A DNA stretch of 64,000 nt from Tubulanus polymorphus (Eukaryota; Nemertea; Palaeonemertea; Tubulaniformes; Tubulanidae), in assembly GCF_964204645.1 (NCBI RefSeq), contig NC_134028.1:8721001-8785000 (forward strand), written 5' to 3'. A program made the translations under genes and the position numbers. Each line of letters starts with the position of its first letter. Position 1 is the stretch's first letter. Positions 1 to 64,000 of the stretch are shown piece by piece. The notes beneath the pieces were generated by a model, which was not told the origin of the DNA, did not search any database, and saw only the letters and a list, made by a program, of their open reading frames with translations.

Positions 1-768
1 ATCGTTAAAAACGCGACGGTTGTAGTGAATGTGATAAACGGGTTTAAGTTAACGTGGAGTAAACAAGGAGATATCGACGTTTACGTTACACCGAGTTGGC
101 AGGATAAATTAGGCGGTATTTGCGGTAATTTCAATCAGGTCGTTAAAGACGATACTCGAACGAAAGCGAAGCGAGAAATCGTCTCAGACGCGGAGGTTTT
201 CGCTAAGTCTTGGCGAGTCGGCGGTAAATGCAACTGCGATGAACCGTTCAACAGTAAAAAGTCATCGTGTCAAACAATCGATCAGAGAGTTCGCGCTCAT
301 CAGAAATGTGATATCCTCAAGAGTCCATCGTTCAAGAAATGCCACAAGAAAGTTCCCGTCAAACCTTTTCTCAGGTAAATATCTCGTGTTATGTTACATT
401 TTCCTACCCTCCTTATATGAGTAATGCTACGGAAACTGCGATGAAATGGAGAGAGTCTTATAACTAATACATTACATATTCTTTACAGGGCTTGTACCGA
501 TAACGTTTGCGAATGTCCTTTGGGTAAAAACTGCGAATGCGCCATCGTGAAGTTTTATATGAGAGAATGCGCCGAACACAACGTAAATCTGAAATTACCG
601 AAAAATTCTGCATGTAAACCTTCTACTCAACGACAACATGACTCCAACTCGAAGAAACATCTGAAAAAACAAGAAAAAAAGAAAAGACGAGGAAGAGTTC
701 CTTTGTTGTTGCGATCATTGGGAGGAGTAATTATTGGTGACGAGTTAGAAAACAACATATTGGACTAA
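1..768 (+). CDS. BMPER-like VWD/C8 protein, partial second copy (3' end)
   Basis: Two exons are visible. One runs from the window edge to 374 and ends at a GTAAAT donor; the other runs from 489 (after TTTACAG) to the TAA at 766-768. They encode the end of a von Willebrand factor D domain (the GICGNFN calcium-loop motif), a C8-type Cys-rich region with CNC, CDILK and CECPLGKNCEC, and a basic Lys/Arg tail. The amino acid sequence is nearly the same as exons 7 and 8 of the complete gene on the other strand (22941-21826), with about three differences in 117 residues of exon 7 and about eight in 82 residues of exon 8. Exon lengths and phases are identical and there is no internal stop. Whether this copy has VWC exons cannot be seen because the window starts inside exon 7. 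It could be a functional paralogue, a truncated duplicate or an assembly duplication. Confidence 0.8.
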
Positions 769-1300
769 TTTGTGATTATTTGTGCTAATTGGAATATATG
801 GAAAATATCACTGCCGTTTAAAAAGTTGGACATCGTGTATTTACGTGTATCCAGTGAACATATTATTTGATATGAGACTATGTTTTGATTCTGTTAATAA
901 TTGTTATTGCTGTTTTAGTTTCGTTGTTAATCTTACATTCTTTTTCAGAGTTGTCACTAGTTATTGGTTTTTATTGCATTTCTTGTCTAATTATTAATTT
1001 TGTTTACAGGATTTTGTATATGATTGTATATGATTGTATTTTATATATATCATAGTTATAAGATAATTCTATATTTTGCCTTAGATGCCTTTTAACATCT
1101 TTACTTTGTTTTGCAGGGTGTAAACTTATGTACATTTATGTTATATTTTACGTTAATTTTTTCATACAATGTGCTTTTTTCCTCATCGCATATTTAGTTG
1201 TATTGATTTGTTACTAATTACTCTTTATTTCAGGACCAAATGTAAATGCATGTTGTTGTATAACTATTATCAAAATATACTAGTTGAAATAAAACATTTT
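769..1300 (+). terminator. 3' UTR and polyadenylation signal of the left BMPER-like copy
   Basis: AT-rich untranslated sequence follows the stop codon. An AATAAA hexamer lies at 1288-1293, and the right-arm copy has the matching hexamer in reverse at 21226-21231, so the signal has been kept in both copies. Several short ORFs here are AT-rich chance frames. Confidence 0.5.
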
Positions 1301-2856
1301 TGTCTTATTATTTTTAACGCAATTTTGTGTCAAATTCACATATTTCTTTTTCGAAGGCTTTTCACTATACGATTTTAAAAGATCGAGCAATCGTTTTAAT
1401 TATGAATAATGCAATTCTACCTCCTGCGTTATGCAATGATGTAAATTGAGGTACAGCCCTACAGGAAACAGCTTACGTGAAAACTGTAGGTAAAATGACC
1501 AGATTTATCAATGGTATATGATACTGAATTCATCGTGGTACTTAATACAGTTTTTTTGGAGTTATCATAAAATAAACCTCTGAGTCTTATCCATTGGTTT
1601 TGCAACGTTAGTAAATTGGCGCCAATAACTCCATAAACTTAAGCAAATTGTATCAAGGATTATGCTCCTATGTACTATTACTTATCTGTGTTTCATTACC
1701 CGATGGAGCCCCAATCTTTATTTGTTTCAACATCTGTCAGTACATCGTGCGTGTAACAACATTTACTTCACTTTTTGTACGTAAGATATTTTACATAAAC
1801 TTTTTGTTTAACTGGATTAATATGATACTTATACGTATCGGAATGACATCTCTGGCGTGTAAAATTAATATTTTGATGTTTGAATTGGATTTCTTGGCGA
1901 GTAGAATATGATACATTTAGCGGATTGGATTCGAGGTATAAAATATATGCACCGACCGCGGGCGTATTATATTATGTCTACGTTCGCTATTGAGGAATTT
2001 GTCTATGCGTTCGTTTTTCAAATGGAATTCATCCTAGGATTCGTTAGATACGCTTTTTAGCCTGGTGCCCTTTTACGTCAACACTGAGAATATGACCCGT
2101 GTCAAAGACCTGAATTTCAAAATGTGAAGTGAATTTATTAATCAACGAAATATCGGTCGTATCAACGGCAACAGTGTTAGTGGAATGAAAATACCAACAA
2201 CTTTCTTTCCTCGAATCCCAGAAAGGATGATTTGTTTCTATGAATTTTTTTCTATTCGTAGTTTCATCATTGAATTGAGAACTTTGGAACTGAAATTTCT
2301 ATGATTTTTGTTAAATTGTGGACGGAGTTCGATTTATGGAAATCAGAGACTGTGGAATTGGAACGAAATTATAATGAAAACAACACGTGGCACTTTCCGT
2401 AATGATTCGAAGAATATTATTGTTGGCAGTTTTGTAACACGTTGACTAATATATCATAGTACATGAAAAATCAAAGCTGTACCTTTCTAAGTTGAAACGC
2501 AACTGATTACGAGAACAAATTGTCATATTTTGATGACGTAGCTAACTGACCGACAGCAATCGTCGAAACCCGACAGTAGAGTCATAGTTAAGTACATCCT
2601 ATAATCGACATAAGATATGGCAGAAAAATCTACGAGAAATGATTTTTGTACATATTTCAGAAGAATAGAAATTTCATATTATCAAGTTGAGGTGCAGAGC
2701 TGATAGTCAACTAGATGGCGTTTACTTGACGAAATCGCATAATGAACGATAGACTGTAATGATGGCATTTCTGCAGTTTTTCCGCGTTGATACGTCAACG
2801 TTATCTATATATCTTCCGAGCGAGTTGCGATCTGAAATAAAAACGAAAAACGACAC

Positions 2857-3807
2857 TTACAAGTCGTTTACGATGATGCCTCTCGTTTCGAAAAATACAT
2901 TCCTTATTTCATTCCTGATTTCTTTTCCCGTCAGCAAATATAAGTAGAGATTATACGAATAGTTTATTATGAGAATATCGGTAAGGGCAGTGAAAATTTT
3001 CTTTAATTCGGGATTATTCCAGAGGAAAGGGCTAATTATAGAGAAGGGAAATGTTGTGACCATGAAGAAGATGCAAAGTAACACGACCATAACGGTCACC
3101 TGGTTCGAATATTTCGATGCTTGATTAGCCTTCAGGTTTCCGGCATATTTTCTTTTGAATAAAGCGACGGAGGTAATTGTGGATAAGATGGTGAGTAAAC
3201 AAAATGGACTCCCAGAAATGAACAGCAGAGCCCTGATTTGGTACAATCTTTCGTCGCTGGTACAACCGATTTCACTGACGTTGATTGTTACAAATATATA
3301 ACTGTACGTCAATGCTATTAGGCATGCTATTGATAAACATAACCTAGAGCTGGTTGCGGGTGTCCAGAACCGGGGACCTTTAAACGGAAAACAAACCACA
3401 CACATTCGTTCGGTGGCTACGAGCACCAGCGTCCACGGACTCCCCGTACAACCAAACATGACGATATACTCGAAAAACATGCACTGAATTCGCGTTGACG
3501 GTTTGATAAGTAAAGTCCCGTAAAACGAATGATATATAACGTTGACGTATTTATTGAAAAAAGCGCTGAGGACGATAGTGTCGCAGACAGCCAGTTGAAC
3601 GAACATCCGACTGAAGGAACGTCGCCATAATTTAGGCCGCTGCATAACGATTACGATCAGAGGATTACCGGTGAATCCTAGAATATAACAAAGACTCGTG
3701 AACACGAGGTAAATCCATAGATAAGATCCATTTACCGTGGTTGCACCCGCTATGATAGATACATATATGTTAGTCGCGCTCGTTCGGTTCTGAAGATGGG
3801 GAGTCAT
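2857..3807 (-). CDS. Orphan rhodopsin-family GPCR, copy A
   Basis: An intronless ORF of 316 residues with seven hydrophobic segments and a plausible start (ATG at 3807). TM1 has GFTGNPLIV (the class A Asn), TM2 has LAVCD (the sodium-site Asp), and the end of TM3 has ATERMCVVCFPF in place of the usual DRY box, keeping the Arg. TM6 (CIFFMVTTFPF) lacks the usual CWxP. TM7 has NYSYNLYLYLLTGKEIRNE in place of NPxxY and then a short tail. N-glycosylation sequons (NRT, NGS) lie near the N terminus. It resembles lophotrochozoan FMRFamide-receptor-like orphan receptors; the ligand cannot be inferred. It is the most divergent of three copies (with 10737-11687 and 17582-18520), for example MTPHLQNRTSATN against MTLDLQNRTSPTN. 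The frame is open throughout. Confidence 0.85.
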   Translation of the reverse strand: MTPHLQNRTSATNIYVSIIAGATTVNGSYLWIYLVFTSLCYILGFTGNPLIVIVMQRPKLWRRSFSRMFVQLAVCDTIVLSAFFNKYVNVIYHSFYGTLLIKPSTRIQCMFFEYIVMFGCTGSPWTLVLVATERMCVVCFPFKGPRFWTPATSSRLCLSIACLIALTYSYIFVTINVSEIGCTSDERLYQIRALLFISGSPFCLLTILSTITSVALFKRKYAGNLKANQASKYSNQVTVMVVLLCIFFMVTTFPFSIISPFLWNNPELKKIFTALTDILIINYSYNLYLYLLTGKEIRNEIRNVFFETRGIIVNDL

Positions 3808-4739
3808 CTAAATTGATAGTTCAAAAATGCTTATAGATACGCAGCACTAATGTATTGTATTCATCTCGTAAAAGGAAGCTTGCATCGATATGAAATTATA
3901 CATTCATATGTCTAAACGGGCAAAATACGATATTTTGGCGAGTAGAATGTGATATTTCAAACTGGTTAATAAAATATGATATAGTTTGTACGTATTATAT
4001 CTTGATGAAATAACACATATTGATTCAAATTTTTGGGATGTTTGTAGATTTTGACGCATTTATTAATTTCGTTACTATTTTGACAAAATTTGGTAAATCG
4101 ATACTTTTTACGAAGTAGCATATATTAATTAGAATATATAGTACATGTTTTGACTTTTAGGTGGCGCTGCTAATAAAAGCCGCATCATGTAAACATTGAT
4201 AGAAACGAACGTATTTGTACATATTGTAGTCTTAACAAAATCGGCGATGAATTCCATTTTCTTTTTAATGTTCCAAACTAAACAATATACGAAGAGCTTT
4301 CCTAACACCTTTTTATGTAAATAGAACCAATACTTTTAGTCACAATTACTTAATGCTGTAAATAACAATATATTAATTAAACTCGCTAGATTTGTAAATG
4401 CTGGTCTCAAGCTACTTAAGTAAAATTCACGTATACATATCTGTTATCTCTATTATTATTCTATTCTATGTGTATCTCTGTTTTCTTGTTTTTAAGTTTT
4501 GTAAATTATCAATTTTATTGTACAAATTCTTTTAACCTCTATACCAATGTTTGGTTAGAGCGAAATAAATAAACCTAAAACCTAAGCATCTCCTAAGCAT
4601 CTCATACGAAAAAGAAAGAAGAAAGACTATGTACAATAGGTAATTCCGGCAAAATTTGTGATGAGTACCATTATCTAATGATCTGTCATTCTCACACCAA
4701 GCTAAGAAGAAGATACCTAACTAGTTAAATAAAGCCATA
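3808..4739. other. Gene-free flank of GPCR copy A
   Basis: AT-rich. The first 300 bases are the duplicated 5' flank shared with copies B and C, with the recurrent ATGATATTTTGGCGAGTA motif near 3930. Beyond about 4100 it is unique. A possible LINE 3' end with AATAAATAAACC and a CCTAA-type tail lies near 4564-4590. I see no coding exon. Confidence 0.4.
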
Positions 4740-5315
4740 AAAAGAAGCTGTATAGTGCTTCATTGATTATGCAAAGGCCTTCGATTCAAAATGGAGAAGA
4801 ACACTATGGCATATGTTAATTTTAACGGTTGTAACCGGTAATGTGCTCCAATTGATTAAGAATATACATTTTCATGTTAAATCATGTCAGCAGTTAAGGC
4901 CACTGGGCTAACTTCAAAATACTTTGACAGCAACACTGGACTACGTCAAGGTGAAAATTTATCTTAAGTGCTCTTCTCCGTATAAATATGTATATCAATG
5001 ATTTCGAAGATTATTTGTATCTAGATGGGTGCCAAGGTATCAATTTAGTAGTTGATGGCAACGACAATATGTGGCTGAGGTTATTAGTCCTATTGTACAC
5101 CGATGAGACTATTTTACTGACTGACAGTGCCGATAACCTGCAGCATTTACTTACCTCTGCTTCAAAATACTGCGAGCTATGGAAATCATCTATTAATATT
5201 GAAAATACAAAAGCAATGGTGTTTGAAAAAAAGAAGAGCACGGCGTCAGCCTACCTTTTTCATAGACGGTAACCAAATTGAAGTGGTCAAAGATTTTCGG
5301 AGTTATTTTTAATTA
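4740..5315 (+). mobile_element. Decayed LINE reverse-transcriptase fragment
   Basis: Broken reading frames carry recognisable non-LTR reverse-transcriptase blocks in the right order. FIDYAKAFD (catalytic motif A) is near 4760, TGLRQGE near 4940, YINDFEDYL near 4990, and a degraded catalytic box, YTDETILL where YADD would be expected, near 5095. ELWKSSIN and TKAMVF follow near 5175-5220. The second catalytic Asp is changed and the frames are interrupted, so this copy is inactive. It is too short to assign with certainty; the motif spacing suggests a CR1/Jockey-like clade. It lies between the duplicated GPCR unit and the foldback element at 6462. Confidence 0.75.
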
Positions 5316-5691
5316 TAATGACTCGTTCACGAAATGTAGAAAAAGTGCATGCAAACATAAATAATTCTAGCAAATGCTCAACATACCGATTGCTTAAAAC
5401 GGATTGAGGCCAAGAACATTTTCTTTTTTACCGATTTGACAACTGGTTAAAATTTGTAAATTTAAGTACTCAAATCACAACCTACCAATAGAAACGATAT
5501 ATCAACCTACCAATAGAATCGATATATCCATACACCACGCAAGGCGAGGATAAATACGTACGCCGTGGCAGTAATCGTCTCGGGGATGAATTTCATTATA
5601 TATTTGAGTTTTGATGCCATTAAAGATTTGAGACAACGTACGTTACGTATTCCTTTTTTTAATAACTTTAAAGCTGTTATGTTTTTTGTTT

Positions 5692-5713
5692 CTGTACTGT
5701 ACTGTACTGTACT
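5692..5713. repeat. (TACTG)n microsatellite
   Basis: About four tandem TACTG units lie in AT-rich noncoding sequence. The surrounding region 5316-6461 has no gene that I can support. Confidence 0.7.
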
Positions 5714-6461
5714 AAACACTGTATTGATAGAAATCATTATCTACGCTCATTGTATATGTATACATGGAGCAATAAATATATTTCAATTTGAATTTCAGTT
5801 ATTATTACGAAAATCAAACCGAGCTAAAATATTCGAAAACGAAGGACTTTATATTATTATTGAATATTATAGATATGTTGAAATGATCTGTAAATATTTT
5901 GTTTTTACATAGTGTATTAATGTTTTTACATAGTGTAATAATATGCATGTTTTTCCATATCCAAATAGTTCAACATTAAAAGTGGCTAAATTCATAAAAA
6001 CAGATCTAGATGTTAAGATTCCTCAGTAGCATGTATATTGTAAATAGTATGTTGCAAATAACGTTTGATAATTTTTGAAATTCCATTATTTTATGTTTTT
6101 GGGTAATTGTAGCTTTATCGGTCGTGAAAGGACTAATTCATTTCGCGCCGCCCTTGTATCCTAGTGTGCGTGTGCGGGAAAATTAAGCCCAGCATTTAGA
6201 CAAACCTCGAAAGCGTGTATGCATCATGACCGTATATGATACATAACTGGACAAAAATGGAGAATGAAAACTAATTAAGAAAAAAACCAAAAATCATATA
6301 CTTCTGGTACGATCGCGCTCATCAATCTAATTTCCTATTCAAAATCAGGAATAAAGTAGTGGGATACTGTTTAAACTTTGCGTTCTCCGTACCAGCACTA
6401 GCAAATTCTGTGAGTCGCGCATTCGGTAAAGTAGTCGCAAAAACATCTAACTACGGGCTAC

Positions 6462-6739
6462 TCTGGTGGCTGATTCGGGCCATAACGTAAAATTCCTGGT
6501 TTGCAAATGAGGGCGCCAGAACGCCAGACCGCCAAAACGAAAAAACGTCGAATTTTCTCTCAAAGTCAGTTTTGGCGCGCCAAAACAAAGAATATTCTGT
6601 TTTGGCATCCCCGCCGTTTCGACGTTTTTCGCTGTTTTGGCGGCGACGTTTTTTTCCGTTTTGGCGTTCTGGCGTTCTGGTGCCCTCATTTGCATACCAG
6701 GAATTTTACGTTATGGCCCGAATCGAATCAGCCACCATA
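6462..6739. mobile_element. Foldback (palindromic) MITE-like element, 278 bp
   Basis: The two ends are long imperfect inverted repeats. The left end reads TGGTGGCTGATTCGGGCC and continues through GTAAAATTCCTGGT; the right end is its reverse complement with one 5-base difference. The inverted repeat extends inward through the GCCAGAACGCC and GCCAAAAC stretches, so most of the element can fold into a hairpin. It is bracketed by GGCTAC at 6456-6461 and 6740-6745, a candidate target-site duplication. The ORFs seen on both strands here are mirror images created by the palindrome and are not genes. Confidence 0.8.
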
Positions 6740-7264
6740 GGCTACAATATGAAACTATCACGAGATTGTTTAACACTAGTTACGCCGATATTGGTTCCAG
6801 TGTTTGGGGAAGTATGAATCATAACATATGCGAAAAAATTAAGTTCAGCGCAATGCGTACTTTAATCGGAATTGGTAGATCACCACCTAAAGCCAGCATT
6901 GAGGACGACGTGGGTTGGTCTCCAAGCCATATTTTCCTTACATAAACTGTGTATTGTTCACCTGTGGATCCGTATAAATAACCTCCAGCAGATATCCCTG
7001 CAAGAATCTACATTCTGGCGTTTCAAATAGGTTTTCAGTCTATTAGATATAAACTGCGTTTGATGAATGAGAAATGATTAAGTATGAAAACTGTTTGTCG
7101 TAAATTGAATGGTCAAAAATATTTACAACAGGAGACAATTCTATAGAGAATCAGCCTCTAATTATACGTGGACTCTAGATTCAAATTTCCATAAAAATGC
7201 ATAGCAAAACTAGAACGTAAAACCGTAATCCTTTTAGCCCTACCTTAGCCCTCTCTCCCCATTT

Positions 7265-7420
7265 TCAACGATCAAACTTGGGATTCTTAGCATTCAAACT
7301 TAAACCAGTTTGTCCGCAGTAATGTCCCGGGGTACAAGCGTCGCACGAAGCGACCTGCATCAAGCCGGTGCGATTACTGAACGTTCCCAGCGGGCATTGA
7401 ACCCCTGTGACGCTGCCGAC
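7265..7420 (-). CDS. Orphan Cys-rich exon (GCC2/GCC3, ephrin-receptor-like module)
   Basis: A short minus-strand open frame of 51 codons follows a plausible acceptor (TTAAAG at 7421-7426) and ends in TGA. It encodes CPLGTFSNRTGL, then CDACTPGHYCGQTG. This matches the GCC2/GCC3 or ephrin-receptor-like Cys pattern (CPxGTYSNxTGL, then CxxCxPGxYC) found in large extracellular matrix and receptor proteins. No neighbouring exons of such a protein were recognised on either side, so it is either a stray duplicated exon or the last exon of a gene whose other exons I could not detect. The pattern match is good; the gene status is uncertain. Confidence 0.45.
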   Translation of the reverse strand, partial: VGSVTGVQCPLGTFSNRTGLMQVASCDACTPGHYCGQTGLSLNAKNPKFDR

Positions 7421-7578
7421 CTTTAAGGAATGTTGGATGTTATTTCAGAAATAGATTTTTCTTACAAAAATTGGATTAAAAACATGATATTGAATATAAC
7501 CTCAACTTCGGGTCGTTTAACATCAAAATATAAGTCAACAAATAGCCTAACCCTAGATCGACCATATAACCCAATCTA

Positions 7579-7640
7579 ACCTCTATCAAGACTTGAACCC
7601 AGGCCTCTAACATGCAGCGTCTACCCCTAGACCACAGAGT
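7579..7640 (-). mobile_element. tRNA-derived SINE head or tRNA pseudogene
   Basis: On the minus strand an A-box-like TGGTCTAGGGGTAGACG and a B-box-like GGGTTCAAGTC are about 30 bases apart, as in a tRNA-derived RNA polymerase III promoter. The stems do not close as a normal tRNA, so this is read as a SINE head or a decayed tRNA copy. Confidence 0.5.
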
Positions 7641-7689
7641 TGAAGTAACCAACTTAGTTTCTAAGTTTGTCCGGTCGGGTGATAGTGAC

Positions 7690-7910
7690 CAGCCTGGTGT
7701 GGTGACTGGTGACCAGTCAAATGCGGTGACCAGTCAGATGGACCAGTCAGGTGCGGTGACTGGTGAAAAGTCAGGTGCGGTGACTGGTGAATAGTCAGGT
7801 GTGGAGGCTGCTGAACAGTCAGGTGCGGTGACCGGTGATCAGTTAGGTGTGGAGACTGGTGACCAGTCAGGTGAGGTGTCTGGTGATCATTCAGGTGTGG
7901 TGACTATATT
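7690..7910. repeat. 24-bp minisatellite
   Basis: About nine imperfect units of GTGACTGGTGACCAGTCAGG plus TGCG lie in tandem. The unit length is a multiple of three, so one frame reads as an eight-residue repeat (VTGDQSGA) until a stop at 7792-7794. The frame has no recognisable start context or partner exon, so I treat it as a noncoding minisatellite. Confidence 0.75.
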
Positions 7911-8285
7911 CACTAACCCGCTACCATTCACTGGTGCCTGTGCGTGTAGCTAGGGAAATTCCAAGGTCACTGCAATCATCTGTTCTAATGATGACGGTTG
8001 ATAGTATCCTGATCTTGAGGAATGCAATAAAAAGGACTGTGATTGGTTAATTGCAGTATATCCCTACGCGCAGTTAATGATATAAAATAGCTTAAGATTC
8101 ATCGTATGTTTCTGGCTGTTTAAATTCCAACGTCAGATAACGAAATTATGAGTATCGTTTTTAATGACTCGTGATACAAATACTGATATCGATGCTGCAC
8201 CAATTAGGGTTTGGTCGTCACCAGACACAATTTCTTTCCCTCTTGGATAAAGCATAGATTGGAACGCTGCAGCATCCGAACTATA

Positions 8286-9395
8286 ATGGACATACGTGCA
8301 ATCGTTACGACTCCATCCGAGCGGCTTAACGATGACTCACATGGTTACGAACGTAGCTATCGTGATAATTGTGGGGTTACTTCATTACGCGCAACTTTCG
8401 ACATATACATAAATCTTTTCGGAGCCTTCCCCGTCATGCTACTAGGCATAATCTTAAACATTTTGATTATCGTTACACTACGAATACAGAGTTCAACTTA
8501 CATCTCGTATTATCTTTTACGCTGTTTGGCTTTTTGGGACATAATGTTTTTGATATGGCGTGGGATGCAAGGACCAGTACGTTATTTACTAGCAGTGCTT
8601 ATACAAGGTGACTTCATATTTGAAATCCATTGGCATTCTAATTATATGCCATGGCTTTATGTCATAGCGCATTTACCACGATATGCCTCTCAATTGACAC
8701 GGAATTGGATAACTGTCGGTGTCGTCGCACAACGAACTTTCTCAATTCTATTTCCATTTTTTGCGAAACGAAATATCACAAAATTTCGAATCAAAGTCCT
8801 GATAGTTTTAGTTTTCATAATTTCTGCAGCAATGTATAGCCCTTATCTCGCTACCGTAAAAATCATATATTTTTGGGATGTCTGCACAAATCGTCTTCAA
8901 ATGGATCTCCGTAAAAGACAGAGTAAACAATTGAAAGCTATTTTTTCAGCGCTTTTTGCCGTTTACGGGCCACTTTCTAAGGAATACCTACCGATTGTAT
9001 TATTGATCATTTTCAATACAATTATGATAATAAAACTGCGACAAATTCAGAATAAACGGAAAGATGATTTCACGTCACACGGAGGTGAGGATAAAAATAA
9101 AAATATTGATATCAAAGCTACTAAAATGGCAATATCAGTTGTTATAGTTTTCATCATTTTTGAAGCACCCGGCTCTATCTCAACGGTATACGGTCATATG
9201 AGGTCACGATTCAAGAATCTTCCTCCTTTACCACAAGCATGGCATGCCTATGTCAATCAAACTTTTAGCGCATTATTCCCAATGTTGAATTCAACCTCTA
9301 ATTTTCTCTTGTACTGTATTGTAAATAGTTCGTTTAGGAAAACAGCGCAGAATCTTATAACATACCAATGTCAACGAAACGCGATGAGCAAATAA
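8286..9395 (+). CDS. FMRFamide-receptor-like class A GPCR
   Basis: An intronless ORF of 369 residues from the first ATG (8286); the open frame begins further upstream, but without an ATG. A hydrophilic N terminus is followed by seven hydrophobic segments. TM1 contains LGIILNILIIVTL and TM3 ends in VVAQRTFSILFPF, where the DRY position reads AQR with the Arg kept. The third intracellular loop is basic (RQIQNKRKDD). TM7 reads NSTSNFLLYCIVNSSFRK, a form typical of FMRFamide-receptor-like and other lophotrochozoan peptide receptors. The protein is unrelated in detail to the A/B/C copies around it. The likely role is a plasma-membrane neuropeptide receptor coupled to G proteins; the ligand is unknown. 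Confidence 0.85.
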   Translation: MDIRAIVTTPSERLNDDSHGYERSYRDNCGVTSLRATFDIYINLFGAFPVMLLGIILNILIIVTLRIQSSTYISYYLLRCLAFWDIMFLIWRGMQGPVRYLLAVLIQGDFIFEIHWHSNYMPWLYVIAHLPRYASQLTRNWITVGVVAQRTFSILFPFFAKRNITKFRIKVLIVLVFIISAAMYSPYLATVKIIYFWDVCTNRLQMDLRKRQSKQLKAIFSALFAVYGPLSKEYLPIVLLIIFNTIMIIKLRQIQNKRKDDFTSHGGEDKNKNIDIKATKMAISVVIVFIIFEAPGSISTVYGHMRSRFKNLPPLPQAWHAYVNQTFSALFPMLNSTSNFLLYCIVNSSFRKTAQNLITYQCQRNAMSK

Positions 9396-9599
9396 ATGTC
9401 AAATTCGACACGTTTGGCGTCGCAGAGAAATGACCTCGTTTCTCAGGAAAGCCAAATGTCGCCGGCGTCATAAAAAGTGCCTTGTAAAAATTCGTATTCG
9501 CTCGCCCGCATCGGTGAAGTATCAATCGACCTCAATTTGGGTCTCCGAACGGAAAATAAACCTCTTCGTCTCACTCTTTGGTTTCGAAGATCTGATGCA

Positions 9600-12130
9600 T
9601 TCAGCGGCTTGGATTTGAGGTGTAGAATATATGCACTGACGACTGGTATATGATATCATGTCTATGTGAGGAATTTGTCTGTGCATTCGTCATTCAATTG
9701 CTAGGACTTTTAACGTTCGAATCGTCGATTATTTCAGGACTTTTTGGATACGCTGTTTAGCCTGATGCCCCTTTCTGAGAAAATGGCCCGTGTCACAGAA
9801 CCATTTCAAACTTTAAAATAAATTCATTCATCATCTATTTGATCTTTCATATCAACGGCAACAGTATATGTCCAATAGAAATACTAACAACTTTCTCCCC
9901 TGTTGACTACGTAATAGTAAAATGATTATAAAGGGATATGTGTATTTTATCGACTAAATCAATCAAACCTATGCTGGTGTAGTTGACCCATTCAACGGAC
10001 GATATGTATTCAAATTGAGACGCTGGTGCTATCCGCGCATATAAGGTAAAATCTGAAAGTTCAAAATCATCGGGAATCCCTAAGAGAAGGACGTGTCTAT
10101 AAGGAAAAGAAACTACAATCTCTTGATTTCATGTTTTCATCCAAGAATTGAGAAAATTAGGAATTGAAATTCCTATGATTTTTGTCAATTTACGACGAGG
10201 TTTGATACAATAGAATTATACGTGGAAATTCCCGTAATGATTCAGAGGATAATGAATATTAATATTAAGTTCGCTGTTTATAACACTTTGAATACATCCT
10301 ATTTTCTATAAATCGATGCTCTACCTTTCTTTATTGAACGCAGTTGATGACAAGACGGAATTATAACATTTTTATGACGTAGCTCACTGACTGACTGCAA
10401 TCGTTGAAACGCCACGGAAGAGGCAAAGTTAGATACATCCCATTATCGACATAAGATATTTGTTCTTATAGAATAGGAGAAAAACTTACAAATGAAATGA
10501 TCTGTTTTTGTGTTCAGATGACGAGAAATTTCATTAGTGACTTAGCGCGCAGAATTATCAAAAGTTGAGGTGAACTATTGTAAGCAAATGCTGCAGCATG
10601 GATTCAATTTGAACGCAGAGTTAATACCCGAGCTATGTAAACTAGATGACGATTAATTGACAAATTAGGTAGGCTGGTAGGCAAATGGTAGGCTGTGATG
10701 GAACGAGTTGCTAGAAACGAATGTATTAAAAAACATTTATTGGTCATTTATGATGATGCCCCTCGTTTCAAAAAATAGATTCCTTATTTCATTCCTGATT
10801 TCTTTTCCCGTCAGCAAATATAAGTACAGATTATACGAATAGTTTATTATAAGAATATCGGTAAAGGCAGTGTAAATTTTCTTTAATTCGGGATTATTCC
10901 AGAGGAAAGGGCTCAGTATAGAGAAGGGAAATGTTGTGACCATGAAGAAGATGCAAAGTAACAAAACCAAAACGGTCACCTGGTTCGAATATTTCGATGC
11001 TCGATTTATCTCCATATTTCCGGCATATTTTCTTTTAAACAGCGCGACGGATGTAATTGCGGATAAGATGGCCAGTAAACAAAATGGACTCCCAGAAACG
11101 AACACCAGAGCCCTGAATTGATACAACCTTTCGTTGCTGGTACAACCAATTTCATTGACGTTGATAGTTACAAATATATAACTGTAAATCAATGCTATTA
11201 GGCAGACTATTGATAAACACAACCGAGAGGTGGTAGCGGGTGTCCAGAAGCGGGGCCCTTTAAACGGAAAACAAACCACACACATTCTCTCGGTGGCTAC
11301 GAGCACCAGCGTCCACGGACTGCCCGTGCAACCCAACATGACGATATACTCGAAAAACATGCACTGAATTCGCGTTGACGGTTTAACCAGTAAACTTCCG
11401 TAAAACGAGTAAGATATAACGTTGATGTATTTATTCAAATAAGCGCTGAGGACGATAGTGTCGCAGACAGCCAGTTGAACGAACATCCGACTGAAGGAAC
11501 GTCGCCATAATTTAGGCCGCTGCATAACGATTACGATCAGAGGATTACCGGTGAATCCGAGAATATAACAAAGACTCGTGAACACGAGGTAAATCCATAG
11601 ATAAGATCCATTTATCGTGGTTGCACCCGCTATTATAGCTACATATATGTTAGTCGGGCTCGTTCGGTTCTGAAGATCGAGAGTCATCTAAATTAACAGA
11701 TCAAAAATGCTTAGATACACTACACTTATGTATTGTATTCATCTCGTAAAAGAAAGATTGCATCGATATGAAATTATATATTCTTTAGTCTGAACGGGCA
11801 AAATACGATATTTTGGCGAGTAAAATATGATATTTCAAACTGGTTGATAAAATATGATATAGTTGATATTACATCTTGATGAAATATCACATGTTGATGG
11901 GAGTTGTTTCTTTTTACAGTTTGTAGATTTTGACGGATTAATTTATTTTGATCTTAAGAAAATATTTAGGTTAAAACCCTTTGTTTTAGCAGACAAAGGT
12001 GTGTTCGTAAAACGTGCCGGTACGTTTTCTTGATTGTGTATGAATCAGCCTTGGCGTGGCGTATGTCGCGGATGATACTCGAATGACTATTAAGTACTAT
12101 TACTTAGTATCAGTAGTTTTCGACGTATTC
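9600..12130. repeat. Third copy (B) of the GPCR duplication unit
   Basis: From about 9600 the sequence tracks the left arm from about 1915 (GGATT, GAGGTATAAAATATATGCAC and neighbouring blocks) through the GPCR gene and its 5' flank. Beyond the point where the left arm fades, it continues to track copy C: the block at 11990-12125 matches the reverse complement of about 17130-17260, including CAGTAGTTTTCGACGTAT. Orientation is the same as copy A and opposite to copy C. No BMPER-like exons accompany this copy. Confidence 0.8.
10737..11687 (-). CDS. Orphan rhodopsin-family GPCR, copy B
   Basis: An intronless ORF of 316 residues with an ATG at 11687. The domain pattern is the same as copy A: GNPLIV in TM1, LAVCD in TM2, ATERM at the end of TM3, FMVTTFPF in TM6 and NYSYNLYLYLLTGKE in TM7. 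The N terminus (MTLDLQNRTSPTNIYVAI) is identical to that of copy C, and most replacements that separate it from copy A are shared with C, such as SAYLNKYINVISYSFYGSLLVKPS against the C form with one change. The frame is intact and ends ETRGIIINDQ. The presumed role is an orphan peptide receptor. Confidence 0.85.
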   Translation of the reverse strand: MTLDLQNRTSPTNIYVAIIAGATTINGSYLWIYLVFTSLCYILGFTGNPLIVIVMQRPKLWRRSFSRMFVQLAVCDTIVLSAYLNKYINVISYSFYGSLLVKPSTRIQCMFFEYIVMLGCTGSPWTLVLVATERMCVVCFPFKGPRFWTPATTSRLCLSIVCLIALIYSYIFVTINVNEIGCTSNERLYQFRALVFVSGSPFCLLAILSAITSVALFKRKYAGNMEINRASKYSNQVTVLVLLLCIFFMVTTFPFSILSPFLWNNPELKKIYTAFTDILIINYSYNLYLYLLTGKEIRNEIRNLFFETRGIIINDQ

Positions 12131-13028
12131 GATTTTCGTCGTTCATTATCTTTATCATCTGAAAATGTTATTTATGCGATTCAAACATTTCATTCAGCAT
12201 TGAATATACAGTCATTGGGAATACTACAAAATTTATACATGACCACCAGTGCACCAACAGCACGCCGTTTACTTATTAATATATCTTTTCTTTTCTTTAC
12301 CTCTTTTTTATTATTATCACCACTATTATCATGTTTTTTGTTTTCTACTCTTACTTTCTTATATGATCTGCACATTTTTCTACTACAGTTAATTCCGCCT
12401 AACTCGGTTCTACTTGGACTGAAATATTTTCTTACCAAGTTAACCGAATACCGACTTAGAGATAGGGGAACATTAACTATATGACGTTTTATGGGTTTAT
12501 TAGGCACAGCCGGTTTACCGAGTCAACCGTTACCAAATTAGGCTGAGTCTACTGTAGCAATGTGAATGTTAATGAATTTAACTTGACCTTCTGTTAACAA
12601 TAATCTCTTTTGTGTTGTACATTGTTCCTAATATAAGTAATATCCGTTATATCATTATTCTATTTTGTAAAATGAAGTCATATTTACCATTGAAGAAGTT
12701 ATAACGTTGATAAATAGATCTACGATATATTTGATTGATTTCATCGGACATAGCGATAAGGCAAGAAAGAAAAGATGCAGTTATATAGTAATGACAGCTT
12801 GCTTACAAATTTGTTTAGAATCGTAATTGACATGTTTTATGAAGTAAGAAATACGGTGTATTGAAAACGAACAATCTGTTTTCTTTAAATTTTTGATGGA
12901 TAACTATATGCGTCGTGATGTTCTGAAAATCAACGGAATTTCACTTGTTGTATTAGAATTTAGAATTCTACCACTGGATTTTCTCGGTCAATGATGGTTT
13001 CGCAAAAAAGGGGATTTTTAAGAGTGGA
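12131..13028. other. Gene-free AT-rich interval
   Basis: No supported gene. A 142-codon open frame at 12056-12484 starts at a non-ATG codon and is rich in Leu, Ser and Phe from low-complexity T-rich sequence, with no motif and no homologue that I recognise. Confidence 0.4.
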
Positions 13029-15379
13029 TTAATACAGGTGAATTTTTCCATTTGTATTATCTGCCACTACAAGCGTGCAGTTATTGGTAATACCTATACC
13101 CCAGCTTTTATGATACCCTAGTTTTATAGTACAAACAGGGTTGAAATATTCATCAAACATTCTGATATTATATGAAGCCAAATCGCCGAATAGAACATTA
13201 CCAACGTCATCGATCTTAATCTGGATTGGTCCTCCGAAACCATTCAAATATTTGATTTCTCCATTTTTGATAACTTTTACCCGTTGCCTATTATATTCGG
13301 TCACTATCATTTCTCCATGTTTCGTGAACGCTACGTCAAGGGGCCGAGAAAAACTTGTCCCGCTTATTTCGTCGATAGATCTTTCGTATTCCCCCTCCAA
13401 GGTGAACACGGCTATTCGATTGTGATAACAATCTGCCACATAAATTTTGTCTTCTAGAATAGTTACTCCATAAGGATAACTTAAGTACCCTCGGCCAAAA
13501 CTCCGAACGTATCGCCCTTTCATTGTAAAGATATGAATATTTTGATTGTTGCCCGCATCACTAACCAAAATAGTTCCATCACCAGGCACATAGAGTCCGG
13601 TCGGAACCATGGTGTTATACATTGATCCAAAACTCAAGGTGTTCCGTTCTCCATTGCCATCTAAGGCGACTAATCGATGATTATTCGTGTCTGATACTAT
13701 TATATCGCCGTCCGAGGTTGCAATATACGTTGGATTGTTGAAATAATTATATGTTTTGAATGGAGTTCCTATGTTCTTGCATCTTTTTGAAAGATCACAA
13801 ATGCCTGAAACTTAAATAAAAACAAATCATGAAACAAACCAACGGAAATTGGACTTTTGACTGATCAAATACATGTTTAAACTAACTATACAGATGCTTT
13901 ATATAATTTCAGGATTCTTCTTTTTTCCTTACTATATAACTATTTGGTTTTTCACCGCGAACCCGTGAGGAAGTACCCTGGTAGTGTCAGTGGAGTCTAG
14001 CCCGGAGTACCGAAAAGAGGAGGGGTTACTTCAGTAGTACCTTCGAAGTTCGCGATCAATTAATTTCTGACTTGCAGGCTTTTTTACTCCAGGGTACTCT
14101 AGGATTGTTTGAACTCTAGAGACGTAGAAATCTTGCTCGGGTGAACAATTTTTTAATTTCTTAATTTCCTATGACCATCAAGTTGTAGAGGAAATGTATA
14201 TGTTTTACATACTTAAACGATTTCATTTATCTTTTCTAATTATGTTTGTAGAGGCTTTTTGAGAATCGAACTTTGTTCATCTATGTTATTAATAACATCA
14301 AGATATGACGTCATCTGATAGATTTTGAAGAAAAATCGCGGATATGGGTTCTTTGACGTATACCCTATCTAATTTAAGTAAGAAAAAATTTTTGATACAT
14401 CTTGAGTCATTATAAATGGTTTCAAAATTGTTTCGGTGTTTTCACGGTATTTTACTAGAAATGGCTGGGATGATTGTTGCAAAATAAACCAATAGTTTAA
14501 ACCGTCCATGCACCGCTGGCATCTATGGTTTTAGATATTTACCTGGTCGTTTCGTGCTAAATCCTGAAGGCGAAGGCTTTAAAGATACGGTTTGTTTGTT
14601 ACCAGATGTTGTGGTTTCTGCATGGAGCTTCGTTTTTGGTTTAGTGGTATAGGATTCTTTTGTTGTTTGGGTCGACGTGCCATTGGAAACAATAGCCTCT
14701 TTTCTCCAATCTGGTGTATTGAGGTACGGTTTCACTTAAAAATACATAGGCCTATTACTTATTTATCATTTTTAATCAGAGTATTATGTTCTTATATCCC
14801 CCCATGAGCGATCCTAGCGCCATCGCTAATTGGCACTGGTAATTAATTACACTATAGAAATCGTATTTAGTATAAGTACATGTATCGTTGGTATTAGAGC
14901 ACTAAATGCGTTACGGCTTTGGGCCCAGGCTCTTTGAGACTAAATTTTTATAAAAACCTTTTTGTAAAATGACAACACATGACTTAGCGAGTATCGTTAT
15001 ACCAATAACTCCTTTTGACGAAAATCCACTACGGTAGAGGATGGCGCTGAGCCCTCATGGAATGAGTGTCGTTGATTTATACAGCCCCCCCCCCCCACCG
15101 CTCATTCAGACTCAACATACTTACCCATTAACACTGTAGCGATAATCACAGAAATCAAAATGATGCACACACCAATCACGTGGAGGATCTGAAAAATGTT
15201 TTTCTTGCTTTAAACGACGAAATAAACGGCATCGTGATTCCAGCATTCTGATCAATTATTCCTTTTTTATGGGTGTTTTTCCCTTCCAACTCGTACCAAG
15301 AATTCGACTGATCCACATCATTATTCGTGTCATTTTCGTGCATGCCTGCATTCTCCATTGCTGTTTTTATCTGTCTCAT
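13029..15379 (-). CDS. Type II membrane protein with Thr-rich stalk and NHL beta-propeller
   Basis: A four-exon model: 15379-15297, 15207-15125, 14734-14543 and 13804-13029 (377 codons). All introns are GT-AG and the phases agree (2, 1, 1). Exon 1 gives a short hydrophilic cytosolic start (MRQIKTAMENAGMHENDTNN). Exon 2 gives KKNIFQ followed by one hydrophobic helix (ILHVIGVCIILISVIIATVLM). Exon 3 is a Thr/Ser/Lys-rich stalk (TSTQTTKESYTTKPKTK). Exon 4 is about 258 residues of NHL repeats, seen as PTYIATSDGDIIVSDTNNHR, GTILVSDAGNNQNIHIF, DKIYVADCYHNRIAVF, GEMIVTEYNRQRVKV and later blades. The order implies an extracellular or luminal propeller anchored by its N terminus. The NHL domain resembles those of TRIM-NHL proteins, but there is no RING or B-box. 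The exon 1-2 junction is the least certain part: an alternative acceptor at 15188 does not fit the exon 1 phase. Confidence 0.7.
13972..14098. mobile_element. Short inverted-repeat element in an NHL-gene intron
   Basis: AGTACCCTGG at 13972-13981 and its exact reverse complement at 14089-14098 bracket about 107 bases. A GTTCGCGATCAATTA stretch inside recurs near 27346-27360. It is probably a small nonautonomous element; no target-site duplication is obvious. Confidence 0.4.
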
Positions 15380-15591
15380 ATAGGTCTCAGTGTTCAGCGG
15401 TGTTTGACATCATTTCTATATTTGTATATTGATATAGGTCTATTCTATCTATCGCTTATTCCGTTGATAATAGTTTTTGCGATCACAGCTTTGAACATTG
15501 GAATACCTTTTTGATAAACTATCTTGTTGTGACGTCCCAAAATATGACGACTGGGTATCAAATGGAGGAGTTGTGCGTTCGCAATGCAAGG

Positions 15592-15990
15592 ATTAAGTTA
15601 AGTTAAGTTTCAGTTTATTGCTCCACAATGAGTTCATTGCACAGAGCAGAACATTCAATACAATATATTTATAGAACGAAAAAGGAAAACAAAAAAGAAA
15701 AAGAAAAGGAGAAGGAATAGAAAAAACACAAAAATGAAAAAAACAATACACGCGCGTACACATGATAACATAATAACTTAAAGTAACATAATAACATAAT
15801 AACATATACGGCGAACTTGGCAGATGTTAACAGAATAACTGCAACCCTTTTTTAATGTATATCGCCAAATTTAGAAGGCGTGACCCAGATAAATCGAAAA
15901 GATTTTGGAGTTGATCTTCATGTGGGGAGCGCCAGAAATATCAAGGGATGAATTTGGCTCTTAGATTTTGCAGGGCACACTAAAATAAAA
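15592..15990 (-). mobile_element. LINE 3' end, minus strand, with TTAAC tail
   Basis: Read on the minus strand, an A-rich 3' untranslated stretch ends with CAATAAACTGAAAC and then tandem (TTAAC) units at 15592-15609. Short tandem tails of this kind mark 3' ends of CR1/L2/Jockey-type LINEs. The body upstream (to about 15990) keeps no recognisable protein. Confidence 0.55.
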
Positions 15991-17159
15991 TGAAATACGT
16001 CACCAACCATTCCCATTAAACTTAGTGCATATTCTTTCATTCCGTTCAATGTGGTGATATCTACACACCTCTGTAACATCTACCCGCAGTGCTACTGTGG
16101 CAATCGAGGATTATGGCAGGCGAGGATTCGCAAAGTTTGCTAGTGGATAATTGGTCGTTCGCGTTCGATTTCTTCTACATTTCAATGAAATCTGAATGAA
16201 CTTTTCTCTTAAATGAATCGATTTCTCATATACCTAATTCGTATATTTGGCGGCTGCTGTGATAATATATGGAGCGGGGAGTCACTAAAATCCAGTTCAA
16301 AGTTCATTGAAAATGAAGTAAATTTGACACCGGACGGCCTACTGCTCGTCACGCCACCTGGCGGGATAGCTGGCTTTGCGGGTACCTCATTTACATTATC
16401 ACCCATACCAGTTATTCAAATTAGCGCACATTCATGGTAAACTTATTGTAGTAGAGTTTACCAGGAAGTCACTGGATTAAATGATCAAATTTCAGGACAG
16501 GCTCCATCTCCTTTTTGTCAATGGTTTACATGAATATATCATAAAATAAGTTCAAAACATGATATCACCACTAAATTCCGGTTAAAGAAGCTAAGGTTTA
16601 CCTAAGTTACCTTTACAAATTCAACTTACAAGTCTTGATTGTGTTCTTCATGCAAAATCGAGTATTAACCCCAAAATTTTACCTACGGGCCTTGATTCGA
16701 ATATCAAATGGTATCCTTCCTGGTCAAATTTGGTATTGACATTTGGCTAAATATATATGTAAAAAAGTTAAATAAATGTATATATCCATATTGCAGAACA
16801 GTCAGAGTTAACCAGCGGATAGTTGATATAGTGACGATTAAAAGTTCATTGTTACGTTAGCATTTATCCGCCGGTTATTTGAACCAACTCTCGAGCAACT
16901 GGCCCCTGAATGTTGAAATTGATCCGACCTTAACATTCGGAAAGCAGTATCAAAGTTGTCGAATTTATTGAGAACAAATAGAAGAGACTTCTTTGCATAG
17001 TCATCAGTTAATTACATTTTGAAAGGTTTCCGACCTGTAGAATTGCAGAGTTCACCTGAATATCTAATCAAACGTACAATTGAAAACCCATCGACGTTAG
17101 ATACAGTTTACCAGTCAGCGGCCATATGTCGAAAATTACTGATACCGATTATTACAATA
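15991..17159. other. Gene-free interval
   Basis: No supported gene. Short open frames overlap on both strands at 16209-16440, but neither has a recognisable motif or a convincing pair of splice sites. Confidence 0.35.
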
Positions 17160-17581
17160 TTAACAGTCACTCAAGTATCATCCACGATGTCACCACGCCA
17201 GGGCCAATGATTCATCACTATGAAAAGAAAACGAACCGTTACGTTTTAGGAACGCACCTTCGCTAGGTGAAACAAAGGACTTTAACCCAAATATTGTCGG
17301 CGAGAACAACATTTTTTAATGCGTCATAATCTACAAACTGCCTGAATACAAACACCCCAAAGATTCCCATCAACATGTGATATTTCATCAAGATGTAATA
17401 TCAACTATTTCACATTTTATTAACCAGTTTGAAATATCATATTTTACTCGCCAAAATATCATATTTTACCCGTTTATACATATAATTATATATAATTTCA
17501 TATAGATGCAATCGTTCTTTTACGAGATGAATACAATGTATAAGTATAGAGCATCTAAGCATTTTTGATCCGTCAATTTAG

Positions 17582-18520
17582 ATGACTCTCGATCTTCAGA
17601 ACCGAACGAGCCCGACTAACATATATGTAGCTATCATAGCGGGTGCAACCACGATAAATGGATCTTATCTATGGATTTACCTCGTGTTCACGAGTCTTTG
17701 TTATATTCTCGGATTCACCGGTAATCCTCTGATCGTAATCGTTATGCAGCGGCCTAAATTATGGCGACGTTCCTTCAGTCGGATGTTCGTTCAACTGGCT
17801 GTCTGCGACACTATCGTCCTCAGCGCTTACTTCAATAAATACATCAACGTTATATCTTACTCGTTTTACGGAAGTTTACTGGTTAAACCGTCAACGCGAA
17901 TTCAGTGCATGTTTTTCGAGTATTTCGTCATGTTGGGTTGTACGGGCAGTCCATGGACACTGGTGCTCGTAGCCACCGAACGAATGTGTGTGGTTTGTTT
18001 TCCATTTAAAGGTCCCCGGTTCTGGACACCCGCTACCACCTCTCGGTTGTGTTTATCAATAATCTGCCTAATATCATTGATTTACAGTTATATATTTGTG
18101 ACTATCAACGTCAATGAAATTGGTTGTACCAGCGACGTAAAGTTCTACCAAATCAGGGCTCTGGTGTTCATTTCTGGGAGTCCACTTTGTTTACTGGCCA
18201 TCTCATCCGCAATTACCTCTGTCGCTTTATTCACAAGAAAATATGCCGGAAACCTGGAGACAAATCGAGCATCGAAATATTCGAACCAGGTGACCGTTTT
18301 GGTTTTGTTACTTTGCATCTTCTTCATGGTCACAACATTTCCCTTCTCTATACTTAGCCCTTTCCTCTGGAATAATCCAGAATTAAAGAAAATTTACACT
18401 GCCCTTACCGATATTCTTATAATAAACTATTCGTATAATCTCTACTTATATTTGCTGACGGGAAAAGAAATCAGGAATGAAATAAGGAATCTATTTTTCG
18501 AAACGAAAGCATCATCATAA
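17582..18520 (+). CDS. Orphan rhodopsin-family GPCR, copy C (C-terminal frameshift)
   Basis: An intronless ORF of 312 residues with an ATG at 17582. It carries the same seven-helix pattern and motifs as copies A and B, and its N terminus is identical to that of B. The C terminus differs: where A and B read ETRGII and four more residues, this copy has lost two bases in the GAGGGG stretch near 18504, so it reads ETKASS and stops four codons earlier. The loss affects only the last residues of the cytoplasmic tail and would not obviously destroy the receptor. Confidence 0.85.
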   Translation: MTLDLQNRTSPTNIYVAIIAGATTINGSYLWIYLVFTSLCYILGFTGNPLIVIVMQRPKLWRRSFSRMFVQLAVCDTIVLSAYFNKYINVISYSFYGSLLVKPSTRIQCMFFEYFVMLGCTGSPWTLVLVATERMCVVCFPFKGPRFWTPATTSRLCLSIICLISLIYSYIFVTINVNEIGCTSDVKFYQIRALVFISGSPLCLLAISSAITSVALFTRKYAGNLETNRASKYSNQVTVLVLLLCIFFMVTTFPFSILSPFLWNNPELKKIYTALTDILIINYSYNLYLYLLTGKEIRNEIRNLFFETKASS

Positions 18521-19605
18521 ATTACCAATGAATGTCCTCTTTTTCGTTTTTACTTCAGATCGCAACTCGCTCGGAAAAACGCGGAAAAACTGCAGAAATG
18601 CCTTCATCCCAGCCTACCATTCATTATGTGATTTATTCAATTAATCGTCATCTAGTAAACTTAAGTATCAACTCTGCGATCAGAATGATCAAAATAAATC
18701 CATGCTTAGCATTGCTGCACCTCATTCTGCATGTCACGTTACTACTTTTTCTAAATTTCTTTTCTTCTGAAATATAAACAAAATTATCACGTTGATTTTG
18801 CTGTCATTCTGCAGACACATCCTTGGTCTGAGCAATCTATTTTAGCCCCTTTTGTGGCGACTCAACAATTGCAGTCAGTGAGCTACGGCGTCAAAATATG
18901 ATAATTCGGTCTTGTCATCAATTGCGTTTCAACTTAGAAAGGTACAGCTTTAATTTTTTGAATAATGATGTATTCAACCTGTTACAAAACTGCCAACAAT
19001 AATATTCACAATCCTTCAAATTATTACGGGAAGTGCCACGTGTATTTCTATTCCAATGTCGTTCCTATTCCACATTCTCCGATTTACATAGAAGCCGAAT
19101 ATCCGATGGATTCGGACTACTGGCCACTCAATTTGAATACATGCTCGTTGATCGAGTCAACTACACCAGCATAGGTCTGATTGATTTTGATCGATTTAAT
19201 ACTTACGCCCTTTTAAGCTACAATTATGTGCGTATAGAATAGAAAAGAAAGTCGTTTGTGTTTTTATTCCACTAACACTGTCACTGACATATTCTCAGTG
19301 TTGATGATGGAAAAGGCTACCAGATATTAAAAGTCCTAACTATTGAAAAACGAATGCATAGACAAATTCCTCAATAGCAGACATAGACATAATATTACAT
19401 GCCCGCGGTCGGTACATATATTTCACACCTCGAATCCAATCCGCTAAATGCATCATATGCTACTTGCCAAGATATCAAATTCAAACATCAAAATAACATA
19501 TTCTATACGCCGGAGATGTCATTCCAATACGTACAAGTATCATATTTATCCCAGTTAAACAAAAAATTAATGTAGCATATCTTACATACAAAAAGTGATG
19601 TAACG

Positions 19606-20000
19606 ACCAAAAAATATAAAAGTGGACAAAATGATCTTCAACCTTGTAATATAGCTATTTCCAGAATATCAATGTATTAAATTAGGCAGCCAGAAAAATT
19701 CATCCCAATCAGTCGCTTGCCGGTTCAGACTGAATGGAAGATTGTTTGGATGAACCGGAACCGAATTTCCAATTATGTACTTCGATTTAAAAATATTCTG
19801 TTAACTCGACCGCCGATCAGACAACTACATCTGTACTTCGATTTCCGATTTCAAAATCAAACCCCCTGTTTCGCTCCCCGCCGGCAGGTGTGGTGGGTCA
19901 GCAAGGGAAACTCAATCAAAAAATCAAACGAAATTTATCAATCAAATGAATAAAATAACGGGGACAAACCCTATTTTAAGATCAAAAAAGTGATGTAACG
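19606..20000. mobile_element. 395-bp insertion flanked by a 16-bp direct repeat
   Basis: The 16-mer AAAAAGTGATGTAACG occurs at 19590-19605 and again at 19985-20000. The left arm has a single corresponding site (near 1770-1785, reverse complement), with the flanks joined. This is the pattern of a retroposon insertion with a target-site duplication. The inserted sequence encodes nothing that I recognise and lacks a clear poly-A or tRNA head. Confidence 0.6.
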
Positions 20001-20239
20001 GTTGTTACGCACACGATGAACTGACAGATGTTGGAAACAAGTTAATGTTGGAGCTGTTCCCCAGCCTGCCGATACAACAACCTGACGGTTACACTTCTTC
20101 GGGTAATTAAGCACAGATAAATAAGATAAGTACATACGTAGGAGCATGATCGTTGATGTAATTTGCTGCAGTTCATGGACGACTTATTGGCACAAGCTAC
20201 TAATGTTGCGAAACCAACGGATAAGACGGATGATTAGGT

Positions 20240-20920
20240 ACAGTACAACCTTGCTATAACGAACTCGGGAACAACGATTCAGCGCACATAACAAATATAA
20301 GACAATATATAAGACAATTTGTTTTAAATTCATACTGGACGTATCGGCCCCACTCCGCGATTTACGCGAAGCAGCAAACACAAACATGGCCACTCTCTCA
20401 ATTTTCAACGATAGAAATCGTGTGTGCATTTCAATTATTTCGGCTGTTAGGGTTTTAAGGCACAATATAAGTTGATGATGTGATATGGCGATGTTAATTA
20501 ATGATAATTCCGCAGTGAAGCTAGTCACGAACGGTGCCGATTGAGTGTACAGCTGCCAAAAACACTGAAATGTGCGTAGTTGCGTAACTATTTGCAGTGA
20601 ATTGCAGACGAAACATGAAGCCTTAACGGCCGTTAAAAAAAAAGTTATACCAATCGCAATTGTAAAATAAAAATGAGATAGAACCTAAGTTAAAATTCTG
20701 GCCATTTCTAAAATGTTATTACTAATTTTTAGTCAGTGCCGAACGTTTAGTTTTCCAACAATAATGAGGGGTGGTAGGTAGTCATGCAATTCAAGTCATC
20801 ATTTTTGACACGTTACTTCCGTGTTGTTGAAAATCTCGCGAGTCCTGGACCAAACCCCAATGAACAATGTTATCTGTGTGCTGGCCACAAATGCACGCAG
20901 ATCACACTATACTACCCATT
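20240..20920. mobile_element. About 680-bp insertion present only in the right arm
   Basis: Sequence on both sides aligns with the left arm (about 1500-1680), but these bases do not. The ends are approximate, no inverted repeats or target-site duplication were found, and the open frames inside have no motif. It could be a mobile element or a deletion in the left arm. Confidence 0.4.
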
Positions 20921-21225
20921 ACACACTCCAGTACCCACAGCTTTCATATATCCATCCAAATATTTAGTGTCTTTCTTCCTGGGTACTCATGTTTATCGTA
21001 TACGAATATATCATACACCATCAAATAAAATTTGACCATTTTACCTTCACTCTTCACGTAAGCCGTTTCCTGTAGGGCTGTTCCTCGGTTAACATCATTG
21101 CATAACGCATAGGTAGATTGCATTATCCTTGATTAAAACGATTAATCTTAAAAATCGTAGTGAAACGCCTTTGAAGAAAATAAGTGAAATTGACACAAAA
21201 TTTCGTTAAAATAGTGAGACAAAAT

Positions 21226-21231
21226 TTTATT
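21226..21231 (-). terminator. Polyadenylation signal of the BMPER-like gene
   Basis: AATAAA on the minus strand, about 600 bases downstream of the stop codon, in the position matching 1288-1293 of the left arm. Confidence 0.5.
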
Positions 21232-21825
21232 TCGACAATATATTGATGATAGTTATACAACTAAATTTACATTTTAGTCCTCTGAACCTTAGCATGTATT
21301 TATTTTGTATATACCATTGACTTGTTTAATAAAATTAATTTGTATTTAAAAAAAGTCCTGAAATAAAGAGTAATTAGTAACAAATCGATGCAAATAAATA
21401 TGCGATAAGGGAAAAGCACATTTTATGAAAATATCAATTCATAAATCATAGAATTAATTTACATAAGTTGACACGCTGCAAAACAAAGTAAAGATATTAA
21501 AAGGCATTTAATGCAAAACATAGAATTATCTTATAACAATGATATATATGATACATAATACAATAATGCACAATAAAATACAAATCCTGTAAGCAAAAAT
21601 ACAAGAAATACAATTGAAAGTTATAACTAATGACAACTCTGAAAAAGAATGTAATGTAAGATTAACAACAAAATTAAAACAGCAATAACAATTGATAACA
21701 AAATAAAAACATAGTCTCTTTTCAAATAATCATTGTTCACTGGATACACGTAAATTCACGATGTCCAACTTTTAAAACAGCATTGATATTTTCCATATAT
21801 TCCAATTAGCACAAATAATCACAAA

Positions 21826-24337
21826 TTAGTCCAATATGTTGTTTTCTAACTCGTCACCAATAACTACTCCTCCCAATGATCGCAACAACAAAGGAACTCT
21901 TCCTCTTCTTTCCTTTTTCTCTTGTTTCTTCAGATTTTTCTTCGAGTAAGAGTCGTGTTGTTGTTGAGTAGAAGGTTTACACGCAGACTTTTTCGGTAAT
22001 TTCAGATTTATGTTGTGTTCGGCGCATTCTCGCATATAAAACTTCACGATGGCGCATTCGCAGTTTTTACCCAAAGGACATTCGCAAACGTTATCGGTAC
22101 AAGCCCTGTAAGATATATATAATGTATTAGTTATAAGTCTCTCTCCATTTCATCGCAGTTTCCATAACTTTGCTCATATAAGGAAGGCAGAAAAATGTAA
22201 CATAACACGAGATATTTACCTGAGGAAAGGTTTGACGGGAACTTTCTTGTGGCATTTCTTGAACGATGGACTCTTGAGGATATCACATTTCTGATGAGCG
22301 CGAACTCTCTGATCGTTTGTTTGACACGATGACTTTTTACTGTTGAACGGTTCATCGCAGTTGCATTTACCGCCGACTCGCCAAGACTTAGCGAAAACCT
22401 CCGCGTCTGAGACGATTTCTCGCTTCGCTTTCGTTCGAGTATCGTCTTGAACGACCTGATTGAAATTACCGCAAAGACCGCCTAATTTATCCTGCCAACT
22501 CGGTGTAACGTAAACGTCGATATCTCCTTGTTTACTCCACGTTAACTTAAACCCGTTTATCACATTCACTACAACCGTCGCGTTTTTAACGATTTCTATA
22601 GTGAAGTTTTCGTGTTTGTACGGAACACGGATTTTACTACGATTTACTCTGATATCGAGATCTCTGTGTAGTCCGATAGATAATGAAGACACGATGATTG
22701 TGACTAGTTTCGTTCTCACTGTCGGGTACGGGTGGAACTCGTTTTTGACGCGGATGTTTATCTGACGATCGGCGACATCTTGAAGCAAAGTGTAGCGACA
22801 AGTTCCACCGAATTTGAAATTGAACCCGTCAAACGATGCGTACGACAAATAATCCTTGTTCGAACCAGTGAGGGAACAAACGCTGTGAGCTGGTACACAT
22901 AACGCGCAGCATTCTCCTTGCGGTCTGTATAAAATGGATTTCTGAAAATATATCAGAAATGACGTATCAATAAATGGTATTTGGTTCATAAATTTAGGTG
23001 ATTTCAAAGGAAAACTTAAATGAAAATCTAAACGATGATATCTAATTATCTACCTGTGGGCATTTTGGAGTTAATCCGCATGTGATTTTTTGGCAGGTCG
23101 CCTTTCCGTCTTTACAACTACAATCCGTACAGGATCCGTCCTTCCAACTCTGATCAATCTATGATTGGAGAAATAAAGAGTTTGAAAGTTAAAGACATAT
23201 TAAAATAAAGATTGGAGTCAAGTCAAATAGTGATATGTTTTACCTTGTACATTTGTCCTTTATATGCACACCCAGCCGGCCGCTTACATTTCGGACAACA
23301 CGACTTTTTATCGAAGACCAAGAATTCTTTTGGACAGTTTAGATCTGGACAAGCTTTACGATAACACCGCATCCCGCCGTCGTAACATGAACACTTCGTA
23401 CATTTATCGGGCATAAAATGTCGCCTCTCCCGATGAAGATGACCTCGAAACAAACAACTCCCGTGAATAGAACTGGCCGTTACAGCTTTTCCTGCAATGA
23501 AAACAATTAATTGGTTTTAAGGAATAAATGACATGCACATCTATCAAGTTTTATCATGTAATCATTTAAAACATCTGTATAACTCGTATAGTTACCTTTA
23601 CAAACTGGACAGCATTGATTTTCTTCGTGCGTTTGAAATTTGTGTGGACAGTTTAAAACTGGACAAACCTTCTGAGTGCACGTCAATTCCCCCGACTAAA
23701 ATGATAGATTACGATACATATTCATATCTTTACTATGACCAACTAATCATTTCTAATGTTTTCATTATCTTTAGAAATCTAAGTTTACCTCGCATTTACA
23801 AGTTGTACATTTTTCACCAGGTTTTATGATTGATTTGCCATTTTCTACGGTAACTCCATTGACAACGCATCCTTTTGTATTTTCTTTCTCGCTGCTGCAG
23901 GCGGGGCAACATTGTCCCGGTTTGTAAATCTGTTCACGGCATACTGGACGACATTGTATCGAACTATGAGTCAAAACACCAGCCTGGAAAATGTCAACAC
24001 ATATATACTTCATATCTCCACTTTGTTGATAATACGACACACATGTATATTTTCAGTTGCGTCATTTGTCTTATTGCTAATCATTCTGAAACTTACCGAG
24101 CACATATTCAATTTACAGGGATCTTTTTCGTCGATCCATTCGGATCCACTTTCATGTTCTTTATTGTGGTATTTACAACCTAGAATTACAGAAAATACTT
24201 TCAATAGCAAAATATGATCTTTCATCAAACACGATGTCAGTTATATTCAGCGTCACTGATATGACAGGCTGCTTACCAGTCACCGAATAAACTACTACGA
24301 TCCACCAGACAATCGTTTTCAAAATGTAATTATGCAT
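21826..24337 (-). CDS. BMPER: BMPER / crossveinless-2-like secreted BMP modulator
   Basis: A complete eight-exon model: 24337-24277, 24179-24097, 23983-23789, 23695-23596, 23491-23244, 23158-23054, 22941-22220 and 22105-21826. All junctions are GT-AG and all phases agree (597 residues). Exon 1 is a signal peptide (MHNYILKTIVWWIVVVYSVT). Exons 2-7 encode four VWC modules, each ending in the CCPxC pattern (GQCCPAC, NQCCPVC, SCCPKC, GECCALC). Exon 7 holds a VWD domain (YASFDGFNFKFGGTCRY, then GLCGNFNQ), and exons 7-8 a C8-like Cys region followed by a basic tail. The VWC-VWD order is that of BMPER/crossveinless-2, an extracellular protein that binds BMPs and tunes their signalling. Compared with the vertebrate protein there is one VWC fewer, no GDPH cleavage motif at the start of the VWD, and no C-terminal TIL domain. 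A kielin/chordin-like relative is an alternative. Confidence 0.85.
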
Positions 24338-24354
24338 ACTGATCGGTAATCTTT

Positions 24355-24428
24355 TAATCCTCTGATAGATAATCCGCTAATCATCGAGTGCTAATCCGTT
24401 AATTCGTTGAGTGATAATCGGTTAATCC
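24355..24428. promoter_or_regulatory. Cluster of TAATCC motifs just upstream of the BMPER-like start
   Basis: Four TAATCC hexamers at 24355-24360, 24370-24375, 24392-24397 and 24423-24428, with extra TAATC variants between them, lie in an imperfect repeat of about 25-30 bases, 20-90 bases upstream of the ATG. TAATCC is the known core site of K50 homeodomain factors (Otx, Goosecoid, Pitx). Regulation by such a factor is inference; the array could also be a simple minisatellite in the 5' UTR. Confidence 0.35.
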
Positions 24429-24439
24429 AGTGAGTGATG

Positions 24440-25794
24440 ATGTGATGACTTGTCACTGAATGAACTGATTTACTGATATCACATCAGGTGTTTTATACGT
24501 GGATCATTTGCCACTCGGTCCGACACCTGAGACAGGAGCACGTCTCACTAATTAACATTGACAGTAATTATCTAATCAACATCATAGTTGGTCTGAGAGG
24601 TAAACTGACGTAGTTGTGCTGTTGTTTTGAATGAGCAAATTAAATTAACAATCAGCAATTAGGTATGAGTGATTTCGATTAATCGATGACGGGTGGTCTC
24701 AGGTTTCCAGAAAAATAGAAGCAAATTGCTGGTGATATTGATTAAGTCAGCAATTAATTTAATTGGATGATAATACGATTAATCACTAAAATCACAATAT
24801 CCGTGACGAATCGATGACATGTAAAATCATACACTTGAAAATATACTTACAAGTTTATTTAAAAATTGCTAGAAATATTTCGGATATTTTAGATCGAAGA
24901 AATGTTTAGATAAGTTTTTTAGTGAAGTTCCAAGTGTGGGGTTTTACATCTTTTGCACGATTATACGTAACTAAAACAAAGAAAATCTTTTGAGAAACGC
25001 ACTAAGAAGCGATCCATCTTTAACTTATCAGCGCCCTTGCTCTTCTAATATGCTTTTAGTGCTGCTGACCGACAAAAATATCTACCGCGTTTGATAATAA
25101 TTCTTTTACGAAACTCTCTCAGGTGTCCGGACAACCCAGGAGAAAACTTTAAGCTGCTTTCGTTACAAATGCATGTAACAGTACAGCACAAAAAATAAGT
25201 GTCTGGTCGTTTTGGTAATCTAACTTATCACTTGATAAATTAACTCTGTCTTGCTGTATAAAAGTTCGCGCATATTCTGACGACTTTTAAGGTCATTCTT
25301 AGTCTATCAAGTTTGATTTTGAATTCTAAAGTTTTGTTGCGAATATTTCTTTTTACCTAACAACCTGGTCGTTCATTCTCACGCGTTATTACTCAAAATA
25401 CTAGCGCCTTGCATACCGGGTAAGCTTCGATTTCGGATAAGAAAGATCGTCGATATATTACACCAATATCACCTTCTGTTCGATATGAGATTATTAGATC
25501 TAATAAAATCATAATTATCCCCTCAATTTGTAATTTTTCGGATGGAAAAGTAATAACAAAAAGGGGCTTGTGATGCTGCAGATATTATGATATATGGAGT
25601 ATGGTCTCGATGGATGCGTGCAACTTTTCAAAAGGTGTGCCTCAATTATGCGCTTAAGTTGTGAATTATACAGATTTTGGTTTTTCAATGAGTAGGCAAA
25701 TTTTATTATCCCGTAACACGGCGTCGATTTTCTATTTTTTGACGCCTTATAAAACGTTACCATTATGAAACCTAAACAATGTTAACCATTCAGC
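24440..25794. other. Gene-free interval upstream of the BMPER-like gene
   Basis: AT-rich sequence with no supported exon. It presumably includes the promoter of the BMPER-like gene, but no TATA or initiator element can be singled out. Confidence 0.35.
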
Positions 25795-25795
25795 G

Positions 25796-26440
25796 TCAAG
25801 TTCAAGTTCAAGTTCAAGTTCAAATTTATTTCACAGAAAGCATGACAGGCTATGTACACAGGTTGAGAGAAAACAAACAATTTTTTAAACAAAGCACAAT
25901 TATAAAAAGAGAGAGAGAACAGTAGCTTTCAGTGTGGGCCAAGCAAAGCCTTTAGGCCGCTGTCGCAAGCACCCAGGGAAAAAAACGAAAGGGAAATGAA
26001 GAAATAAAGGGGAAGGAAATGAAAGTTGATGATTTTTGATAATTACAGGAGAGTTTATATGAGTAAGCTAGAGGGTACAGGAGAGTGAGCAATTATAACA
26101 ATTAGGGTTATTACATTGATGGATATCATTGTAGGCGGAGGTGAGATATGGTCTGAGTTGACGTTTTAAATTTTGTTTGCTTGTGTGTAGGATGTCATTG
26201 GAAAAAGGTAGTTTTTGCCAGATGTTTGAAAGAATGTTTTGAGGTGAATTTTGATGCGGGGTTGGTGGTGTTTGTTTTGAAAATAAAGAATATGCGTGGT
26301 CTAAATATATGCTTTTTCTGATGTTGACTAAAGGAGATAAGTTTTCCGCGGTGAAGTAATTAGAAAAGTAATGGGGTGAAGATTTGATGGTGTTTTGAAT
26401 AAAAAGTGCAGCTTTAAGGATGAGGACATCATTGATCATT
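25796..26440 (-). mobile_element. LINE 3' fragment with GAACTT tail
   Basis: On the minus strand, a frame from 26439 to 26068 encodes a 123-residue stretch (INDVLILKAALFIQ, then LKRQLRPYLTSAYND) resembling the C-terminal end of LINE ORF2 proteins. A non-coding tail follows, ending in tandem GAACTT units at 25796-25823. The frame begins at a non-ATG codon and has no reverse-transcriptase core, so this is a 5'-truncated copy. Confidence 0.6.
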
Positions 26441-26991
26441 GATCGTCGTCATTTTACAAACGACAGCCGTAAATCGATGTGCAAAACGTCACAGGTCTAT
26501 GTGTACACAAATAAGCTATTTGGCAAAATATTATTGACATAGATGTAGAATGGCTTCCTGTGATTATATAATGACCTATATTTGAACGTCGAAATGTTAT
26601 ATTGCATTGAATATCATTAGAAGACGTATTGTAATAGTAAAGGATGTATGATTATATCAGAAGCGGCAGGCATAAATAGAAATGTCGGATTATTCGGTTA
26701 AATGGCGGATGTATACACGATTTGGAAGTCTGATATAAAAGTCAGACCCTGACGTGGGCATGCCGGTGGAATGACGAAGCTATCTACGATGTGTGTAGGG
26801 CCGGCGTGAATTTTATCAGCGGCTACAAGCGGTCAATATGAAAATGTGTAAACATATAATTTCAATATTCAAACGTTTTAGAAAATATGTTTGATATTAG
26901 GAGTAAGCAGGCTTCGTGAGATTAGCAATTTATAATAGCATAGCTATCATATACGGCTCCGCGTCCTCTGATGGCATGTGTATTAGGTGAC

Positions 26992-27120
26992 AATTCAATT
27001 CAATTCTTTATTGATCCTTTTCATTGAAATTTCGGGATAAAATTCCCAAATTCAATAAATACAAATTTTAAAATAAATTAATACAACATACATGACACAC
27101 GGGTAATTCATACAGAACAA
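26992..27120 (-). mobile_element. LINE 3' end with GAATT tail
   Basis: Minus-strand sequence ending in AATAAAGAATTGAATTGAAT at 26992-27017 has the 3' structure of another LINE family. Upstream sequence to about 27330 contains no intact protein. Confidence 0.5.
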
Positions 27121-27912
27121 CATAAGCATGTTATTTTAAATGACAATGTCTACTTCAACCCACCCAGACTCAAGACTCTAGGATATCGAGTGACAGCCAA
27201 ACCCGTGGCCAGGGCCGGCTGGCTAGGCCACACGATATGCTCGAAGTCATGATGAAGCAGACATCAGAAGAGCTCGTTCTTCAACCATGGAGGCAATGAA
27301 GTTGCAGACCAGCTTAGAGGCATAAGTAAATGAAGTCGGTCGCAAGTTCGCGATCAATTATTGAGAATTTTCAATAAAAAAATTTAAACCACTACTAGAG
27401 TCGAGACCCGCTGTATCATCTACCCAATCGCCAAATCTCATCATTCCCCAAATTTCTTAAAACTTCGATTTCAAATTTGCAATTCCACATTAGCTTAGCC
27501 CAGAAATTATACATTTTTTTCGCAGGCGTCAAATAATTTTCTTGTTGTTTCTTAGGAGCAACAAATCTTCATTGAATAGCTATCTCCGAAACGTTGTCCG
27601 TAGCGCCGTCCTATAAAGATTTGGTCAATTAAAAGGCGAATTTGGTTTTCATTTTTTGGAGTTGCATACAAAGCTTCACCCTGTCAGATGCCCGCAGTGG
27701 CCAAGCTCTGCTTTCATATTTTTTGTTAAACGGCTAAACTGGCTTGTCGTGTCAAAGTACCAGAAGGCTGAGGGTGGAAATCACATGTCCGTTATAAGAG
27801 CAGCATTTTGGTTGTTTAAAACATAACGTTTAGAGCAACCCTCGCAAACCATACGTGTAACTTCGTTTGCCAGGTCAAGAAAATAAAAGGGCATAAACCA
27901 ATAAAACAATCA

Positions 27913-28896
27913 TCATGATCTTTTGCACATTATAATTTTTCGAAACCTTTCGTTAACGATGAAGTAGATGAAGAAGTTTATGAGTGAGTCAATTTGGGCT
28001 AACACCATGCCGATATACCTCTGACCGGCTAAAGTATCACCGCGCCAAATTACGAATCGTATTGTCATTGCTGCGTTTGGTGTTTCAAACAGAAAAAAAG
28101 CCAAGATAACCATCGCAATCATACGAGTTGCCTTGACTACAGATTGTCGACTGCCACCCTTTTGGTTCGTTGTCTGTCCCATGTCACGTCGCTTGAAATA
28201 TTTGATGAGGAAAACCAAAAGGATTGAATTGTTTACAACCAGAAAAATGAATGGTAAAATAAAACCGAATACAAACAACGAAATTATGTGGACCATTCCT
28301 GACATGAGACCATACGTATGGAAATACGACTGATGAAAAACATGAGCGCAAGACATTTTATAAAAAACCTTCTTGTACATAAATACGTAGAAACTTCCAC
28401 AAGTTATAGTGACGTATAACGTTATTGTGACACATCTCAAATATTTCTTAGTTAGCCATAGTCCAGATTTCAGTGGGAAGTAGACCGCAAGCAGTCGCTC
28501 AATAGCCAAAAATACAATCAACCAGTTTCTAACAAGCATGAAAATGTGTTGACTAGGATACATTATTGCATCAACCTCCGGGAGATAACTCTTCCAATTG
28601 CTGTACTTGTAATATTCCCCGAATCGCCAATACCCCAACAGAACTCCGCTTTGGTATGGAATCGAGACGAGTAGAAACAAAGCATCAGCGATAGAGAGCA
28701 TTTTCAGAAGATAATAACCGGAATTGAACGGTAATTTTCGCAAAACGCAATACGAAACTACGTTCAAAACGAATCCAACAAACTGTATCGGTAAACCTAT
28801 AATTGTTTCGTAGAACATTGCATACACTGTCGAACTTCGTATTATGCAGTCGTGGTAAGGATCGACAGTCGCCGTGATGGTTGAAGTTGCATTCAT
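27913..28896 (-). CDS. FMRFamide-receptor-like class A GPCR
   Basis: An intronless ORF of 327 residues with an ATG at 28896 and an N-terminal NATS sequon. Seven hydrophobic segments are present. TM1 contains VGFVLNVVSYCVL. TM2 includes IADALFLLV with the conserved Asp. TM3 ends in LAIERLLAVYFPLK, a near-canonical DRY-region variant (ERL). The third intracellular loop is basic (KYFKRRDMGQ). TM6 reads MVILAFFLFETPNAAM and TM7 LINFFIYFIVNERFRK. It is similar in style to the receptor at 8286-9395 and distinct from the A/B/C set. The likely role is a neuropeptide receptor; the ligand is unknown. Confidence 0.85.
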   Translation of the reverse strand: MNATSTITATVDPYHDCIIRSSTVYAMFYETIIGLPIQFVGFVLNVVSYCVLRKLPFNSGYYLLKMLSIADALFLLVSIPYQSGVLLGYWRFGEYYKYSNWKSYLPEVDAIMYPSQHIFMLVRNWLIVFLAIERLLAVYFPLKSGLWLTKKYLRCVTITLYVTITCGSFYVFMYKKVFYKMSCAHVFHQSYFHTYGLMSGMVHIISLFVFGFILPFIFLVVNNSILLVFLIKYFKRRDMGQTTNQKGGSRQSVVKATRMIAMVILAFFLFETPNAAMTIRFVIWRGDTLAGQRYIGMVLAQIDSLINFFIYFIVNERFRKIIMCKRS

Positions 28897-30460
28897 GGTA
28901 GCAATTTCGGAAACGTAGATTATTTCAGAACATACAAAACGTAGATAGAAAAGTAAATGAATTTCGTGAATCGGAGAAAACTACTTTTCAAGAGTACGAC
29001 TTGGCTAAATCATTTATATAAAATGGTAAAGTTAACCCAGCCCCGAGTGTTGGTTATATATTGTAATTCAAACAATTTGGTTCTCGCGCGAGAATCTAAA
29101 ACCTTTGGATTTCATGGGCGAGAAAAGAAAAAAAATGGGCCAATGTAGGAAATTTTCATCTAGCCTCTAGCCTTTCAAGAACTTTTTTACAAATCAAAAT
29201 ATTTTCCTTTCTAGCGCGAGAAAAACCAAAAATTTCGAATTATTTCGCGAGAGAAGCAAAAGTTTGGAATTCTTGCGCGAGAAAACCAAAATTTTTCGTT
29301 TTCTCGAAAAAAAACGACCGGTGAAATTCTTTTATCGTTCCTCTAACCGTACAGAAAATTGTTTTCAGTATGGCCATCATAGTCACCAGCGTTATTCGAT
29401 CGGAATTTTTTACTTGACAAACAATAACGAAATTGACAGAACAGAATCAATCTGGAACGAACAGGGCCGTAACATACATAAAGATTGAGTATAAAACCTC
29501 TAAAATTGAAGAATTTAGGCCTTAGCAACTTGTTTACTTCATCGCTAGTACTACGCAATAAAAAGTGACCTTTTTTCACCGAATAGTAGCCTAGATGGCT
29601 GTTGCAATATTGATGTGAAATCTGACGACTGCCGTTCTGCCAAGAAATCATTACTCCAAGGCCACTACGCCGCTTCTGGAGTGCAATAACCTAGAGACAC
29701 CCATGGGATCTAAACTAGAAAAACGCCGATGATGCCAACTATTGGAATAGATAAAACCTGCCTTCCATTTTAACGAATTTTCAAAGAGAAGTTGAACCTT
29801 GCATTCATATAATTATAACTGTATTTGTTATTCTATATATGAATAAACGATCAAAAATATTTTTTCTAGCAAATACGTACCTTTTTTGTCTGTGGATATT
29901 AGTTTCGGGATCTAAAAGTAGAGCCTAAAATTGTCGACAGTAAAATTTAGAATTTAACAAAATTGGCTTTTCAGCATGTAGCTTGATTTTATAGATTTGG
30001 CTAATTTTTTGTTTCCCTCAGTTCAAAAAAACACTAAGAACCTCGAACTCGGCGCCGAATCTGTCGATATCATTGTTCCCCAGATGGAATTACGCATTAA
30101 CCAAGATGTGTGCATTGTTTACTCGGCGCTGATAACGAGCGTCGGAAATACAGTCGATTCTTTTGAACTACGAGGCTAAGTGCGTCGTCTTCTCGTTTGA
30201 ACGTCCATTGGCGACTACCGTACATTTAACAATAAATCGAATTTGAATTTGAGTTTTGGAAACGGGACACATGCATGCCAGAGGTGGTATCGACTGAAGA
30301 AATTCATTACTGAAACGTTGAAATAAACTTTTTCTTGATACATAACATTAGACGGGTTTTCTCTTTTACTTTAACAGCTCATTGTAGAATTATCTTATCC
30401 TCATAAATAATATCAAGATTTAACCCATCAAACCAAACACATCTACGAGTTGGGAGAGCA
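28897..30460. other. Gene-free interval with a short tandem repeat
   Basis: No supported gene. At 29213-29308 there are about three imperfect units of 30-33 bases beginning GCGCGAGAAAA and continuing CCAAAA, with looser relatives near 29085-29130. Short frames elsewhere have no motif. Confidence 0.4.
29213..29308. repeat. Imperfect GCGCGAGAAAACCAAAA tandem repeat
   Basis: Three units of about 30-33 bases with the shared core CGCGAGAxAAxCAAAA. They lie in the 5' region of the GPCR gene at 27913-28896. Confidence 0.45.
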
Positions 30461-33432
30461 ATGGTTTCGGCTCGTAAGTTTTAAAGCCGGTTTCCGTTCT
30501 ACTGACATTTATACTATTTTTCGCAGTGAATTTCGCTTGTAAAATGCCCGTAAAAACAGATATGAACCCTCCACCTCCCGCAAACTCTCACCAACCCGGA
30601 GTTACTACTACTCTGCTTTATAGCGGGTCGAAATTTCAAGGGCATCAGAAAAGTAAAGGCAACAGTTACAGCGTCGAAGTGATTTTACAGGTAATAATGT
30701 TTGATTGATAATAGTCTGTGTTTATTTCGCTCAGACTAACAAATTGAGTTCGGTAGTCATTTAGAGATTTCCTATCTTTAGACGCGGGGTCCAGTTTCAT
30801 GAAAAAGTTTGAAGCTTGAAACAGTTGAATTTACCTCAATGAAACCATGGAGTAAGCCTCTAGGAGTCTACTAGTAACTGTCTACTAAGTTAGTTAGGCT
30901 ACCAATTCGATAGTCTGGCATTGTTGATTGTTAGTTATCCTTAGCTACGATCTGTACTTATTTAAGACAGGCCCATATTCACAGAGGCGGTGCCAATGTG
31001 AATGTATTTGCCCATAACATCCTGAGTTCGGCCACTTTTTGTCAAAGAAAATTTATTAATTAGTTTCATTATGAATGGAAGTGGTTATTTTGCCGGATCC
31101 GGTTACTTACGGTCCATGAAAAGTTTTTTACCATAAATCGTTTCTGATTTTAAGTGAGGCGACATCTATTGAGCTGTATCATTGACTTAGATGCTTGAAA
31201 TATATTCATAATTGCAGAACGTCGATTTGGAGAATTCGTATCTGTGCGGCTACCTGACGATTAAAGGACTGACTGAAGAATATCCGAATTTGACGACGTT
31301 TTTTGACGGAGAAATAATCAGCAAAAAGCACCCGTTTCTAACGCGGAAATGGGACGCCGATGAAGAAGTAGATCGGAAACATTGGGTAATTAACATGAGG
31401 TTTATTTAGGCTTTTCGGATCAACTGTGTCGATCCTTATAGAAAATGGTCCTGAGAGTAATTTACTCTTGGTGGCACAAATTGTAACTACTGGATATACA
31501 CAGCTGATATTAGGAGAGAAATAGCAGTTGGAATTGATATGGACAGTTTCGTCCATCCGCTCTTAGCCGTTTGGAAGGACTAGGAGAAATGTGCAAAATT
31601 TCAATGAATTCCCCACTTTTTTACTGATCAATGCTTGACCTGGTTTTTGATGATGACAATAGGGAAAGCCCTTCACAAGGACATCACTTTGAAAGCCCTT
31701 GATAGTGACATCATTATCAAGCATATAGTATTGATTGTTCTGCCGTGAGCTTTGTTGAACATGCTTACTTCACAGTGCGCCATGATTTCATCTTTATCAG
31801 CTGTTTATACATAGGTTATTGCAAATCCGAGAACAAATCAATTTTTATGCTCATAAGTAAAATGCATTCAGTTTGATACCACTGGACCCATGATCCTTTA
31901 TATTCTGTAGTCTTGATATTTGTTATCATGTTGTTTGCACTACTGTCATAGGACAAATCTCATCGGTTTCTATTGGAAGTAGGTTCCATTTGGATTCTTA
32001 TTCTCAAATCCTTACCTGGAAGTCCCTTCATACGATTTACTCTTAGTCGGAATTTTTCTTGGACAAATTCTGTCCTTCCAAACTTTTCTCACAAATGCTA
32101 AAGTTTTACCCTAATAAAAGCAAAGCTGAAATCAATCTTTGTGGCTCCAAAGTAGAATTCTTTTTTTCTATCATGCATATTGATATTGACAACCAAATGC
32201 TTTTTGATTTTTTTCTAGGGTAAATTTTTGTCATTTTATCAATTCGCGAAAACGTTCAACACGGATAGTTTCGACTACGATGAACTTAGAAATAATGATT
32301 TCATCTTCATGAGATGGAAGGTAAGGTCACTGAGCGACGAGCGCATCAGCCTTGTTATAGATATATATGGAGCAAAATTTCGTACCTGTACTTAGCTGAT
32401 TGTGTTTCAAGGAAAATTGAAGTAAAAAGTGGCCACACCGCCGGATTGCGCCTGCTGTGAGCATCTAAATTTTTTTGGGGAGGTCTCTATCCCCCCGATA
32501 TTAGATCCATTCAGTCTGAAGGAGATGGGCACAAGCTGCAGATTGATACTTCAACTTTTTTGACGTCAATAAGGTTTGCAAATTGAGATACTGTCATTAA
32601 TAGATTGTATTTCCTAGACTGACGCAGTGACTGAGTGGGTTAAGCAAGCAGTCCCTGGTCTCCCCCTTAAATTCGAGAGGCTTCGAATCCTGGTGGCAGC
32701 AGAGTTTCTTTCAGATAGAGAGAGATGAAAAATGTTCCGTTACAAGTTTTTGCCAGTTTGTGGTATTCCTGACTCATGTTCGATTAACGAATCTTTTGTC
32801 TAATTGTAGGAACATTTTCTGGTGCCGGATCATAAAATCAAAGATATCAATGGTGCGTCATTCGCCGGATTTTATTACATCTGTTTTCAGAAATCGACGG
32901 CTACTATAGAAGGTTATTATTATCATAGAAATTCAGAATGGTAAGTGCAACTAAAATTTAAAAACCCACCATCGGTGAAGTTGTTACCATAGAACCTTGT
33001 TGCCGCAAATTCGGCCATATCATGTGTTTGCCATCTTCTGAAATGGTCAGCCCCAGTTCATCCTATCCATAGAATGCTTCTTTGGTATACCCAGTCGATT
33101 CAAAAAAATTGCTAAAATACTCATCTTTCTTCATTTGCCGCCACCTCGCTCTAAATGAACCAGCGGCATTTAACCTCCTCGGGAGATAGGTTTGTTCCAG
33201 TGAACCACACTACATGTATGGACCCGGGTACACATTCAATAGTTGATTAATGAATTCAATTACAGCCTTGTTCGACTAGGTTAATGAAACAAAGGTGGCA
33301 CTTCGCATTAGAAAGCTAAAAGAAGAGGGCGTAAATGTATTGTTCGTTTCATCATTTCATTTTTGCAGGTTTCAATCGTTGAATTTAGTACACATGCCTG
33401 AACACAGTATACCTGTGTATGAATTCAGATGA
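30461..33432 (+). CDS. GID4: GID4, substrate receptor of the CTLH/GID E3 ligase
   Basis: The core model has five exons: 30527-30690, 31218-31385, 32219-32320, 32810-32940 and 33369-33432, all GT-AG. From the ATG at 30544 it gives 203 residues that closely follow the C-terminal two thirds of human GID4: [85 protein letters not shown] and a final VYEFR. This is the beta-barrel that binds Pro-type and related N-terminal degrons and delivers substrates to the CTLH ubiquitin ligase. A 13-base upstream exon (30461-30473, ATG GTT TCG GCT C) would splice through a 53-base intron in frame and add ten residues; an in-frame stop precedes it at 30404. The long low-complexity N terminus of the human protein is absent. 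Confidence is high in the family and lower in the exact start. Confidence 0.95.
32621..32703 (+). mobile_element. tRNA-derived SINE head in GID4 intron
   Basis: An A-box-like TGACTGAGTGGGTTAAG and a B-box-like GCTTCGAATCC are spaced as in a Leu/Ser-type tRNA with a variable arm. The acceptor stem does not pair, so this is a SINE head or tRNA pseudogene rather than a working tRNA. Confidence 0.55.
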
Positions 33433-35152
33433 AATGAACCGCGCGGTGAGCGTTGAAACGAAGGACTCCGAAGAAGTTGAATTAACCGAAATAATAGAAT
33501 TACCGATTTTCTTACATTAGAGACTACTATACGTAACAAACAACACTTAACAGCTACGGAACCGGAGCCATGGCTTGAACCTGATATCGACATTATATAT
33601 AGATGAATTTTAATATTATTAGTTCTGTTATTTATATTATTATTTTCATTATTGTTACATGAATCGGCGTGAAACACCGGTTTATGATTAGTATTTGTTG
33701 TTTATTGTTTGGTGTAAAATATTGAGACTGTTTTACCGTATTGTAGGCGACGAAACCAATTCAGTAGTCATCATTTTTTATCGACGACCACGTGTGGTGT
33801 TTATTATCTCTTGATCCGGTTCGTTTTTGGCCGTTGAAATTAATCCGAAATTTCTCGAGAGAAATCTGGATTAGAAATCATATATTCTGCATCATATATT
33901 TAAGAAGTGGAATGTAAATGATAATTTAAGATTACCGTAGGTCAGAAGTCTGGCCTAAACTTGCTGGTAAAAGCTGGTTAGCCCGCAATGAGTAAAACCC
34001 GGTGGGCTATTGCGTCCACCTTTTCAGCGTCTATTCGTCGGACAGAATCGAGTTGCTTTGCGAAGTTTTCAACGTGCTTTGATTTGGGGTATGTATATAT
34101 CTGCATTCACTATGATGTTTCAGCGGCCCAAAAATCGTGGCCCGATTAAAATCAAGATGGCCATTTTTGTGCGACAAGTTGAAAAGAAGTTATTTATGTG
34201 TCTGAATTTTTGGGCTTCTAGCGTCTTGGTTTGTCATATGACATTGAAATTTAAGGTGGGTAGAACTTCGGCAAGAGATCTTTAACAGGTATCAGACACA
34301 AGTTTTTGGGTCAGTCAATTGTTGCGCAGGCAGTGGCCATCTTTGTTGCGTCAGTTCTCATTCATATCCGGAGAATGAAAATGATGAGTTTCAACTTTTT
34401 TGGTTGTCGGCAATTGTTAGGTGCTGTCGTAGGACATTTTACATGGAAGTGGGATTGTCCAGTTTATTGTTCTCTTATTGTTAAATACACTATCGAAATA
34501 CACTGTTGATAGGCCTATTTCAATTCATATCGGCACCTATGCCTATTTACAAAACACAATCCGGAGCTAAGTTGTAGATCATGCCATATTCTAATGATTG
34601 TAGTTATATCCGAGGTCATTGGTTTATTCTTACCGGTACGTTCACCAGTGGTGTTGAATGGTGAAATATACGGTATTTCCATCTATATTGGGACCTTTGG
34701 ATATTTTTCAACTACATGTACATTCAATTGCAAAGTGTAGCTTTTATGACATGTTTTATGATTGAGTCGAGTGTCAAATCTTTATTTGTTCACTAGGGGG
34801 CGTTGAATATTGAACTCGTCAGATTGTTGAGCATTTTAAATCACCGAGTGGGCATGGCATTCCCAGACCTCTAGTTTTGTATATTTGCCAAAGTTATGTC
34901 AGTATAGCTTAAAGAATAATGTGAAAAATTTTAATATCCCGGTACAAAGTTGAATTTTGTAGCGCGTGTGCTTCCGACTAAACTGTGGAAAACTGTATAA
35001 TGTTTGGAGTATTAGGTGACTGACTTTTCGTTTCGACTTTTCGATTCCGGCATGGTATACGAATCAAGTCTCTGAGAGCACTATGGGTATTTGATGAATT
35101 CTCATTATGATGCTCTTCCGATTGAACTACAGTAGAGTAGGATCACACAAGG

Positions 35153-35258
35153 CCTGGTTCCACAGTTTTGAGTAAAGAGTTAACTCTTGAGTTAAAATCA
35201 GTTCAATGTTTTACTCATGGAGTCAAGTTCAACTCAGAACTGTGGAACTCGATCCAGG
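35153..35258. mobile_element. Foldback element, 106 bp
   Basis: The left end CCTGGTTCCACAGTTTTGAGT and the right end ACTCAGAACTGTGGAACTCG plus ATCCAGG are near-perfect reverse complements. The whole element can fold into one hairpin. Its termini resemble those at 36401-36545 and 58073-58201. Confidence 0.65.
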
Positions 35259-36400
35259 TTTTTATCGGTGTCGGCCAATTCTGGAAAACTCTTCTGTCGC
35301 GGAGTAACCAGAATTCTTTATACCCCGTTATTAGATTAGCTTGATAAAACCTGCCGGTAGAGCATATTATGTAATTTCTATTGCGCAATACCACGTCAGT
35401 CGAAGTCCGCCAGAATTAGATGCTGCAATCAGTGATAACCTTTCAGAAAAAAGTTGCTCGTTGATAACCTGTATGAAAGCATCTCTTCAGTTTTTTTTTA
35501 GTGAATAATGCATACGTGTACTACATGCAAAATGTGTGAATTTTGCATTTAAATCTAAAGCGTGTGTATGTATATGGTATGTGTATGTATTCGTGTCGAA
35601 TAATTTGTTGATTTATATAAATTAATGACTCAAGAAAATAAATTAAAAACATTTTATAAAAAGTTAGATTCGAATTCGATCGTTGTTGGTTTACCTTTGT
35701 CAGCGATATGAAGTTGGCATTGAGCCAATTTCATGTAAAATCGCGGTACGTTTCTTTATGTGAGCATTTGTTTCATTGGTTCTCGGGTAAAACGACGTAT
35801 AATCGATGCGCTTGAAGACATGACGAACCTCCGTCGATGTACATGGTCAACTTTGTTAAAATTCTACGATAAACTGTTTTTGGCGGGAAAATTCTTAGCT
35901 CTCGCGTATAAAATTGCAATGACTTCGATTGGGGGGCGTTGTCTCTACGAGCGAATGTGATTGGCTGTTTTTGGGATATACGGGGAATTCCGGCGCTACT
36001 AAAATAATTATGGGAAAGCCATAGAATGGCGAACGTTTCATTGGACTAGGTGTCGTATTACGTGCAAATTTAAAATGCCCATTGCTGATGAGAATGTAAT
36101 TATTATTATAGGTATTGTTTCATTTTAATACCCGGTGATTGATTTGATTGACACTGAAGTGCAAGCGAACATTCACTTACACAAGGCCTCCACACGTGCG
36201 CGCGGAGTGCCTGTTGCATACACAAACACACGCTCGTACAGTCTGCTTGCTGGCGCGATTGACATTTCATCAACAGAAGATGAGCGCTATGTTTGCTGTT
36301 TGATATAATTTATAATAAATTGTAATTTCTTGTGACCTGAAAATATTAAGCAGCAAACTACAAGTATAGGTCGAGGTCTGAATATTGTAGTAGTAAATTC

Positions 36401-36545
36401 CAGGGACCGGTTGCATAGTCATGGCTTAGACTTAAGACCAGTCTAAAACCAACTTAGTTCTATAGCCAATCTAACAACTTAAGACCAGTCTTAAGATTTA
36501 AGACCACTTTTGGACTTAAGTCACGACTGTGCAACTGGGCCCAGG
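36401..36545. mobile_element. Foldback element, about 145 bp
   Basis: The left end CAGGGACCGGTTGCATAGTC and the right end GACTGTGCAACTGGGCCCAG are reverse complements with few mismatches. Internal AAGACCAGTCTTA-type palindromes extend the hairpin. Confidence 0.65.
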
Positions 36546-37796
36546 ATTTAAAACGATCTAATACGCCGATTTCTTACTGCGCCGGTTTAGATTCCGCGGC
36601 CATACATTGGAAGAGGTTTCCAAGACTAAATATTCAGCCACCCTCTGATATGTGATGTCATATGAATTTTATTTGAATATTTTTTCATATTGTGAAAAAT
36701 ATTTCTTTGAAAATATAAAATAGTTTCCCTGCCGCGCCTACCTGTACCCTACGAAATGTATATTTTTGGTCTTATTTGACTAAAAAATAATTCTTTGAGA
36801 AAGATGAAATACAAGATAGAACTTTGAAGTCACGAATTTAAAAGATTTTTCAAGCAATGCCCTTACCCCAAACAACCTCTAGCTTTCAAGGTAAACCACA
36901 CGTTGCCCATGGGCAATTAATTTTTTTCTTTGCGTCAAATTGCCATTTCGACATTATCCATTTGACGTTACAGTCTCCTTTAACTCGGACCTAGATTCGG
37001 CGCTTACGAAGTACTGTACTTCGCTGATGCCGAATTAACCAAAATACAACGCTTACACGGCCAGTTACGTTCACGCTACGAGTCGGCAATTCGGCACTTA
37101 GTAAGCCCAGTATAGTAGTATGGTCACCCGGTGTGGTACTACGAGGATGTAGCGCCGAATCTGCGTTCACACTACAAGCAAGCCCGTAGTACTTGATTCG
37201 AGGGAAAATTGTAGGAAAAGAAACTAAATCTTCACCCCAAATATCTTATTTTCAAGGATATTCTATAGCAGTACTCCCAGGACCAGACTTTGGAGAGAGC
37301 ACCTTCGAAATGTTTCCCTTTCACGAAAATCGAGGTCCGAAGACATTGCTGGCTACAGGCGGCCTGTTGATATTCGTAAGGCAATATGTATATATTCTGT
37401 CGGTTAATTTTCGAGTAAAATAGATTCTTATTTGGCTGGTTGTCGGTTTTATGACCGTTGTCAATTTACTTCCGCAAATCCGAAACGGCGGCTTTGTGAG
37501 AGTTTATTCTGGATGTAATCGCCCAGTACCGGGACCACCTAACGCAAAACGTAGGGCCTTTGGGACTAATGGAATGCCAATGTTCTGGTCCTTTTGATGA
37601 CCGTTTATAATGTATCTAAACTAATGATTGAATCCATTCAGGACGACTGAGGATGACCGAGGACGTCTTGCCACCATCATACCGATAAGGCTTTAGGCGA
37701 GCGAGTTGAAAAATTGACAATGGGAACCCTTGCTGTGATTAGAACGCCTGTCAGAATAGTACATAAATATAAATATATAGATTGTGAAATAGCTAC

Positions 37797-38198
37797 CTAT
37801 GTTAATACTGTATCATATTTATTGACGAAAGTCCGGTTCGGGCATTTCCGTAACGCTTCGTCATTCAGCGGACAGGACTTGTACACAGTTACAGCAATAC
37901 TAACACCGGTAGCATTATCAGTAATTTCCTTCCTAGCAGTTCCCGGAATAGAACTTGTCCAACCCGGATTAGCCATTTCGAAAATCACGTAAAGCATGCA
38001 TAGTTCGATGTTCGTCTCGATCGCTATTATGAAAACGTAGATGAGTATTTGACCGCATGCTAGCTCCCAGATCAGCTCGAAAACATCGTCGAATTTCGGT
38101 AGAACGCGCTCGTGTTCGACCATCGGTTCTCGATCAGCGGTACCTGTATCGGCGATATCTGCCGAAATTGCTCGGTTGTTCTAACCAGTGATGTTCAT
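37797..38198 (-). pseudogene. Duplicated, disabled first exon of the SLC22-like gene
   Basis: Closely matches exon 1 of the intact transporter (46667-46263), including CGQILIYVFIIAIETNI, VIFEMANPGWT and CPNRTFVNKYDTVLT. It carries two nonsense changes: codon 6 is TAG (MNITG then stop) and the last exon codon GAG is TAG. Homology runs about 30-40 bases into the intron beyond the donor, so this is a DNA duplication, not a retrocopy. No later SLC22 exon is found nearby. The copy sits about 2 kb downstream of the intact gene's stop codon on the same strand. Confidence 0.85.
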
Positions 38199-38261
38199 TG
38201 TCGCCCTGATATAAGTCACATATTTCATGTAATATAACTTATGACTATAGTGTCAATATGT

Positions 38262-38308
38262 GCTTTAAAGATTTGAAAAATAAAGTGTTCAAATCAAATC
38301 AAATCAAA
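38262..38308 (+). mobile_element. LINE 3' end with TCAAA tail
   Basis: Plus-strand GAAAAATAAAGTG is followed by four tandem TCAAA units at 38289-38308, a LINE-type 3' terminus. The body upstream, next to the duplicated SLC22 exon, is too short or decayed to classify. Confidence 0.5.
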
Positions 38309-38441
38309 GTCGTAATCAACCCTTAAATTTGTATGTGGCCTACGTAAATAACCTGTCCCATCTCACAACTTGGTGATCATTTTATTATTGCATATTATTG
38401 TTTTTTCCTTACTTTAATGGCCATTTTTCCTCCTATGCTTA

Positions 38442-38842
38442 GGCTGGATGACTACGTAAATCACTGGCCGACTGGATGGCTGGATGACTGTATGATTGGT
38501 TTAATAGGTAAAATGGTGATGGTTGAAATGGTGGATTATGGGTGATTATGGTGACGTAGGAGATGATGGCAGAGATGGTGGTGATGGTGATGGAATTGAT
38601 AGTCATGAGAAATGAGATGGTGCAGATAGGGATGAAAGTCACGAAGGTGGTGATTGTGATGATAGAAATGAAGGTAGAGAAGGGGATGTGATGGGGGTGA
38701 TGGTGACGGTGTTGATGATGGTAGAGATAGTGATGCTAGGGAAGGAGATAGTGGTGATGTTGGTGATGGCGGTGGTAATGCTGGAGGTGATGGTGTAATG
38801 TGAGCGATGATGGTGATGGTGACGATGCTGGAGGTGACTTCA
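38442..38842. repeat. Degenerate GATGGTGGT minisatellite
   Basis: About 400 bases of imperfect 6-9-base units built on GATGGT and GATGAT. Frames inside are low complexity. Confidence 0.75.
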
Positions 38843-39336
38843 TGTTAATTTTTAGCGACACTAATTTTCTGTTGCTAGAGAATCTGGGATCTGAGAACTT
38901 TATCTGCAAGGAAAACCTCGCAATTTTGGCACCTCGCTAACAGCGCCCCTAGTGTTAACTATAAGGAAGATTTGAATTAGAATAACTATTTTTAAACTGT
39001 AACCTATTATCAACAGAAAATCATGCAGAACATACTTGTTTTTTCATAAGCAAATATTGCATGTGAAGTGTCGAAATTTGGAAAAACCTTGGGGTAATGA
39101 AACGCCGTTTTTTCTCAAAATAGGTTCATTTTTCTCGGTTCTTCCGCGTTGAATATTTCCTGCGAGCGAAACTAAGGGTTGGTAAAATACAAGTTTATAA
39201 ATGTTGTTCTTCGTTATATTTCCGATATTCTCACCCGTACCCGTCCCACTTCTTCTGTCTGTGTTGTTTCCCATCGTTTTTATCACATTCCTTACATAAA
39301 TATGAGACACCGGGAAGATTTACATGTATATCATGG

Positions 39337-39490
39337 GTCGCGCCTTTCGGCATTGTCGAGGCGCGCGCGGGACGCACGGTCACCGGCGAATCTCGTGGCC
39401 CTCCCCCGACCCGTCTTGAAACACGGACCAAGGAGTTTAACATGTGCGCGAGTCGTAGAGTCCTACGAAACTCGCCGGAGGTGAGTGTAG
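39337..39490 (+). rRNA. 28S rRNA gene fragment (pseudogene)
   Basis: The stretch contains CCCGACCCGTCTTGAAACAC, GGACCAAGGAGTTTAACATG, TGCGCGAGTCG and TACGAAACT in the order of the conserved large-subunit rRNA region just after the D2 expansion segment. Upstream GGTCGCGCCTTTCGGCA and GTCGAGG fit the end of D2. About 150 bases are recognisable, with substitutions in normally invariant positions, and homology stops on both sides. It is therefore a dispersed rDNA fragment, not a working gene. Open frames across it are meaningless. Confidence 0.8.
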
Positions 39491-40146
39491 CACTGTAGGG
39501 CTAGACCTACACTTTTTGGGGCAAGTTTATCATTCGTAAAATATCTTTCATGCAAATCCTAAACTTGTTGGACGAGTCAATATTCTACATCAATTACACA
39601 TACATGTACACGTATCAAGAAAATCAATCAAATCGATTTCAGAAGAGTCCAGAACAACTTCATTCCGTCTCCGGGTCGACGAACAGACGAAAAGCGAAAG
39701 CAAGAACTTGAAGCGGGCTATCGCGTTCAAGACATCGTGTACATACACATACATAGATTTATTATACTGTGTCATATTTACGTGGATGAATTAATTCATC
39801 ATATAAAAAATATAAATTGCTTACTGAACAATACATTAGTTCGAAAATAATGGCCTCTATCCTCGCGTATACGCGAGTCTAACTTATTGAGCATGTTTAC
39901 AAAGAAGATATTTATGGGACGTACATCTGACATAATGACGTGGGTAATATTCAAATTATTAGTCATGGTCGTAATTAGTGACATTGATATGAACCTATTT
40001 TGGATTTACAAAATATATATTTCCATTAAAAGCAATTCATGCGTCAGGAGGAATGGGTTCGGGGGTGTATTTTGAAATGAGTATTCATTTTATTGCGAAA
40101 GATCTATAAATGCATTGAAAAGCAGGAAGCTTTATATGGTACACAT
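39491..40146. other. Gene-free 3' flank of the SLC22-like gene
   Basis: AT-rich sequence downstream of the SLC22-like stop codon. No exon is supported. Confidence 0.35.
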
Positions 40147-43100
40147 TTAAACAGTGGTTACTTTGGGCCCATGCAAAAGCATATTCTTCCCGTCACCCGA
40201 AGTTGGTGATCTTTCTTCGACATTCTGTTCTTTCACGTCATCTGTAACGTTCATAGTTTTTTTCCAGCGACAACACCTTTTGTAACAATTCAGTTTTCCG
40301 GGTGGCAGCGCTTCGGGCATCGGCTTTCCGAGCGTTTCGGGGAGGAAAGCGAAAACTAGAAATCCCGATATGATCGCTAAACATCCGAGTATTATGTAAG
40401 GAGTTATCCTCTGAAAAAGAAGATTGTGAAAATTGAAGGCTCGTCGGTCAGGTAAGAGTGCGGTTTCATTTAACGTTTGACCTTGCAAGGGAGATTATAG
40501 CCTCAACGACCACTTCGAATACAGTGCGGAATTTGGAGGATAGGTATTTTTAGTTTTCAGTATGTTTGGTATGGGGAACGGTTTTTTCCAACTACCATAA
40601 CCAGGCATTAAAAAACGAAATGGTGGCTTTTTTGAACAGCAGAAAAATAGGGTTTAAAATCTAGAGGACCCAGAGGGTTAGGGTTTAGAGGGTCCAGAAG
40701 GTTAGGGTCACGGTCAGGTCATGCATACATGGTTATGCATTAATGGCTAGGCAATGGGAACTAGAAAATTAGAAGCTGGCATCTGGCCTCGCTTGCTCCA
40801 GTAGTTAGAGCGCGGCACTAGCACTACAGTGCTTTTTGAGTCGAATCTTAATTTGCGTCGTTAATACTTAGAATCGTCCAAGTACAGAAGCGAATGTGCA
40901 TGCGCACTGAGGCACCTGGAATTGGGAGTTAGAAATAGCCGTCTGGTATAATGTAGCTCCTTGAACTTGTATAGCAATAACCCAATCACCTTATCTTAAT
41001 CATTTATTCAAAATGTCAGACACTGTAGTCAAATTTGGAATACTTGCCAGTGTTTTTAGTTGAGGTGCTATCATGGCACCAACCCTTGCCGCCATGTTAC
41101 CGGCGCTAGTTCCAATATTTCTGATAAAAAAATACAACAAAAATATCGGTAAGAAGAAAAGACATAACCATTAACAGACGATATCCAGGGATGCCAAATC
41201 TGGGAGGTGTTACGCAACGGAATACCAGTGAAAAATTCCAAATTTCAATCTGTAATCGAGGTAAACTACACTGTATACATATCAAACTAATCAATACCAA
41301 CAGAAAAATGAATACAGATACATAAAATCAGATGGCAGATCTAGAGAGATATAGAAGAGAAGAATGGATACCTCATCAGTGTCGGGTACATTTCAACAGT
41401 CATCACGTGATTACAGCTCCACGTACCAGCATTAGCGGATAAACCGGCTAACGCAAATGCTGTGACCAGATAACTGTACTGCCTCAGTATCCCGACAAGA
41501 TCTAATATCATTATAATTATCATACACAATCCTGCAACTGAGACGTACAACAAGAAGCTCCTTTTTCTGCCCAATCTGAAATCGATACGAAAATCAAAAA
41601 TAACGAGCTTCGCCAATACTGTACGGGGTTAGAAGATACAGTCTATCCTCGTTAGTACGATGTCCATGGGAAAATTAAGAATCATCGCACTAACCGAATT
41701 TCGTATTAACCAGTAAAAAACAATATCACATACTAACATATTAACTTTAACTTATTTACCCCATGGAGAAGTTTATCGCACGTGTGGTCAGCGCCACCAC
41801 ACAATTGATAGCCCGGACAGTGCATGAATAATGCGTTCAATACAAGTTAAGAAAAGTGGGAACTCATCATGGACCATCGCACTAAGCATGTTTGTTTACT
41901 ATAGGAATGAATAGGAGATCGTTAATTTTACATCGTGTTACCGGGAATTTCGTATTATCGTGATCGAAGTTAGCAAAAATTTCTAAGAAAAATATGCTAT
42001 ATAAGAAAGGCAGGGAATTATTAAATTCATCGAATTACTGAGGTTTTCGTTGTAAGCCGAATCGTACCAACGAGGTTCGACTGTAGTAACACATCACCAC
42101 GCTAGTTCAAAAATGAAATATAGCCGCAAGGCAGCGATAATGGTTTTCCTGCGTTACCGAGCCATGTCGCCTGATATCATTTTCGAAAATCATTCCATAA
42201 TGCATTTTCATATGTTGTATGAAAATGCATTATCAAAGCGGATAATATGGCCTTTTATAAACTATAGGAGGAGATCTCGTTGAAAAAAGAATTCTTTGTA
42301 GGCATGACTGAGGGAGGGTGGATTAGCGGGAAAATGAAAACTAACAGGGTGCGTATTGGGTAAGGGTAAGATATATTCTAAGCACTGAAAGAAGAAAGAC
42401 TATTATATATACAAGCATTTAATGAATTTAACGATTCGATATAAGAGCCGGTTAAAATGAATGCATGTACATTACAAGCATAACTGATGTATCCGAAGTG
42501 TAGAAAATAATAAATAATTCCACAATCGATGATAGACAGCGAAACTGTCAGAAAAAAATGTTGTCAATTCTAAGATTGTTTTTTAATCGATTTCAAAATG
42601 CTGAAATATGAATAAACATCACTTGCCTATTTATGAGGAATATGACACTGGATCTGACCAACAGTTGAGCTACGCCGGATATGACAAGATTCATATAAAC
42701 AGTTGTTCCACTAAATTCACTCATTTTGATATTCAACACGTATGAAAAACACGAAGCAGTCGCCCTAAAAAGAATCGCATAACACAAAAGATATAATCTT
42801 TCTGAAGCTAAGAAAGATTTTTAGAAAGATACCGTGTTAAGAATTATGAAATATATATCTAATATCGTATCTAATAACGCAATAATTTTTAAATTCACAA
42901 TGATTGTAATAGTTATTTTGAAACGCCAATGTCGATGGCGTGGTGCACATCGACTCACACAGAACCCCTTATATAACGCATAATATAGTTATCAATGTAT
43001 ATAAACATTATTGTACGGTTTTTACGGCGTCAAAAATGTTTCGATGGTTTGTTATAGTTAAAAAAGGAATTTTTTGTTCCCTCGAAAGATTACTCAAGTA

Positions 43101-46100
43101 CTTCTCGCTTGGAAAGGCGAACAAATATATTGACTTTAAAAACTCAAATATATATGTATCGGTATGTATATGTACGTATGTATCAAATTAAAACAATGCA
43201 CAGTATATACATATCCAGGCAACTGATGAGTTTGAATGGAATTTCCTTTTTGGAAAAGCCAACGTCGAAAAACCCAACTGCGAACTCCGCCTTACTCATA
43301 GCGGTGGAGCCGCAAACATTTCATCATATAACCGAATTGTAATCGGGGAGTTTGAGAGCCAACCGGAAATGAAATTCAAGAAAAATCCTTGAGTGATTTT
43401 TTGAATTTAACAACCAAGGTATATGGAGGTACCATACCATTCTTCTGTTCTGATCTATCGAATAACAGTTCCTCAACCCGATCAGCAAATCAATTATTAT
43501 ACGTACCATACTAAAAGTAATATCAAAGTCCTCACTGCTATTTTTGGAGTGCGGAATAGATCAATGTATGTATACCCTTGCCGCATTTTGCTGTCCACGT
43601 CGTCTTGCTTTTTGATATCTTTAAGAAACGACAGATCTTCCGGCACTGGTTTACAGTTTTGTTTAGCTAATCTTCTAATGCATGTTTCGGCCTGGTTGAA
43701 TTTGCCTTTCTGAACGAGCCAGCGCACACTCTCGGGCATCAAACTATTTTTTTGTAGGAATTGAAAAATACGCACCTTGATAATTGCACAACTCGATTTT
43801 AGATTTTAGGCAAATCGTTCATCACTTCCACGAGGATCTGTGCAATTTCATATAGACATACAACTCTAAACGATTTGAACGATTAACTAAACGTGGTCTG
43901 ACATTCGAAATTAACTTAATAATCAAACATAATCCTAAATCTTGGAAACATTAAACCACGAAATAATACACGAATTGTTACTGAAGCTAACATTGATACT
44001 ATTCCTAAAGATATAACGAATTTTCGAGCAATCTAAGGAAGTCTGATTATGACAACTTACAAAAATACGAATGGATAGAAAATAATGCCGAACGAACCAG
44101 TGACGAATGTTAGATATCTCCAGTTCTCTCGACATAGATACGCAAACAGGGCCAGCAACATCGGGGCTATATGCCAGCCGATCCGGTATGAGACCAGCGT
44201 ACGCCATTTTGGTCCTAGCTGCTCCATCGGTAAAACGCACGTCACACTAACCAGAGCCCCTGAAACGGTTGGTAGACATAAGAGCCCGAGGAAGTAAACC
44301 ATTAATTACCGTGATAGTCGAGGATAGGACATCCAAAAACATGATTTAGTTTTTTGTCTGTTATATAGACATGATGTATGTATGAGCAACTGGCCCAAAT
44401 CGATTCATACTATATAGCCGTAGGTTATGTTCTATAGAACTAGATAGACGCACATAGAATATTAAATAGTAGAAGCAAATATTTATCAATCCTTCTATCC
44501 TTCGATCTTCAAAATAAGTAATGAAATTGAAAGACATCTCTGATGGATGCAGAAGGACTCTACGTCAAAAGTGTCACTAATAATCACATGGGTCTAGTTT
44601 CAATACGACCGGCGGCGTGAAAAAATGATAAAACCTTCATGAGTTACCCAGAAGTGGTTAACCATGGTTAGCATTCAAAGGTCAATCTTTTCGAATAGAC
44701 TTTTATCGAAAACATGTTTATCGAATATTGAAGTGTTTTTGTTGCGTCATTGATACAAAGATTAGTTATCAGCCAAACAAACAAATTCCCAAAACGTTTT
44801 ATTCATGCAGTAAAAATTGCGATTATTTGCATTATTCAGTTCTATTCAAGTACAACTAGAATACGCAAACATCTAGAATTGGGTATGGAGAGAGGAACCT
44901 CTCAAGTCGGGTCAAGTTTGTGGTATACATTCAAAGTACTTGTATATCTATATTAGCATATAAACGTTCTTCCTTGAATGAAATAAAACAATCGCAGACG
45001 CAAGAGACAGCTCGCTGGTAAATATGCAGCCAGAATAATTTAGATGATTTAGTAATGTAAATAAATTGGAATAAAAATGCAATTTTTGGCCATGTAAAAG
45101 TGTATTATAGAATCGGTCCAGTCAGACCTGGAAATTCTACGGGTTCATCAAAAAACGGGAAAATAAGAGGCGAAAAGTTGTTAACCGATACGGCTATGGA
45201 TAACTGGCATTTAATGGAGACTAGTTTCCGGAATGAGGGTTATCTTATGTTAGTTTAATTTGACTGACCTACGCATACACCGACTAATACCCGCAACGCG
45301 GCGTAAATCTGCCAATAGCCAGTGAAACCGAGACAAGTCTGCAAAATCATCATAGCCAACCACACAACCAGTATAGGAATCCTACGCCCGATTCTATCGG
45401 ACACCTGTCCAGCTATCAAAGCACCGACTAGTTGAGCAGCAAAAAACATCGTTGCGATCATTTTACTGATGTACGCTCTGTCACACACTAGATCCCACTG
45501 AAATATAATACAACTTCGTACAGCAAGCCCGTAGCATTGTTGTTTTAGAATGTTTAACTAGATTTTAAATGCGTGTGTTGTTTGTAGGACTATTTCAAAT
45601 CATAGGATTATTTTGGATGTTATCCCGGTTACCGGCACAGGGCGGAATCTAGGAAATTTAGAGGCAAGGGTCCAGAAACAGAGAAAATACATTTTCAGAT
45701 AAAGCAGCTATCCGGCTATACTATAGCGGGGTGCCAACCGTCGTGACGATAAGGGCAACATCAGTGGGAAGGCAGGGGTCCGGACCCCGGGGCCACCCCC
45801 TGAATCCGTACTAACGGTAACAATCACAAAATGTAGAGCCCACTAACCAGAATTGTCACGTGCGGAGCGAGCGTGCTGAAAACAGCCTCTGATGGGAACT
45901 AAAGCCGACCTACGCCCGCCTTAACGCTACCTTGGCCTTGCGACTGCCAGCGACGGGTTGCGACTGCCAGCGACGCCAGTCGCAGTGAGTCGCACATGTT
46001 CTACTTTCTGCGACGCGACGCGACCGTCGCAACCGATCTACGCGCTCTTGCGACTGGGAGCAAGTAGTCGCACACAGTCGCTGACAATCGCGTCGCAACC

Positions 46101-46667
46101 GACTTACGCCCCCACTTGTGACGCAACGCGACGATCGCGTCGCATCGCGAAGGCCGACCTACGCCCGCCTTTAGTAATTCAGTTCCACAGAACGCTTCTG
46201 CTGATAGATAGAAAGATATATGCGTATATTCTAACATGCAATGTAGATTTTGAAATAGCTACCTCTGTTAATACTGTATCATATTTATTGACGAAAGTCC
46301 GGTTCGGGCATTTCCGTAACGCTTCGTCATTCAGCGGACAGGACTTGTACACAGTTACAGCAATACTAATACCGGTAGCATTATCAGTGATTTCCTTCCT
46401 TGCAGTTCCAGGAATAGGACAAGTCCAACCCGGATTAGCCATTTCGAAAATCACGTAAAGCATGCATAGTCCGATGTTCGTCTCGATCGCTATTATGAAA
46501 ACGTAGATGAGAATTTGACCGCATCCTAGTTTTCCGATCAGCTCGAAAACATCGTCGAATTTCGGTTGAGCGCGCTCGTGTTCGACCATCGGTTCTCGAT
46601 CAGCGGTACCTCCTGTATCGGCGATATCTGCCGAAATTGCTCGGCGGTTCTTACCAGTCACGTTCAT
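40147..46667 (-). CDS. SLC22-family organic cation/anion transporter (MFS)
   Basis: An eight-exon model of 582 residues: 46667-46263, 45497-45269, 44259-44061, 43743-43507, 42764-42627, 41575-41372, 41120-41048 and 40410-40147, with consistent phases. Exon 1 has TM1 and the large glycosylated loop with Cys residues. Exon 2 has the family WDLVCDRA and the MFS loop GQVSDRIGRR. Exon 3 has GPKWRTLV, exon 4 MPESVRWL, exons 5-6 INRLGRKRS, exons 6-7 EMYPTLMRNIG and AARVGAMIAP, and exon 8 LPETLGKPMPE. These are diagnostic SLC22 motifs of a 12-helix plasma-membrane transporter of organic ions. Substrate cannot be assigned; OCT/carcinine-type carriers are the nearest style. The introns after exons 5 and 7 begin with GCAAGT, not GT, and only these donors keep the frame. 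The C-terminal tail is Cys/Lys-rich, then acidic. Confidence 0.9.
40790..40852 (+). mobile_element. tRNA-like SINE head in an SLC22 intron
   Basis: GTAGTTAGAGCGCGG (A-box-like) and GAGTCGAATCTTA (B-box-like) lie 30 bases apart. It is degenerate and not a functional tRNA. Confidence 0.35.
42905..43040 (+). repeat. Dispersed repeat, copy 1 (GTTTTTACGGCGTCA family)
   Basis: Shares GTTATTTTGAAACGCCAAT, GTGCACATCGACTCACACAG and a final GGTTTTTACGGCGTCAAA with the repeats at about 59270-59680 and 60060-60470. It has no coding capacity and is probably a nonautonomous element. Confidence 0.6.
45904..46171. repeat. GC-rich element bounded by a 19-bp direct repeat
   Basis: GCCGACCTACGCCCGCCTT occurs at 45904-45922 and 46153-46171. 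The interior is dense in GCGAC and its complement GTCGC, and in CTACGC-type motifs, unlike the AT-rich surroundings. The open frames at 45910-46237 arise from this composition. It lies in the first intron of the SLC22-like gene, just downstream of exon 1. Confidence 0.55.
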
Positions 46668-49130
46668 TGTCGCGGATTCTTGACTTAGTTTTTATCCGCG
46701 GAACAATGTATGCGGGTACTTCAGTTGCTGGTATTTACTCTAGTTGTAAGTACCGTCGACCAAGTATCCGGGTGTCGACCTGGTTGGAATTGTTTATCAA
46801 TTATCGTGCGCGTCATCAACATTCCGACTCTTAAACATCCATTTTGCAAGTATTATGCATAACGTGCGCAGCAGACTAGACTGACAACACAACCTGCACG
46901 TAGTAGTAGTTGTGCTAGAGGATAGAAAACAATGCTTTTATATTAGGATCTAGAACGCACCATACGTTGCAGTCATAACAAAGCATAGCTCGCTCCATAG
47001 CCCAGCATTTTATTGCTATAGATATGGTTATCGTTGTATCGATCTTCTTGCTCGTCAACAACCCCTAAATAGGTCGTCGGTGTCGAGATGAGCCTGCGAT
47101 GTACTCGTCACCACGGTCGGGAAAAGTAAACCGTACCAACCAGTCACTTCGCGCAATATCGTTTGATACCTAAACAAGTTTTATTAGTTTTATTCATAAG
47201 CTTGCATGTTCTCTGTATTTCCAAAATCGTGAGTAATTTTTCCCCGATTTTAGCTTTCTTTCGGGGGTGCCCTTTTGATTGCCCTATTTTGAGGGTGCAC
47301 CCCTACCTGTATTCTCTTGCCATATCAAATTTTACTTCCAAAAACCAATACAAAAATGCACTATATATACACTAAGCAAAGCGTCAAAACTGACATTTTA
47401 CGCAGCTGCAGTGTTGAATATAAATAGTTTTACAAACTATTTTGACGGGATATTCTGAAATACAAAATACAATGGCGAGTTGATTGTGTTAGTTACGGGT
47501 TAAGGGTTTTTTGTGCTCATGTTTCAAGGAACAGGGCATATGTTCAGTACATATTTATTCAGATCTAAATGAAATTGGCGGCATTTGAAATTAACATTGA
47601 ATTTTGTTGGGATTTTTGTCACCAAGGAAGAGAAAACGAGCATTTTGAGTTGAAATTAAGGGTGACAGAAATATGGAGAAGATTGAGAAAGGCGGATTTG
47701 GAGAATTGTAGTGAGTTGATTGGGCTTGCGACGAGCCTTAGCTATCAGACATGATGCGTCCCTGCATATCTCCCAAGGTGTTCATTACCCCACTCATCCC
47801 AGAATGTTTATGGATCAATAGATTTTAGAAAAAATTGTGAATTGGTATTTGAGATTCTTTTGCAGGATGCGTCCGAAGCAGTCTCACGACGACCCTCGGC
47901 GTGAACATAGTACTCTCCAGTCTCCTTATCATAGTCTCGAAATGGTCTAATCTAAAAAACAGTCATTCGTTATTTCAGAGGGCTCCAACCTAACCACAGC
48001 CTTTTATCTCGTATCGTAGGTTTAACCTGTACTCTGTGGTTTGACGTGAAAATATCCGATTGAAACGCCGACAACTACATGTACCGGTATCGGTTTGCGA
48101 ATAATCCTGCGTAACCTGGAGAAACCGCAATGCCACACCGTCATAGGCCCGAGTCCTTGCAAGTCAAGTCCGACGAAGAAAGACTAATAAGACTAAATAT
48201 GTACATATATAACGTGTTATTACATTGCATTAGCTTAGAAAATATCACAAATTCTTATCTACATTTTATCCATAAAAACAACGAGTTTTTCCATGATAAT
48301 TATCATTGATTTATGACGTATACACATATATACAAAACAAATAAATTCCGAATCATTATATATATAATAAACACATTTAATAACCACGTCGTAGGACAAT
48401 AGCAAATATATACAGTAATAGGCCTTGCAACAGATAGGTCATCGTACTCCAAGATCAGCGCAAGCAACCACCTGATACTCCAAATGGGATTAAGAATAAC
48501 CTTAAATCTAATTTTAATCGCGATTTTGCGTACGTAAGATATTTAAGGCGTGTCCCGTCCACGATGCTTACGCTCAAACCTACTAGCACCCAGCACCCCA
48601 TACCACACAACGTGCTAAGTAATAAAATAACGATACCAAACAGGGCCTAGTATATGTTGCTGAATTTTTACATCAACAGAAATACATACCGGTACACGCA
48701 ATATAAGACATTTTGATCGAGGCTAAAATCAAATCTAGTAAAAAAAGCTCAGGCCAATCACGGCTCATCATGTGCGACATGAAATTGAACCCCTTCCCTG
48801 ACAGGTATGTATAAAACTATATACATGTACATGTACACTTGATTAACACAATAATAATAATCATAAATTTTTCTGTAATAAATTTCAATACCGAGCATAT
48901 TTATATTTTTGGGAAGGTACCAACTGTAAATATCTCATCCAAACAATGACGCTACATCTAGTCGGCAACAAAGCTACGAAGGCTGAAAAAATAGAAATGA
49001 AATAAAAATTATTCATTCAATTGAGCTAGATGTCTTGCACGTGATTTGTATAATTAAAAATGGTCCCGAATAAGGGAAAACGTATTCACCGGTTCATTTC
49101 ATCTCATAAACAGCTTAGAATTGATCGCAA
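46668..49130. other. Gene-free interval upstream of the SLC22-like gene
   Basis: Contains the presumed SLC22 promoter and then AT-rich sequence. A frame at 47569-47754 (EIWRRLRKADLENCSELI) has protein-like composition, but I could not connect it to a gene. Confidence 0.35.
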
Positions 49131-49280
49131 TTCATTCTACTGACAAGGAGGCCACCAAAAAATTATCCTTCCCCGGCAAGGATTTGAACCTAATGACATC
49201 GTTAGACTCTAGTGCAGCAGGGTTTCGTATCGTGAGGAGTCTCTCGATGCCATCAGGTTCAAGTGTTCTCATAAAATACG
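49131..49280 (-). mobile_element. tRNA-like SINE copy, minus strand
   Basis: On the minus strand the motif TTAGGTTCAAATCCTTGCC (B-box-like) is followed by GGGGAAGGAT. The block GAACCTGATGGCATCGAGA is shared with the copy at 49650-49800. Confidence 0.45.
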
Positions 49281-49340
49281 TATGTTCGATGTCTTTTGAT
49301 CCTTCTGATCACTGTCTTTATCGCAGTGTGTGCCACTCAC

Positions 49341-51251
49341 GTGTTTATCTTGTTGGTCTTTCGTCGTCTGTTCCATATTTCTAAATTCTAACATTTCGCA
49401 TCGAACTCTTAATTGTAGAACTCTTTGTAGAATCTCGTCCCTGAAACACAAACTCGGATTAGAGCTACATTTACTTACTCGATCAAGCATGACCAAGAAC
49501 ACATTTCACAGTGCTAGGCCTATATACATGTATCATTCTTTCCTTTCAACACAGAAAAATGGGACGAGCCATGCTTTTACAATGGAAATTGATTCATTAC
49601 AATTGATCTAGGATATCGTTTTTGAGTTATGCGGTACATCGACTTGAAAGGATTCGGATTAGGGAGGCTAAGTCCTCCCTAAACAGTGATTCAAACCTGA
49701 TGGCATCGAGACTGCCACGGCTTGTGCGTAGCGATGCTATAGGTTCGAATCCCTGCCAAGGGAGGATGATACGCATTGCTGAAGATTTCAAAATCGTAAT
49801 CACCTGTGCGCTTTTGTTGATACTCCTATGTAGTTAAGTTTACAATCGCTCAATCGTATTAAAGCTTGACCTAAAATATATAGAGATTTCATAGTTTAAA
49901 GCAGAGCTGGTGAAACTGGTCCAGCGGCATCTATGAGTCTAGCAATAGCCGGACTGAAGATTTACCTCGCCACCCAAAGACCCCCTCCATCAGATCAGGG
50001 AAAATAACCTTAGCACAATTCTTTTAGAATTTGTGGACGACCTTTGTGACAATGCAAGAAGTTAACTTCATTTGAAACATACGGCAATGCAAATTCGTCA
50101 CCTCTGTCATCCTACTTTGGACAAATTGGCTGTTGAATACAGTATAACCTAATTCATATTCCTAATCCTAATTCAGATGTTTGCCTGACATGGACATCAA
50201 TCTTTTACTAGCGTAGCCGGACTGTGAAGTGTTAGCCAGCCTGACTTTGAAGTGTTAGCCTATAGTCCACGCTTATCAACAATAAGAATTTGGGCTCAAC
50301 AGAAGATCTAATTTTAATATTTTCTCCCAACTTTTACAGTAAAAGATGGGCTAACCAATAAAGCTGGATGATTTGAAAATAACAAAACTTTCCAAAATGT
50401 TGTCATGGCCATTTGTAAATGTTTCAGGTCAATGTACCGTACAAACCTGTGATGTCATGTTCAGCAAATATTTCACCGTACAAATTGAAATAGACCGGGC
50501 AATATCGTTTCATCCATTTCTGAACGTCGGCGGATGTCCAAAAATAAACCGGTTTCGTTTTGCGCTTTTCTTTCTTGGACGACTGAAACGGCAAACATTC
50601 AACGAGGTAATGACCATGGAAAACATCTGACTATACCTCCTGGGTTTTAAAAGCTAATTTCTTATATGCAACGATATGTTATATCTATCGTGGGAGTGCA
50701 CATATAATGTAGTAACATCCCGCAAAGCAAAATTAATTTTTTTTCATATACAACTGTATACTATCTTTTACTTTTTTGATATAGCAAGAAAATTATCTTC
50801 AACGGGGATTCAAGGGACCACCTGTACACCAACTGCCTTTTTCATTTGCAAAAATAAATTTTCCAGCTGTGCGCATTGACTTAGGTTTTGGATAGACATA
50901 TTAGAAGTAAGCCATCGTTACCTAGAAATTCTCGCTACGTTTAAACTTCCAAGAGTCGATTGTTAATTCAGACAAACAGAAATAAATAAAGACTTAGTCA
51001 CAAACCTTTTCTTTAGATGAAGATCTGGCAGGGGAAGCTGGTGACATGTTTGATTCATCTATCACTGTTTGATGCGGCGGTGAGACCATAGTTTTAGCAG
51101 CGGACATAAAACATTCACCCCCGTCGCTCTCCGCCTTCTGGCTGGCTGGCACTTTCTCTGGTCCCCTATCTAACTGACCGAGGGTAATGTCTGTAATGTG
51201 TAATGGATGAAATTCAAATGAAGGACGCCACGTCTTCGAAAACGTTTTCAT
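49341..51251 (-). CDS. SAMD12: SAMD10/SAMD12 (aveugle)-like SAM-domain adaptor
   Basis: Three exons are seen: 51251-51006 (ATG start, Ser/Pro-rich leader ending SSSKEK), 50582-50447, and 49440 to a GTGAGT donor after 49341 (or a stop at 49269). The second exon encodes PVYFWTSADVQKWMKRYCP and then YGEIFAEHDITG; the third encodes DEILQRVLQLRVRCEML. This is the start and end of the SAM domain of SAMD10/SAMD12 (Drosophila aveugle/hyphen), which binds CNK and is needed for Raf activation in RTK/MAPK signalling. The middle part (usually GRALLRL, then ERMGI) is missing: exon 2 ends in phase 1 and exon 3 begins in phase 2, so one more exon is required, and I did not find it. The known C-terminal segment of SAMD12 was also not found. 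The start is 1.2 kb from the divergent BAIAP2-like gene. Confidence 0.75.
49650..49800 (+). mobile_element. tRNA-like SINE copy, plus strand
   Basis: AAACCTGATGGCATCGAGA, then ATAGGTTCGAATCCCTGCCA and AGGGAGGATGAT, match the inverted copy at 49131-49280. It lies in an intron of the SAM-domain gene, between the SAM exon and the exon at 49440. Confidence 0.5.
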
Positions 51252-51429
51252 CCCAATGCCCAAAAAAAACCAATCATTGCGGCATCACATAACATACACA
51301 AAAATTGATGTGTATAACTGTTTTTGATGTGTTTTCGTTATGCCGTGTGCCTTGAACGTTTCATAGTAAGCAGTCAAAATTCTACTCATAACATTTTTGT
51401 GAAAATATCTTCACGGTTTCGATGAAACC

Positions 51430-51595
51430 ACAGGGGCTCGTCACAATGGCTGGAGGTCCAAAATCAATGATTCGACTCAGTATCCTAGGTACTAGGCTAC
51501 ATACAAAAACAAACCTAGATTCTTTTTTGTGGTACCTAGGATACTGGGTCGAACCGTTGATTTTGGAACCCCAGCTATCGTGACGAGCCCCTCTG
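51430..51595. mobile_element. Foldback element, about 165 bp
   Basis: The left arm AGGGGCTCGTCACAATGGCT and on through TCAGTATCCTAGGTA is mirrored by the right arm TACCTAGGATACTGGGTCG through TGACGAGCCCCT. The arms are about 60 bases each. The 137-codon minus-strand frame at 51382-51795 crosses this palindrome and is not considered a gene. Confidence 0.75.
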
Positions 51596-52290
51596 AATAA
51601 AGTATAGAGTTCTGCCCTGTTTCGGCACTCTAGCAACGCAAACAGAAACCCCAACAATAAACCATTCACTGAAGCCGAAAGGTGATCAAAACTATATCCA
51701 TCCAAAGTCAGAAAAATTATTTCTGACGATGGGAATATACGTCGATAATTCAAAACCCTATTCGACAAAGACAGAATACACACGCTGCAGTGCAACTCCC
51801 CAAAACTAAGGCTTACTTTGTGGTTTAAAAAGGAACTGACAACTATTTTCCTCGAATAACGTCAACAATAACAACATTGATTGATTCAGAAAACAGATCT
51901 ATCATCCAATGATCCAGTGCACTACAGCGGTTTTAAATTGGAGCAAGTTCCCAAGGAAATTCTTTTTTATTGGTACTTACCAAATGCACGATATAAGTTT
52001 CTGCAAACTGTTGTTATTTGCAAAAAACAACAATTTTTTGACAATTCGCAACTAAAATAAAAGAACCCGGAAGTTAATTTGACAGGAGATTCGCTAAATG
52101 ACGGCCCAGGACTTTGGTTGAAACGAGACTCCCGATAGATGGCAGAAGCGTCGACAAATTTCGAGGAATATTTTTGACTCGAAAACGAATGATTTTCGTT
52201 TTGAATGATGTTGGTTACAAATCATCTGTTGATAACTTGACTAATTTCCAGGTTCCCAGCTAGAATTGTTCATATCAACTATCAAAGAAA

Positions 52291-52398
52291 ATGTTTCGCA
52301 TGGCGGCCGCAGCGGCCATCATGATCAAGAAAGGTGCGCGCCATGGAGCTCTCCCGAAGTGGAGGTACGATAGCATCACAGCGCTCGGTGCTATTTGA
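52291..52398 (+). CDS. Short upstream ORF ahead of the BAIAP2-like start
   Basis: A 35-codon frame with an ATG at 52291 (MFRMAAAAAIMIKKGARHGA) and a TGA at 52396-52398, 88 bases before the main ATG. Its GC-rich codons contrast with the flanks. It may be a regulatory uORF in the 5' UTR or a chance frame. Confidence 0.25.
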   Translation: MFRMAAAAAIMIKKGARHGALPKWRYDSITALGAI

Positions 52399-52485
52399 GT
52401 ATTCAGTACTGAACTGAAAACATGCACATCGGATCTACGTATTTCCAATCGAATTAATGGATTAACCTCGAAACGGATTATCACG

Positions 52486-55400
52486 ATGGACAGCAGCATC
52501 AGAATTCATAAACTGACCGAGAACGTTTATAAGGTAATATGATTACTCGACCGACTGAAACGTATTTTACATTTGTTGTAGACGCGAGTACAGCTCTGGA
52601 ATTGAGAATATACAATTATTATCGGAAATCGGCTATCCGTGCTTTGATCGATATTAGCGCCATTATATTCATCTCAACATGCGTTCAATTAATTAATTTT
52701 AACCTCCACTCAACCAGAATGCTAGGAAAAGTGATATATAATACGTAATATATATATTGAAACGAATTCATAATTCCCTGTTTTTTAATTATTGGAAAAA
52801 ACGGCAAAAAAATATTCGATTCCAATTATTCACAAATTAAAGCAATTGCTTGATCTCATAATTTTCAGTAGCTAAAGATGAAATGTGAATTATTTTCAAA
52901 CATTCCAATCGATCGTGGAGTTTGTTTTAAAATCATTAATTTGCAATTAAGTTAAAAATAGTTAAAATTGAAATGTTTAATAGGATTGTTAACGATCGAA
53001 ACTATATTCGATGGCTTGGTGTTAGGTTACAAACCAATATTTCTTTTTTGTGTTTTTTTCTTAAATATAGGTTTATATCTATTGTTATTATTTTCAGAAT
53101 CTCTCCGACAATTTCAATCCATGTTTGAAGCAATTTATTGCAACGGGAAAGGCATATCAAAGACAATTACAAGGTAAAAAACCCGCTTAAAACGTGTGAA
53201 AAACTGAAACGGTTTTCGAGTTTCGAGTTATAATTTTGCCGATGATTAATTACTGGCACAGTGTGTGTATCTACTAGAAAATGAACGCTTTACTAAGTCG
53301 TTACTTTATTTTTGAATCAATTCTTTAAAGATGAATTCAAGTATTTTATGGTGGTTGATTTTGGCCAAAAAATCTCAAATTCACGAAAAACGGTTTTTTC
53401 TCAACGTGCTGAAATCAACTTTTAGGGCTTGAAAACAATTTTAAATTATGTTAAGTGGATGCTGAAATCAAAGTATTGTTTTCAGTTTCAGTTTTTAACT
53501 TTTATTTACTTTCATCAATTTGATATTTTGTGGCCCACATCAGCCACCATAGTATGCCTTCTGCAGTTATTGTCTTATGATTATACCTTTGAAAATTGAG
53601 CATTGCATTTTTGTTCAATTTCCATCCTATCTTGTAAGATACCTTTCAATCACGATCATAATCACTAATTTTTCGAATATATTCAAGGCCAATGTGTACT
53701 AATAAAACAAAAATAATTTTATCGTTTTTCAGGAGTTTCTCAGTATGCCAAGGCGTATATCGACTCATTAGTGAAACTTGCTCAGACGGCTCAATCGTGT
53801 AAAGGTGCTACTGTGGAATTAGGTGAAGAAAATAATCATATAATACCGGTAGAACGTAGAATTGAGAAACTTATCAGGGACGGACAGAGAAGTATCGAGC
53901 TTCCTATCTAGAATATATCGATACATTTCTTAGATGATTTACGCGTATAAGATCCATTGAGGTTTATCTTAACGCTCGTAGTATAGGTCTCACCAGGGAG
54001 GTCCCACCTCGTAAACGAATACTTCTTTCAGTTTGATTGTGTGATATCGTTCTGCCGCTCAAACTCAGTTTATCTCGATAATATTCCATTTTTCACATAA
54101 GCTATACCAAAGACACGATATATTTCTGAATGGATGATGTATTAGATTTAGAGGTTTTTTAAAGAATTTTTTTAGAAAAAGTAATTTCTAAAACTAATTG
54201 ATCTAATAGATCAATATTACTTCGTCCTTCCACTATTATGAATTAAAGCTTTCTGTTGTTATTCCTCGTTGTACTCGAAGGCCCTTCCGAGATTCAGCGA
54301 TATATAGCGATATAGCGATATATATCAGTTTGACAGCTGATTTTGTGAGTAAACAAAGTGTTTACGAACGTAATGTGCGAAGTGCACTCATATATATTTG
54401 TTCACGTGACACTTCTCAATTAACAGCGGCTGCGGTCCGATGACGTTAAATCGGAATAAATATTAGATTTTGAATCCCATTTTAAACGCGCGACCCCAGA
54501 GACGGCAGTTCCCGTTGGTATTCAGACGGGCACTTTCAGATATCGGGCAGCGTAAATTCATATCTCGTAGCGCGGTCAAAAGTGAAAGTGCAAGCGGGAC
54601 GATTCTGAACTGTTGACCGATGAATTGTTGGTAAAAGCATTGTTTAGCGCTGGAGCAATTATCGATTACTCCAAGGTCTATAGCAGCAGTTGAATGTATA
54701 CCCCAGCATTAGATTAGTCTTAGAGATTTAAGGGGATTTGATACAATTACGGATGCGTATTCCGGGAGTATCTGTCTAAACGCTCGTCTTAAGATCGAGT
54801 AGTTTCTAGTACTGTATAGTAAACACGAGTTAACGCGGTATCCGGTTATTCTCGGATATAACTGTTAAAAATAACACATTTTCACCGGCTGAATATGAAA
54901 TTGAGAAAACATTCCTACCATCTGGAGAAAGTCGGAGCGGGAATGATCGAGATTCTAAAAGTAAGATTATCGCGACTCGCTCAGTATTCAAAGTATACAT
55001 ACATATAGTAATACAAGCAAAAATACGTGGTTGTATTTCCGATAGGGCCTACAAGGTATAGATAAAATGTCAGAGAATTTCGTGCGGCACTTACAATACA
55101 ATCATCTTTCTAAAGATTTTTTCGTTTCTCGTTTTGGATGGCCATGTGTGAGACCATCGCCATCCTCGTTTTGGGGAATATGATGCGGCACCATTTTACA
55201 AAAGACAACGTGTTACTGTACAGGTGCGATGTGATTATGAAATTTTGAAAAGCTATAGATGCATTCGTGCTACTGAGAGTGTTTTCACCGAATATTTCCC
55301 CCAAAGAATATCGGTTGGCATTATAGGTACGACCCCCCCCCTCCCCAATGATCCGCGCTGATCCTTTGTCTCTAGCCAACTATGGTAACAAGGATTGACC

Positions 55401-58400
55401 AAGCCAAATGTAATCATTTCTTTAGTGGGGAATTATAAAAATGTGTTAACCTATCAATGATATAGTGCTAATGGATTTTACACTACAAATATTTACTCAA
55501 AAGGTGATAGCCACCGCCCCATTCACACCTTACCTAGCCCTTGATCGGCTTTGATGCTTGATGTTATATTTACTACAGTGGAATAAATTACAACGACTCC
55601 GTTCTATCGGGAGTATGATCCAATCGCTAGTTATGAGCCATGATGACATGATTGTGATATCCGACGACCCTTTTTGCAAAAATCTGATGACGAGTCCCGG
55701 CAATAAATATACTGTATCGCAACCACCGTTATAGGTTTTCTTCCGAACCCGTATCCATCCGTACTACCCAAATCGATTCGGATCTTGATTTATTCTTGTT
55801 AAGAGTATCTTTTATCCGTGTTAGGAACACCGCCACTTAAAAAGGTACAGCGGATTTACCACGCTTTTGACGCCGAGTAGCTATACGCAAATTGAATTAC
55901 CGAACAATTTGACTCTGAACCATGGAGCTCGAACGTTTCTCTCCCGAGTAGATCAGATAATCCAATAGATGAGCGAATTCATCATTTTGTAAATTCGAGG
56001 AAACGAGCCCGCGCCGAGCCTTTTTCTCGGGGTAGTCCTATCTTAAGAAAAAGGACTTTTTTCACTGCGAAAAGGGGCACATTCTATTGCAAAAGAACTG
56101 ATCTTAGATGATGTTTTCTTCAATAAGCGAAACTTAAACAACGTCTCATTTTAGAGGCCAAATAATCGGAATACCTAAATAAATCATTTAAGAATAGATT
56201 ACTTCTCATTTGAAAAAAAACCTCGAAATTTCGAAAAATCTCGAAAAATCTTGACCTAAATTTTTTACACTGACTTTTGGAAGGGCAGTGTGAAAGTTTT
56301 AGGGGGTCCGTTCGCTACCCTCGAATCCCCTTTGGGGGCGCCTGTGGAACCAACGTTGAGAAAACTCGAGAATACCGAATACGTTTGATAGAATTCATGG
56401 AAATACTCGTAGAATAGCTTTCTTCTTGTATAATGCGTAGGCCTATCATCTGGATGTAAACATGTTTGTGGAAAATGAAAATCGATATAGCGCATCAATA
56501 AATCGATCAATCAATGTTTGAAATAATCATCGATGTCGAAATCTGTCCAAAAAACCAATCAATCAATCTATCTAGATGTATAGACGTGTTTGGCGTATGA
56601 CTAATTCAAAAATAATTCCCATCATTTGTAAAATTTATAAAATTGTTTGTCGAAAGCGTTCGTCATTCTGTGATAGAAAATTCGTAGATTTTGGACGTCG
56701 ATTTCGTTCAATCGCTCGAACCTGAAAATATGCTCGTTTCTGTCATCAGATCCTTCATCAACGAGACCAAATCGACTGAAGAAATTAATGTGTCATTGCC
56801 TTGGACTTAGTTATGGCAACCACCCTTCCCCGAATCTTACTGAAAGCTCGCAATATTAACGATCCTCGTGGAAATCGGGCGTTCTCTGGGCCCTGGAACT
56901 AACTACAAAACTGGCCCCTGAATCAGGGGAAACTACTCACAATTGCCCGTCCGTAGTTGATCAACTATTTATTTTATTTAGCAACAGCTACAAAACTACA
57001 AAAATTATCTCAAACATTTACTATGTAACAGATGTAACAAATTTCATTCACTCGGTTGCTTTCGGTTTTAGAACGCATGGTACAATCCGGATTATCTAAG
57101 CGGATTATGTAATCAAGGCTATCAGAGCGATCCCGCCGGGGCTATAAAATCGCATGTTTAGTAAATGCACCGGACTCGTTTGATTCCATAGTCGATGTAA
57201 TATATAACACACGTACGCGTTCTTACATTACAACTCTGATAAACAACCGCGATCCGAAATGATCTTGATTTTCTCTGTTGCACCAAAAGGTGGAGCGATT
57301 AAAGTCATAACATTGTACATGTTTTGGCTATTTTCGAAAGCAGTGCGAAGCTGTATAAATTCTATATTATTGACATTATTCGAAATTACATTGAACAGAA
57401 TTTATGCAAAATTCATGTATTTCCTTCTTTCAAGTGACCGCCTCTCAATAAGCTGTCAATCGCTAGAGCATTCGCATCACGGTTCTCGGAATTGTCATTC
57501 AGCCATCTCATTGATCGCCATCATTTATTGCTCTAATCTACCGGCTCCGAGTAACGAAGAATAAATTGGTTATGGTTCCGTGTGACGCAGGCTGGTGAAA
57601 AGTGGGCACCGTCGTCCTTTTCGCGATCTATACTCAAAAAATCACGATTTAGTAGTTTTCCGATCGATAGGAAACGTGTTATGAATCGTAATATTCATCT
57701 GGCCAGTCACTTCTTCTTCTCTACTGGGACCTAATCAATGATACGCGGCAATTACTTGATTTCGGGTTCTAGATGTTCCATGGTTTTTCTTTGCCGATGC
57801 CCGCGAGCCGATTCATTTTACAGAATTTCCAAAAATGGCGCAAATTGTTTCGCGAATCTAATAATGTCCTGATTGCGAAGACGTTTTCATTACACTAAAT
57901 TACAGTAAGGATTTTTAAAACGATACCTTGTTTTTCCTGATCGGCCGACTCGTTTTGTAAATCGCAATTGAATTTGAAATCAGTTTATTTCTGTGGCCAT
58001 CGGATCTGATATCTGCATGATCATGGTTTAAAAGAAAGTACAGGGTAGATATAGGCGGCCGGTCGGGAGCTCAGGGCCCAGTTTCACGAAAAGGTTAAAC
58101 TGAAATTGTTGATGTAATCGATATTAGTGATATTTTCAACGAGGACAACAATTCAAACTTAACCGTTTTTGGCTTACGCATTTTCGTGAAACTGGGCCCA
58201 GCAGAAAGGAGAAACAAGGTATCGATTTTTCAGCCTGATAATATCTATATCAAGTTGAGTCGAAGTACTCGCCGACCTTTCGATCGAAACTAAATTGCTC
58301 CAATAATTAGCAACCTCGCGTATAATCGATCCACAACGTAGCATCGAATTGAAACAAATTTAACTGATGAGTTAGACTTATTTGCAGTACGTATGTTCAA

Positions 58401-61400
58401 TATTGTCTCCCGCATTGTGCGCATTTAAACTGATTGCCGACTCCACCCAGATTTATCGCCATGGAAACCGTACTTGTTCCGTTCAGTTTTCGCCGCTGTT
58501 TACGTAAACCGTAAAAATGCGTCAATCTTAACAACGCGCAGGGATCAATGCATAAAGGTCTTTTCGCTGAGATCGTTGTCAAAATATTACTTCAAAATTC
58601 TGTTTACACTGAGATATTATGTAGAAGTCTTCTTGCAGCAATCACGTTACGGCGTCGTAACTGACAGCCAGGAACGACGGTAGATTTACAACAAGATAGA
58701 TGGCCCAGAAAATTCTAAACGACCAAATTATCTTTCGTTGTCTCTGACTATCGCGCCGTGTATTTCTCGTTCAAGTTCCCGAGTCGACATCCAACAACCA
58801 AAACGATCATCTTTAACATTTGATTCTTTAATTCTCAAAACCCATCTACCCGTATGGTTACCATCTGTACGCATAAGCTTATGCATTATATACTCGGCAA
58901 AAGTATGAGCAAAACAACTAATTGATATTTCTACGCTACACGTAGACTCATGACAAACAAATGACTAATCAACAGATTGATTGCCAACCGTCATTGATGC
59001 TTGATCACACAAATTCTAATCCAAACTAAACTGTTATGGAACTAAGAAATTGTCCGCATGATACAACTCTGATGGTAAAAACGAGGTATTATGTCGCGTG
59101 CACGACCTTTAAATCTGAAACCATGAATACCTTACTAATGGAATCAGTTTTACATGCGCAGTTGTGACTTTTATGGCTCTTTTGGATTACATTCCACCCG
59201 ACTTGGATCTGGGATTTGGATCTGGATTCAAATTCTAAGATATGAAACGAGAAAACTAAACTGAAGTTTATTGATGCCTTGAGGAAAAATAACGCATATG
59301 TTGCCAAATATTATCGACGATGAATAATACAATATGATATAATATCATGGATCAATAGAATTGTTTTTCATTTGAATATATCGACAATTCAATTAAATCG
59401 ACCCGCAACCAGTGTAGCGCACAACCCAATATTGGCGACGTAGAGCACGTCCACTCAAAAATCAAGACATGAACATTTTTTTAATAGAAAATAAGTACGA
59501 GGCATGCAATATATTTAGTTACGAAATGAACGCCAAAATTCACAATTTTTATGGTTATTTTGAAACGCCAATATTGATGACGCGCAGGGCACATCAGCTC
59601 GCTCCGTGCCCATCTATGTTTGAAGTCATTATTGTAACGGTTTTTACGGCGTCAAGTAAAGACTTGGTTCACCCGTGAGCTACTACAAGCCGAGATTTAG
59701 CTCAGCGGCTCCCAAAGCGATACCTGACCGAGAAGATCTAGGCATAGAAACCAAGAAACATAGAGCTGGCTAAAGAAACCTGTGAGCTGTGAATATTAAC
59801 CGAACAACAATAAACGTATTAAATAACCTACGGTTTACAGTAATAAGATACACCGGGTTGATACATTTCGGTAGCATTTCATTAGAACGTATCGTATATA
59901 TAGAATGATTAATGTCCTCTGACCTAAATTTAACCCGAGGTCATTATGTTTGTCTTCGCAGGTGATACGCTGATGCAGATTACGGAAGTCCTCAAAGACA
60001 TCCAAAATCAAATAACTGAAAACGTAAGTATACATTTATGCGATGAACTTACGTGAAAGTTTATCGCCGCCTCGAGAAACAACACATATATTGCTTGATA
60101 TCGTCGACAATGAATAATAAATAATATGAATTATATAATATTGAGGAACAAAACGTTAGTTTTGGATTAGAATATATCGATTACTGAATTGAATTGACCG
60201 GCAACTGTTCTAGCCCCGATATATTGATGACGTAGTGCACATCTTCGAAAAAATAGTTAAAATTATCAAAAATGAAATGAGAGTTATGAAATCTACAAAA
60301 AATAAACGCCAAAATTCATAATTGCAGTTGTTATTTTTAGATGTCAATATTGATTACGTAGTGCACATCGACTCACACAGCACCCCTTATAACGCATACT
60401 AGAGTATCAATGTGTATAAACATAATTATTATGACGGTTTTTACGGCATCAAACAAAGCGCACGCGACCAATGGTCCTGATTTGATACCCGTTCTATCAG
60501 ACGATAGTTTATGGATGACGTCAGAACCTTTACGTATCGCTATTAATGGCCATGAGGGGAATCGAATCTTGTATAGGGCGAAATCGATATAAGTGAGGTT
60601 ATCAATATATTAAGATATTTATTTTCGGAGTGATGAACTCCTACGTGCAGCGTCGCGGTCATTAGTAAACTATTGATACCTACCAAAGCGCAACCGCGTG
60701 TATCATTCCTATCTAGCTTCAGAGTTCTAAAAATAAGATCAACAAACATTAGTCATCCATTCCCCAGTTGTGGGTTTGTTCGCGGAGCATATTGTGACTG
60801 AATTCTGACGAACGAGTTTAATTGACTCGAAGGTCAACTGGAAAGTGAGTCAAATGTGCTCACAAAACTGAAACAAATGCAGACCGGAAATGCAACTCAA
60901 ACGGAAATGAAAATTTGAATTTATAAAATCGAAATGCGAAATGTGATCGAACAAATCTTTCTACAATACATGTATATGTAATCAATGCAGTTGAATAAAT
61001 TTATTGTCAAATATAAACTGCAGCATAACTTGTGCAAAATACATCAGTAAATTAGACTTGGTGGGGCCTGTAGAAACTACAGAATAGTTTGTATAAAACA
61101 GGTCGCTCAACTAGAAAAAAGTGAAGCAGAAAAAAGAAATATAAAAATTCATGCACGATCTTAGTCAATCCTCAAATACACAACATGCTCACTTTTAAAT
61201 TGTAATAAACGTTATTGCAAATTAATGCAACTATAATTACAGTTTGATTAGGGGAAACACATTATGATATAAAGTAATCATCTGTTAAGCAAAAGTTGTT
61301 TTTTATTGTTCCTTAAAAATAATTTTGAATTGTCCAGATTTTTATACATAGCCACCGATGTTATTCATATTTGCTATATCTGATAAATGAAAGAACGTTT

Positions 61401-61496
61401 GCGATGAAATTTCGTGAATTTCAGATAAAAGTATTTTACGCTGAGCTGGTGATTCCCCTGGAAACCAAACAAGAAAACGAGTACCGCAGAATCGCG
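52486..61496 (+). CDS. BAIAP2: BAIAP2/IRSp53-like I-BAR (IMD) protein, 5' part
   Basis: Five exons are found: 52486-52533, 53098-53173, 53733-53822, 59962-60023 and 61425-61496, all GT-AG with agreeing phases. They encode the first 116 residues of the I-BAR domain: HKLTENVYK, NLSDNFNPCLKQFIATGKAY, QRQLQG, VSQYAKAYIDSLVKLAQTAQ, GDTLMQITEVLKDIQNQI, VFYAELVIPLETKQENEYRR. This follows human IRSp53 (HRLTENVYK, FNPSLRNFIAMGKNYE, AKGYFDALVKMGELA). The domain is a helical dimer that binds PIP2-rich membranes and induces outward protrusions. In this family a CRIB-like motif, an SH3 domain and WAVE/Mena partners follow, so the remaining exons must lie beyond base 64000. The introns are long (6.1 kb between exons 3 and 4). 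BAIAP2L1/L2 paralogues cannot be excluded. Confidence 0.9.
58073..58201. mobile_element. Foldback element in a BAIAP2-like intron
   Basis: AGGGCCCAGTTTCACGAAAA at the left and TTTTCGTGAAACTGGGCCCA at the right are reverse complements except for the end base. The termini resemble those at 36401-36545. Confidence 0.7.
59270..59680 (+). repeat. Dispersed repeat, copy 2
   Basis: Aligns with 60060-60470 across ATCGACGATGAATAAT, TGAATATATCGACAATTCAAT, CGACGTAGAGCAC and GGTTTTTACGGCGTCAA. It lies immediately upstream of BAIAP2-like exon 4. Confidence 0.55.
60060..60470 (+). repeat. Dispersed repeat, copy 3
   Basis: Same family as 59270-59680 and 42905-43040, in the same orientation as copy 2, and sitting just after BAIAP2-like exon 4. 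The exon is thus bracketed by two direct repeats of about 400 bases. Confidence 0.55.
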
Positions 61497-62910
61497 GTAA
61501 GTAACGTTCTTAAAATATTCGTCGGTTTTTTCCCGTCGCATGAAATCGATCGGGAATTGGTTTCGCGTTGTACTGCGATAGCGTGTGCGATGATACGTCC
61601 CTCGGGAAGCGCTGATTGATCTCATTTCAGCCGCCGATGGCCCCGCTTTTATTTCTGAGATTCTTGAGAATATGAATAAATCGAAAATACATGGGAAGAT
61701 GACCATATGCGGGATTAAAGAAGTCGGGGATTAGCAGCGAAATCGAAGTTTGATTTAGGCTTTTGTAAGAGTCGGTTTGGTTACGATCTACCGAATGAAG
61801 TATATATTTTATGACTGTATTAATTTCCGAAATTGTTTTGTTCGTGCCATTTTAAAGTTTGGAATGCTGTTACATTAAGTAGAACCCCACCCTTCCAAGC
61901 GAGGTAAACGTCCATTGAAATTCGGTTTTCCAGTTATATATACATACGTCGATGTATTCGCTTCACGATGACAACGATCCCGAGCACGAATGTATCTGAT
62001 TGTTTACGTGAGATTCTTTGTTTTATGGAAATCAACCAAATATTCTAGTTTTCACGTGTTATGACAACAGCCTTTCTGTTATCGGAGGACTGTGTCGCTA
62101 TAGAGATATTACACAGCGAGTCCCATTAATATCGGATGAACTAAACGGTCAATATATTCAGACACCACGCCCTTATCTATAGTCCAACGAATATAGCTCT
62201 CATGATTACCAATCATAACCCTTTAGTAACTATCCGTGGACGTTGCAACATATTTGGGATAATCGGCAACTGGCCTTGGTGCTAGTATTGCGTTATCCAG
62301 GGAAGTGTAATGAGATATACTTCCCTACATTATCTAACTGTGTTCTCTACAGAAAATCTCAATAACTGTGAAAAACAAACTAATGGGATTATATATACAC
62401 ACGATGGCGTAATGGCATCGACAATATTGTCATCGACCTATATTTATATTCATAGACACCTTATCTTTGTATTCTTGATTTTCTCAAATGAAATAAATGG
62501 AAACTCATCTTTTTCACAAATAAATCTGAAATTATTTTGATTCCCGAAATGGTTTTATATGAAACAAAAAAAAATCGTTGCGCATTGGCGAAAAACTACG
62601 GTAGAAGCTCAAGACGTTTAGACTCAAATGCTATGGCAAGTCAATGAAACGTCAATTCAAATATATAGACAGTGACATGTCTATGGAGCCAATATTGGAC
62701 ATAGGTAATTTATGAATTAAAGGACTATGAAGAGAATATTATAATATTGTGTTTATGCCGTGATAATGAATGATCGCTTTACACCAGAAACTGTCATGCC
62801 AGCATCTAAGCTTTGTGATAGGACGTGGTGAACTAATGCTTCGTCATGAATATCGAAGGATTAAGGGTTCATTCGGTCCAGACCCCCGCTTTCCCTGTCG
62901 AAATAGTGAT

Positions 62911-63013
62911 CTTGGCCTTTTTTTCCGTGGCCATTTTTTCCTCGGCCATATTTTCCTAGGCAAATACCTTGGCCATTTTTTCCTGGCCATTTTTCCTTGG
63001 CCATTTTTCCTTG
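62911..63013. repeat. TTGGCCATTTTTCC tandem repeat
   Basis: About seven imperfect units of 14-16 bases. A minus-strand frame reads it as WPRKK repeats; this is a by-product of the repeat. Confidence 0.7.
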
Positions 63014-63764
63014 AGGGTTGCATTTCCATTTCTTTATGACCCCCGCCTTCCAATATCCCTAGATACGCTGCTGTTGTGACAGACGCCACGTGTTAATCAC
63101 ACTCAATTTGTAATGACGCAAATACAATTCAGAAACTATAAGATATTCTATTCAATGATTGGTTTCTTGTATTTCGACGAAGATAGACCCATATCATTAA
63201 GTTATTTTGATTCTGAATTTAAAAGTCTTGCGCCACACCCTTGTATGCTTCCTGGAAATGACAGTATTTAAACTATCCCAATTAGAACTGACAACGGATA
63301 ATTCTTTCGTCCATCTCGGAGACTCTATTGAAGGGTGAATTTTATTGTATTTTGGTGGAGATAGGTCCATGTATCGTTCAGAACCAAAGTAAATTTCATG
63401 TCAGAATTCGAGCAATTTCTACTGTCGTTATCAAGTCGTATTCAAGTTGTTACTATTGACCTAAGAAGGTACACGGTAATAATGCCAGAAGTAAAAATGC
63501 CAGGAGGTGTAAAAATGCCCTAATCGATATAGAATGAACATCTTACAGACGATACTATTATCGGATCGCCGAGATCTTAGAACATCTACCGCTTACGGTG
63601 ACGTCGGATGATATCAAACATATTAGATATTTTTATTTTATGGAAAGTGGGCAGCTAAGACATATTCATAATAATTCCTACAACAACTGCTTTCGTTCCC
63701 TATGTGACCATTGATTATTCCTCTTCATACAGTTGACTGTGTAACAGCTTCGATCTACTATACG

Positions 63765-63766
<2 letters not shown>

Positions 63767-63795
<29 letters not shown>
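63767..63795. repeat. (TA)n microsatellite
   Basis: About 14 TA dinucleotides in an uninterrupted run. Confidence 0.9.
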
Positions 63796-63797
<2 letters not shown>

Positions 63798-64000
63798 ATA
63801 CGCCTGTCTTTCTGTTTTTCTGAGAAGAGCAGTTTTTGAAATGATTGGTAAAATCTGTTGCATTGACACTTCTATTCTCCGGTGGCTGATTGATAGCATC
63901 GATTTATCGATCGCACATTCGTTCGATAGTTGACCTGAAATATGATATATTCTCGAGTAAGAAATATCGACGGATTCTTTTTTTTGAAACGAAATTTACT

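Follow-up and report, generated by a model that had tools for sequence, protein, structure and literature searches.

The stretch of DNA analysed here (the window, 64 kb, C4:8721001-8785000 of a 268-Mb assembly in 77 contigs) holds two arms of an inverted duplication, each carrying a BMPER-like gene and, convergent with it, an intronless GPCR gene, and between the arms a spacer with a third copy of the receptor (Table 1). The arms were mapped by comparing the window plus 40 kb of upstream sequence with itself, and they appear as two largely collinear reverse complements on one gap-free contig; neither the window nor its 40-kb upstream flank contains an N. Identity is 79-96% where the arms are aligned in main blocks and spans 67%-96% over all arm blocks of this comparison. 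The main block pairs 21355-25098 with 1236 to -2515 (89.5% over 3,796 columns), the outermost pairs 25193-25468 with -2824 to -3110, and chance is ruled out as the source of the similarity (E = 0 over kilobases). The outer flanks of the left and right arms differ.

A previous sequence-only reading had claimed such inverted arms, with BMPER-like exons 7-8 and a GPCR common to both, with intact coding frames, and with the full extent of the left arm beyond the window. Our analysis confirms each of these points, the added upstream DNA extending the left arm to about -3110. The right arm, which had been taken to end at 22600, in fact continues to near 25468, as the alignments reaching -3110 indicate. 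What stands of the earlier proposal, then, is a local inverted duplication with a BMPER-like gene and a GPCR; its limitation to a C-terminal cassette and its unrelated spacer do not survive, as described below.

Table 1. Features of the inverted duplication in window coordinates; negative values lie to the left of the window.
Feature	Position	Strand	Description
Left arm	about -3110 to 4069		~7.2 kb; 43% outside window, in-window part 1..4069; self-comparison
Right arm	17124/17347 to 25468		8.1-8.3 kb; reverse-complement copy of -3110..4069, largely collinear
Left-arm BMPER-like exons 1-6 and start of exon 7	-1746..-1 (C4:8719255-8721000)		left of window
Left-arm BMPER-like exon 7, 3' part	1..374	+	VWD end, C8 start
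Left-arm BMPER-like exon 8	489..768	+	C8 end, Lys/Arg-rich C-terminal tail
Right-arm BMPER-like gene	21826..24337	-	8 exons, 597 aa
Right-arm BMPER-like exons 1-4	24337-24277, 24179-24097, 23983-23789, 23695-23596	-
Right-arm BMPER-like exons 5-8	23491-23244, 23158-23054, 22941-22220, 22105-21826	-
Exons 6-7, right arm	22220..23158	-	near-identical between arms; 3 synonymous differences in ~175 sites
GPCR L, left arm	2857..3807	-	intronless, 316 aa, 7tm_1/Srsx-like
GPCR M, spacer	10737-11687	-	third receptor copy
Middle GPCR segment	10209..12128	-	contains GPCR M; inverted relative to right arm, direct relative to left arm
GPCR R, right arm	17582..18520	+	intronless, 312 aa, C-terminus slightly altered

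Genes of the two arms and the spacer

The right-arm BMPER-like gene was modelled by splice-site reading, and the left arm by exon alignment to that model; all eight exons align with identical GT/AG boundaries and the 597-aa frame is open in each arm. Both arms carry complete genes, not one gene and a "second VWD/C8 C-terminal cassette" as had been suggested; the left copy looked like a cassette because the left edge of the window cut through a full-length gene. The right-arm product runs from a hydrophobic N-terminus, which from its sequence is a probable signal peptide, through four VWC-like units, a VWD and a C8 to a basic tail. Pfam matched VWC in three stretches (E = 2e-25), the fourth unit being recognised by reading, VWD (E = 1.1e-25) and C8 (E = 3.4e-13). 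No Pfam match to a TIL domain was obtained in the protein, whose frame closes with the Lys/Arg-rich tail. The number of VWC-like units, four against the five of BMPER, is that of the 597-aa model, in which very short exons may have been overlooked. Structure prediction of the VWD exon, from a shallow alignment, gave a mean pLDDT of 30 and was set aside. Within 21826-22000 and in the paralogues, the stretch R-[VM]-P-L-L-L-R-S-L-G-G-V follows a Lys/Arg-rich run and is conserved across the copies on C4; that it serves as a putative processed peptide is conceivable.

All three receptors score above the Pfam cut-off for 7tm_1 and also match the Srsx and Srw models. Each keeps the Cys of TM3 and has another in extracellular loop 2, and 3/3 read ERM at the DRY position and NYSYNLYLY at the NPxxY position; structure prediction of the GPCR from a shallow alignment gave a mean pLDDT of 38 and was likewise set aside. 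GPCR M contradicts the description of the spacer as unrelated genes: its coding DNA is 92.6% identical to L and 95.6% to R, which makes M the copy most identical to R, and the segment containing it matches the right arm at 83% identity over 1,985 columns. We looked in the spacer for a BMPER remnant or a decayed BMPER gene and found neither. On the order in which the three receptors were copied the evidence is split: M is nearest R by protein distance, whereas the tree joins M with L with a support of 0.76.

Several other features lie in and around the spacer. Plus-strand frames at 4756-5272 resemble, by eye, the reverse transcriptase of a non-LTR retrotransposon (LINE), with no Pfam match for 4988-5272, and a ~280-base imperfect palindrome at 6461-6740 (75% self-complementary) is foldback-element-like. 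An NHL beta-propeller ORF lies between GPCR M and R (13029-13637, minus strand). Two more intact single-exon Srw/7tm-type GPCRs, at 8211-9395 (+) and 27913-28896 (-), are unrelated in DNA to L, M and R. Farther right, 37775-38204 and 46241-46673 form a direct repeat at 94%, beside which minus-strand ORFs resemble by eye parts of an SLC22-type transporter (no Pfam match at E 0.01); this is probably a second local gene duplication.

A derived BMPER-like family and its receptor neighbours

Protein search of the whole assembly revealed 13 derived BMPER-like copies, 12 on C4 (8.72, 8.74, 19.94 and 20.46-20.93 Mb) and one at C1:2.55 Mb, plus fragments. Apart from the two window genes, the copies at C4 20.881, 20.897 and 20.916 Mb gave complete, intact models; stop codons interrupt the copies at 20.932 Mb (exon 7) and 20.660 Mb (exon 3), and those at 20.537, 20.720 and 20.459 Mb miss exons within the sequence examined. 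Two canonical BMPER genes, at C1:4.70 and C4:24.81 Mb, encode CTVFGDPHYRT and have a TIL-like exon. GDPH is absent from 13/13 derived copies examined: the window reads GSNKDYLSY, and the derived loop can be written C-S-[LV]-[TN]-[GN]-[SM]-N-K-[DN]-Y-L-S-[YC], which carries an insertion of four residues. The derived copies also lack two Cys that the canonical VWDs possess, namely that of TRTC/TKLC and the first one in LCGLC; on sequence grounds this plausibly amounts to one lost disulphide. The window is one locus of an unusually expanded, BMPER-derived family, and our search of the literature on BMPER family expansion found no matching report.

Some 12 Mb away, at C4:20.88-20.93 Mb, four tandem units repeat the convergent BMPER-GPCR layout of the window, and in all four a fragment of a disrupted VWD exon sits between GPCR and BMPER-like gene. 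Between the window and this locus dS is 0.95-1.02 for the GPCR and 0.82-1.28 for BMPER (Nei-Gojobori estimates, approximate at values near 1). Matching dS and the shared layout make a common origin of the pair the simplest reading, and the BMPER-GPCR pair was probably duplicated as a unit. We consider it unlikely, but worth weighing seriously, that a receptor and a BMPER-like gene met independently at the two loci. The receptor belongs to a family of ~34 intronless copies with at least 56% identity to the window GPCR on at least 10 chromosomes, most of them located elsewhere without a VWD gene; in the tree the 20.88-Mb receptors fall inside a clade spanning many chromosomes, grouping with receptors of C7, C8, C9 and C11 and not with those of the window. 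Nor was a receptor seen in the sequence examined near the other six C4 copies (19.9-20.7 Mb) or the copy at C1:2.55 Mb, so that both genes do occur apart. Against such independent meetings stand the identical layout, the agreement of GPCR and BMPER dS between the loci (~1) and our own rough estimate that, with ~34 receptors in 268 Mb, a second chance neighbour within ~4 kb is expected at ~0.1% per locus.

A mobile element that spread the arms, carrying along the receptor, the VWD exons or both, is very improbable. The intronless, widely dispersed receptors and the LINE-like fragment in the spacer might suggest it, but the homology of the dispersed receptors covers only ~1.0-1.2 kb (the coding sequence and near flanks) and ends near the coding sequence, neither shared ends nor genes of an element were observed, and introns are kept in all intact BMPER-like copies.

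Divergence and probable conversion between the arms

Between the two BMPER-like genes of the window dS is 0.069 and omega 0.28, and their introns are 85.7% identical. Receptor dS is 0.18 for L-M, 0.125 for L-R and 0.122 for M-R, with omega of 0.20-0.44 across pairs. Purifying selection acts on the two BMPER-like genes and on the three receptors. That the arms are alleles or misjoined haplotigs is hardly credible, for in spite of the 99.2% identity of exon 7 the gap-free sequence, the inverted orientation, the third receptor in the spacer, the differing outer flanks, the purifying selection, and the intron and receptor divergence, with neutral sites ~12-16% apart, all speak against an artefact and leave unsupported the idea that only one arm exists.

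Synonymous divergence is uneven along the gene. Exon 7 has a dS of 0.02 and exon 6 zero synonymous changes, compared with values of 0.05-0.24 for exons 2 to 5 and exon 8 (exon 1, with 12 sites, also has zero); the copies are most unlike each other in exons 2, 5 and 8, and exons 6-7 have fewer synonymous differences than the remaining exons (Fisher p = 4.5e-4). Within the 20-Mb cluster, too, exon 7 dS falls below exon 3 dS for copies of the same locus (e.g. 0.08 vs 0.27), whereas between loci the two are similar (0.82-1.02 and 1.04-1.28). Low exon-7 dS within a locus combined with similar dS between loci fits local gene conversion, and we take the pattern to suggest conversion between the arms in exons 6-7; codon constraint could account for part of the low exon-7 dS.

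Proposed origin and comparison with known systems

The inverted duplication is real, old, made of two whole genes and ordinary in kind. We propose, with a probability of roughly 85%, that it arose long ago by local segmental duplication of a two-gene unit, and that it has been kept by selection and belongs to the derived BMPER-like family. The ancestral unit would have joined a secreted BMPER/CV-2-derived gene and a convergent intronless rhodopsin-class receptor gene, and would then have been copied in inverted orientation. The spacer receptor may have arisen when its segment alone was copied again, or may have lost its BMPER gene by deletion. Selection would retain the two BMPER-like genes and three receptors, while conversion between the inverted arms would hold exons 6-7 alike. 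The unit would represent one branch of a family with GDPH replaced, TIL not found and a basic C-terminal tail. Of this picture, the sequence itself shows the arms, the gene structures, their divergence, the number of paralogues and the lack of GDPH and of a detectable TIL; the succession of events, conversion, secretion, matrix binding and BMP activity are inferred. Inverted duplication being ordinary in itself, the value of the locus lies in displaying a gene pair apparently copied and homogenised as a unit.

The receptors resemble rhodopsin-class Srsx/Srw GPCRs in their 7tm_1, Srsx and Srw matches and in the two Cys positions, and differ from them in having ERM for DRY and NYSYNLYLY for NPxxY and in forming a ~34-copy intronless lineage family. 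CV-2/BMPER is a core BMP modulator with five VWC domains, VWD, C8 and a C-terminal TIL, and binds BMP via VWC1. The derived proteins share with it the domain order VWC repeats, VWD, C8, the probable secretion signal and the Cys before the cleavage loop; they depart from it in having four VWC-like units, G/N-x-N-K-[DN]-Y-L-S-Y with its four-residue insertion in place of GDPH, and a basic tail with no detected TIL. They also depart in number, with 13 derived copies here as against one to three CV-2/BMPER copies in several surveyed spiralians (Lingula 1, bryozoans 2, Phoronis 3; PMC13121700).

BMPER attaches to heparan sulphate proteoglycans through its VWD (PMC6456722), and by analogy the derived products are, most likely, VWC/VWD proteins that are secreted, bind the matrix and cannot be cleaved by the GDPH reaction. 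If binding of a BMP-type ligand persists, each might act as a local ligand-binding modulator without a releasable cleaved form. A bolder idea, to which we give little credence, is that the family, its cleavage site gone, TIL not found and its tail basic, has been repurposed as uncleavable matrix-held ligand traps or as a new signal, the receptor being kept adjacent through co-regulation or a shared pathway. In human BMPER the GDPH cleavage is autocatalytic, and P370L (GDPH to GDLH) causes DSD; the mutant protein is secreted without being cleaved, inhibits BMP less strongly and is more sensitive to proteases (PMC6456722, PMC10880436). The derived proteins likewise lack a functional GDPH site; unlike P370L, a single substitution in an otherwise canonical protein, they have a rebuilt loop and have lost a second VWD Cys pair, and the two canonical genes together with the 13 GDPH-less derived ones make up a natural experiment on the purpose of the cleavage.
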